The notes under the pieces were generated by a model. That model was not told where the DNA came from and did not search any database. It was given only the letters and a program-made list of their open reading frames with translations. From the NCBI RefSeq assembly GCF_032362555.1, contig NC_083506.1, forward strand, positions 2,279,501 through 2,343,500: a stretch of DNA of 64,000 nt. The letters run 5' to 3'. Source of the stretch: Amyelois transitella. Taxonomy: Eukaryota > Arthropoda > Insecta > Lepidoptera > Pyralidae. The translations under genes and the position numbers were made by a program. This document shows positions 1 through 64,000 of the stretch, in pieces (positions within the stretch are counted from its first letter, which is position 1; each line of letters starts with the position of its first letter).

Positions 1-99
1 TTTAGTTCTATCATTAAGCCAAAAGTGACCTATCAGTCTTCAAGAATGTTGGCTCTGTCTACCCTGCAACGGATATAGACATGATTATATGAATGTATT
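1..99 (+). repeat. SINE-A fragment (3' part)
   Basis: This is the 3' part of the common SINE of this window, recognised by its GGCTCTGTCTACCC block and TATG-rich tail. It is cut by the left edge. Confidence 0.75.
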
Positions 100-1311
100 A
101 CTTAACTGCATTTTCATGGAAATAATGCTATAGGTACGTATCTCAAACTACCTACCTCGATTTTCTTCAAAGTTGGGAATCGAGAGACTAGACGCAACAA
201 CTAGAAGATACATATGTAAATTATCTTCGGGTACCTATAAGCATGGATGCTATCAGTATTATAAATACCACTAAGTAGGTACCTACTATACTATTTCGGT
301 ATATTCTACTAACTAGAGTTTGAAAGTCAGGTCATGCTTAATTGTAAACAGATCGTAGATTCATGAATAAATTATGTTGTTTACTTAGTATTCCAAAATT
401 TAAATTTTATTGCCTTCCCACCTAAATATTCAAATAAAATCCGTTCAAAAAAGGTGGGCCTATTTGTAAGGCAATCATGACTTAGCTAAGCCTCTGGTCA
501 ATTAAGCACCAAAATAGGTCAGACTAGGCTTCTATTTAGAAATAGGTACACGTGGACGAAGCCGCAGGTAAAAAGTTGGTGTGTTATTACAAATATACAC
601 ATAACATATAATCACGTCCATATCCCTTGCGGGGCAGACAGAGCCGACAGTCCTAAAAAAACTGAAAGGCCACGTTACGCTGTTTGGCTCAATGATAGAA
701 TTGAGATTCATTAGTGACAGGTTGCTAGTGCTACTTACATCGCCTAAAAGTAGAATCCCAAGTATAATAATAAGCCTATCCCTTAGTCGCCTTTTACGAC
801 TTCAACATACTAACATATCGCACACAATTGCAATTAATTTATTTTGTCCTAAATTTTTTTTTATCTTTTGCCCTTTATCTTCACCTTCCATGTTGAATAA
901 ATTATGATTTTCTCATGACTTGCAAAACGTTTAGTTACCTAGTTAGTTACTTGTGTGAAAAACTCTTTAGGTCACTTAATAGTGGCGCCCGCCTTTTCCT
1001 GTTTCAGTTTCAGGCAAAGTTTTCACAAGATCGACAAAACCCTATCATCTCTGGCGGATAATAGACGACTCTGTATAGGTAAATGATACAGGCCGTAGCT
1101 ATGCATGGTTGTCTAAAACAAAATAATGAAGGGCCGACTGACTTAATCCGTGCATTCACTTGATAATGCACTGACCTGCATATACAACATATGCAATGGA
1201 AGTGGTTGAGTGTGCACTAGTCCTAAGCTGTTGACTCGCATAATTTTCATAATGACTAAAATACCAGTAGTGAATGTTTGTCGCACCCGAGCAGTCGCGT
1301 CGTTTAAAACT
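100..1311. other. Upstream flank of ACOX gene A
   Basis: AT-rich sequence with no recognisable gene. It holds a SINE copy at 600-805 and must contain the promoter and 5' UTR of gene A. I cannot place the transcription start. Confidence 0.5.
600..805 (-). repeat. SINE-A copy, 5' truncated
   Basis: Reverse-oriented SINE-A. The block GGGGCAGACAGAGCC is followed by the AGGTTGCTAG and TCGCCTTTTACGAC segments. The GTGCCG head is missing. Confidence 0.8.
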
Positions 1312-4300
1312 ATGACTGAAGTAAATAAAGATTTGCAGAACGAAAGAAATAAGTGTACGTTTGATGTTAAGGAGTTGACAACAGTAATTGATGGATCTTC
1401 GGAGAAAACTTCGAAGCGCAGAGAGAGGGGTGAGTGACCTGTCACTATTGATGCTTGGACTTTGAAAGTAGGTAGGTAGGTACTTGGGCAGTGTACTGAT
1501 GAAAAGCTGTTTTGGTTTTTGATAAGAGTAGGTAACTGTCTAAATAACACTATTAAATCTGTTTCAAATAATTATTTCGATTTCAGGGTCACTTCTTCTT
1601 TTGAAGTCGGTTGATGTAAATTACTTTTATAATAATATTTTTTTTAATAGTTTGTATACTTAGTTTGTTATATTTATAAGAGATGATAAAGAAGACTTTT
1701 TAAAAATTCAGCAATTTCTGAAAAATTAGCAAAGATATGATTTTTTTCTTATCATTACTTAACTTTACGCTACGATTTTTTACCTAACCATATGTATTTG
1801 TACCATCCTACTTCTTACCAATATTATAAATAGGTACGAAACTTTGTAAGGATGTGTGGTTTTGTATTTTCTCTTTCCTGAAAAACATTAAAAACACAGG
1901 TTTTAAGTTATAAGAGATTTTTAACTCAAACTTAAAAATACATATTTATTGCTTACCTGTAGAAGCTTATCTTATCTGTAGACATGGAAATACATTTAAT
2001 AGTAACAACAGTTTGCCCATTCGGGCATGCAATATTTTTTATAATTGTTAATAATAAGTAGGTATAACACATCTTATGAAAATTATAGGTACAAACTGAA
2101 ATCTGAACAATATTTACATATACAATAGACATTTCAGACATACCATATTTGCTCTTTTTTTTTTAACTACATAAACCAATAGTCAATACCCGTAGGTAAG
2201 ACGGACAGAGTGCCCGCTTCTGTTAGTACAAAATAGTTTATTTAACAAAAACTGTTAGCCCCAGTTGGTTGTCACCGTTACGGATGGGGACGACTTATTG
2301 TCGACGATGATAATATACATATTATATATATATGTATGTATGTATATAAAAAGCTAGTTATGACGAGCAAGAAAGGCTACCTAGTTATAACGAGAAAGAA
2401 AGGCTACCTAGTTATAACGAGCAAGAAAGGCTACCTAGTTATAACGAGCAAGATTTTCAGCGCGGAGGATGTTAAGCAGAAACCACTTGTTCCAAGAAGA
2501 CGTGCCGGAGGACTACCTCAGCAACAGGGAGGTTTACGAGAACGGCATCAGGAAGTCAGTGGTTGCCTTCGACATAGTCCGGGAGATGCAGGCAGAGGGC
2601 AAGAGCAGTATCGAGGATTACAGGTACCTTGTTTGCCTTGTGGTTACCAGCATTTTAGAATAGAACCTCTTAATATATATCCAATGGATGCCGTAGAAGG
2701 CGACTAAGAGATAGGTTTGGGATTGGATAAGCTAGTATATTTTAATTATTTTGATAGTTTAATGTCGTAGGGTCTACTGCTCTGGGGAACAGCATCAGTC
2801 ATAGAAACTACATATTTTCATTCTACAAAAAAGGACAATTCAAGCTGTATACGGTCTAAAACGAAGAGATTTTTTTTAACTCGATATATTTTAATATTGC
2901 CCTCCTAATACAGTTAGGAAAAAATTAACAGGGTACTAAAATTAATAAATCTACATCCAGGGACGTGATCTCCTCGCTCCTGCAGACGTCCACTCTGCGG
3001 GATGGGTCGGCATTGGTGCTGCACTACATAATGTTCATGCCGGCCATCATGTCTCAAGCCACGGAGGAGCAGCAGATGGACTGGATGCCAAGAGCATGGA
3101 ACTGCAGCATCATTGGTAGCTATGCTCAAGTACGTTTGGTTATAATTGTGTACAGTAATCGTCAGTTGTAGTGTTATTTTATATACTTAAAACGCCAGTG
3201 GTTCCACTCGCTTTAAACTATAAATCACAATTATTTCTGTCCACGTAGAAATTTCGGGAAATCCTCTCTTACGGTGAGGGAATACATTGAGAATCCTCCA
3301 CATTCAGGCAATTGAATGTTCAACCATGCTTCAATATGGTTAGGTTCTTCTTAAGGTTTTGAAGGTCAGACGGGAGACGCTTTCTGTAAAAATCCTGGTA
3401 AAAAGGTCTTCTTCAGATAGGTGAGGCCGCAACCGAGTCTAACACCAGGGGGATGATGAGGGAACTAATGAAACTATTTACGGTATTGCAGACGGAGTTA
3501 GGCCACGGGACATTTATTCGAGGACTGGAGACCACGGCTACGTACGACTCCGACACCAAGGAGTTTGTCCTCAACACACCCACACTCTCCTCATACAAGT
3601 GGTGGCCAGGGGGCTGTAAGTAAGAACATAATTCGCACATCTAGAGAACAGAGTGAGCCAAATCCATAACTGTTTCCGTTTAATATAAAGTACTTATAGC
3701 ATCCAAGACATAGCCAGAAGTTTGTTATACATGATCAGGGATCGAACCTTGATGCACTAATCGTATTGGAGTCTGAAACAGAAGAATAATCTATGTATAC
3801 ATCGCGACAGTCATTAGACCTACAAACGGTTCTACCGAACCGTTACATTAATTTAAAAGAAGAAGACAATGCATTTGTTAAGTCTTTGAATGCACATCAA
3901 CACCCTGAATTCATGAATGTATTTTTTTCTAAATTTATATTTTTTTTAGTGGGACACACTGCCAACTACTGTATTGTCGTAGCACAGCTATACACTAAAG
4001 GAGAGTGCCATGGCATCCACTCTTTCATGGTACAGATTAGGTTAGTCAAAAGAAACTTCTATCTTAAAGTCAAATAGCTGAACGTGGCCTATCAGTCTTT
4101 TCAAGACTGTTGGCTCTGTCTACCCCGTAAGGGATATAGATGTGATTATATGTATGTATGTAATAGAAACTTAGAAAAAAAGTAAGTACTGGTAAATGCA
4201 ACGATGACGTACATCATTACATTTACCACTTCTATAGTCTTATTATTAGTAGTTCCGAAATCTATGATACGAGTACAGCGTATAGTTAAACAATATTCTT

Positions 4301-7300
4301 CTTCCTGACTTTAGGTCGGTCCTCATCATCTGGAGAGGAGTATGCCTTTGACACTGGATCTTGGATTGGGTAAGTCAGGTTTTTACACAGTGCGACTTCC
4401 ATCTGACCTTAGCAACCTTTGCAGGTAAACTTGACCGTATTGGATTGATCACGGTAACACATTCAGTTGGCTGAATGTGCAGGTTTCCTCACGATGTTTT
4501 CCCTCACCGTAAGAGCAGCCGTATATGTAACTAAAGCACATTAATTTCGAAAATAGTTATTTGTATATGATCGAGGTTGGATTCGAACTTGTGCCTTTTT
4601 AAGCATCACGCATTTTAACCGGGCAACTTACCGATTCGAACACCGACGCTCGTTAAACAATGTCAGTAGGAAATTTTGGATTTCAGAGAAGAAGAAACCC
4701 ACATGCCCTTACCAGGGATTAAGGTCGGCGATATAGGCGTAAAGTTGGGTCTGAATGCGGTCAACAATGGCTTTCTCGGGCTGGATAATGTCCGGATACC
4801 CAGGAACCAGATGTTTATGAAACATGCTCAAGTTTTAGAGGTAAGTTATAACTGCACTGCATTGAACGTGTGTCTAATCGTTTAGCAACTAAAAGAAAAC
4901 TTAATGCACACGTTCAAATCTTTTAGTGGCCATGTAGTCTTTGGATGTTCTTATGGCGAGGAAGAACATCGTGAGGAAACCTGCAAATTCAGGTAACTGT
5001 ATGTGTAACAAAAATGGTCAGGTCAAAAATACCCGAAACCGCCGAGCTTGCATGAAGAGAGTTATGAATGTGGATGAAGCGAAGGAACTATGTAGAGATC
5101 GTGGCAAGTGGAAAGAGGTAGTCTCTGCCTACCCCTCCGGGAAAGAGGCGTGATTTTATGTATGTATGTGTAACCACGATTTTATATGTATCAGGGGGCA
5201 TAACTTATCCGATCCTATGGATCGTGGTCACATCTCCAAAGTCCCCTTGGAATTCACGTGGGTTGAGAGGCTGGAGACAGGCTTTAACGCATGGCCTATG
5301 TATGTCATAGGATGGACTTGAAGTAATGAATATGTAATGCATGGTTTAATATCGATATCATTTCAGGACGGTACGTACGTGAGGTCCCGTCACAGCAAGC
5401 TGAACTATGGTGCTATGGTTTTTGTTCGAGTGGTCATCGTGTTCGACAGCGTCAACTACTTGTCTAAAGCCGTCACTATAGCCACGCGGTACTCTGCTGT
5501 AAGGAGACAGTCGCAGATCAAAGAGTGGTCGGTATTTATTACATACTCGTACTACACACTTCTTGGCGGGTTCACAATTTACAAAGAAAGATTTTTAGCA
5601 ATTGCTGGTTTCTGGTGTCTCATTTTTTTTTATCTTTCCAGTCAGTTAGTGTTTAGATAAGTACACGTTGATACTGACAGTGATGAGTGTTGTTCAAAAT
5701 ATTTGTTCTTCCTCCTGGCTTTGTTCAAAATATTTAACAGCTAGTATATTGACAAATTTCTACTGTAAAAATCTGACTCACACACACCCAATCCTGAATC
5801 CATGATAAAGAGCCTAAATATCGCCGTATCGTGCCTAGTGTTATCCGGCCCTTAAGATTAGAACCATTACATGGCTTGCAACCTGTCACTATTTGAAATT
5901 CAATAGCCAAACAGCTGAACGTGGCCTTTCAGTCGTTTGGAGACTGTTGGCTCTGTCTACCCCGCATGGGGATATAGACGTGACAATATGTACGTATGTA
6001 TGCCAAAGGGCCTGCCCTGGGCTCCTCACTAGAGTGGTGAGGATGTAACCGAGACTTATTTATAGATATATATATTTAAAAAATAGTGTTCTTGGCGGAT
6101 CTCTAATTCTGCTAATACTAAACAAAGAGCTGTGAATGTAGGTAGTTGGAATGATGGGAAAATAGATGGAAAAAAATTATTAATTTTTCAGTGAACCAGA
6201 AGTTCAAATCTTGGACTATCTGACGCAACAACACAAGATATTTATCGGCATAGCGGCCAGTCACGCCCAGAGGATAACTGGGATCAAATTATGGGAAACC
6301 TTTCACGACATCACGAAGCAGTTGAATGATGGAAACTTGGATAGATTGTCAGAGGTAAATTAATGATAAAACACACTGGTGCCGTGTGGTACCGGTACCC
6401 GGCACCAATAGAAAAAAGAATAGATGGGGTCTCTCTCCCATGGATGTCCTCAAAGGTAACTAAGAGATAGGCTTATAAACTTGGGATTCCTCTTTAGGCG
6501 ATAGGCTAGCAACCTGTCAGTATTTGAATCTCAATTCTATCATTAAGCCAAACAGCTGAACGTGGCCTATCAGTCTTTTGAAGACTGTTGGCTTTGTCTA
6601 CCATGCAAGGGATACATAGGTGATTATTTGTATGTATATATGTTGCCAATTTGCTCAAATAAGCTCATCTGTTCCATAGTTGCACGCGCTAGCTTGCTGC
6701 CTGAAAGCGATAAGCACATCAGATACGGCAAGTTACGTGGAAAGCTGTCGGCTGGCGTGCGGAGGTCACGGCTACATGAAGTCTTCAAGCCTCCCGGTCA
6801 CTTACGGCCTGGTAACCGCTGCTTGCACTTATGAGGGCGAGAATACTGTTCTGCTCCTTCAGACTGCCAGGCAAGTAGGATGAGTTCGTTGTGAGCATTT
6901 GAAGCGTCATACATATCTACGTAAGTAAGTATATACAATCAGGTATTTAACCCTTACCGGGTAGCAGAAACAATAGTCTCGCATTAAGACTGAAAGGCCA
7001 CGTTCATTTTAAATTAAACAGTAGTGTATGTTCGCTTCAGAACATACATACATACATATAATTACGCGTATAAATCCACGGGAACGAGATGGAGTGGTCC
7101 TATTCTTTTTTTTATTGGTGCCGGGAACCACACGGCAAAAATATGTAGCGAAACCGAGTTGTTATGGAGAAAGTAGAGACAACTTTCGAGTTGAGAATAA
7201 TGCTGTGTAGTGATGAAAGGGAATAATTGTACTAATGTAGGTAGCTATTAAAATAATTACGATAAATTTTAAATTTATTATTCAAAATTTATATCCAAAT

Positions 7301-10300
7301 TTGTATGTAATAGTGTGTGCTTCAAAATAACAAAGTTATAAATGAGTTAATTTAGATTACCTACTTTAATTCAAGGTTTTTGGTGAAGTCCTGGCAAACA
7401 ATGAACACGCAGGAATTGACACCGACAGTAGCTTACTTCAAGAGCGCTCAGACAAACACAAATAAATGGGAAAATTCCGTGGAAGGGATCATAAATGGTT
7501 TAGAAATTGTTGCTATGAGGTGAGTAATCTAGCGTGTGGTTTCAGCAGACAGAGCAGCAGTTTTTATCGGGCGAAAAACTAGCGCTATCCCGTTTCACGT
7601 CATAATAAAAAGCGAAACAGCGACAGAACAGGTTCACTCTTCATCTCATTTTAATTTGGTATGCGGCTCATTTCGACTTCTTCAAATTAAATATTTATTA
7701 TTTCCACAGATTAACTTTTTTTTTAAATTTTGTACACAAATCATTTGGTTTGTTTTTAAAGTACATTTGATTTTTTTTTTGTGATTGTAGAAACGTGTCA
7801 TCCTGCGTGGAGAGCATCAAGAAACGTATGTCATCTGGCATGTGCTATGAGGACGCCTGGAACCTCACCTCCATTCAGCTGGTAACTGCAGCTGAGGTAA
7901 ATCTTAATAAGTATTTAATTACTAATCATACCTTTGTACTTCGCTAGCTATATATTTCGTCCTTTCTCGCGTTTATTTCGGTTCATTTGACAAGAGCTAA
8001 TGACTTCACCTATGAGCTATACAAGCTTGATTTTGTATTCCAGTAAACAAAGTTATAAATACCGTACATACCCACTCGTACGTGCCGTGTGGTTCCCGGC
8101 ACTATTACAAAAAAGAATAGGACCACTCCATCTCTTTCCCATGGATGTCGTAAAAGGCGACTAAGGGATAGGCTTATAAACTTAGGATTCCTCTTTTAGG
8201 CGATGGGCTAGCAACCTGTCACTATTTGAATCTCGGTTCTATCATTAAGCCAAATAGCTGAACGTGGCCATTCAGTCTTTTCAAGACTGTTGGCTCTGTC
8301 TACCCCGCAAGGGATATAGACGTGATCATATGTATGTATGTATGCATACCCACTACTGGATTATTCAGTTCACTCGTCAGAGGGGTGAGGACGCAATCGA
8401 AAACGCCAGGAGTACAGTGACTTACTCATGGACTGCGGTTCAAGACGGTTTACTCGTGTTGCAACAAAGGTTGACTGGAAGAGATTGCATCAGCGATATG
8501 TCCGCTTTTGTACCATATCTGTCTGGTTTCTGCTGTTTTGTATGTTTAACTCTTATGGTACAATAAAGAGTTTTATCTATCTTTCCATCTACTTAGGTAA
8601 ATAATGGGAGATTGATGATAATGTACCTATGTGTAGCGGGAGCGATAATTCGGCTCGACCGCCACCAAAGGAAGGATCTTCCGCCAGGCTAGATAAGTCT
8701 AAATAACGGTCTTAATCTATAGGCCATATATGCTTTCATTGTTTCCAGGCCCATTGCAGAGTGATCATCATCTCTACCTTTCACGAGGAGATGAGGAAGA
8801 TAGCTGACACTGTATCATCTTGTCTGAAGCCAGTACTCTTGCTCCTAGTGGAGTTGTATGCAGTTTATTGGGCTTTGAAGAAACTTAATGACTTACTCCG
8901 GGTATGTCTTAACGCTTAAATATTCGGAATAAGTTATTAAAAGTTGTAAAAACTGGAAAAAGTGACATCGCAACTAATTACTGTTACACATTATGTTGTC
9001 ATCTTACACCTTGTTGTCATATCTGAGATTTTTATGACACCTTCACAACTAGCATTTCTTTTGTCTTATGTTATTTCGATTTCCATGGGGTATACATTAC
9101 TTAAAAAGTACCATTTTCTTTTGGATAACTGTTTCGGAAATCGAACATAAAATTAATAATTATGTTCAAATTAATAATTATGTTCTGTCACTAACACTAT
9201 ATAGGTTTTTAAACCTGAAATAAATGATTTTTATTATTTTATATAAAATTCAGATCTGATAATAATGTCAGAATCACATTTATTTAAATGTACCTACATA
9301 GTTACTTAAAGAAAAGTGCAGAAATGACATTGTTCAAAAGAAATTTATCCTTTATGACGGACTTATCCTTTATTTTTTCCACTCAAACAAATTATTGCAA
9401 ATATTTATCTCCAATATATCATATACTATAAAGTGAATCTCATTCCTCATCTCTCATGGAAATCTCATTCCCATGGATTGAAAAGCGACTAAGGGATAGG
9501 CTTATAAACTTGAGATACTTCTTTTAGGCGATGGGCTAGCAACTTGTCACCATTTGAATCTCAATTCTGCCATTAAGCCAAACAGCTGAACGTGGTCAAT
9601 CAGTGTTTTTAAGACTGTTGGCTTGTACCCCGCATGGGATATAGACGTGAATTTATGTATGTATAAAGTGAATTGCAAGTTGATATAATTATAAATAACC
9701 GTTTTTGTATTTTTTATTTCAGTACACTAACATAACAAGTGGCGACGTGGACAGGCTGCAAGCCTGGTACGAAGACCTGCTGACTCAGATGCGACCTAAT
9801 GCTGTGGGGTTGGTGGATGCCTTTGACATTACTGACGATGTGAGTTGTGAAACATCATCATAACGTGATGATTGATGAATGTGGGTAAAGCAAAAGAAGT
9901 AAGCAGGAATCATGATTTCTGGAAAGATGTAGTCCCTGCCTGCCACTCCGGGAAAGAGGTGTTATACATATTTATAACACCAGTCGTGTGATTCTCACAA
10001 CTTAGGTAAAATACCTCCTCATCTTTATTTCGTGAAGTTTGTAGGAGGCGACTAAGGGAATAAGCATCTTCGTCAAGTGCGACTATCATGATCCAATCTA
10101 GGTAAGGTTTCTCTATCAACAGAGCAATGGCGGCCAGTCGGGAATCTTGTGTCATCGGTTTAATTACCTAACTTATAGTTCTGGGTCGTAGTCTTAGGAG
10201 AGATGCAACTAATTAAAGTTTTAATTGAGAGTTATATTTTTTAAATTAAGATTAAGGTTTACATAGTCTATTTTTCCAGATGTTATGTTCAACTCTGGGT

Positions 10301-10423
10301 TCATACGACGGTCGTGTGTATGAGAGACTGATGGAGGAGGCTCTGAAGAGTCCGCTCAACGCGCAGCCCGTTAACGATAGCTTCCACAAGTATCTCAAGC
10401 CTTTCATGCAGGGAAAGCTATGA
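1312..10423 (+). CDS. ACOX1-like: ACOX gene A: peroxisomal acyl-CoA oxidase 1-like, 14 exons
   Basis: By family, this FAD enzyme oxidises acyl-CoA to trans-2-enoyl-CoA in peroxisomes and passes electrons to O2, giving H2O2. Exons: 1312-1429, 2461-2623, 2961-3129, 3492-3615, 3950-4040, 4687-4840, 5367-5524, 6192-6354, 6680-6870, 7376-7519, 7791-7896, 8749-8901, 9723-9839, 10280-10423. These give 664 codons in one frame, the usual family length. Visible motifs are [19 protein letters not shown] from residue 151, WWPGG at 187-191, ACGGHGY near 406 and TYEGENTV with the expected catalytic base Glu432. The C-terminus is GKL, a weak match to the PTS1 peroxisome signal. I chose ATG 1312 because it aligns with the paralogs; an in-frame ATG at 1252 would add 20 residues without acidic side chains. 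Oddities are an extra intron (4041-4686), a GC-AG intron (6871-7375) and a weak donor after 5524 (GTGGTC). Its closest relative here is gene E. Confidence 0.93.
2353..2453 (+). repeat. 27-bp minisatellite next to the exon 2 acceptor of gene A
   Basis: Nearly four copies of a 27-bp unit containing GGCTACCTAGTTATAACGAG run up to the acceptor TTTTCAG that opens exon 2. The unit length is a multiple of three and the array is open in the frame of 2336-2707, which explains that spurious reading frame. Confidence 0.9.
4041..4686 (+). other. Gene A-specific phase-2 intron
   Basis: It splits the exon that is one unbroken 245-bp block in genes B, C, D and E (91 + 154 = 245 bp in A). Donor GTTAGT, acceptor TTTCAG. 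It contains a truncated SINE-A copy near its start. Confidence 0.9.
4077..4163 (+). repeat. SINE-A fragment in the extra intron of gene A
   Basis: Only the 3' third is present: the AGCTGAACGTGGCC block, then GGCTCTGTCTACCCC and a short TATG tail. It begins 36 bp after the donor. Confidence 0.85.
5015..5170 (+). mobile_element. LINE 3'-end fragment
   Basis: It encodes the end of a LINE ORF2 ([17 protein letters not shown]) and the 3' tail CTCTGCCTACCCC...CGTGATTTTATGTATG. The better preserved copies are at 15883-16500 and 17640-17882. Intron 6 of gene A. Confidence 0.8.
5870..6003 (+). repeat. SINE-A fragment
   Basis: 3' half of SINE-A from the CAACCTGTCACTATTTGAA segment to the TATG tail. 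Intron 7 of gene A. Confidence 0.8.
6381..6641 (+). repeat. SINE-A, near full length
   Basis: It has the GTGCCGTGTGG head and TATG tail and ends 39 bp before exon 9 of gene A. Confidence 0.85.
6871..7375 (+). other. GC-AG intron of gene A
   Basis: The exon ends CCAG and the intron opens GCAAGT, the usual context of the rare GC donor class. The acceptor is TTCAAG before GTTTTTGGTGAAG. The frame and alignment to all four paralogs fix this junction; using the GT four bases downstream would break the frame. Confidence 0.88.
7045..7140 (-). repeat. SINE-A fragment, internally deleted
   Basis: A CATACATACATA tail is joined directly to the 5' head block GGTGCCGGGAACCACACGG, with the middle missing. 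A second small piece lies at about 6958-7012. Confidence 0.7.
8077..8344 (+). repeat. SINE-A, full length with target duplication
   Basis: The GTGCCG head and (TATG)n tail are both present. The flanks repeat CATACCCACT at 8067-8076 and 8345-8354. Intron 11 of gene A. Confidence 0.9.
8395..8585 (+). mobile_element. Non-LTR retroelement 3' end (TCTATC-tailed)
   Basis: Ends CAATAAAGAGTTTTATCTAT. Reverse copies occur at 23146-23292, 36575-36652 and 49338-49402, all beginning at the same AGATAAAACTC terminus. That is typical of 5'-truncated retroposons. I do not know the clade. Confidence 0.7.
9470..9666 (+). repeat. SINE-A, 5' truncated
   Basis: Starts in the GCGACTAAGGGATAGGC segment and ends in the TATG tail, 56 bp before exon 13 of gene A. 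Confidence 0.8.
9869..9966 (+). mobile_element. Degenerate LINE 3'-end fragment
   Basis: A decayed match to the LINE tail (ATGAATGTGG, then CACTCCGGGAAAGAGG), 30 bp after exon 13 of gene A. Confidence 0.55.
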
Positions 10424-10457
10424 TATACATAATAATTTGTTCATTAGCTATGTTAAT

Positions 10458-10463
10458 AATAAA
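10458..10463 (+). terminator. Poly(A) signal, gene A
   Basis: AATAAA 35 bases after the stop codon; a further candidate lies near 10700. Confidence 0.6.
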
Positions 10464-10924
10464 GAAACGTTTCGATAGTTGAAAACTTCGTGGTATAAAA
10501 GAGGAACCACAGCTCCTTGTTGACAAAAGAATCTCAAACTAGACACTGTAATATAATAAAAATGATTTATCACTATCTCTTCTATTTATAATATTCCAAA
10601 CTCTATGGTGTAAAACCTTTAATTTTGTGTTTAATCTGTGTTCTATTTTAAATCAAAAACTGTGATGGTATTAAGACTAATTTTTACTAGTGATGTATAA
10701 ATAAATTTGTTATTTTTATACACCCGTTTTTTATTTATTCAAACCTATTTAAAAGATTTATTTTATGTTTTAAGTCTATACTTTGAAGGACAAAGTATTT
10801 TTTATTTCAAAGTACGTAATAAAATTTATTATGAAATACAGATTTGTTTGTTTATGACAACTTAAAAAGAATAGAGCGGCAGGCGATTAAAAGTTAGTAA
10901 AACAATTAAAAAAAAAACAACACA

Positions 10925-11118
10925 CTGCTCTATCGAAGGACATACATACATACATACATCAATTACGCCTTTTTCCCGGAGGAGTAGGCAGAGCCTATAT
11001 CTTTTCACTTGCCACGATCCCTGCATACTGCATATAGGAAAACTTGCTTCTTTCGCATTCAGAACTCTCTTTATGCGAGCTCATCGGTTTTGGGTACTCT
11101 TGACCTGACCTTTAGCTA
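10925..11118 (-). mobile_element. LINE 3'-end fragment
   Basis: Reverse copy of the LINE tail: CATACATACATAC, ATTACGCC, then CCGGAGGAGTAGGCAGAG and decayed ORF2 sequence. Confidence 0.7.
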
Positions 11119-11204
11119 GATGACGTGTCCGATTTGATCAAGGTACGTTCGTCTACGCCTTCCCACTCCAACAGTCCCATTCACACTCCCTCTTCATCTA
11201 ACGA

Positions 11205-11312
11205 AATATATACATATAGTCACGTCTATATCCCTAGCGAGGTAGACAGAGCCAATAGTCTTGAAAAGGCTCATTCAGCTGTTCACGTTCAGCTATTTGG
11301 CTTAATAATAGA
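11205..11312 (-). repeat. SINE-A fragment
   Basis: 3' part only, reverse orientation, with a 14-bp internal insertion in the TTCAGCTGTTCACGTTCAGC region. Confidence 0.75.
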
Positions 11313-12642
11313 ATCTAACGAAATCCTCATAAAATTATGAAGTGCAATGGACTTTGCTCACTTGCTCACACCAGGCACGCAAATTAATTCAGTAAACGTT
11401 TTTTTTCTACGTCACGATGATTCAAGCATGAGGTATAACATTCCCTAATGAATTACACTCAGTAGTGTTGTAGGAGCGATCTCGAGCTATCGTCAATCTC
11501 GATTACTCCGCGATATATCGACTTTTTAGTGCCGTTTAGTGTCGGTAGATGACGTTGGTGTAAATTGGAATTGATAAGTGAGTATTGTATGATAGAGATG
11601 TGCTCTTGTGTTATTGTTTAGAGTCTGTCGTCAGTCTGTGTTTAGTAATGACTATGACTAGGCAGTTAGGCATTCTGTACGGTTTGTTATTATAAGGTGT
11701 GAACATACGGACAAAGGTTTTCAAAGTATATTTATACGTTGTAATGTAAACTTCCGTGGGAAATTTAGGATGGATCTTATTAACTATAAGTTATGATTCG
11801 GTATTTCGTTCGGAATACGCTGGTTATTACGTATCTTAGGTATATTAAATTAGTATGAAAAGAAAGGTTTAAGTTATGGAAATTATTTTTTGTTATATTT
11901 TATTCGAATAATAATTATAGTCAATGTTAGAAAAACTAGATCTTTTAAACATAATTCTAAATAGTATAATTCAATAAGTTAATAAAAAATTGTAAAGTAC
12001 GAGTACCTAATGTTTATAATGTAGCCATCGCATAGGTAAATTAAACAGCATAAAGTTCGATAAATTATATAACAATATTTTAAATAGAGTATGCTGTAAT
12101 GCTCTGCATATCTTTTTCATAGACAAAAACTCAGAGAAATAAAGAATTTCCCTCTTAAGTTCTATAACAATATTTAGCAGTAAACTTGAAATAGATGGTC
12201 TACAAAAGCCGATCTTACCGCATTATGAAATACGCTGCACGTGCAGTTAAAATCGTAAAAGTTGGTTAGGTTAATGGGAATTATATTTATTAGATGATCT
12301 CCACGTTGAATCGTATGGTTGTAGAACTAAATAAAAATATCTCTAAAAACAATAAGACATTGACGAGACAACAGCACGGTTAAAAGAGAATAAACCCGTC
12401 GTCCGGAAAGCGGACCCCGGGCTCTGACTATTAGGGACTGCGAATGCAACTGCGAACAAGTTAAGATCTGTAGTTAATGTTGCACATAAGACGGAAATAA
12501 CGTTTTACGTAAGGCCTATAAAGCATCAGATGTTGATATCTTTCGTAATACTATCCAGCGGCCTGGCTTAGTTGGGCAAGCTTCTTACATTTCATACTAA
12601 GAGGAAATCGAAGGGCCCGAATCCATACTAATGTTAAGTTTA

Positions 12643-12688
12643 TAGCACGATTATTACCATACATACATATCTGGTAATAATCGTGCTA
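12643..12688. other. Perfect 16-bp hairpin
   Basis: TAGCACGATTATTACC and its exact reverse complement flank a 14-base loop. No function recognised. Confidence 0.85.
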
Positions 12689-12792
12689 CTCGAATACTGG
12701 TATAGTTGACCCAAACTAGCGATAATCATCAGTTGTAAAGCTGTAGATAAAATTAGATGAAAACGTTATAGTAAAAACTACGTACGTATATA

Positions 12793-12945
12793 TTAGGCTA
12801 GCAACCTGTCACTATTTGAATCTCAATTCCATGATAAAGCCATACAGCTGAACGTGGCCGTTCAGTTTTTACAAGACTTTTGGCTCTGTTTAGCCCGCAA
12901 GGGATATAGACGTAGCTATGTGTAATGTGTATGTGTGTATGAATT
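12793..12945 (+). repeat. SINE-A fragment
   Basis: 3' half of SINE-A with a diverged TGTATGTGTG tail. Confidence 0.75.
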
Positions 12946-13544
12946 TTCTTTGCAAATTTTAAATGAATTGATAATGGCCCTATAAATAGCTGATGTAAAT
13001 GTAAAATGTCTTAAAGTCTATAAGACTTTAGGATAGGCATTTGCATTACATAGCGTATATACCAAAACATATTTTACAAAACTAAGATTTATGTGTGATG
13101 TTAAATTCAATGTTCATACAAATAATGTTTCCTTTTGCAAAATAAAGCGACATAACCACCTTTTGGTCAAAGGTCCTGCCATTACATTCGTCGCTTACCA
13201 TATAACATTGAAGTTTGATGTGGTGATAAGCGGTTCCATATCTTATCAACGCGAAGGTATGTAGGGGCTTGTACGTGTATCCTTATAGCTATGTCTAGAA
13301 GCGATTAGAGCGATTACTATGAAGATTGGAGCGATAAAGACCACATAGGAATACGTACTTTGCAGAAATGTACTAAAATAGGTTATTGTACCAATGTCAT
13401 GTATGCTTGAAAAGGGTATCAGGCATCACATTAACTATAACTGTAAAGGAAGGTTAAGTTTTCGATAAATAAACAAAATTATGAGATAGAAAAAAATTGC
13501 TTGTAAATTGGTAGGTTCTCTGCTTAATGGTGCCTGTTAGATAA

Positions 13545-13885
13545 TGCTTTTAGCATTAAGTCTGCCTATTGTACTAAATTGTATTTTGTATAATGAAGGA
13601 TAAATAAATAGGTGGCATGAACATTTTCAGGTTGCAAAAATTTGCAATATACTTTTTTGAAGATTTGGACGCTGAAAAAACTAATTGGTGTTGAGGTTTT
13701 TACAATAACCTTTTTCTGAGGACCTCGAAAAGTAATAAATGCGGGATCTTGAAATGATCTTGAAAAAAAAGACAGATCAGTACAACAGTAGCATTAAAAT
13801 AAAAGATTTCTGATAATGCTATTAGCATTAAGTCTGCCTATTTTACTTTACAAATTGTAATAGTTACAATAAAGAATAAACAAAT
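13545..13885 (+). repeat. Pair of related retroelement 3' ends
   Basis: Two direct copies (about 13545-13610 and 13812-13885) share TTAGCATTAAGTCTGCC and end in AT-rich ATAAATAAA-type tails. They look like 5'-truncated non-LTR insertions. Confidence 0.6.
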
Positions 13886-14033
13886 TAATTTATGTAAACA
13901 AACTTCATTAGGATTAAAAAAAGATATTCATCTAACAATTGATAAAAGCTTTTAATAATTAAATAATTATCAGTTGTAATCGGTATGGAATTACAGTGTA
14001 TTATATTTGTTTGTTCAGAGCTGACGTGTTGCG

Positions 14034-17000
14034 ATGTCTGAAGGAAAAGTTAATGAGGATTTGGTAAGAGAGAGGAAGAAATGTACTTTTGACGTCAAAG
14101 AACTGGTACATCTTATAGATGGAGGGGAACAGGCCACTAAGGACAGGAAAGAAGTGGGTAAGTGGAGGCTTCATTATCAAATTATAAAGTTTCCTTTTTA
14201 AATAGTGGAAAACCCAACAAAAAGACTTACTGTTTTCTCAACTGTAAATAAACGTAATTGTATTCTCCAAGAAATTTTATCAAAATCCAATGTGTTTTTT
14301 TTTAATGAAAGCGAATCTACATGGGAGTCTTAAATAATAATATAAATTGGCTTACCTATTGGCAGGACAACTGGTACTTTTAAATGAAACCATTGCAAAT
14401 GTATAAATGGTAATTTAAGATTAATTGTTTTGACGTAGTATGCTGCGATTAATGGTTTTTGAATATTTTTGACGAATAATGTTGTGGATTTTGTTATCTT
14501 TTGTTAAATTTAATCCACATACGTCTTACGCAGTTAAATAAACAATTATAAACGTGAATTGTAACTCAAAAATATTAAAAACGCCTAATGCTGGAAATTG
14601 GCATACATTATCTATACATATAATAAATCTGTAGAAAGGTCAATTCTGTACATTGAAAATATTGAAAAAATAAATAGCAGGGGGTGTTACTGGATCGATA
14701 CCAAAAACAAATATGTGATTAAAAAAATTTTTGTCTGTCTGTCTGTATGTTCAGGCATCACGTGAAAACTAACGGTTCGATTTTGATGAACCTTGGTATA
14801 ATTATACCTTATTATCCTGGGCGTAAAATAGGATACTTTTTATCCCGAAAAAATACGAAGAAAAAAAAATCTTAATTTTTCAGTGTATCCATAGACGTTG
14901 TTCTGTAGAACCGCGAACACACGTTGCGTTACCCGCAGTGGATTTAGCGCCGTAACCTGTAGCGCCTAAAGTCGGCTTTGGCTTGAACCGTTTGCTGCAC
15001 AAGCGGGCCGCTACTAATTACTATGAAAAAAATACTTCATAGCTACATTAATTCCCATCAAGCTGAAAATGAGTATAATTATTTAAAACACAATCAAAAG
15101 CATTATTTCAAAATCCCCCATGATTCCGGTTTAAAAAAAAAATTTACTCACGGTCAAAGGTAAAAAATGGGTGTATCGCAATTTTCTTTAAAACGGTAAG
15201 TTTTTCAAATCGGAAAATTACCTCAGACATAAATTGTAGATGATAAAGTTATCTATAAAAAAGGTATCAATATTTTTTTTCAACAAAGCTACCGTTTCTG
15301 TGATATAACGATGCAAAAAGTTGCAAGCGTCATAATATGCATCCGTTTCCTTGCCACCTCTGAGGTAGTGTACTATTAGCGCATTTTTTTTAACATTTTT
15401 ATTATTAAACTTGAAAAAGTCTGAAATAGGTTAGAATAAACACGTGTTTTCACTACGCAGTGGCACTCAAGACTAACTTTCGCATTTATTATTTAAAAAA
15501 AATAGAATTACCCTAAGTGAAGAAAATCATCTTAGGACAATAATAGAGGTTACAATTATCAAATTCAATGCAATAATCAAATTAAAACTAAAGCCACTTA
15601 TAAAAAGAAAGAAAAAAGATGACTACAAACTAAAATTTAATTTATAAATTGTACAGTCCTTGCATAGCATCAACATGCGGGAATGTGCCCAGAAGGCTGG
15701 CAGCATTGCCAATTCGAATGGCAATGCTGATTCTCTAAGCCAGATAATTTCCAGCCCTCCGGTCAAGAGATACCTCAATTAGCTTTTTCGACAATTGTCG
15801 GAAAAGCTGATGGACAGATAGGCCCCCCGGTCCCAGAGTTTCTACCCCAAAAGGTTCAAAAGTATAGATATTACTGATAACTACATACATACATACATAC
15901 ATAAAATCACGCCTCTTTCCCGGAGGGGTAGGCAGAGACTACCTCTTTCCACTTGCGACGATCCCTGCATACTTCCTTTGCTTCATCTAGGTACATTCAT
16001 AACTCTCTTCATGCAAGCTCGGCGGTTTCGGGTACTTTTGACCTGACCCTTTACCAGGACGTCCTTAATTTGATCAAGATATGTTCGTCTAGGTCTTCCC
16101 ACCCCGACCTTTCCCTCCACACTCTCCATGTATATCTGCTTAGTCAACCTGTTTTCATTCATCCTGTCCACATGACCGAACCATCTCAACATACCCTTTT
16201 CTATTCCTGTAACTACATCTTCTTTCACATCACAACATTCCCTTATCACACTGTTCCTTATCCGGTCCCTCAATTTCACACCCAACATACTCCTTAACGC
16301 TCTCATTTCCACTGCATTTATTTTGCTTTCGTGCTTCTTTTGCCATACCCAACTTTCACTCCCATACATTAATATCGGGACCAACACGCCCCTGTGCACA
16401 GCCAGTCGAGCCTTTTTGGATAGTTTCTGACTGCTCATAAAGGCATGCAAAGCTCCATTCACCATGTTCCCCGCGTTCACTCTCCTTTCAATATCACTAT
16501 CACACTTGCCATCTGATGTAAACTTTGATCCCGATAACTACATATTTGCGCCTTTTGAGGTTTTTTGCCTCATTTGAAGCAAAACGGCCTTAGATTTAGT
16601 AACCTGAAGATGAGACGGCGCAAGTGACACAAGTAGCATCCCACACCAAAGGCCGCCCCAATCTCCAGGGTACCAAAGTCATACCATCCGGTCTCTTGGC
16701 ATCATCCCGAGCCAGACCGTTTGGTTCTAGAACGGCTGGAACATGGATGGTGGCAAGAGCATGGAGGATTATATAATTTAGGGCGGCATGGCGCCCTAAA
16801 TGGCCGGCACTCCTAGGGCATGGGAGGCCGTGGTGTCCATAGCCGACAACGGTATCCCCGCAAGGACAACTATTATTAAAGACTAACGGTATTTCATGTG
16901 TTGAGCATTCTGAGACAAAGCAGCTATACGACCCTAGCCACGTACACAATTAAACAGAGAGACAGATGTTGTCTCAAGGTTTCACTACAGTATAAATGAA

Positions 17001-20000
17001 GGGACTGGGTTTCATTATACTTATGTATATTTTATATTTTGAATTCAAGTTAAAATTACCGACAGAACAATATTTTTACTTATATTACTGCTACATAGAG
17101 TATATACGAGACGTGCTTATGCATATTATGACGCTTGCAACTTTTTGCATCGTAATATCTCAGAAACGGTAGCTTTATTGAAAAAAAATATTGATTCCTT
17201 TTTATAGATATCTTTATGATCTACAATCTATGTCTGAGGTAATTTTCCTATAAAACTTACCGTTTTCAAGAAAATCGTGAAAGTCCCATTTTCTTACCTT
17301 TGACCTTGGGTAATGTTTTTTCCTGTGTTTGTCAATTGTGTTTTAAACAATTATACTCATTTTCAGCTTGATGGGAATTAATGTAGCTTCATTCTTATTT
17401 TTTGGTCTAAATTGACCGGACTACTTACTACAGAACGCGAACTCAACAGCAGTAGCTCAATAGAGGGATCTCCTTAATTATAATAGGCCTAGCCGTAATT
17501 GGGTCCAATAGATATTTTTAAGATGTCATCTCAAAATGGAGAAATAAACCATCCACGCGATGACCGACATCCGCGCGGACGGAGTCGCGGGGGGAAGCTA
17601 GTATCAAATATAACTTTATATTTACATACATACATAAAATAGCAGATATACAAGGAGAGTGTGGAGGGAAAGGTCGGAGTGGGAAGACCTAGACGAACGT
17701 ATCTTGATCAAATTAAGGACGTCCTGGTAAAGGGTCAGGTCAAAAGTACCCGAAACCGCCGAGCTTGTATGAAGAGAGTTATGAATGTGGACGAAGCGAA
17801 AGAAGTATGCAGAGATCGTGGCAAGTGGAAAGAGGTAGTCTCTGCCTACCCCTCCGGGAAAGAGGCGTGATTTTATGTATGTATAACTTTATATTTAACT
17901 TAGTATACCTACGTAATATGTCGATGACCTGTGTTATCACAAAAAAACATTGAAATATTTGATATATCATAACATGACATGGAATTTTGCAGAGGAAATG
18001 GTACTGAGTGTGAAGGAGCTCAGAGATGAAGTCCCTGAAGAGTACATGAGCCACAAAGAACGGTACGAGAACGCTGTCCGCAAGTCCTGCATCATGATAG
18101 AGCTGTTGAAAGACCACGCGCTACGGCATTCCTCGTTCGATGCCTACAAGTAAGTATTAGAACATCACTAAGGTCGCTCACAGAGGAACTTTGTCAGGTT
18201 AGCGACCACTCTAACGTCACTTACCATCAACCAATCACAGCAAAGTATGCTATGCAATAGTAACGAAGGGATTAAATCATGTAAACTTAGTTTTTATGGA
18301 GCCTTACATCTTACTCGTTTAATGCCTACAAGAAAGTTTAAAAACAGAGTTCTCTGTGGTCTCCCAAGAGATCTTCGATAAGAGAATGCAGTTCCAAAGG
18401 TTATATCATGATGAAGCTGCTGTAACACAACGCACTACGGCATTCCTCGTTTGATTCCTCGTTTGACGTTTGCTGCCTCGCAGAGAAGATTCGTCTAGCG
18501 ACATATCAAAAGTGAAAAAACAAAATTCGGGTAGAGAGTTAGGAGTAGAGTATACATACATATGATCCCGTCTTCATCCGTTACGGGTTAGACAGAGCCA
18601 ACTACTTGTCTTGAAACGACTAGAAGGCTAAGTTCAGCTGTATGGCTTAATTGGGAATTGACATTCAAATAATGATAGGATGCTAGCCTATCGCCTAAAA
18701 GAGGAATCCCAAGTTTATAAGCCTATCCCTTAGTCACCTTTTAGGACATCCATGAGAAAGGACTATATATTTATCATATCCCTTATTCGCCGTTTACGAT
18801 ATCCATGGGTTAGACATGGAGTGGTCCTATTCTAAGTGTCGGAAACCACACGGCAATATATTTCATGAAAAAACTAGCCGACTAAATTTTCGATTATGGG
18901 CCAAATAATTTTAGTGTCCTCCTGAACCTTTAAGTATTATGATCGATATTCTGATCAAAGTTGTTAATATTAGTGGCCAAAGGTACAAAGATAAATATAT
19001 TTTATCACAATATTGTTGTTAGTTATATTGTTGATATTCTTATCAGGTCAAAAGTTGTCTGACACGGATTACATATCGATTTTCGAAAGCGAAGTCTACC
19101 CAATTGGGCGATGGCAGCCGCAAATAATTAGAAATAGATAAAAGTTACAAGTCATACTTGTTTTGAGATTCTTTTTTAGGCGATGGGCTATCAACCTGTC
19201 ACTATTTGAATCTCAATTCTATCATTAAGCCCAATAGCTGAACGTGGCCTTTCAGTTTTTTCAAGACTGGCTCTATCCGCAAGGGATAAAGATATTACAA
19301 TATGTACACTACTCAGAAAAGTTACAACCGGGACAAACACCAGAACCAAAATTGTCAACGACATGATGTTTTCAGGCCTTCGAACATGTATCGGGTCCAG
19401 AGCGCAATAGTGAAGGATGTGTCTCCTTTCCTTCTCCACATGGGAATGTTCGTTCCCACCATTCTGGGTCAGGCGTCAGACGACCAACTCGCCGAGTGGC
19501 TGCCAAAGGCGTTGTCAATGCAGATATTGGGGACTTACGCACAAGTATGATAAAACAATTTTAAACAAGAATATGAATGTGGTTTCTGGGTTCAACAACT
19601 TAATACTTTTTTTTTATACGGGACAAATTACACGGATTGAGTTAGCTTCGAAGTAAGTTCGAGACTTGTGTTACGAGATACTAACTCAACGATACTGTAT
19701 TTTATAATAAATACTTATATAGATAAACATCCAAGACCCAGGTCAGTCAGAAAAAGTTCTTTACTCATCATGCCCTAACCGGGATTCGAACCCGGGACCT
19801 CCGGTGTCACAGACAAGCGTACTACCGCTGCACCACAGAGGCCATCAAATACTGCTTTTTGCTGGCTGATTTTTAAATGCTAATTTATTTTTTAGTTGTT
19901 CAAAGACTTGCTTGCTTTTAATACGTAGTTATAATACGTGGTACAAACTTTTGGATCTTACACATAGTCTTACATGTCGATATTGTGCTCTTATCCTTGA

Positions 20001-23000
20001 CTTGTTTACTCATACTTCGAAACGAACCAAGTTTAACAGTCACATAAATTTCACACTTCTGTGATTATATCTAAAGATGTAAAGTGAAGTACGATTTTTT
20101 TTTTATCAAAAATATATTTGACCCAAAAATTATTACAGACTGAACTTGGCCACGGAACATTCCTCCGAGGGTTGGAGACTACAGCTACCTATGACCCCAG
20201 CACTGAACAATTCATCCTGGAAACTCCTACCATTACTGGCTACAAGTGGTGGCCTGGAGGCTGTAAGTTATTACCAAATTCAGAATATTGTTTAAGAGTT
20301 TGTTTGAACGCACTAATCTCAGAAACTACTGGACTGAACTTTTCGAACCAGTAGTTCTTTTTTGAACTAATTTTGATTACCTTTTAAGATTTAATGAATG
20401 AAATATCTTTATTGCTTTAAGGCCTACAACTTAAGCAAGCTAATGCACCAAAGGCAATTATCACACTACGCAATCTCTTTCAGGCAGTCTTCAAAGACAA
20501 GTTGTTATACGAAACTTAACACTCCAAAAATTCTGATGGTATACTATTCGACTCCACATAAGCCTATGTCATTTGATTTCAGTGGGGCACACAACCAACC
20601 ACTGCATAGTGGTAGCTCAACTCTACACAAAAGGGAAATGCTATGGCGTCCATCCCTTCTTCGTCCAGATCAGGGACACAGAAACCCACGAACCCCTCCC
20701 TGGGGTCAAAGTGGGCGAGATCGGTCCCAAGCTGGGATTCCAAACTGCGAACAACGGCTTCTTGGGCTTCGAGAAGGTCAGGATACCTAGGGAGAGTATG
20801 CTGATGAAGAATGCGCAAGTTTTGAAGGTAAGAGATAGAAAATTAATGTGCAAATAAATTGAAAATATTTTGAGGTCCGTTTCTGATACAAAACAGCTCT
20901 GGAGACCACAGATGGCTGGTGGCCTCTCGCTCTTCCCGAAGGAGTGACGCAATCGGGATAATATCAGGAGGATAATGGTATATTCCAAAATCCATGATAA
21001 GATAGACATAGAAGAAGTGTTCAAGTTAAATATTACTTTTCATAATGGATTAGTGAGGTGATCACTACGCTAGTAGAATAAATCATTGAAACACCCGTTA
21101 TTTTGTAACTGGTAAGTAATTCATACGAATTCATATCACGTAAATGTGGATAAAGCGATAGGATTACCAGTTTCATTTAGGCGTTTTGCTTCTTTTATTT
21201 CTATCAAAATACCTACGTAGCCTAACAGTGAAAAAAAATCTCCAACGCTATAAATCTCTTTAAAATTTATTTAGTATTTATTTTCCTCACATTGACTCAA
21301 ATAACTGATTTCTGCGAACGTGCGTTGAACACATATTTTATCAAAATTTGCGGAGATGACTACGGTCATTGATACTCTTCTGCAAAAATGGAAAATCGTT
21401 GAACACATATTTTACCAAAATTTGCCAAACATGACTTTAGTCGTTAATAACCTACCTACAACGCGTCTGCAGAACAGACAATTGAAAATTGACATGGAAG
21501 CGAAACACTAGGCTGAAGTGTACGGTGCAGCCTGTAATCACTAAAGCCACGTTTCTCTGTATTTGGTAACCCGACAAAAGACGTGTTCGTAACACTGGAA
21601 CCAATGTCATAATCGCACAGTACCTTCGGCGCACTTCCAGTTTCGTTAGCGGAAAAGTTGCAATTTCCACAATTTTTAATAGACTAAGTAACTATCGTGG
21701 AGGCTTTAACGTCATTAGAAGTTAATTGTCGACCTTTAAGCATTAATGGTGCTCTAATGGTGGCAGCAGTCGACAATTTTAGTCTTAATTGTCTAGGTGG
21801 TCAAGGTTTTCTTTAATCAAGTAGCGTACTATTATTATCTATACTTACCGGATGAATTAGATTTGTTGAGTTCGCGTTGGCAAAAATATTTTAATTTAAG
21901 AAAGACTTTTCTTAAATCCTTTAACCGTAATTTTCAACCGTATTGTACCAATTTGTTCGGGAAACGTTTCTGTGGGAAAATTTAAGTAGTTATTCCTAGA
22001 AGACTAGCTCTTTGTTTCAGAATTTTGAAGTGGGTATATAGACTATTGTTTTAATATAGTATAATTCAAAATTCTGAGTTATCTGATATAATTTAAATTT
22101 ATTTCTTAAAAGTGTCATTCTGTAACATAATTTACACTATGTAAATTAATTCAGTTTCCACATTACCAAATAAGTATACTTTTTATTTCAACAAACCTGT
22201 CTGACATTTCACCTTTTAACAGCTTCACTTGTCGTAAACATTGGCTTATGTTTTTCTTAGCAGTTACAAAGTCTTTTAAATGTACGAGGAGCTGAACACA
22301 AAAACATTTAACATTTTGAACACATACAAAATTAGATTATCGCCAAAAAAATATTGTTTTATAAAAAAAAAAAAAAACGAAAACCATAAGTTTAACAGAT
22401 AGACATTCAAATGAAATAAACCCATGATTTAATCAATTCGTCTTGTCAGCTATCAAATCAAACGTAATCAAACGTTATTTGTTTGTAACTAATTGTTTTT
22501 TATTGGGAACTGTTATCAAGGGTTACAAGTTACATATTTGATAATGCAGACTACGAGTAAACTATAGTAGTAGTTATCATACGTAAATTGATTTATTTAT
22601 GAGGAAATTAGAGAAAAAATGCGGGCTTGCATAAATAGCCAATCCCTAAATATATAAATTTTAATGGGGCATAAATGGCAAATTTAAGCTACATAGCATT
22701 ACTATACGATCACCAAGGACCTTGGGTCTCATTAAAATGGCGAAAACAAATCCCGACTTAACAGCCGGCGAAAAAATGATGACTTGTTATCATCCATCCT
22801 AAATTGCTGTCGGTAATCTTTTCTTCTTCTCTTGTCCTGTTAAGTCTACGTCCAATTGACTCAAACATAGTCACACTTTTACAGGATGGCACCTATGTAA
22901 AGTCGAAGAACGACAAACTGGCGTACGGGACCATGGTTCTAATTCGAGTGATGATAGTCAATGATGCGTCGTACGAAATCTCCAGGGCTGCAACCATTGC

Positions 23001-26000
23001 CGTGCGGTATTCGGCGGTCAGGCACCAGTCACGGCCCAAACCTGAGTAAGAATATTGTAATTTGTTTTTTCTCCACTAATTAAGTACACCTACTCGGTAG
23101 TGGTTATCAAGAACTTGGGCTAAAAATTAATAAATTTAGTCATAACTGATAGATAGATAGATAAAACTCTTTATTGCACCATAAGAGTAAAACATACAAA
23201 ACAGCACAAAACAGATAGAGATGGTACAAAGGCGGACTTATCGCTAATGCAATCTCTTCCAGTCCACCTTTGGGTGGAAAGAAGCCAAACAGGAGATTAG
23301 GTAAGTTGTCCACCCGATGAGATGAGACTAGATCTGTAATAGACTAAGTCATTGAATGGAATTTGGCGATACCTAGCAGTTATTAAATTTTATTTTTTTT
23401 ATTTTTTTCAATGTCATCAACCCCCTGGCCTTATCTCCATTTGTTACTTATCTCACCTCTGGAGACGAATCCGGAGTCACATACTTATGTACTGCATGAT
23501 AAATAAGTTATTTATTTTACCGTTTCCAGTCAGCCAGAGCCTCAGATCCTGGACTACGTAACGCAACAACACAAGCTGTTCATCTCCATAGCCACCAGCC
23601 ACGCCTTCAGGATGACAGGCACTTGGCTGTGGGATAGCTACTCCAAAGTCGTCCATGACATGGGGAAAGGACAACTTGATCATCTGCCAGAGGTATTTTT
23701 TTGGATGTCCTTAATTTTGATCAACATTTGCAAATATTTTTACGTATATCCAATATGGATAAGGTTCCTCTTCGATTGTTGCGGAGGTAAGCGGGGTGCT
23801 CGCTTTGTGTAATCACGAAACTGGTTTGGAACCTGATTCAAATTAAATTCGTGGTTATGATCGTATCTTCGGCTCTTATCCAGAGAGGTGAGGACACAAT
23901 GGGCTTTGCCGAGAGTATGATAAGAAGACAATTGAGACAGAGGTAATTAATACATACATACATACATACATACGATCACGTCTATATCCCTTGCGGGGTA
24001 GACAGAGCCAACAGTCTTGAAAAGGCTGAATGGCCACGTTCAGCTGTTCGGCTTAATGATAGAATTGAGATTCAACTAGTGACAGGTTGCTAGCCCATCG
24101 CCTAAAAAAGAATCCCAAGTTTGTAAGCCTATCCCTTAGTCGCCTTTTACGACATCCGTGGGAAAGAGATGGAGTGGTCCTATTCTTTTTTGTATTGGTG
24201 CCGGGAACTACACGGCACAGGTAATTAATTGAAAGAAATTATTATTTTGCAGCGATGTCAGACATCAGTTAAGTTAAATAAGAAGAAATTATGCTTTAGT
24301 TAAATGTAGAACAAAGGTTGTTACCAAATCAAGAAAGTTTTATCAGATTAGCTATCGGTTCAAGAGATAAATAGATTACGCTGTGGGATTATAATATTAC
24401 TTCTTAGCGGATTTGAGTGCAAACATTCAACTGTCATAACTCAAGAAAATCTATAGATCTTTCTTAAGAATCTTAAAAAAAGAGATCTTTCAGTTCTGAC
24501 CAATAAATTGGGTTCATTGCCTTTCATGATAGTTTTGCTACGTGTACACTTTAACGTTAAGTTACTAAAAAGGTACGTAAATTTCAAAATGTCTTCGCTT
24601 AACACTGGACCAAATCAATGTGTAAATAAATATACAATTGTGAACTGTTTCTTTCAGCTCCACGCCCTAGCGTGCTGCCTGAAAGCCGTGTGCAGTCGTG
24701 ACGCGGGTATCTGCGTGGAACAGTGTCGGATGGCCTGCGGAGGTCACGGCTACATGCAGTCCTCAAATCTACCCATTATTTATGGGCTGGTCACCGCCAC
24801 TGTCACCTACGAGGGAGAGTACACTGTGATGCTGTTACAGACTGCGAGGTGATGATGAAATGATTTGTTTTCAAAAAGTTTCGTAAGAAAATTTACTGTG
24901 ACAACTGATTGATCGTATCACTGGACAGATTATTTCTTTACCAATAATTTTCTTGTCTTTGAAATCGTTCCGCAAACCGAATCTTGGTTTGCCTATACAA
25001 TTTGTCAATTGTCATTGGGAATGTTTCATTCGTAGGAAACTTGATAGAAAGAAAAAATGGGCATCTTGCAAAAATTTCCGACATTATTAAACCTTTGCAG
25101 ATATCTCATGAAAGCTTGGAAGCAGGCGGTGGATGGCAATGTTCTGACGCCGACGGTTTCGTACATGCTTCCCTTCGTCAGAAATAAGAAGCCCACGTGG
25201 ACGAACAACGCTGATGGTATCATCGCGGGCTTCCAAGCTGTTGCTGCTGGGTAATCTTCATTTTGGGTTTCTTTTCGTCTAAATGTAATTTCAACTTTAT
25301 TTCAGCTGAACGTGGACTATCAGTCTTTTCAAGACTGTTGGATCTGACTACCCCGCAAGGGATATAGACGTGATTATATGTATGATATTTCATCATCATC
25401 CTTCTGCTTGTGACGATTGAGTTTTTTCTGGGCCACGAGGAGTCCGGTCTCCCCTGTTAACAGGAGACTCCAACCCTACCTGGATCATGGCTGCTGCACA
25501 AAGTGAAGGTGCTTATTTTTCAACATACATATATGGTCATATGGTCACGTCTATATCCCTTGTGGGGTAGACAGAGCCAACAGTCTTGAAAAGACTGAAT
25601 GACCACATTCAGCTATTTCGCTTAATGATAGAATTGAGATTCAAATAGTGACAGGTTGCTAACCCATCGCCTAGAAAACAATCCCAAGTGTGTAAGCCTA
25701 TCCCTTAGCCGTCTTTAACGACATCCATGGGAAAGAGATGGAGTTGTCCTATTCTTTTTTGTATTGGTGCCGGGAACCACACGGCACATTATTTTACGGC
25801 AAATTTTTCAATATCTACGGAAAAAGATAGTTGGGTAGGTATGAATAATAAATATATTCCATCTAACGAAATGTCAAGTTTACAATTCGTCTAAGTATTT
25901 TGAGTAAAAATATAACCTGCTAGTTTTAATTTACTCATATCATGGTTTTTTTTTTCAGAAAAGTAAAGGCAGCATACGAGGCTATTCAGAAATACGAGAA

Positions 26001-29000
26001 GGCAGGAAATGATTACGAAGACGCGTGGAACTTGGCTTCAGTACAGCTTGTCAACGCTAGCGAGGTCGGTATTAAGAAATGTTTCTAGAAGCCTTCGGTG
26101 GGCCATAGTTGATGTCATAGACTGACCCCAGGTCACAATATAACTGATACTAACGGCAAAATATTGTTGAATTGTGGAGAATAGAGAGCTAAATGTAAAT
26201 AATCTTTGTTACTCCTAGCCGTAGAATGTGGATCTCTTCCAAGTAACAAAAGATGATCATTATTTTTAAAAGCTTTTATTAACTTGTAATTTTTAAAAAG
26301 CTTGTATTTAAATTTAGTTTTGGTTTAGTTAGCTATGTACGTGTATAAATGCTGAACAATATTATCTTTACTAATATTATAAAGCTGAAGAGTTTGTTTG
26401 TTTGAACGCGCTAATCTCAGGAACTACTGGATCGAATTGAAAAATTCTTTTTGCGTTGAATAGGCCATTTATCGAGGAAGGTTTTAGGCTATATAACATC
26501 ACGCTGCAACTATAAGAAGCAAAGAAATAATGGAAAATGTGAAAAAAAAACGGGGAAGTCTTGAAGAATTCATCCTTGAGGGCTTCAATGATGCCCAAAA
26601 TAACTATTCCACGCGAACGAAGTCGCGGGCACAGCTAGTGGAATATAATAAAATATTTAAATTTGACCCTTTCACAGGCCCACTGTCGCGCCATTATTTG
26701 CCAAACTTTCTGGAAGGAGGTTCAACGGCTTTCTCCAACGTTGTCGTCCGGCTTGGCTGTAGTAATGCAGCAGCTAGCCGAGTTGTATCTGGTCTACTGG
26801 ACGTTAGAGAAATCGGGAGATCTTCTAGTGGTAAGTCTGATATTTAGACTCTTTGTTTAGTAGGTTATTCGGTATACTATTCTTAAGCGCAGTGTAGTTT
26901 CCAATGTTTAAGGATGAGACTTCTCTATAATTTTCCTATGGATGTTGTAAAAGACGATAAAGGAAATAGGCCAATTTAGTGCTGCTTAAACCAGAATCAT
27001 CATCCAGATGACCAGACCAGAGACATCGTCTAACATAACATTCGTCTAGCATCCGCAACCTTTTTAAAAAGGTCGTGTAAAAGCCTGATTTACTTAGGTA
27101 ATACCTGGGTGAAAATCATTTTAAACGACCATTTCGACATAAAAATTTGTCCTCATGCTATATTTAAAAAAATATTATCAATTCTACTGCAACGAATACA
27201 TACAACTATAGAATTATACCTTGCCTAGCTAAATAAATATAATGTATTGTTTTTTTGTACCAGTATTTAATAATATCCTTCTTTTTTCACACCGAACCGG
27301 AATTTTCTCCATACAAAATATTTTGTCCTATTCACGACTTGCGTTACAAAATACAACCGAATAAAAATTCTAGTAACGATATTAAAACAATTGGTTTTTT
27401 TTTCGGTATATATTATGATTTGTAATTGATATCAGGTAAAGCTAATTACATTTATATATATTTTTATAATAAATATTAATTTATAAATTGATGTCTATAA
27501 TTATCTTCCATTTTATTATTCATTTTTGTCACGACGAAATTTTGGTAATATTTGATATTTGTAATTGTCAACACCTGCTCTACGAGTAGCCAATCCGGAC
27601 GCTAGAAGCTACTTGGATCGGCCATTTTGTCATCGTATGTAAAAGTGTGTGCAGGCGTGTTTCCTTATTCTTCGTGAAAATTCCAATTTAAATTGATCAG
27701 CTTTGTTGTTTTCAACAAACAATACAGGTAAGCGAATACATAATTTTAGTTATTGATTTATAGACAACCATTGTCGACTATTATTAAGGTTGAAGGTGCT
27801 TTAACTTATTGCAACTCCTGTTTCATTAAAAATATTTAAAGTTATATTCTAAGCACAATATCTTTTCATTTTTGTTATGTTTCGTTACTTTTTTTTGTAA
27901 CGTCACAAAAATGATATAACAAAAATGAAAGAAAGCCGCATCCACACAGCAATAAGAAGCTAATTTTTGTATTTTTTTATTTTTAAAATGGCGGTAAGTT
28001 ATATTAACCTATAAACTTTGTTCCTGATTTTTTTATCTTTTTAGAATGCCGATGTCAGCAGCTGAACGTCAACGACTATACAGACAACGATTGAAAGACC
28101 AGGATCCACAAAGAATTAAGATTAAAAAATTTAAATAGAATAAAAAAAAATTATGTAAAAGTTTCCAAACTAACAGAAAATCATTTTTTATTTGAATTAT
28201 TGATTATTGATTAAACGAATTATAAAAAGTAAGGTGTTTTAGTATTATTATACTTTATCAATCAATGAAAATAATTATTTAGGTACCTACCTATAGTATG
28301 TCCGTATTATTTATGCGAATTGTGAAGAGACCCTAATAATTTCATTTTTGTTATTTTTTGTTACGATTTTCATTTTTGTTATGATTTCATTTTTGTTTCA
28401 TTTTTGTGACAATGGTCGTTTAAAATGATTTTCACCCACCTATAATAATATCATTGAAAATAGGAGGATTCTCCAAAGAGGTAAAGATTCAGGATTCACA
28501 GGGGGAAGAAAAGAAATCATACATACATACATATTATCACGTCTATATCCAGACACAGACAGAGCCAACAGTCTTGAAAAGACTGAAAGGCCACGTTCAG
28601 CTTTTTGTCTTAACGATTGATATTTGAGATTATATACATACATATGGTCACGTCTATCTCCCTTGCGGGGAAGACAGAGCCAATAGTCTTGAAAAGTCTA
28701 AATGGCTACGTTCAGCTATTTGGCTTAACGATAGAATTGAGATTCAACTAATGACAGGTTGCTAGCCCATCGCCTAAAAAGAATCCCAAGTTTGTAAGCC
28801 CATCCCTTAGTCGCCTTTTACGACATCCATGAGAAAGAGATGGAGTGGTCCTATTCTTTTTTGTATTGGTGCCGGGAACCACACGGCACTCACGGCACTA
28901 TATTTGAGATTCATTCGTGATAAAATAATGTTGTCTATGTTTCAGTATTCATCAATATCCAAGAGCGATCTTCCACTGCTGCAGCAGAGATATGAGCAGC

Positions 29001-30017
29001 TCCTGTCATTGATCAGGCCCAATGCCGTGGGGCTGGTAGACGCATTTGATGTTAGAGATGAGGTATGATTACCGATTATTTTAAAGCAATCACATCAAAA
29101 CAGATTAAATCATGGATTCTAAGCGTTCATTTTTGTTCTCAGCAATAGATTGGAAGATATACAATTTATTTAATATACATCTGTGAATTTTTCGTTTCTA
29201 ATTCTGAAAGTGAGTAAAATTAATTAAGTAAACTAGCATGCGTTAGTTATCTCAGCATCATCATAATTTTAGTAGATATATTGAAAAAGTGAGAAATAAT
29301 AAAAAAAAACAGAAAATATTCTGACTATCCAACTAGATCGTGGTGACAGGCAGATTCCAGGGTTTATTCATGAACGTTGACAAGGCGTATGTCATATCTA
29401 CCCTTTTTTTCTATTTCTTAAGTTAATCGAACAGACAGAGAGTGAGGGAAGTCGAGATACATTAAATAAATATATACCTCGAGTTAGCCTCGAAGTGAGT
29501 GCGAGACTTGTGTTACGTACGAGATACTAACTCAACGATACTATATTTTATAGTAAATACTTATATAGATAAACATCCAAGACCCAGGCCAATCAGAAAA
29601 AGTTCGTTTCTCATTATGCCCTGACCGGGATTCGAACCTGGAACCTCCCGTGCCACAGGCAAGCGTACTACCGCTGCGCCACAGAGGCCGTCAAATATAC
29701 ATATATATATAATCAGAGTTCGTGAATAGTCCTTGTTCGGTACCCTTCTTGTCATTTAAAGATCATTATGCGATCGCAAGGCAGTCCACTGATTTAACTA
29801 GTAAAGCCTAACTGAAAAACTCGAGTTTTCGATATTTTTTCATACAATCGTGGTGTTTTTTGTTTCTCAGATCTTGAATTCCACTTTGGGTGCATATGAC
29901 GGGCGCGTTTACGAAAGACTAATGGCGGAGGCTCTGAAGAGCCCGCTGAACGCTAAGCCTGTCGACGACAGCTTCCACAAGTACCTCAAGCCTTTCATGG
30001 CGAAAGCCAAACTGTGA
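14034..30017 (+). CDS. ACOX1-like: ACOX gene B: peroxisomal acyl-CoA oxidase 1-like, 13 exons
   Basis: Second gene of the array, with the same reaction and compartment as gene A. Exons: 14034-14157, 17993-18149, 19376-19544, 20139-20262, 20583-20827, 22885-23045, 23530-23692, 24658-24848, 25101-25250, 25959-26064, 26678-26830, 28946-29062, 29871-30017. These give 668 codons. The ATG is firm because an in-frame TGA lies four codons upstream. It keeps [13 protein letters not shown] at 187-191 and ACGGHGY. The catalytic motif reads TYEGEYTV (expected base Glu433), with Tyr where gene A has Asn. The C-terminus AKL is a good PTS1 signal. Exon 10 ends at a weak donor, GTCGGT. The 3.8-kb first intron is filled with LINE debris and intron 11 holds a 1.33-kb DNA transposon. 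Its residues place it nearest gene C. Confidence 0.94.
15883..16500 (-). mobile_element. LINE ORF2 C-terminal fragment
   Basis: The 15983-16480 frame encodes a non-LTR retrotransposon ORF2 C-terminal region: [41 protein letters not shown] and [10 protein letters not shown]. The 3' tail (CATACATACATA on the + strand) is intact and the 5' part is lost. RTE- or CR1-like; clade not certain. Confidence 0.85.
16596..16949 (-). pseudogene. Transposon-derived frame with a CPCG...H...H pattern
   Basis: A 117-codon open stretch with [37 protein letters not shown] and LVWDATC. I recall this kind of sequence from repeat-derived insect proteins, probably the C-terminal part of a retroelement. The family is not certain. 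The Cys/His spacing suggests a metal-binding remnant. Confidence 0.5.
17640..17882 (+). mobile_element. LINE 3' end, well preserved
   Basis: Encodes the last ORF2 residues ([19 protein letters not shown] to YPSGKEA, stop) and the tail CTCTGCCTACCCC...CGTGATTTTATGTATG. It is opposite in orientation to the copy at 15883-16500. Confidence 0.85.
18553..18852 (-). repeat. SINE-A, long copy with internal duplication
   Basis: Reverse copy from a CATACATATG tail to a decayed head (GGAAACCACACGGCA). The segment around TATCCCTTAxTCxCC occurs twice. Intron 2 of gene B. Confidence 0.75.
19165..19305 (+). repeat. SINE-A fragment
   Basis: 3' half of SINE-A, with a deletion inside the GTTGGCTCTGTC block. 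It ends 71 bp before exon 3 of gene B. Confidence 0.75.
19612..19846 (-). repeat. tRNA-derived SINE
   Basis: Reverse copy. Read on the minus strand it has an A-box-like TGGTGCAGCGGTAGT and a B box GGTTCGAATCCCGG, then a CAGAAAAAG region and an end near AATTTGTCCCGTAT. Related copies are at 29474-29692 and 38232-38462. Confidence 0.85.
21324..21460 (+). repeat. Tandem pair, 74-bp period
   Basis: The segment starting GTTGAACACATATTTTA occurs twice in direct orientation with some divergence. Intron 5 of gene B. Confidence 0.75.
23146..23292 (-). mobile_element. Non-LTR retroelement 3' end
   Basis: Begins with an AGATAGATAGATAAAACTC terminus. It is the reverse copy of the family at 8395-8585. 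Intron 6 of gene B. Confidence 0.7.
23952..24218 (-). repeat. SINE-A, full-length reference copy
   Basis: 267 bp flanked by an exact 11-bp target duplication AGGTAATTAAT (23941-23951 and 24219-24229). This copy defines the ends: GTGCCG head on the minus strand and (TATG)n tail. Intron 7 of gene B. Confidence 0.95.
25303..25386 (+). repeat. SINE-A fragment
   Basis: 3' third of SINE-A, about 50 bp after exon 9 of gene B. Confidence 0.8.
25525..25794 (-). repeat. SINE-A, full length
   Basis: Reverse copy with tail and GTGCCG head. The flanks share a TTATTTT stretch that is probably a decayed target duplication. Intron 9 of gene B. Confidence 0.88.
26365..26638 (+). mobile_element. Helitron-like non-autonomous element
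   Basis: 274 bp, starting TC after A and ending CTAG before T, as Helitrons do. A short GC-rich hairpin (CGAACGAAGTCGCG) precedes the CTAG. Its end is 39 bp before exon 11 of gene B. Confidence 0.85.
27107..28437 (+). mobile_element. 1.33-kb TIR DNA transposon with ACCT target duplication
   Basis: GGGTGAAAATCATTTTAAAC opens the element and its reverse complement closes it (about 27-bp inverted repeats). ACCT flanks both ends (27103-27106, 28438-28441). Inside are a possible first exon ending at a donor near 27728, an acceptor TTTTTAG at about 28044, and a short frame starting [17 protein letters not shown]. This looks like the N-terminal basic segment of a lost transposase. Family not recognised. 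Intron 11 of gene B. Confidence 0.8.
28517..28635 (-). repeat. SINE-A fragment
   Basis: 3' part of a reverse SINE-A, directly abutting a second, longer copy. Confidence 0.75.
28636..28888 (-). repeat. SINE-A, near full length
   Basis: Reverse copy ending in the head CCGGGAACCACACGGCAC, 57 bp before exon 12 of gene B. Confidence 0.85.
29474..29692 (-). repeat. tRNA-derived SINE
   Basis: Reverse copy with GCAGCGGTAGTACGCTTG and a B box on the minus strand. Intron 12 of gene B. Confidence 0.85.
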
Positions 30018-30069
30018 TTTACTGAGTTATTAGGATAAATTGGTTACCGGATAAAATTGTTATTATGTA

Positions 30070-30075
30070 AATAAA
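30070..30075 (+). terminator. Poly(A) signal, gene B
   Basis: AATAAA 53 bases after the stop. A repeat starting CTAGCTTTCCGCCCGCGGC begins immediately after it. Confidence 0.6.
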
Positions 30076-30580
30076 CTAGCTTTCCGCCCGCGGCTTCGCC
30101 CACGTGTAATTCGGTTATACATATATAGCGTTTTTTAATGATCTCGACAGGGCTTTTTCTTCCACAGGCTGAAATCTTGTTACAACTGGAATTAAAAATC
30201 AAAATATTTGTAGTGTGTAATATGTAGTTTCGCGTATGTCCGCTAGGGGGCTGCTAAAATTACACGATAAATTAAAATATTTTATGCTACCTAGCTTAAT
30301 GACGGTAACGAAACCATAGCGCGATCTATCTCGATGCCAACGCCATCTATCGAGCATCGAGACAACTCGTGATAGTTAATAAAATTCGGGTGTTTTATTT
30401 ATGCATACCGATTACGCCGAGATTTATGGACCGATTTACGTGATTCTTTTTTTGTTTGGTAGAGTATACTTTCAAGTTGGTCCCGTTGTTACCTAGTCAG
30501 GATCTGATGATGGTATTCCAGGGAAATCAAGGGCAAACCTCAAATTTACAGGCAATTACGTTTTTGACAATTTCATAGAT

Positions 30581-31540
30581 CTGTTTAAGTATTTGCGTCT
30601 GATAGTCATCATCCCATGTGAATGAGCTGATGATGGAAGGTACAACTCCTCAACGGTTAGGAGTTGAAAGAAAATTCTTACGAAGTTATACGTACATGTG
30701 AGGCTATTAGGTTGACCTGATAATAAAAAGTAAATCTCATTAACGTTAAGAATTTAGGTGAAAATGGATGCGGACAAATTTCGTAGCTGTTTGTATGGGT
30801 AGTGTTAACACAAAATAGGGATTTAAGGCGTGATGTTATTAATGTTATGCATGTATGTACATAATTATGTATGTTATTATGTATGTTAAAGAGACGACTG
30901 AAAGTTGTCATACAAAGTCTTTTTTTTTAAGGATGGCAAATCATCAAATGACCTCTCCCGCTCTGGGTGGAACGGAAGGGAGTGTCAGACTTTTACTGAC
31001 TAAAACTCACCTCGTTCCTTCAGTTGCCCTTTGCGTTCCGGGGCCACGGTATCTCGTTAGAACTTTCCCGCAGCCCCGGCTCAGTTTATCCCGTTTCCCC
31101 CCCTTGGGGGTTGACATTTCAAAAATCCCTTCTTAGTGCTCACTTATGTTACTAAAGGAACCTCTGTTCAAAATCTCAGACTCCTATACCGAGCGATTTC
31201 GGCTGTGCGTTAATAAATCAGTCACCCAATCGCACCCCCTAAATCACGTTTGGAGGGTAGTTTGAAAAAACTTATAATGTCAAACATATTTACTTGCCTA
31301 TGTACGTGTTCATGCCAAGTTTCAAGTTTATAAACCCAAGGAATAAGATTTTTCATAGAAACGTTTTTACCCCTTTTCCCCCCCTTGGGGGTTGAATTTC
31401 CAAAAATCCTTTCTTAGTGCTCCCCTACATATCCCAAGGAACCTACATTCCAAATTTCAGCTGTCTACGACCAGTAGTTTCGACTGTGCGTTGTCTGTCA
31501 GTCAGTCACTCAGTAACGGAAGAGTTTTATATATATAGAT
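30581..31540 (+). repeat. 960-bp repeat, copy 1 (uninterrupted)
   Basis: The same sequence occurs after gene D at 53754-54496 and 56163-56400, split there by a Tc1/mariner-like insertion. It holds two related internal units, each opening with a C-run then TTGGGGGTTGA and containing TTCTTAGTGCTC. It ends in GTTTTATATATATAGAT. A conserved short frame (GSVRLLLTKTHLVPS) is present in both copies. Class not recognised. Confidence 0.85.
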
Positions 31541-31806
31541 TATAATTTTGTTTATCGGATTTTTTCTTGGTGTCTCTTACTTCTGCTTCCTTTCATGCCA
31601 AAACCCAAACTGTGATTTACTAAGTAAATAGATTAGATATATATTTACTCAGTAAATCACAATATATAGATTGGTATTAAATTAGTAAATGAATTAATTA
31701 TATTTTTGTTTATCTGTTTGTTTCCTTGGTGTCATAAGTTTTCTTCTTTTATATAAAATAGGGTTCAGTATTCAAACACACAATTACAGGATTTTTAGAT
31801 ATTTCA

Positions 31807-31867
31807 ACGTTGGCTCTGTCTACCCCGTACGGTTTAAAGACGTGACTATATATATCTATGTATGTAT
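31807..31867 (+). repeat. SINE-A fragment
   Basis: Only the last 60 bp of SINE-A, from TTGGCTCTGTCTACCCC to the tail. Confidence 0.7.
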
Positions 31868-32169
31868 TAGTTTGAGGTGCATAAGATAGAAGATGATTCA
31901 TAATTGGTATTTCAAAAGAAATTCTACAATGCCTGTCTCAGGAGGGCATAGTACAGAGTTTATTATTTTTTACGCTAAACCAAAAAAAGCGAAACTTTGA
32001 ACTTTGTACCTACTCAGAATGATTGCTTGCCACTAGTATTTCACGTTTAGCTCAAATTAACTTGTAAAGATATAGCCTTGGATTTTATGAATAAGAAGAT
32101 ATCCATTTTATTTTTTTATGTTTCCAGTAACATTAAAGTTTATTAGAAACATATAAAATACATGATATA

Positions 32170-32360
32170 GCATAAACATACATATAGGTACCTACCTAAT
32201 CATGTCTATATCCGTTGGGGGGTAAACAAAGCCAAAAGTTTCAATAAATAAGACCACGTTCAGCTGCTTGGCTTAATGATAGAATTGATTTACAAATAGT
32301 GACAGGTTGCTAGCTCATGAATCCGAAGTTTATAAGCCTATCCCTTAATCGCCTTTAATG
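32170..32360 (-). repeat. SINE-A, 5' truncated
   Basis: Diverged reverse copy with a small internal deletion. Confidence 0.75.
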
Positions 32361-32518
32361 TTAATGTCCTAGGTAATTATTTGGTAGCTTATTAACTTGA
32401 TCTTTAGCCAATCTTAAAAATGTGTGATTTATGACTAATGTATTTGCCCCCTATATAAAGGTATAGTTATTTATTTAATCTACCTCTTTATTGTAATGTA
32501 TATAATCATCAAGAACAT

Positions 32519-32757
32519 ACATACATATGGTCACGTCTATGTCCCTTGCAGGATAGACAGAAAAGACTGAATGGCCACGTCAGCTATTTGGCTTAATGAT
32601 AGAATTGAGATTCAAATAGTGACAGGTTGCTAGCCCATCGCCTAAAAAGAATCCCAAGTTTGTAAGCCTATCCCTTAGTCGCCTTTTACGATATCCACGG
32701 GAAAGAGATGGAGTGGTCCTATTCTTTTTTGTATTGGTGCCGCGAACCACACGGCAC
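32519..32757 (-). repeat. SINE-A with target duplication
   Basis: Near full length, flanked by CAAGAACAT at 32510-32518 and 32758-32766. It sits about 260 bp upstream of the gene C start codon, so it may be part of that promoter region. Confidence 0.9.
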
Positions 32758-33018
32758 CAAGAACATTGATTATTAATTACAAACAGTAAAAGTAAAATTC
32801 TAACGCTTTCTAAATTACTGTATTGCTTAACCCGTCATGCAAGACTGGTCCAGTACGTATGAGGTCCACCTAAGTAACATAATAAGGCGAGATGTAAATC
32901 AAACAGTGCAAAGTTTAATACGTGAACATTGGACTATTGTTATCTCAACAATAAAATATATCAACACCAGTTTACTGTCGGTATTGTCATAATAACTGTG
33001 TTAGTGGAAGCCTCCAAC

Positions 33019-36000
33019 ATGATAGGACAAAAAGTGAACGAAGATTTAGTCAAAGAAAGAAATAAGTGCACATTTGATGTGGAAGAATTGATACATTTTG
33101 TGGATGGAGGCAAAGAGAATACGGTGCAAAGAAGGGAACTGGGTAAGATTAAAATTAACAATTAGATTGAACGAACTAATCCAACAAATGTAGAAAATGT
33201 TCGCGGCTTAGAAAGTTTTTAAATTAGAGACATATTTTGTTTAAAAATCGAATGTCACTAAGAACTAAATCATATCTAAAACAGTTGTTTATCTTACATT
33301 TTGCTTGTCATGGAGTCACGGCACAAACAAGTGTCGGAGGAGACAAACACTAATCCTCTGTTATTGAGAAAGAAAGAGACAACTGTAGTTCTTGCGTTGC
33401 ACATGTATGCGTTGACGTTGGCGACTTCAAGGCGAAACATCACGAGATTCTCCGAACTATCTAATTGTTTGAACCAATCATATCGCAGTATTATAAGAAT
33501 ATTTTAAGCGCGAATTTTGATTATTTTCAAATAAATCAAGTACAATACCAAGACATTTACGTACGTAGGTCCTTGTTTCATTTGTCATAAATTTAAATCA
33601 TAAAGTGGGCTATTTGTGTTTTATGTTTGCAGAGGAAAGACTTTTTTCCAATAAGGATTTAAAAGATGATGTACCAGTAGACTATTTGAGCCACAAGGAA
33701 AAGTATGAAAATGCCGTCAAGAAAGCCTGTATCGTAACTGAAATTATAAACGAGCATCGGAAACAATATCCATATAATATTTTGAAGTAAGTATTTATAC
33801 CAAGTAAGATAGCTTTATTGCACTAGAAAACAAGTAAAATAAAAGGTGGCCTTAATATAAATCTTTCAGGACTAATATAAATGAAGGTGGCGCAGACATA
33901 AAAAATTTGAGACTAAAATATAAACAACTGAGGAGTGAATACACGCCAAAAAAATTGTCTCTTCCAATTATTATTTTGTCACAATATAATCCTATAAAAC
34001 ATAAAATTATTTACATTTCAGGCTCAATAACGTGTATAGACCAGCAACTGTTGGAGTCCTCAAGAATGTATCACCGTTTTTGCTCCATAACGGCATGTTC
34101 GTCCCTACTATCATGGGCCAAGGCACGCCGGAACAGCAGGAGGAATGGCTGCCCAAAGCCACGGCTATGAAAGTCATTGGTACATACGCGCAGGTGAAAA
34201 TATTTATTTTTAAAGTATCACTACATAGTATAAAACAAAGTCGCTATTTTAGTCTGTTTGTCTGTATGCTTAAATCTTTAAAATTACGCAACGGATTTTG
34301 ATGCGGTTTTTTGTAACAGGTAGAGTAATTCAAGAGGAAGGTTTTTTATGTATAATAACATTTATAATTTTGCACCCGTGCGAAGCCGGGGCGGGTCGCT
34401 AGTAACTTATAAAGTACCACCAAACCTGAACCGATTTTCTTTTAGCGCAGCCCTAGAACATAAAATCCTACATGTTTAGTCAGTTAATGTCTTTTTAAAC
34501 GTGTTTAAGACGAAGATAATGGTGATCATCAATATATTTTTAAACGGTTTTATTTAGCTCACCCCGTTTGTTTTATTTATTCTTGGGTCAAATTTAGTAA
34601 TTCAAATTTCACCCTCTTCCTGTCAACCGATTAATCTGAAATTTTGTATACACTTTGGATTTTGGTGACAATATAATTATGTTTATTCATTATCATTATA
34701 AATTCAAGATGGCCGCCGTTACAAAATGGCGGATAATTTAGGTTTCATTAATCCCATCAATATGGGTATCAAATGAAAGGGCTCAACAAGCAGAATACAA
34801 TATACTATAAAAAATTGAAATCCAAGATGGCGGCCTCTACAAAATGGCGGATAACTTAGGTTTTATCAATCCCATCAACATGGGTATCAAATGAAAGGTC
34901 TCAACAAGTAGAATACAATTTACTATTCAAAATTAGTACCTGAGTATTAAACAATTGAAAATAAATATTAATACGCCCTTATTAATATATATACATAACT
35001 AAATGACTGTTAAGGTATCTTTTAATATATTATTAAGTTGTCGCATTCAATAAGGTCAAGCCTACGTGGCTCTTAGTAGAGTAAGATCTTTGCAGGGACT
35101 AAGTATAGAGGAGTTGGACTGCAATAAACTAACGGGCAAGAAACCTTGCAATAATGAAGCACTAAATGAATTAAACAGAATGCGAAATAAAAACTAAAAA
35201 CTAGAAAATAAAAATAGGTAAAAAAACTTTTTAAGTTAAACGGTTTTATGTTAAACATACATTGCAATGTTTAATATAAATGTACTAAAAACCAAAAAAT
35301 AATAAAATAGATACAGTCGTGGGAATTATAAACATATGCATAGACTAGACTAAAATAAAACCGTGGGGCACGTCAATTGTCTACAAATTATAGACTTAAT
35401 GTGCGATAGAAGAATCGTTTAATTCGTCGTTAGGCAGTTGGCCCGCAGACGGTGCGCAAATTACTTACTATTTTGCTGGCTAGCGAGGAATCGTTTCACT
35501 GCTCGTAGTTTGTCTTTAATCGACAAAACTTATGATAAAAGTACTACTCGCTCAACATTATGAAACCGTAAAACTCGCTTAATCGAGCTTGCTAACTTGT
35601 TTCCACATTCTAGCCCTACTTATCACACGTCCATCGTTGTCGGTTGAACAACTGCCTAATTATAGTGTAACATTACAAAACAAACATTTTAATCAACGAT
35701 TGTAGACAATTGACGTGCCCCACGGTTTTATTTTAGTCTAGTCTATGCATATGTTTATAATTCCCACGACTGTATCTATTTTATTATTTTTTGGTTTTTA
35801 GTACATTTATATTAAACATTGCAATGTATGTTTAACATAAAACCGTTTAACTTAAAAAGTTTTTTTACCTATTTTTATTGTTTGTATCGATAATCAAACA
35901 TCTTGAACAGTATCCGATCAGTGCCGTGTGGTTCCCGGCACCAATACAAAAAAAGAATAGGACCACTCCATCCCTTTCCCGTGGACGCAAAAGGCCACTA

Positions 36001-39000
36001 AAGGATAGGCTTACAAACTTGGGATTCTTTTTTAGGCGATGGGTCAGCAACCTGTCACTATTTTAATCTCAATTCTATCATTAAACTAAATAGCTGAACG
36101 TGGCCATTCAAGTAGGCTCTGTCTACCCCGCAAGATATATAGACGTGACCATATGTATGTATGTTTAACATTATCGACCTAATGCGAAGCAACTTGAATT
36201 TCATTTGGTGTTGCCTCAATGACTGGAAATAAAATAGGTGAATTGTTTACGTTACCATACTTACATACGGTCACGTCTATATCCCTTGCGGGGTAGACAG
36301 AGCCAACAGTCTTGAAAACACTGAATGGCCACGTTCAGCTATTTGGCTTAATGATAGAATTGAGATTCAAATAGTGACAGGTTGCTAGCCCACTACGTTA
36401 CCAAGGTGTCTTTATTCAATTGCTTCGTTTCGCAGACTGAGTTAGGACACGGAACGTTCTTGAGAGGTCTGGAGACCACGGCGACTTATGATCCAACGAC
36501 AGAAGAATTTGTAATAAACACTCCCACGCTGACTGCTTACAAATGGTGGCCAGGAGGATGTAAGTATCGATAGGTAGATAGATAGATAAAACTCTTTATT
36601 GCACCATAAGAGTAAAACATACAAAACAACATAAAACACACAGGGATGGTAAAAAGTATCTAATAAATTGGAGTATCTACATATCAAATTTTATATGTAT
36701 TTTAAATTTTAACAACATTGTGGATAAGTCAAAACTACTTAATCGATTTTTCCAAAAACCACTACCTACCTATACAAATTTTATTGCTTTTAAAAATTCC
36801 ATTGGCAGATCCTACATACATTTTAGTTTTCATCAAAATCGGATCAACGATTAGAAAGTTATCGTGTTACAAACATACATACATACGTTCATACATACCT
36901 ACTTTATACATAGATATGTTCCCTTGTACGTATAAGTACTAGATAACGAAAAACTTTGAAAAGAAGAGTTATTCGATTTTTACAAAATGTTAATAACCCA
37001 ACTCATGTACCTCTAGATTTTATTTGGTTTAAAAAGCGCAATGGATTTCATCAAATAATTTTGTTTTTTCAAAAAATTGATGTTGACTTTCCTGACCAGG
37101 CAAGCCTAATGAGGAATTCATCCTATCCTACTACTATTATAAAGGCGAAAGTTTGTATGGATGTATGGATGTTTGTTACTCTTTCACGCAAAAACTACTG
37201 AACCGATTACCATGAAATTTGGTATGTAGGTAGCTGAAGACCCAGAATAACACATAGGCTACTTTTTATCCCAGAGTTCCCGCGGGATTGATAGGGTTTC
37301 CATGCGGACGAAGTCGCGGGCGGCCTCTAGTAGATATATAAAACCTTTAATTGTTAAGTGATTTCTAAATCTTAATTTGTGCTGTATCGTCATAATTTGT
37401 ATATGCTTGGTGTAAAAAAAAAAGAAATCTTTTTTTTTTTCAGTGGCCCACACGACCAATTACTGCATCGTCGTTGCCCAACTTTACATCAAAGACAAGT
37501 GTCTAGGAGTCCATCCGTTCATTGTCCAGCTTCGAGATTTAGAAACGCACCAGCCTTTGCCCGGTATTAAATTGGGGGAGATCGGACCCAAACTGGGATT
37601 TCAGACGGCCAACAACGGGTTCCTGGCTTTTGACAATGTGAGGATACCGAGGAAGAATATGCTGATGAAGAATTCGCAAGTCCTGAAGGTAATCTGTTTG
37701 TAAGAAATATTATTTAATTAGAGTAGACTTTATCTGTAAGTGCTTTAAAATAGCTAGAAAATTGTTATTCAAATCTTTTTTCAATTATCAGGTATGAACA
37801 TGAAAAACAGGTGCACAAACATAGGTGTAAGAATTTATGCCTTTTTAAAATTTTGCTTCAATATATACATTGAAGTAGTTAGTATTGATACATTCATTGT
37901 ACTAAATAAAAAGCTAATCTGCGAGAGATATCAAAACCTCTTTGCGGGGTAGACAAATCCAACAATCTTGAAAAGTCTAATAGGCCGCGTTCAGCTCTTA
38001 AACGGTGGAATTGCGATTCAAATAGTGACAGCTTTTAAGCCCATCGCTTATAAGAATCCCAAGTTTATAAGCCGTTTTCTTGATTGATTTGTACAATTTT
38101 TTCACTACTTGACCATCATGGAAGCTCATTATTGTCCAGTATTGTCATTGAAATAAATAAAAATGTAAACCTAGTTAAAAATAAGGACTTGATATATATA
38201 TATATATATAATCTTAATTCTTAAAACACTTGACGACCTCTGTGGCGCAGCGGTAGTACGCTTGTCTGTGACACCGGAGGTCCCGGGTTCGAATCCCGGC
38301 CGGAGCATGATGAGAATTTTTTTTCTGATTGACCCCAGGTCTTGGATGTTTATCTATATAAGTATTTATCATAAAATATAGTATCGTATATCGAATTAGT
38401 ATCTCGTAACACAAGTCTCGAACTTACTTCGATGCTAACTAGATCAGTGTAATTTGTCCCGTATATATGTATTTATATTTATTTATTTAACAGGATGGCA
38501 CATTCGTAAAATCTCAGAACGACAAGCTTACGTACGGCACGATGGTGATGGTCAGGGTGACCATCGTCAGAGACGCCGCCTACTGCCTGGCCTCGGCCTC
38601 CACCATCGCCGTGCGATATGCGGCCGTCAGGCACCAATCACAGCCCAAACCCAAGTTAGTAAATGAATGGTCTTTTTTCATAAGCTGCTGCATTAACTAT
38701 AGGGAATCTCACGTCTTTGAGATTGAGAGGAACGATAGAAAAACAATATAGTAATAAATTTATACACACAAAAGACATCTCCACCTTCTCATCAGATTCA
38801 AAAGCATCTATTCTGTTAGGAAAAAAGACAATTAAATTACACCTTCATTGCCAAACAATTTCCCTGAGAAAATCCGAGAATTGGTCACGACCCGATTGAG
38901 GTGGAGAAACTTGCTTATTTATTCATACATATATGTAATCACGTCTTTATTCCTCGCGGGGTGGACAGAGCCAACAGTCTTGTAAAGACTGATAGGCCAC

Positions 39001-42000
39001 GTTCAGCTATTTGGCTTTAAGATAGAATTGAGATTCAAATAGTGACAGGTTGCAAGCCCATTGCTGTAAAACAGAATTCCAAGTATGTAAGCCTATCCCT
39101 TAGTCGCCATCGACATTACGATCATCTCACAGTCATCTCAGTCATTTACGACATCCAAGTCCAAGTCCATCCCAAGTTAATAAATGGTTTTTTTTCATAA
39201 GTTGCATGCTTAATAGCATTAACTATCAGGAATCTCACGTCTTTGAGATTGAGAGAACTAAAGAAAATCAATATAGTTAAAAATTGATACACATAAAAGA
39301 AATCTCTACCTTCTCACCAGATTCAAAAGCATCTATTCTGTTAGGAAAAAAGACAATAAAATTACACCTTCATTGCAAAACAATTTCCCCGAGGAAATCC
39401 GACTGTTGATCACGACCCGATTGAGGTGGCGAAACTTGCTTTTTTATACTTACTTACATAAATACATGTAATCACGTCTTTGTTCCTTGCGGGAAAGACA
39501 GAGCCAACAATCTTAAAAAGACTGATAGGCCACGTTCGGCTGTTTGGCTTAATGATAAAATTGAAATTTAAATAGTGACGTTTTTGAGTTGCTACCCCAT
39601 CGCCTAAGAAGAATCCCAAGTTTAAAAGCCTATCCCTTAGTCGCTTTTTACGACATTCATGGGAAAGAGATGGAGTTGTCCAATTCTTTTTTTCTATTTG
39701 TGCCGGGAACCACACGGCTTTATGGAAACATTTTATTTTAAATCTGCCTGTAACTAGCCTTCCAACTAATTAAGTTTTGCGTGAACCCATTTTGAATTAG
39801 GATCAGAACATTAGATGCATCTCCCAATAACCGTTATATTCAATAACTAGCTGTGCCCGCGACTCCGTTCGCGTGGAATAGTTATTTTGGGCATAATTGA
39901 AGCCCTCAAGAATGAATAATTTTCCCCGTTTTTTCACATTTTCCATTATTTCTTCGCTCCTAATAGTTGAAGCATGGTGTTATATAGCCATATTATATAT
40001 TCAACTCAAAAATATTTTTTCAATTTGGACCAGTCGTTCCTGATATTAGCGCGTTCAAACAAACAAACAAACAAACTCTTTAGCTTTCTAATATTAGTAT
40101 AGAGATGTATTTATTATCTTTCAGCGAACCAGAACCGCAGATATTGGATTATTTGACACAACAGCACAAACTTTTCATTCACATCGCGACCAGCCACGCT
40201 TTCAGAATCGTCGGCGACTGGCTGTGGGACACCTTCGTCCAGGTCAACTTGGACATGAGGAAAGGGAACATGGACCAATTGCCGGAGGTATTCAATTGTA
40301 TTCGTGAAAAATTTCACATGCAAATCTTTTGCAAATCTTACGAATACAAATCTTGAATTCATCTTTGCATGTTTCCAGTAGTACCCTCTGCCGCTTCGCT
40401 TTAGAGTCTATGGTTCGTTTACCTACGAATACAAACCTATATTTTTTATACACATACATACATACATATGGTCACGTCTATATCCCTTGCGAGGTAGACA
40501 GAGCCAACAGTCTTGAAAAGACTGAATGGCCACGTTCAGCTATTTGGCTTAATGATAGAATTGAGATTCAAATAGTGACAGGTTGCTAGCCCATCGCCTA
40601 AAGAAGAATCCCAAGTTTGTAAGCCTATCCCTTAGTCGCCTTTTACGATATCCATGGGAAAGAGATGGTGTGGTCCTATTCTTTTTTTCATTGGTGTCGA
40701 GAACCACACGGCACCTATATTTTTTGATTCCCAAAACCTACCTTATTGGTCTGAAGATAAAGTAACTTTTAGTTAATAATCTTTAAAAAAATATATATAA
40801 AGTGACTTCTTGTTTACTTCACTCTCTTTGGAGGGAAGGGATTTAATGATAACGATACAGAAATGGCATAGAGTTTTGTGTTAGGGCTGACATCTCAAAT
40901 TTCCATCAATATTGTAACTTCAGTAACATTACTAAGCAATTATAAAATTTTGTAAATAACACTAGCTGTGCCCGCGACTTCGTCCGCTTGGAATAGTCAT
41001 TTTGGGCATCATTGAAGCCCTCGAGGATGAATAATTTACTCCGTTTTTTTTTCACATTTTCTATTATTTCGCGGACACAGCTAGTATTAGTATAGATTTA
41101 ACATGATATCGGTTTCTTTCTGCCAGTTACATGCTTTGGCCTGCTGTCTGAAAGCAGTTTCAAGTCTCGACGCGTCTCTAGGAGTGGAACAGTGTCGTTT
41201 AGCTTGTGGTGGCCATGGATACATGGCGTCTTCCAACTTCCCGGTTTTATACGGTCTCATAACTGCCTCTGTGACTTATGAGGGGGAGCATACTGTGCTG
41301 TTATTGCAGACTGCTAGGTTAGTGAAAGATTAAATATCTTATTTTTATATATTATACATTGTATAAAGCAAAATGTCTGTCCCTTTATCTGTATGTATGC
41401 TTCGATCTTTAGAACTATACAACGGATATACATACATACATACATATGATCACGATCCCTTACGGGGTAGACAGAGCCAACAGTCTTGAAAAGGCTGAAA
41501 GGCCACGTTCAGTTGTTTAGCTTAATGAATAGAATTGAGATTCAAATAGTGACGGGTTGCTAGCCCATCGCCTAAAAGAAGAATCCCAAGTTTATAAGCC
41601 TATCCCTTAGCCGCTTTTTACGACATCCATGGGAACGAGATGGAGTGGTCCTATTTTTTGTTTTACAAAGGATATTGATGCAGTTTTTTTAAATAGATAG
41701 AGTGATTCAAGAGGATGTATGCATAAATGCTAACCGTGCGAAGCCGGGGTGATGCGCTAGTATTTAATATATCAATCGCAAAGTGCATGTCCACTATATA
41801 TCTATGGGAAGGTCACTACTCTAAAATAAACCCAATCAGATTCAATAATTAATTGAGAGTATCCAATATGTTTCGATTATAATTTATCTAACTGCTGTAA
41901 CTGTTTCTGTTTCAGATATTTAGTCAAAGCATGGAAGCAGACATTGGAAGGAAAAGCTATGACCCCCACGGTATCCTATCTCCTGGACTATTTCAAATCT

Positions 42001-44079
42001 AACAGGAATCAATGGGAGAATACTCCGCAACGCATCGTAATAGGTTTCCAAGAAGTTGCAGCTGGGTAAATTAAAATATCAATTTCATAATTTCTGAAAT
42101 CTATTTTTTTTAAATTTACTACACTTTAGAATAGGACCTCTCCATATCTTTCTCATGGATGCCGTAAAGACGACTAAGGGACCAATAAACTTGGGATTCT
42201 TCTTGAAGGTTATGGGCTAGCAACTCGTTTCTACTTGAATTTCAAATCTTTTCAAGACTTTTGCTCCCCCCAGGGATATTACCAGAAAGGTATGAACAAA
42301 AAATTTAAAGCACTTTTCAAAATATCTTTAATTTATAGGAAAACAAAAGCGGCTTGTGAAACAATAGAGAAGTATGTGAACGCCGGCAATGATTATGAAG
42401 ACGCTTGGAATTTGGCTTCAGTACAACTTGTCAGTGCTAGTGAGGTAAGATACACGATACGGTGTAGTTTGTTTGTTTTAGAAAATGCTGCAGTGCAGTT
42501 TGTTACCGCTTCTTCTGCACTGACGCCTTGGAAGCGGCAGTAAACTTAGTTTTAAGTAATTTATTTGACGTCAACCAATGTTGTGTAACCAAACGTTTTG
42601 ACAATTATTAAGCGATATGAAGTATTCTATAATAATTAATAAAAACTTTTGAATTTGAATTTGTTTGTATGCTATTTCAAAAGCCTTAGGCCTTTATCTA
42701 AAGTGTATATTTTTGCTTCATACTGAATTTCATTTGGCGAGAGCCATATTATCTTTGGTTCATTAATAAAATTATGCTACAATTCTACAGCTACTAGTTT
42801 ATCTGTTGCTTAATCTGAGTTAAATATTTAATTGAAATTTGGTTGCTTTTTATGATAATAAATGTTTGTGGAAATTTTCAATCCTACTACTTTTTTTCAG
42901 GCTCATTGCAGGGCGATCATTTGTAATATCTTCCTGAGTGAAATTCAACGTCTCTCGACAACTTTTTCACAGAATTTGGCAATAGTAATGCAGCAATTAG
43001 TAGAGTTATACTTGGTTTACTGGACTCTGCAAAAGACTGGTGACTTGTTGGAGGTACAAATACCTATTTAGTTAATTTTGCTTCATGTGCCATCAATTAT
43101 AAATATTACATACATACATACGGTCACGTCTATATCCCTTGCGGGGTAGACAGAGCCAACAGTCTAAAGACTGAATGGCCACGTTCAGCTATTTAGCTTA
43201 ATGATAGAATTGAGATTCAAATAGTGGCAGGTTGGTAGTTTATCGCCTAAAAGAAGAATAACAAGTTTAAAATCATATCTCTATGCTTATCTCCATGTGA
43301 TCTTGATTATAAGACTTTTTATAAGCTAAGGACTTAGCTAAGAGGCCGTATTAAGCGTCTTAATGGGCTCGAGTATAAGTGTTTAATATATTTTTTATTG
43401 AACGAGTAGCTTAATGATGCTAATGATATGTTTATTTTGTTACAGTATTCATCTATTTCCAAAGCGGATATTGCCGTTTTGAGGAATAGGTATGAAGAAT
43501 TATTGACACTCATCAGACCCAATGCTGTGGGCCTCGTCGACGGGTTCGGCATTAGAGATGAGGTATTCTGAGTCAAAATTGTTATGCACTAGACTTTTTT
43601 TTTAAGTTTTTGCAAAATTTATTTTTCACTAGCTGTGCCCGCGACTTCGTCCGCGTGGAATAGTTATTTTGGGCATCATTGAAGCTCTCAAGGATGAATA
43701 ATTTTCCCCGTTTTTAATGTCTTCGCTCCTTATAGTTGCAGCGTGCTGTTATATAGCCTAAAACCTTTCTCGATAAATGATCTATTCAACGCAAAAATAA
43801 TTTTTCAATTCAAACCAGTAGTTCGTTGGAATCACTTCCAAAACTTCGGAGTTTCACAGGGCAGTATTTTAGGTCAATTTCATTTAGAACAGGGTAGAAA
43901 GAACTAAACAAATGTATGCTTTTTCATTACAGACGTTAGGGTCAGCCCTGGGTTCGTACGACGGTCGTGTGTATGAGAGACTGATGGAAGAGGCTCTGAA
44001 GAGTCCGCTCAACGCGCAGCCCGTCAACGATAGCTTCCACAAGTATCTCAAGCCTTTCATGTCAAAGGCAAAACTGTGA
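33019..44079 (+). CDS. ACOX1-like: ACOX gene C: peroxisomal acyl-CoA oxidase 1-like, 13 exons
   Basis: Third gene of the array. Exons: 33019-33142, 33633-33786, 34022-34193, 36436-36559, 37444-37688, 38494-38654, 40125-40287, 41127-41317, 41916-42065, 42339-42444, 42901-43053, 43446-43562, 43933-44079. These give 668 codons. ATG 33019 is the first ATG in its open frame and aligns with the other starts. It has [19 protein letters not shown] from 151, WWPGG at 187-191, ACGGHGY and TYEGEHTV (expected base Glu433), with His where gene A has Asn. The C-terminus AKL is a good PTS1. The last exon is nearly identical in DNA to that of gene A, although the exon before it is strongly diverged. Intron 3 holds a perfect 179-bp inverted repeat, intron 6 a tandem duplication, and introns 6 and 7 Helitron-like insertions close to acceptors. 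Confidence 0.94.
34228..34402 (+). mobile_element. Helitron-like element
   Basis: GTCTGTTTGTCTGTATGC near the start and GGGGCGGGTCGCTAG before T at the end. Intron 3 of gene C. Confidence 0.65.
34702..34940 (+). repeat. Tandem pair, about 117-bp period
   Basis: Two copies of a unit containing AAGATGGC, ACAAAATGGCGGATAA and ATGGGTATCAAATGAAAGG. Probably part of an old element. Intron 3 of gene C. Confidence 0.8.
35207..35879. repeat. Foldback element: perfect 179-bp inverted repeat
   Basis: Arms 35207-35385 and 35701-35879 are exact reverse complements by eye across all 179 bases, with a 315-bp spacer. The spacer holds a further inverted pair, TTAGGCAGTTG and CAACTGCCTAA. No coding frame; no clear target duplication. 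Intron 3 of gene C. Confidence 0.92.
35921..36164 (+). repeat. SINE-A, near full length
   Basis: GTGCCGTGTGGTTCCCGGCA head to TATG tail, with a short deletion in the TCAGTCTTTTCAAGAC region. Starts 41 bp after the foldback element. Confidence 0.88.
36247..36393 (-). repeat. SINE-A, 5' truncated
   Basis: Reverse copy that ends at GGTTGCTAGCCCA, about 40 bp before exon 4 of gene C. Confidence 0.85.
36575..36652 (-). mobile_element. Non-LTR retroelement 3' end
   Basis: Begins AGATAGATAGATAAAACTC, the same terminus as at 23146 and 49338; strongly truncated. It starts about 15 bp after exon 4 of gene C. Confidence 0.75.
37121..37330 (+). mobile_element. Helitron-like element
   Basis: Starts TCC after A, contains the CTACTATTATAAAGGCGAAA block, and ends with GGACGAAGTCGCGGGC and CTAG before T. 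Intron 4 of gene C. Confidence 0.75.
37928..38075 (-). repeat. SINE-A, degenerate
   Basis: Reverse copy without head or tail repeats. Intron 5 of gene C. Confidence 0.7.
38232..38462 (+). repeat. tRNA-derived SINE, near complete
   Basis: Opens with TGGCGCAGCGGTAGTACG (A box) and carries GGGTTCGAATCCCGG (B box). The 3' body runs through GTATCGTATATCG to TTTGTCCCGTAT. It ends 31 bp before exon 6 of gene C. Confidence 0.9.
38646..39720 (+). repeat. Tandem segmental duplication, about 520-bp period
   Basis: Unit 1 starts in the last bases of exon 6 of gene C and includes its donor (CCCAAGTTAGTAAATG). Unit 2 repeats this at about 39170 (CCCAAGTTAATAAATG). Both share the AATCTCACGTCTTTGAGATT segment and a reverse SINE-A (about 38924-39118 and 39452-39720), so the SINE was copied with the rest. 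Confidence 0.88.
39847..40105 (-). mobile_element. Helitron-like element abutting the exon 7 acceptor
   Basis: Reverse copy: CTAG at the left end, GA|T at the right end after CTAATATTAGTAT. Only 19 bp of other sequence, including the polypyrimidine tract and AG, separates it from exon 7 of gene C. Confidence 0.85.
40448..40714 (-). repeat. SINE-A, full length with target duplication
   Basis: Flanked by exact CTATATTTTTT (40437-40447 and 40715-40725). 267 bp, the same length as the reference copy. Intron 7 of gene C. Confidence 0.94.
40962..41096 (-). mobile_element. Helitron-like element, internally deleted
   Basis: CTAG end with GTGCCCGCGACTTCGTCCGC, then a jump to a second GCGGACACAGCTAG and the ATTAGTATAGA terminus. 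It looks like a rearranged or deleted copy. It lies 30 bp before exon 8 of gene C. Confidence 0.7.
41341..41760 (+). mobile_element. Helitron-like element split by a SINE-A
   Basis: The host element runs from about 41341 to CGAAGCCGGGGTGATGCGCTAG. SINE-A 41429-41664 (reverse, head lost) sits inside it, flanked by ACAACGGATA and ACAAAGGATA. Intron 8 of gene C. Confidence 0.8.
42120..42260 (+). repeat. SINE-A, degenerate
   Basis: Recognisable GGACCTCTCCAT, GACTAAGGGA and GGGCTAGCAAC blocks with deletions. It ends before exon 10 of gene C. Confidence 0.65.
43107..43275 (-). repeat. SINE-A, 5' truncated
   Basis: Reverse copy with a clean CATACATACATACGGTCACG tail. Intron 11 of gene C. Confidence 0.8.
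43629..43830 (-). mobile_element. Helitron-like element, truncated
   Basis: CTAG end with GTGCCCGCGACTTCGTCCGC; the other terminus is lost. Intron 12 of gene C. Confidence 0.75.
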
Positions 44080-44449
44080 TTATGTGATATAAAATGTTGT
44101 TTACTTTTTCAATAAAATATTATTTTGAACATTAATTACTTCTGTTTTTTTATATTGAAAATAAAAACGGTCTAGAAAATATTCAGGAGCTTAGTGATCC
44201 TTACGGAAAATTTTGTTTCTGCATTCACAACATTAAAGTTGTGAGAAAGTGTCATCAGTAAATGCTAACATTTTTATTACCTTTTAGCATTCACTACCTG
44301 TGTAGTCAATTTACTTTCATGAATAAAACAATGAACCGAAATGGGACAAATAAATATTCATTATAAAGTTTGTGGAGTCCAGTTTTGAATCGAAGGTGGT
44401 AAGGAAAGGACCACATAAGCTTAAAATCAGAATGAGTGTATTCAAAGTA
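44080..44449. other. Compact C-D intergenic region
   Basis: Only 370 bp. It has the gene C poly(A) signal AATAAA at 44111-44116 and must hold the gene D promoter and 5' UTR unless a distant 5' exon exists. No repeat recognised. Confidence 0.75.
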
Positions 44450-47400
44450 ATGGCGTCAAATGATATCAATCCAGATTTATTAAAAGAACGTGCAAAATGC
44501 ACATTCAATGTAGACGAATTAACGTACATTTTGGATGGCGGGGAGAAAAACACTGAGAGGAGGAAACTGATTGGTAAGTGTGATTTCACCCTTTTTAAGA
44601 ATTATTACAACGAAATTCACACAATATATGGGCTTCGGGTTGAAATTTTCGGGGTCAGCTATATTAGTCTCATTGGAAAATATCAAGGAAACTATTTTAT
44701 TGTGATTCGTTAGGAATCAACCAATTAATATTGTCGACAATAAACTCGACTTGTAGACGATGATTACTTGAAAACTTAATAAAAACAGTTGCCGACGTAA
44801 AACCAAAATTTTTAAGCCCAAGAAACACTTCATCATCGAAATAAATTGTACCAATTTGGAGTTTGAATTTAATGATTTTGGTTTTGTTGATCCCATTGAC
44901 CCTATTTGTATTGTATGTAAGTACCTAAGTATTGGGGGAACCATTACATAACAGGGAATATGGTAAACAGCGGAAGTACGAGAACATTATAATAGTACTG
45001 TTTAAATAAGTTGTGCTTAATATACTTATAATATCCAGAAGATACATTTAATAATTTACATATCCAGAGTCACTTCGCGTTATGTTTGAAAGAAAAAGAT
45101 GTTATCCTACTAGGACTAGTAAAATGTTTTTTCATCGTATAAACTATAAACGTGTAGAAAGCGTACATACAACTTCTTAAGTTTGCTCTAAAACTCAGGA
45201 AATGTTTAAGTAAACACAATTTCAGAGAGCATCACCCTCGATGATGGGGCGTGTCTGGACGAGATCCCAGAGGAATGCTTAGGTCCCAAAGAGCGGTATC
45301 AGAATGCTGTGCGCAAGTCGTGCGTATACGCAAATATTGTTAAGAGCAAGTTTGCAGATATCACGGCACTGGAGAATCTTGGGTAAGTTGGGTAGAAATG
45401 GTTTTAAATGTAGTCATCTTTCATGTAAGTTGGAGACCTGTGTTTAAGGTTGCCATAACAAATACAGAAATATATAAACATCCTTGGCCCAGTTCAATAA
45501 AAAAATGTCTTGGTTGGAGATGGACTCCTTCAATTGACTGTTTGGTTTGATAATAATTAAACTGATGAGGTGCATAAAAACTCTCTAGATTAGGTTAAGT
45601 TAACAAACATTTGTTAATCAGTAAATTTAAAACAGGAACTTTAAGTTGCGTGAGAGATAGGAGAATTCCATATCATTTTAAATGTGGTTTACCTTAAGTT
45701 TTATTCAAACAACTTTATTATAAGATGACTTACCCTTCATGTTTTATAGTCTACATTCTGCCGTTCTTCGACGCACATCTGATGCGTTCTTCAAAGAGAT
45801 ATCGCCATTTCTTCTCCATCTGGGCATGTTTATGCCTACCATCATGGGGCAATGCACCCCGGAGCAAATGTCTCACTGGTTGCCCCTTGCCTTGGACATG
45901 AAAATCATTGGCACCTACGCGCAGGTATTTTAGCCACTATTTTTTTAAATAAACAATTAAATTAATTCTCAATTTGATTGATGGAGGATTAATAATTGAA
46001 AAAGACAAATTAACTGCTGCCTAGGTTCTTTTTTTAAACACAAAAGGACTGTTAGACATAACATCTATTATTGGTAGTTACTCCTGGCAAAAAGTCAGAT
46101 CAGAGAGTGTAGAGTATTGCTAATCGATTCATGTTTCCAGACCGAATTAGGCCATGGAACCTTTATTAGAGGTTTGGAGACAACCGCAACTTATGACCCT
46201 GAGACTGAGGAGTTTGTACTGCACAGCCCCACTCTGTCATCTTACAAATGGTGGGCTGGAGGATGTAAGTTGATACATTTGATTTAGCTCATTTCAGTGG
46301 CATTAAATTGACAACCAGTACCCTTTTGGCAATCAAGACTTGGCTTGGTGAAGATAAATTAAAGACGATGTTTGTTACTTGATGGTATTCATTTGATAAT
46401 TTCATATTCAATCTTATTTTTAATATTGCGACCCTTCATTTTCAGTGGGAAAAACTGTAAACCATTCTATTGTGGTAGCACAGTTGTATACCAAAGGTGT
46501 CTGTCATGGAGTTCATCCTTTCATCGTTCAGATTCGTGACTTGGAAACCCATATGCCATTACCCGGCATAAAAGTGGGGGAAATTGGGCCAAAGATGGGG
46601 TTCAACACGGCTGATAACGGATTTCTGATCTTCAATAACTTCAGGATACCCAGAGAGAACTTGATGATGAAGAATGCTCAAGTTTTGAAGGTAAGAACAC
46701 ATATATAACTGTATTCAAAGTCTGTAGATGTACTAAGATCTGTAGAACTTAATAAATTCAGATTTGAAGAATTTATTGACGAAGTTTTAGTCATACAAAT
46801 CCTTCAACTTACTAATCATAGGAAACACCTAGAGGTACTGAATGTTAATGACAATAAGTTCACCGTCAATGATGCTAACGAGATATTTAATAAAGAAATT
46901 GTATTATAGGATGGAACTTACGTGAAAGTAGCGAGACACGAGAAGTTGACGTACGGGACCATGGTGTTCGTGCGAGTGATGTTGGTCAGCGAAATGGCGT
47001 TCAACCTCGCGAAGGCAGTCACCATAGCAGTGCGGTATTCAGCGGTGAGGAGGCAGTCACAGCCAAGGCCAGAGTACGTGATTTAAATATTTTGATTTTC
47101 ATAACTATGACAATCAAAGTGATTACTTCGATATAATCTGTGGAAGGAATCAGTGTTAGTGCAAACACCCGTGTATTGAACCATCCTAAGATTTACAGTC
47201 AGGCCTGGGTTGGTAAATAAAGAGATTTTACATCTTTAATGGAGACAACAAAATATACCTAAACTATTTGTCATCTGATTATTACAACTTTTAACAATAA
47301 ATTAGTCATGTACGATCGCGTTCATATCTGCAGTCATAGTTTTAAAATTCTTACGGGTTAAAATAGCGTGCACTGTGGTTCCAATAGATACACACACACA

Positions 47401-50400
47401 TGCATATTTAAAAAGAATAAATATTTCATCAAATGAATACGGTCTTTAAAACCAATGATTACTAAGAAAAACAGTTTATTATTCTATGACATATAACATA
47501 ACAAAACAGAAAGAGACGGTAATCAACGATGGCCGAACTGGGCCCGATAATTGTCGATCGAGATATCGTCGTCTCTCATTATTTGCATAAGATTTGCCTA
47601 TAGATGGAAGCCTGCGACTGCCAGACTTATGACATTTCAATAAGGTTGAAAGTTTATCTGCACACGACCCTAACGTAGGTAGTGGTTCCTTTGAAAGTTA
47701 TTGGGTAGCAATTTTATTACTTGTGTGAGCAAGTGAGATCTAAGATATATTAGATAATCTCGCTTGCTCACACTCGCTTGTTCTAGTTACTAGCGTTACT
47801 TGGATTTCGAAGTTATTCAAGGAATTTTTTTTCCTATTAAAAAAAAAAATGTGTTACTGACAATTTTTAATGTTTCAAGGTGCCATTTGAACTAAGTAAC
47901 TGACTGACTAACTAACTGATATCTAAGAATTACAAACACGGAAAGTTGTCTTCAAACACGGAAATCAGCAAGAAATATTAAACAAGAGGGAGAAAATAAA
48001 ACATTCAATAATTAAAATTAGTAAATTTTATTGAAACAGTTTACCTATAGTTTTGTTTACATATTGATGATTATATAAAGCTATACATACAGCATATTAC
48101 ACTAATTGTATCATCTACTTATCTCCTGTTATTAAGGTTACAGCTTAATTATTCGTTTTCATAAAGAAAAGATATTGAAGCTGTCCTTAAATACTATCTA
48201 AGTAATTAGTAGTTTTAATATAAACTGGCAGAACCTTTCACGCACTATATGGACTCGATGCACAGGGCACAAATGATATTGTTGGCATATCATCAATCGG
48301 ATAAATATACCGCACAGTTGGTAACATGGTTTCTTCCAGCACTTGCACATAATGAGCAGCTGTAGCGCGTCCTGCTATCCACACCTGTTCCCCAGGTCCA
48401 GCAGCACTCATCCAGCCCCACATATTTACAGATATGTGTCCAGACTCCATATTTGGCACAATATTTATTTCTTCATACCGAGTTGCATTTCTTCGCCATA
48501 AATGAAGCCTACCGTGTAGTGATGACATAAACGAACTTTTCGTCCGTAAATATCGCTTCTTTCCAGGCAAAATCCAAATACTGCCCAGCAAATTCTAAAC
48601 GTCTTTGCTTATTTATTTCGGATAAATACGGCTTTTTTGCTGGCTATCTGTGGTGTAGTCCCTCACGATGCAAACTCGACGAACAGTAACCACTAATGTG
48701 TCGAACTGTTTCGCAAATATTCTGGTCGGTATGAAGCCATTATTTTCGTACTGTTTCACCATGGATCTCCGCTGTGTGGCTGTCGCTGTGTTGATTATTA
48801 GCGGACGACGGTCGCTGCGCGGTCGACTTTTTACACTAGGTACCCTCTTCTTGATGGCGCGTTACCCAACGTTTCACCGCTTGTTGTTTATTGTGTTATT
48901 TGTGTGAATGTGTGAGTGGTAGCAGCGGTGCAAGCTATAAAGTTTTGCGAACTATGACTGCAATTATAAACGCGACCGTACATAAGACCAGTGTAGCAAT
49001 AAGAAAAGTTATTAATTTTCCATAAAATTTGTGGTATCGTTAACCAGAATTACTTTTGTTATTTCAGTTGATTGAGTTTAGTACTGAAGGTGTTTTTTTT
49101 TACAGTCAGCCAGAACCGCAGGTCCTGGACTATTTGACTCAGCAACACAAACTTTTCATCTGCATTGCTACAACCCACGCTTTGCAATTCACTAGTGAAT
49201 GGCTTTGGGCTACCTTCACCGCTGTTCTTCAAGACATGAAGCATGGAAACACGGACAATTTGCCAGAGGTATTTGTTGCTATTAGCTACTTTTATTTGCC
49301 GCTCGCTAAATTATTAAGCTTTTGAACTATTAAATTATAGATAGATAAAACTCTTTATTGCACCAAAAGAGTAACACATACAAAACAGCACAAAGCAGAA
49401 TGATTAGGTGGTATGGTAATTATCAAATTATATGTATAAAAATATCGACTGCTTGATTGGAAATCTTGATAATTGTTTAGAAAATATCTTGAAAGTAACG
49501 TTTCCCTCTGTTTTATACTATGACGCTACATCCAAAATGTCTATATTTATAGTGTACCGGATATTTGTCTAATTCCAGTTGCATGCTCTCTCAAGCTGTC
49601 TGAAAGCTATAAGCACGTCGGACTGTTCGTCCCTCATCGAGCAGTGCAGATTTGCTTGCGGTGGGCATGGGTACATGCTGTCTTCAAACCTACCACTTCT
49701 GTACTCCTTCGTCACCGCCACCAGGACTTACGAGGGAGATTATACAGTTCTTTTGCTGCAAACAGCCAGGTACTTATGACTTTGTTCTTAAGGACTGTGT
49801 TGGGATTGCCATCAGGTCAATATCTTTACTTGTCTTTTGACCAGCTCCAATCTTATAACATAATGAATGGTAATTTTAAGGCTGATGCTTTTTCAGAATA
49901 ATTGCCATGAATTTTTCTTACTTTTGGCGTTATTCCCCTTTAGATCTTCATATTACTGGAATGGAGTTTGATGTGCCTTTTGTCCACGATTCTTGATTCG
50001 GTAAATTAGGTTTTTACATGATGCGACACGTCGAACCTCCGCAATGTTTGCAAAGGAACTTAACCGATACCAAATCATGGTAAAAGCTGTATTAGCTGAA
50101 TTTTTCATCATTTTCAATTCATCGTGTTGTTATTATTTTACTGACAGATTTTTATTGAAAACGTGGGAGCAAGCTGAGGAAGGTAAACCCATCACACCAA
50201 CGATGTCGTACATTACACAAGCAGTCAAAGGAGAACGGGCGTCGTGGCATAGTTCTCCTGAAGGAATCGTCAGGGCTATGGAAGGAGTCGCTGCTGGGTG
50301 AATTTTTTTATCAATACTCTTATATAGAATTTCTGGGAAAATCGTTAAAAAATTATTTATCTAGTCTCTATCCCTAACAGGGTAGATAGCGCCGGCAGTC

Positions 50401-53217
50401 TTGAAAAGACTGGACGGCTAAGTGATGAAAATGAAATTGGTTGCTACCTTATTTAAAAAAAAAGAATTCCATGTTTATACCTAAAATATTAGAACTGTGA
50501 TTTCAATACTGGGAGAACCTAATGATAAATAAGGTTATGAATTGTTTTTCTTTTTCTAGAAAAATATTAGCGTGCGTGAAAAGCATGCGAAGACATTTGA
50601 AGTCTGGGAAAGATTACGAAGAAGCTTGGGAGCTCACTACAGTACAACTTGTAGCAGCTGCCGAGGTATAATATCACTTGATAATCTTAACTATTATATA
50701 AAAAATCTTAGTGCCAAGAAGACAGTTCGCCTAAATATTTGTAACGTCATGAGTCGTGAATTAGTGAGATGATATGACGGAAAAGTAATTAGTTTTAAAC
50801 TAAAGCACTACTTGTAATGCAAGACAGAAGAAAACATGATACTTCTTTACAAATTTATTATAGCTGTTTGTTGTTTACTAGCTGTTGTATGTTTCGTTTA
50901 AGGTCTTCAAATAAAATTCATTACAAATTTTTATTCTGTCGCTATTATTCTGACAGAATTTCTAATGGAAGACGCTATTTAATACATTTATCACCAACTT
51001 GAAAAAAAAAATCTATAGGTCCTTTATTTTTCGTTTGTTCAGGCCCATTGCAGGGCAGTGATTTGCAAGGTCTACCACCAAGAAACGGAGAGAAAGAACT
51101 CTACTTCCAGTGCCGAAGTGAAAGCAGTCATGGAACAACTGAACACCTTGTATCTCTATTATTGGGCTTTGGAGAAAACTGGAGATCTGTTGCGGGTAAG
51201 AGATAATAGGCAAAATGGTTAAATTAGCTTTTAATAGAAACATCAGATGCTCGATTGAACTGGACCAAAATATGTGTATCTGAAATTTATAACCCGAAAG
51301 AAAATCTACTTCTTGCGGGTCTTAGATTACAAATCTATAATATAAAAATGAATCGTAAAATGTGTTGGTAAGCGCATAACTCATCAACGCCTGGACCAAT
51401 ATGGCCAATATTTAAAAAAAATATTCGTTGAAGTTCGAGGATGGTTTTTACGGTACAGAAAAATTCGAATAATACCTGGAAAGACCCCTTTTCTTTTTCC
51501 CATACAAACGTTTTCTAATGTAGAGTCAATTTGAGCTTTATTGCTTTTGTATAAAGTTCACGCCCTGTCACCAGGGTGACGGTTCTGTTCAGCAGAATTT
51601 TATAAAATAGGTAAGAACAAAAAACTGCTACATTACAAATCTTTTTGACAGAACGAATTCTGTCGGGTCCGCTAGTATATTTATATAATTAAATATATAT
51701 GTTATACTTAGTCATATAATACTTTTGCTATTTTAGTTTACGACGCTATCAGAGACCGATATATGCCGTCTGCAGCAGAAATACGAGGAGTTGCTGACTG
51801 TGATCAGACCAAACGCTGTGGGTCTTGTCGACGCCTTCGATCTAAGAGATGAGGTAAATATCATTGTTAAAGGATAAAGAACATTTTTTTAATAAAAAAA
51901 TAGAAATAAATAAAAATCTGAAAATATAGTGAAGGTATATGGTATTTCCTAAAAGGCTGCACTGCACTTTAGTTATCTGTTACAATTCAAATTTGATGTT
52001 CCTGGAATGTTAAAATCTAGCATGTTATTTCTTTGGGAAGTACTCCTCAAATTTCCAAGGAAATTTTTCTACAAAGTAGCGGTAATAAATTTGATACATG
52101 GGTTTTAAACTTATTGCTAACTAGCTTTTACACGCCACTTTTTCTGCGCGAAAAAAGACCACTTACAAAAGAGTATAGGTTTTTCGCAAACCCCACGGGA
52201 ATTATAGTTTTTACCGTCATGAAAAGTCCTTATGTCCTTTTCTGACTCTTAATTATATATACGGGAATTTTAAGATTTGTTCAGTAGATAATGCGTGAAG
52301 AGGTAACGAACAAACTTACTTTAGCATTTATAATAGGTTAGGATAGCCATTAAACAGTAATTATACTATTAGCAATCACAGTAAGAAATTTATTGTTGAA
52401 TACGTGATATTGTCATGTTTAACAATGAAATTGCCCATGTAATCAAAATAACTTATTCCACAATTAGTTCGATTGCAGTGAAATCACTATTTTCATCATT
52501 CACTATCATGTCAGGATGGCCGAGCGGTCTAAGGCGCCAGACTCAAGGTTCCCTTGCCCACTGTAGTGGGTTCGAGTTGTTCTGGTCCTCTCTGAGGGCG
52601 TGGGTTCGAATCCCACTTCTGACAAATATTTTTGATAACTCTAAAATTTAACTTTTTCATTTATGATGCCTTTTGACTTTTAAAATATTTTTTTTTTAAA
52701 CTATAGCATGAATGATTTATAAATATAAATTACTATAAGTTGCACAAATCAGTAATTCAAAATGCTATTTTAAGAATTTTTAAAGCTTATAAATTATTTA
52801 TCCCTTATTTTTGGGTATATGGGGTCAAAAGTAGTGAAAAACTTGAGGGAATTATAGTTGACTAGTTTTTTGCGGGACTATGCTCTGGTGAGAATATACA
52901 GAAAAACTGCTTATGTGCCAAATTTCGTCAAAATCTTTACACTAAAAAAAACTATTATTCTCTCTTTATAATATTAGTATGGTTTATGGAACAATTCTAT
53001 TTTCATATTGGTCAAAATGAGACACGAATTTTTTTTTTAAATGTCATAGGTAAAATTTATTTTCCAAACATAGGTACTGAAGTCAACTCTGGGAGCCTAC
53101 GATGGTCGAGTTTACGAGCGGATAGTAGCTGAAGCGCTGAAGAGCCCTCTCAATGCTAAACCAGTAGATGATAGCTTTCATAAGTACCTAAAGCCTTTCA
53201 TGCAAGGAAAGCTTTAA
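44450..53217 (+). CDS. ACOX1-like: ACOX gene D: peroxisomal acyl-CoA oxidase 1-like, 13 exons
   Basis: Fourth gene of the array. Exons: 44450-44573, 45226-45382, 45750-45924, 46141-46264, 46446-46690, 46910-47073, 49106-49268, 49579-49769, 50148-50297, 50560-50665, 51043-51195, 51737-51853, 53074-53217. These give 670 codons. ATG 44450 aligns with the paralogs; an in-frame ATG at 44432 would add six residues. It has [24 protein letters not shown] at 189-193 where the others have WWPG, ACGGHGY, and TYEGDYTV (expected base Glu436), an Asp-Tyr where gene A has Glu-Asn. The C-terminus is GKL, a weak PTS1. Intron 6 holds a Tc1/mariner-like element and the last intron a tRNA-Leu gene. Confidence 0.94.
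47313..48978 (-). mobile_element. Tc1/mariner-like element, copy 1
   Basis: 1666 bp flanked by TA on both sides. Terminal inverted repeats: CGATCGCGTTCATATCTGCA at the left and a slightly diverged reverse complement at the right, both continuing into GCAGTCATAGTT. The transposase is on the minus strand and broken. An open stretch at 48238-48591 carries [31 protein letters not shown] and a diverged end where the second catalytic Asp is expected. [19 protein letters not shown] lies upstream in another frame. Intron 6 of gene D. Confidence 0.88.
48238..48591 (-). pseudogene. Broken Tc1/mariner-like transposase
   Basis: Catalytic-domain remnant of about 117 codons, truncated before the last acidic residue of the triad, with the N-terminal part in other frames ([16 protein letters not shown] is visible upstream). 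A close copy lies at 55423-55779. Neither can encode a working enzyme as read. Confidence 0.75.
49338..49402 (-). mobile_element. Non-LTR retroelement 3' end
   Basis: Short piece beginning ATAGATAGATAAAACTC. Intron 7 of gene D. Confidence 0.65.
50355..50480 (-). repeat. SINE-A, degenerate
   Basis: CTATCCCTAACAGGGTAGATAG and GTCTTGAAAAGACTGG are recognisable. Intron 9 of gene D. Confidence 0.6.
51334..51675 (+). mobile_element. Helitron-like element
   Basis: 342 bp, starting TC after A (TCTATAATATAAAAATG) and ending TCGGGTCCGCTAG before T. Intron 11 of gene D. Confidence 0.7.
52120..52345 (-). mobile_element. Helitron-like or similar element, decayed
   Basis: CTAG terminus followed by decayed GCGCGAAAAAAGACC and CCCACGGGAATTATAG, ending at TTTATAATAGG. 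Upstream of the tRNA in the last intron of gene D. A related stub lies at about 52861-52981. Confidence 0.5.
52510..52624 (+). tRNA. tRNA-Leu(CAA) with a 32-nt intron
   Basis: It opens GTCAGGATGGCCGAGCGG (A box) and has a 7-bp acceptor stem with TTCTGAC. The anticodon stem is CCAGA/TCTGG with anticodon CAA at 52544-52546. The variable arm is long, as in leucine tRNAs, and the B box is GGTTCGAATCC. One base after the anticodon an intron (52548-52579) interrupts the loop, the usual site. A T-run about 5 bases downstream fits Pol III termination. It lies within the last intron of gene D on the same strand, so it is transcribed separately by Pol III. Confidence 0.95.
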
Positions 53218-53303
53218 ATTTTTTTAACAAAAATATTTATTTACCTGCTTTAACTTGAACAGCTTTCAGTACTTACGCGAATTCTGAATTTTACCGTCAT
53301 TTT

Positions 53304-53309
53304 AATAAA
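53304..53309 (+). terminator. Poly(A) signal, gene D
   Basis: AATAAA 87 bases after the stop codon. Confidence 0.55.
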
Positions 53310-53390
53310 GACCAAACTGTTATGCATATTTAATATTGTTATTTTAAATAAATAATTTCATTGAGACGTTGTTTTTTTTTATGTATTTAC

Positions 53391-53651
53391 TAGCTTTCCG
53401 CCCGCGGCTTCGCCCACGTGTAATTCGGTTATATATAGCGTTTTTTAATGATCTCGACAGGGCTTTTTCTTCCACAGGCTGAAATCTTGTTACAACTGGA
53501 ATTAAATATAGCCTGTGTTACTCAGGGATGATGTAGCTTTCTAATGGTGAATGTTTGAAATCGATTCAGTAGTTTCGGAGTTTATCGATTACATGTGTAA
53601 ACAAACAAACATATAAAAAAATAGATTGTTCCTCTTTATAATATTAGTATA
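53391..53651 (-). mobile_element. Helitron-like element
   Basis: CTAGCTTTCCGCCCGCGGC at the left and TTTATAATATTAGTATA at the right. Its left 120 bp match the sequence right after the gene B poly(A) signal (30076-30195). Confidence 0.7.
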
Positions 53652-53753
53652 CATACAAATCTACATAGAAAAAGTAAAGCGAGACAAAATCATCGTCTCA
53701 AAAGAAAAAAAAAACAGGATTTATAGGACGAAGAGGCCTTACAGGATTTCCTT

Positions 53754-56400
53754 CTGTTTAAGTATTTGCGTCTGATAGTCATCATCCCATGTGAATGAGC
53801 TGATGATGGAAGGTACAACTCCTCAACGGTTAGGAGTTGAAAGAAAATTCTTACGAAGTTATACGTACATGTGAGGCTATTAGGTTGACCTGATAATAAA
53901 AAGTAAATCTCATTAACGTTAAGAATTTAGGTGAAAATGGATGCGGACAAATTTCGTCTCTTCACTTGTTTCCTTTTAGCTGTTTGTATGGGTAGTGTTA
54001 ACACAAAATAGGGATTTAAAGGCGTGATGTTATTAATGTTATGCATGTATGTACATAATTATGTATGTTATTATGTATGTTAAAGAGACGACTGAAAGTT
54101 GTCATACAAAGTCTTTTTTTTTAAGGATGGGAAATCATCAAATGACCTCTCCCGCTCTGGGTGGAACGGAAGGGAGTGTCAGACTTTTACTGACTAAAAC
54201 CCACCTCGTTCCTTCAGTTGCCCTTTGCGTTCCGGGGCCACGGTATCTCGTTAGAACTTTCCCGCAGCCCCGGCTCAGTTTATCCCGTTTCCCCCCCTTG
54301 GGGGTTGACATTTCAAAAATCCCTTCTTAGTGCTCACTTATGTTACTAAAGGAACCTCTGTTCAAAATCTCAGACTCCTATACCGAGCGGTTTCGGCTGT
54401 GCGTTAATAAATCAGTCACCCAATCGCACCCCCTAAATCACGATTGGAGGGTAGTTTGAAAAAACTTATAATGTCAAACATATTTACTTGCCTATGCGTT
54501 GCGATCGCGTTCATATCTGCAGTCATAGTTTTAAAATTCTTACGGGTTAAAATAGCGTGCACTGTGGTTCCAATAGATACACACACACATGCATATTTAA
54601 AAAGAATACATATTCCATCAAATGAATACGGTCTTTAATACCAATGATTACTAAGTAAAACAGTTTATTATTCTATGACATATAACATAACAAAACAGAA
54701 AGAGACGGTAATCAACGATGGCCGAACTGGGCCCGATAATTGTCGATCGAGATGTCGTCTCTCATTATTTGCATAAGATTTGCCTATAGAGGGAAGCTTG
54801 CGACTGCCAGACTTATGACATTTCAATAAGGTTGAAAGTTTATCTGCACACGACCCTAACATAGGTAGTGGTTCCTTTGAAAGTTATTGGGTAGCAATTT
54901 TATTACTTGTGTGATCAAGTGAGATCTAAGATATATTAGATAATCTCGCTTGCTCACACTCGCTTGTTCTAGTTACTAGCGTTACTTGGATTTCGAAGTT
55001 ATTCAAGGATTTTTTTGCCTATTAAAAAAAAATTGTGTTACTGACAATTTTTAATGTTTCAAGGTGCCATTTGAACTAAGTAACTGACTGACTAACTAAC
55101 TGATATCTAAGAATTACAAACACGAAAAGTTGTCTTCAAACACGGAAATCAGCAAGAAATATTAAACAAGAGGGAGAAAATAAAACATTCAATAATTAAA
55201 ATTAGTAAATTTTATTGAAACAGTTTACCTATAGTTTTGTTTACATATTGATGATTATATAAAGCTATACATACAGCATATTACACTAATTGTATCATCT
55301 ACTTAGCTCCTGTTATTAAGGTTACAGCTTAATTATTCGTTTTCATAAAGAAAAGATATTGAAGCTGTCCTTAAAACCCTATCTAAGTAATTACTACTTT
55401 TAATATAAACTGGCAGAACCTTTCACGCACTATAATATGGACTCGATGCACAGGGCACAAATGATATTGTTGGCATATCATTAATCGGATAAATATACCG
55501 CACAGTTGGTAACATGGTTTCTTCCAGCACTTGCACATAATGAGCAGCTGTAGCGCGTCCTGCTATCCACACCTGTTCCCCAGGTCCAGCAGCACTCATC
55601 CAGCCCCACATATTTACAGATATGTGTCCAGACTCCATATTTGGCACAATATTTTTTTCTTTATACCGAGTTGCATTTCTTCGCCATAAATGAAGCCTAC
55701 CATGTAGTGATGACATAAACAAACTTTTCGTCCGTAAATATCGCTTCTTTCCAGGCAAAATCCAAATACTGCTCAGCAAATTCTAAACGACTTTGCTTAT
55801 TTATTTCGGATAAATACGGCTTTCTTGGTGGCTGTCTGTGGTGAGGTCCCTCACGATGCAAACTCGACGAACAATAACCACTAATGTGTCGAACTGTTCC
55901 GCAAATATTGTGGTCGGTATGAAGCTATTATTTTCGTACTGTTCCACCATGGATCTCCGCTGTGTGGCTGTCGCTGTGTTGATTATTAGCGGACGACGGT
56001 CGCTGCGCGGTCGACTTTTTACACTACCCTCTTCTTGATGGCGCGTTACCCAACGTTTCGACGCTTGTTGTTTATTGTGTTATTTGTGTGAATGTGTGAG
56101 TGATAGCAGCGGTGCAAGCTATAAAGTTTTGCGAACTATGACTGCAATTATGAACGCGACCGTACGTGTTCATGCCAAGTTTCAAGTTTATAAACCCAAG
56201 GAATAAGATTTTTCATAGAAACGTTTTTACCCCTTTTCCCCCCCTTGGGGGTTGAATTTCCAAAAATCCTTTCTTAGTGCTCCCCTACATATCCCAAGGA
56301 ACCTACATTCCAAATTTCAGCTGTCTACGACCAGTAGTTTCGACTGTGCGTTGTCTGTCAGTCAGTCACTCAGTAACGGAAGAGTTTTATATATATAGAT
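53754..56400 (+). repeat. 960-bp repeat, copy 2, split by a transposon
   Basis: Left part 53754-54496 and right part 56163-56400 together match 30581-31540 very closely, apart from a short extra CTCTTCACTTGTTTCC stretch near 53960. The gap holds the second Tc1/mariner-like element. The uninterrupted copy after gene B shows the empty site. Confidence 0.9.
54502..56162 (-). mobile_element. Tc1/mariner-like element, copy 2
   Basis: 1661 bp, nearly identical to copy 1, with the same inverted ends. TA follows the right end; the left flank reads ATGCGTTG where ATGTA is expected, so the left junction has changed. The broken transposase stretch is 55423-55779 on the minus strand. Confidence 0.88.
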
Positions 56401-56787
56401 TTGTTTTTGCTAGGTTAAGTAAGTGACCCGAGTAAGGCCCTTTTGGGTTGTGAGGGACTGTGACTAAAGCCATAAGGAAGAACTGAGACCCCCAGAATTG
56501 AGTACCACCTGCGTATTTTACTAACTGATAGTTGTAAACTTTAAAAAATAAAACATTTATAACTATTTAAACTACGACATGTCATGTTATTTTACGATTG
56601 TAATGTTGAATTTTGTATCTACCTTTCATATTAATATGGCTTTGTTTTTCGAGGAGGTATTACTTATCTGATTATTGCAATTAAAATAATCTTAGGTACT
56701 TATTACCTAGTTATATGATGACATGAAACAAATAAATATTATTGTGATAAGACTGATAGTAAATACAAAGGTTTATTAAATTAAAGG

Positions 56788-56995
56788 TTACATACATATA
56801 TATAATCACGTCTATATTCTTTGCGTGGTGGACAGAGCCACCAGTCTTTAAAAGATTGACAGGCCGCGTTCAGCTGTTTGGCATGAGGATAGATCGAGAT
56901 TCAAGTACCGACTGTTTGCTAGCACGTCCGTCACCTTTCACGACATCCATCGGAAAGAGATGGAGTGGTTCTATTCTTTTTTGTATTGGTCTAAA
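56788..56995 (-). repeat. SINE-A, internally deleted
   Basis: Reverse copy with tail and middle; the head GTGCCG is missing. Confidence 0.75.
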
Positions 56996-57376
56996 GCATT
57001 CTATTCCCTAAGAATTGTATAGAATGTCTATTTTATTCCAAAATAATGACGTGGCAGAATGACTATGGTGGCAGACCATTTTAATTCAAGTAAAAGTGCA
57101 AGGGCATGCAGCTAAGGACATGATGGTGATATTGTAAAAAATCCTTTACTATGTTTAAAAACCAAAAAAAAAAGATACACACGCGTCCTATCTAAGTACA
57201 TGCATAAATTCTTTTCCCATATATATAAACAAATGTTATCTGTTTATCATGTTTAACGTTTGTATGTCAACAGATAGGACTGTTTTAAACACTTAAAGAT
57301 TAAATTCACATAGTTAACTTGTCTGTCAGTGATGTGTATTTGTGATCATATGTTATACTTAATATAAAATCGCAGA

Positions 57377-60300
57377 ATGAAAGTGAATGTTGATTTGGAA
57401 AATGAAAGAGCTAAGTGCGATTTTAATGTGGAGGAGTTAACTAATTATTTGGACGAAGGAGCAGATGAGACCAGAAATAGAAAATATATAGGTAAGGTGA
57501 ATTTGATTCGTTACTTGTGTTATGATTACATATAGTCACGTCGTTTGCGGGGTAGACAGAGCCAACAGTATTGAAGAGACTGATAAACATCGTTTAGCTG
57601 TTTGGCATTATGATAGAGTAGTGACGGGTTGCTAGCCCATCGCCTATAAGAAGAATCCCAAGTTTATAAGCCTATCCTTTAGTCGCCTTTTACGACATCC
57701 ATGGGAAAGAGATAGAGTGGTCCTATTCTTTTTTCTTTTGTTGCCGGGAACCACACAGCATGTTATGATTGGCCGCAAGAGGCAACAGCTGTTTATAACA
57801 ACAGTATTAGATATGTTTTAAAGATTTATATTAAAAAAACATTTGAAATTATTTCGAATGCTTCCTATTTAATGTTTCTAATATCCATTAACTAATACAT
57901 GTCGCAAATATATTAGTTATTTTACAGAAATATTTGTAGATGTATCCTGATGAAAACATTAACGCCTAGATAAATATGGGCAGCAAAGATATTTTGAGAC
58001 TACTATTCAATGTCTATGCAATATTTTATAGGTTGACCTTTGGTAGACCTACAACTGTAAGGATCACTATAACAGATTCGTGGAGTCAATTACACTGCCC
58101 AACTTTAATTTACAGAAAACAAGGTGTTAAGCGTTGAAGGTATACTAGATAAAGTTCCCGAAGAGTATCTTAGTTATAAAGATAGATACGAAAATGCAAT
58201 TCGTAAATCAGTTCTCTTATTCAAAGTTCTTAGGGAGATACAGGATTCTAAACAAACACAAATGGAAAAAGTAAGGTGAGTTATGATATTAAATGGACTA
58301 AAAAATGTCTCAACACCTACCCATGTCATGACTGATACGAGTATTTAGTTGAACTTAAAAATTATAGATACTTGAATTCTGCCTGAACTGGCTATTCAAT
58401 CTCTAATGATTAACAAAGTTATGATTTATGTTGGTTCTATTATTTTAGTCCTTGCACCACAGATAGATAAATAAATGTGACTGATTCGTTCTCTCTGCTG
58501 GTAGAGAATATTGGCTGTGTGGACTGGTGATCAAAGTTCGAATACTAGACTTGATTTGGGTCACTTTTTTAGGATACAGCACCATGTTTCTGGGTTCGGG
58601 TTTCAATTTTTTCTTTTATTACAGGTCGTCGTTTAGACATACAGTACAGACAGCGGTGTTCAAAGACAACAGTCCATTTTCTGTCCACTTGTCTATGTTC
58701 ATACCAGCCATTTTGGGACAATGTAATGATGTGCAAAGAGAGTATTGGTTGCCGAAAGCTCAGAATATGGAGATAATCGGTACATACGCTCAGGTGATTA
58801 ACTTCGTTCATCACATTTCTTTCATGATAGCGCCATCTCATCTTCCTGGCGCTTCGTCTCGGTAATGTTTGCCAGATATAATGCACCAGCACCACCAGTA
58901 TATCCTTTCATCACGACCCAGGAGTAATAAGAATAACTAACAGAAAACCTAAAAAAGCTTCGAAGTTTTCTGATAGTGCGTTATGTTGTCTGTTTGCTTT
59001 GAAATGTAGCATTGGCTTGAACAACATTTGTGGAATACGTTTCATGGTAAGGTCATCTATCTCTAACATCTGGCATAGTCTGCATATTTCGAAGCACTTG
59101 TCTGTAGTATTTTTGTCGTTTATTAGCCTTCTTGTCAGCTGGTTATAAAATTTTATGCCTTGTTACAAACATGAAATGTTTGTCAAAATTATAATATTTC
59201 AGACTGAACTCGGGCATGGCACTTTTATCCGAGGTTTGGAGACTACAGCTACATATGACCCTGTCACTGAAGAGTTCATATTGCACAGCCCGACGCTAAC
59301 TTCATATAAATGGTGGCCAGGAAATTGTAAGTTTATACAAATTTTTACAAATATTTTCTCACGCTTTCCTGGGCAAACAAACTTCCTGAGCCAAACTAGC
59401 GGATACCTATAACCACAGAATTGTCGATAGAATTTATTACGATATAGCTGATCTTTATTATTTTTTACGTTTATTATTTATTTTACACGCATATCCGTTT
59501 GTTCTTTTTAAATGTGCCTTTTAATTGATTTAATTTGTGATACAGCGTACTGTAATCAAAATCTAATAATCTTATTGTTTTAACAATGATTTATTTACTT
59601 ACTATACTATAAATACAATTTGTGTTTAATCTATGCATATACTTTCGTTTATCGTTTCGTCATTCATAAAATCAACCGTTCATGGTGTTGTAATACTTCT
59701 TTAATTGACATTTCCACACATTGAATTTTTTTTACTAATCTAGTTTGTATGTAATATAAGCTTTTGATTTTTAATACTAATTATTATATTGTCTTAACTC
59801 CAGTGGGACACACAGTGAATTACTGCGTTGTTATGGCTCAGCTATACTCCAATGGCAAGCATTGCGGCATCCAGCCATTCATGGTGCAGTTAAGAGATGA
59901 AGAAACTCATGAACCACTGAAAGGAATAAAATTGGGAGAGATCGGAGTTAAACTGGGGCTAAATACGGTCAACAACGGGTTTTTGGGCTTCCACCAACAT
60001 AGGATACCCAGGGATAGGATGCTTATGAAGAATGCTCAAGTTTTAAGGGTACTATAGTCCAACATAATTATTTAGGACAATAGACACGATCTTGTATTAT
60101 TTGAGTTTTATTAAGTTACATATTTCAAAAAATATATAATATGATCAGTTATTTTCTACTAATGCCAATTTGCAGAATTCCAATGTGGATATTTCCATTT
60201 TTTCACACTTTAAGTAAGTAGTTGATATAGCGTCACTTGAGTTATATCTACTTCATTATTTCTCAGTACTCCATGTTAGTTTGTACCTAATTCTTTAAAT

Positions 60301-63300
60301 ATTCTAACTAATCTTAGTTCCTAATTTTAATTAGTACGGCACCATCATTTTGATTTAAGGATGGCACTTTCATAGCTTCGCCGAACAGCAAGCTGACCTA
60401 CGGAACCATGGTGTTTGTAAGAGTCTGCATCGTGAACAACATGGCTAACCAGTTGGCTAAGGCGGTCACCATCGCAGTCAGGTACTCTGCAATCAGGAGA
60501 CAGTCTCAGCTAAAACCCCAGTGAGTTTATTAATACAGCTCTTAGGTACGTCTTCTTCTTTCTTCTGGTGTTCGTCCTGTTTTAATTTTCACCTCTTTAG
60601 TGAGGAGCCTGGGGTACTCCTTTGGCATATTATAATTGTGTTAGTGATCAAGTGAACTTGTGACAAGGCAACCTTAGGTCCTTTTTTAAGTTGTCTGCTT
60701 TTGTTTTCCTGTATTCAATTACTTAAGTATTAGTCGTGGGTAAGTTGTCTGTGTAGAATAGAATAGATTTATGGCTGGTGTAGCATATTATTTGATTTTC
60801 CGCCACATTGATTGAAATTCTAAAAACAGTCAATAAAATTTCTTCTAACGATTGCCTAATAAGTATGTAGATTTCTCCAAATTATTTTACTCTAATTGCC
60901 TCCCATGCTTCAGTGAGCCTGAACCTCAAATCTTGGACTACGTGACTCAGCAGCACAAACTCTTCATCGCCATAGCTTCCAGTCACGCCTTCTCATCTGC
61001 TGCTAAGTGGTTGTGGAATATGTTTGATAAGGTCAACAAGGAACTGGCTCAAGGGAAGCTGGATAATTTGGCAGAGGTAAGAGTGTACTTTTAACAAAAT
61101 TTTGAAGAAAAGACAGAATTACGAAGAACAGGATTGCCCTAATTTGAAAAGTTAAGGATAATATAACAACAAGAACACAATCGCTATTTTTTCTGGAAAA
61201 TATAATTGAAACCGCGAACATTACACGAAATTTAACTACGTAACTTACTAGAGTTTCATGACATTAGCTAGACTAAAAGCAATAGATCAACTTATACATA
61301 CATACATATACATATAATCACGTCTATATCCCTTGCGAGGTAGACAGAGATAACAGTCTTGTAAAGACTGATAGGCCACGTTCAGCTATTTGGCTTTAAG
61401 ATAGAATTGAGATTCAAATAGTGACAGGTTGCTAGCCCATCGCCTAAAAGAGGAATCCCAAGTTTATAAGCCTATCCCTTAAGTCGCCTTTTACGACATC
61501 CGTGGGAAAGAGATGGAGTGGTCCTATTCTTTTTTGTAATGGTGCCGGGAACAATCAACTTATCTAGGGCCATAACTTTATATTCCAGAGCACATAATAT
61601 AATTGCGATGTGGTTCTTTTCCCATATAAACATATGTTATCAGTTTATCATGTTTAATGTTTGTTTCTCAACAGATAGGACTATTTTAAATACTTAAATA
61701 AAGATGTTCACACAATAAACTGGTCTGCTAGTGTTGTGTATTTGTGATATTGATTATTTTCCAGTTACATTCTGTAGCATGCTGCCTGAAAGTGATCAGT
61801 AGCTCTGACGCCGCGGTCATGGTGGAAAGGTGCCGTTTAGCCTGCGGTGGTCACGGGTACATGCTGTCGTCCAATCTGCCCCAAATATACGGCGTGGTCA
61901 CACCAGCCAGCACGTATGAAGGAGAAAATACGGTGCTTCTTTTGCAGACAGCCAGGTAACCTTTATCAGATGTAGAAATACGTTTATTTCCAAAATTATA
62001 GAAAATATCACTTAATGACGTCAATACAACCTATGATGTACAACCGCCTTCAAAGCAGAAGAAGCGGCGGAACGAACTAAACTGCACCATTTTTTACATT
62101 TGTGGGCATATATGATTGATTTTTTTTTAAATCGCAATCATGCAGATACCATTAAAAAATCTACATACCTGTGGGTTGAAGAATTGGTTCTGCAAACCTC
62201 CTTATCGAAGTCGGTTAAAACTAACAAAGGATCGTTCCTGTTTCAGAGCTCTAGTCAAGGCATGGAAGCAATCCTCCAAAGGAGAAGTAGTGGCGCCTAC
62301 CATGAAATATTTGGTTGAAAAGAAACCATTACAAAAATGGAACAATGATATTGACGGCATTATAGAAGGATTCCGAAGGGTTGCTGCACGGTTAGTAGAA
62401 GATACACAATATAATTTGAGATTTGTTAAATTTAAGTATATTTCACATATAAACATCTTCATACCTTTCGGAGTTGAAAGATCCAACAGTCTTGAAACAA
62501 CTCTTAGACCATGTTCAGCTCAGAGCATTGAAATTGAGATTCAGTGACCGGTTACTACCCCTAAATCCTAAAAGAAGAATGTTTTATTTATTTAAAACCT
62601 TTGCCTTTAAACTGGATTATTTTATTTATTTACTAATTTATGTACACAGAAAACATCAAAATGTGCTTGTTCTCATAATCGGCATTAATGAATTTTCCAA
62701 TTTTAAAGTAGGTACTGGGAATAACACGTCACTTGTTCTTATATCATAGTGTCTCAATCACATGAAATGTGTTGACTTTAAACAAGAAAAAGTTGTTATT
62801 CTATTTATTAATAATTTCTAAACAAGGCAGTAAAGTTTAACATTGAGCCGTAAATTAAAATACGCAGGAAATTAGCGGCGGCCGTCGGCAGCGTTGAGAA
62901 GCATGTTGGAGCTGGGTTTTCCCAAGAAGAGGCATGGAATAAGGCTTCCGTCCAGTTGATTGCAGTTTCTGAGGTTGTTATAAATGTTTTGTTTAGCAAA
63001 ATAATAAACCATGATTCAAGAACCTGCAAAGATTGTGGAGGTCAGACGGTAGCCGCTTCGTGTAAAAACCTGACTAACCCGATCTAAAATCATGGTCACA
63101 GGTGGTCCCATAGAGGTGAGGATGTAACCGGGACTAGAACCTGAATGATTATAAAGGTTATACAAGTACTCTACACAAGGCGTCTACAAAATTTCATTTT
63201 TCAAATTACATTTCGTTCAGGTTTTTGCGCAAAAGAACTACAAACACACACAATTCTGCACATCCAAAAAAATTCGCATTTTTAATATTAGTAGGATATG

Positions 63301-63512
63301 ATGTAAAAAACATATTTGGTGTTGAAGAAAAAAATATATATTAATTTAAAAACTTTCAGGCTCATGGTCGGGTGATAATAATGTCTGCCTTCAAAGCAGA
63401 GGTAGAGAGAACAGCCTCGTCTTTATCAGCTCCTGTCAGAAGGGTTCTAGAGCAACTGGTGGAGCTGTACGTCCTATACTGGACTTTGGAGAAGCTGGGA
63501 GATTTACTATTG
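57377..63512 (+). CDS. ACOX1-like: ACOX gene E: peroxisomal acyl-CoA oxidase 1-like, partial (right edge)
   Basis: Fifth gene of the array. Visible exons: 57377-57491, 58116-58275, 58625-58793, 59203-59326, 59804-60048, 60360-60520, 60914-61076, 61765-61955, 62247-62390, 62868-62973, 63360-63512. These give 577 codons; two more exons (about 87 residues, with the C-terminal signal) should lie beyond the window. The ATG is firm, with an in-frame TAA four codons upstream, and the N-terminus is three residues shorter than in the others. Motifs are [24 protein letters not shown] at 185-189 (Asn for the usual second Gly), ACGGHGY and TYEGENTV (expected base Glu431). [15 protein letters not shown] resembles gene A, so these two are probably sisters. 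Exon 10 ends at a weak donor, GTTGTT. Confidence 0.93.
57528..57760 (-). repeat. SINE-A with target duplication
   Basis: Flanked by exact TGTTATGATT (57518-57527 and 57761-57770). It starts 36 bp after exon 1 of gene E. Confidence 0.92.
61293..61555 (-). repeat. SINE-A, near full length
   Basis: Reverse copy with CATACATACATATAC tail to GGTGCCGGGAAC. Intron 7 of gene E. Confidence 0.88.
62460..62575 (-). repeat. SINE-A, degenerate
   Basis: ATCCAACAGTCTTGAAA, ACCATGTTCAGCTC and GAGATTCAGTGACCGGTTACTA remain. Intron 9 of gene E. Confidence 0.6.
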
Positions 63513-64000
63513 GTAAGGAATTTTCAAAGAGATATACATTAGGGTGGGTCGATTTCGGGCGTTTTTTTTAAATCTTGTTCGATTTTCAGTGGGGGGGTCT
63601 CAAAAGTTGCGTAAAAATATAAGCTATTAGACAATGTTTTTATTTTTCTGATTTTATATACTTTTCAGCCCTCTACTGAAGTTAAAAAATTTCATGTATA
63701 AAAAAAAGTTGTACCTATTAAAATACGGTTATTTACTTAAAAGAAATTGACTTTAAAGGAGAAACCATTTATTAAGATCTTCAATTGTCTAAAAATGAAA
63801 CATATTGCAATATTAAAGAAAAAACAAAACTAATGTCAATACTTATTTTATCTATTTTTTACACTTGTAATCAGACTTACAGTCAAATGAAGGTATTATT
63901 GATCTGGATTGCAATTTTGATCGAATTATTCCATCTCGAGCTTTTTCATCAGCAACAGTAATAGAAGCCTCTGTTACAAATGTTCAATGAGTAGAGTTTT
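63513..64000. other. Intron 11 of gene E to the window edge
   Basis: AT-rich, no exon seen. AGGGTGGGTCGATTTCGGGC at about 63541 could be the end of an element that continues past the edge; I cannot support more. Confidence 0.4.

Follow-up and report, generated by a model that had tools for sequence, protein, structure and literature searches.

Probable recurrent gene conversion within one last-exon segment of four clustered moth acyl-CoA oxidase genes

How can two genes whose coding sequences have diverged almost to synonymous saturation share part of their last exons nearly base for base? The question is raised by a window of 64,000 nucleotides (C2:2279501-2343500), the whole stretch of DNA that was analysed, which belongs to a genome of 327 Mb in 33 contigs. 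Five genes on the + strand of this window encode acyl-CoA oxidases, namely A, B, C, D and most of E, and an earlier note had proposed gene conversion between the last exons of A and C. Our analysis finds conversion to be the best explanation for this similarity, but a single A-C exchange is not enough: four genes (Z, A, E and C) have been homogenised in this segment, Z being a further oxidase gene that lies outside the window on the opposite strand. The earlier reading is thus partly supported, being right in kind and too narrow.

Exons were located by tblastn and a custom spliced alignment. Six acyl-CoA oxidase paralogs, the number found in the 175 kb examined around the window, form one cluster in the order Z (minus strand), A, B, C, D and E. 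The sixth gene, Z, is situated upstream of A and gives an open model of 13 exons and 668 residues. Gene A (1312-10423, + strand), a peroxisomal acyl-CoA oxidase according to spliced alignment and Pfam, runs from an in-frame ATG at 1312 to its stop codon. Gene B, the sister of C, spans 14043-30017 (+ strand), counted from its first modelled codon, and gene C, again identified by spliced alignment and Pfam, spans 33019-44079 (+ strand). Gene D occupies 44450-53217 (+ strand), its exons 2-3 being modelled uncertainly. Gene E (57377-64000, + strand) is truncated by the window end, which is crossed by its intron 11 of 8.7 kb; its exons 12-13 (C2:2351684-2351800 and 2352295-2352435), with the shared tract present, lie beyond, the last exon 8.8 kb past the window. 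There are 13 modelled coding exons per gene and 14 in A. The model of A includes an extra intron within exon 5 (4041-4686) and a GC-AG intron after exon 8 (6871-7375), neither of which is modelled in the other five. From TELGHG to the C-terminus, the core exons 4-13 are open and in frame in all six genes, and this core was used for the statistics; exons 1-3, being modelled with less certainty, did not enter the divergence tests.

Judged by sequence, the cluster genes are predicted to encode peroxisomal, ACOX1-like acyl-CoA oxidases. The Pfam scan covered the proteins of A and C, two of the six; in both, PF14749, PF22924 and PF01756 score above the curated cut-off, with PF02770 just above it in A and below it in C. 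Among solved structures, rat acyl-CoA oxidase (1is2, E = 7.2e-66) comes nearest to part of C. All six genes encode TYEG, aligned at rat TFEG, and its glutamate we take to be the equivalent of the rat catalytic Glu421. The proteins end in AKL in B and C and in GKL in the other four oxidases (A, 10409-10420; D, 53203-53214; and the tails of Z and E). By the usual consensus, the GKL tripeptide is non-canonical as a peroxisomal signal (PTS1), and the QGKL tail of A is a possible PTS1. Acyl-CoA oxidases are described as candidates for the chain-shortening step in moth pheromone synthesis, one of them being 72 times higher in the pheromone gland of Agrotis segetum (PMC4575462).

The last exon (13) extends to the stop codon at 10280-10423 in A (+ strand, tail QGKL) and at 43933-44079 in C (+ strand, tail SKAKL). 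Within these exons, A 10295-10408 and C 43948-44061 differ at 3 of 114 bases (10303, 10336 and 10372), precisely the count given in the earlier note, and all three differences are synonymous. The coordinates proved exact for the A-C comparison, but the stretch that C shares is about six bases longer at its left and covers 43942-44061 (+ strand), that is 43948-44061 plus TCAGCC at 43942-43947. Exon 12 (9723-9839 in A and 43446-43562 in C, both + strand) is unconverted in both genes and, as claimed, strongly diverged, with pS 0.99 and pN 0.28 between the two. The many tract differences ascribed to B and D are equally real: 19 of the 114 bases separate B from A and 20 separate it from C, and D differs from either A or C at 31. 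Nor is low divergence a property of the whole gene, since the A-C synonymous difference is 0.13 in the tract (3 of 24 sites, 0.125) against 0.83 over the 476 preceding codons. The best A-C window of 38 codons lying entirely outside the tract is 0.728 identical, compared with 0.974 inside. At positions where A and C agree in residue (Met and Trp not counted), the codons are identical in 33 of 36 cases in the tract versus 96 of 274 before it (Fisher p = 3.7e-11). A GENECONV-type test among A-D agrees: the A-C fragment was reached by 0 of 10,000 shuffles, for silent and for all polymorphic sites, and the other five pairs were not significant.

A search of the moth's own genome with the tract gave at least five matches, all in the cluster; the count is a lower bound, D's copy lying below the reach of the search. 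They comprise A, C, B (84%) and two beyond the window, at C2:2261273-2261386 on the minus strand (96%, last exon of Z) and at C2:2352310-2352423 (95%, last exon of E). D also carries the last exon, with 83 of 114 tract bases as in A, and neither in B (tail AKAKL) nor in D (tail QGKL) is this exon of the shared type. The tracts of Z, A, E and C are identical at 107-112 of 114 positions pairwise, A matching C at 111, Z at 109 and E at 108, whereas pairs with B or D reach only 71-83%. C is in fact nearest, by one base, to Z (112 of 114) and not to A. The 38 encoded residues are identical in all four tracts and differ in B and D. Tract pS is 0.08-0.25 in each of the six Z/A/E/C pairs, and over the preceding 477 alignment columns the same pairs have pS 0.75-0.83; before the tract all 15 pairs fall at 0.73-0.83, near synonymous saturation. 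Against B, the tracts of the four genes show pS 0.62-0.67, against D 0.93-1.02, and B-D stands at 0.97.

With all six genes in the GENECONV-type test, the best fragment falls on the tract in every Z/A/E/C pair. Considering all sites, it was reached by 0 of 3000 shuffles in all six pairs; for silent sites the value was 0 of 3000 in five pairs and 3 of 3000 in Z-E. None of the nine pairs with B or D was significant after correction for 15 pairs. The lowest values among these nine (A-B 36, B-D 65 (silent) and C-B 165 (all sites), each of 3000) belong to fragments elsewhere in the gene, outside the tract. Likewise, no further conversion tract in exons 4-11 was significant after correction among the ten pairs of A-E, the lowest value, for B-C in exon 10, being 64 of 2000 for all sites but 1988 of 2000 for silent sites.

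Trees were built under nucleotide and protein models with ultrafast bootstrap. Before the tract, C and B are sisters (100 for protein, 99 for nucleotides) and are joined by D (95 for both). Z, A and E stand on the opposite side, where Z groups with A (86 for protein, 79 for nucleotides) and E adjoins the Z-A group. The maximum-likelihood tree of exons 4-11 bears out the earlier grouping of A with E and C with B outside the tract, this topology being the best of the 8 scored among 15 possible. In the tract tree, by contrast, Z, A, E and C are separated from B and D with a support of 99. The phylogeny of the tract therefore conflicts with that of the genes, as C goes with Z, A and E in the tract and with B elsewhere. 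This placement of C, which outside the tract is the sister gene of B, is the chief reason to favour conversion. Exchange is also required for the tract common to Z, A and E, because these three genes are near saturation elsewhere; putting the two together, we infer at least three conversions in all.

The tract has two sharp ends. On the right, TTCATG is common to all six genes and the tails then diverge, as had been seen for A, which terminates in MQGKL, and C, which terminates in MSKAKL: Z, A, E and D have QGKL and share a one-codon gap, B has AKAKL and C has SKAKL. The tail thus groups the genes differently from the tract and must have a different history. On the left, the six bases read TCAGCC in C and E, TCAGCA in Z, TCAACT in A and D, and TCCACT in B; small sample as it is, this end ties the tract of C to Z/E rather than to A. 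Alignments among Z, A, E and C through the tract stop within about 28 bp upstream and about 25 bp downstream, and the further matches of these pairs in the 600-bp flanks are upstream, at the position of exon 12. Being bounded at both ends by unconverted sequence, the tract is a patch and not a crossover.

The direction of transfer was addressed by a source test, in which the tract was treated as one tip beside B and D and the branch shapes were taken from the rest of the gene. Run on four genes, without Z and the last exon of E, this test favoured a C-type source by 3.5-3.9 lnL for nucleotides and an A-type source by 1.0 for amino acids. The C-to-A transfer favoured with four genes was set aside, as the question became too narrow once the tracts of Z and E had been found. 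Inspection by eye of the four tracts identified no private codon change in C, 2 in Z, 2 in A and 3 in E, and one codon that splits Z and C from A and E. The lack of private changes fits C either as the source or as the latest recipient. The A-C tract dS is 0.14 (95% interval 0.03-0.42; 3 of 24 synonymous sites). At a substitution rate of 2.9e-9 per site and generation, this corresponds to an age of some 24 million generations (5-73) for the A-C tract, and part of the events may thus be common to close relatives.

Might the common codons have been retained rather than copied? Purifying selection at the nucleotide level, imposed by a splicing signal, an RNA structure or an overlapping function, could have kept the synonymous sites without any conversion, and by mean identity the tract is indeed the most conserved stretch. 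However, B and D, which belong to the same family and have the segment at the same position, differ from all others by a tract pS of 0.62-1.02, and C carries the Z/A/E type despite being the sister of B. Moreover, four residues are common to B and D but different in Z, A, E and C; inheritance by descent would require that the shared type was lost in parallel, each time with identical replacements. Two observations lean weakly towards constraint. One is that antisense frame -2 has no stop codon across the 114 bases in the four genes of the shared type but is interrupted in B and D, which says little for sequences so short and so similar. The other is that the RNA of the E tract folds better than shuffles (z = -2.2), but A (z = -0.08) and C (z = +0.61) do not show this and their structures are dissimilar. 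An RNA structure behind the shared codons was rejected, as the tracts of A, C and E gave no consistent fold signal. Taken together, we judge constraint without conversion to be very improbable.

Other routes of copying are conceivable as well. Repeated overwriting of the last exons by 3'-biased cDNA, reverse-transcribed from mRNA, would suit the fact that all detected events are in the last coding exon and that the tract is fully exonic in the four genes that share it. Yet confinement to the exon is expected anyway, the adjoining introns being unalignable; moreover, intron 12 is kept in all six genes, with no intron loss, and the tract matches listed in the genome, at least five, all belong to this cluster. 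We consider such templates improbable. A tandem array with five genes in the same orientation also invites unequal crossing-over or partial gene duplication, by which chimeric genes sharing an exon might have arisen, but Z is on the opposite strand, where unequal crossing-over gives no such exchange, and shared flanks of the tract were not found, which leaves this explanation only a minute chance. Scarcely more credible is a misassembly that copied one exon into the other genes: the four copies vary at 8 tract codons and are embedded in different flanks, on one contig of 13.8 Mb in the 33-contig assembly.

Weighed against these alternatives, recurrent ectopic conversion is in our view very probable, with at least three non-reciprocal events among Z, A, E and C. 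The copied segment, some 114-120 bp within the last coding exon to which the events are confined, would have passed between these genes by ectopic homologous repair (gene conversion), for instance through synthesis-dependent strand annealing, and each conversion would renew identity in the segment, making the next one easier. The events may be confined to this segment because it is where the unconverted paralogs are on average most alike, and because divergence has gone too far in the introns, the 3' flanks and most neighbouring exons. For the nine pairs with B or D, mean identity is highest in the tract (0.77), followed by exon 4 (0.73), and amounts to 0.53-0.68 in exons 5-12. Similarity alone does not explain the site: exon 4 is nearly as conserved, and no conversion signal accompanies single 38-codon windows elsewhere with identities as high as 0.82 (C-B) and 0.81 (Z-A). 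Conversion is described as acting mainly above 80% identity, with a low rate below (PMC3924818); given the tract identities of the B and D pairs, the first event would have had poor homology. A constrained segment that still meets the homology limit and is renewed by each event would explain the confinement. The tract length is within the 50-200 bp stated for surviving conversion tracts in Caenorhabditis (PMC3966223).

One may go further and regard the last-exon segment as a self-sustaining conversion island, maintained in both orientations by a club of four genes (Z, A, E and C) that B and D would have left. The remainder of the six old paralogs would then have drifted past the homology limit first, and exchange would be biased to the 3' end, perhaps RNA-templated, or selected because it keeps the C-terminal domain alike, for instance in mixed dimers. 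As a joint claim, this picture is speculative, and we are inclined to doubt it.

The locus contains several repeats. As anchors for exchange they were rejected: the nearest family common to A (9462-9664) and C (43107-43282) lies over 600 bp away from the tract, and its copies in the two genes are oppositely oriented. An interspersed repeat of about 260 bp has many copies on both strands in the introns and spacers of the cluster (for example 8082-8347, 23954-24218, 40452-40714 and 61293-61552). Intron 6 of D (47313-48981) and the region downstream of D (54502-56165) harbour copies, 97% identical, of a 1.67-kb element with imperfect terminal inverted repeats of about 30 bp. The downstream copy interrupts a repeat of about 960 bp that is uninterrupted at 30580-31541, so an empty site for the element is visible. 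The coding end and 3' flank of B (29991-30040) recur 1.6 kb downstream as an 82% copy (31589-31638), which adjoins an inverted partial copy (31639-31681) and is separated from the end of B by repeats. Inverted repeats are present in intron 3 of C (perfect, 180 bp; 35207-35386 and 35700-35879) and in intron 1 of B (about 248 bp, 94% identical; 15893-16140 and 17641-17884). In gene Z, several partial copies of exon 8 lie beside the intact one (C2:2264982-2266766), and TRF reports the repeat at 2265268-2266417 with a period of 503, 2.3 copies and a 98% match.

Ectopic gene conversion and concerted evolution are well known, and three systems resemble the present one in part. As in Caenorhabditis fog-2/ftr-1, a short tract of tens to hundreds of bases is exchanged between linked paralogs; for that pair, an identity of 82% across the homologous coding region is given, and about 70 bases adjoining the converted stretch are identical (PMC3966223), whereas here identity outside the tract is about 60% (A-C mean 0.605) and the tract occurs in four of six genes. 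The Helicoverpa zea P450 genes CYP6B8/28 and CYP6B9/27 are likewise lepidopteran paralogs with conversion polar to one gene end. In the published account it is their 5' end, one pair being 99.8% identical in protein and the other relatively divergent (PMC7830528), while here a 3' exon is affected in paralogs near synonymous saturation. Copepod GOT1 similarly displays a mosaic of high and low divergence between arthropod enzyme paralogs, described for two paralog pairs across populations (PMC3728101); our case concerns one genome, four genes and one exon segment. It is the combination that stands out: a single segment of about 114-120 bp, set in near-saturated surroundings, is common to four of six genes in both orientations. 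In a literature search that left most subscription journals outside, we found no paper on acyl-CoA oxidase gene conversion in moths or other insects, nor on tandem duplication of acyl-CoA oxidases in Lepidoptera, and no relatives were found in viral and bacterial sequence collections.

For the family itself, trees from C-terminal fragments of these genes would mislead. More generally, homogenisation of one segment stands beside near-saturation in the other coding sequence tested, and natural data of this kind allow the homology limit and the influence of gene orientation to be studied; one factor that governs how long exchange between paralogs continues is thereby isolated.
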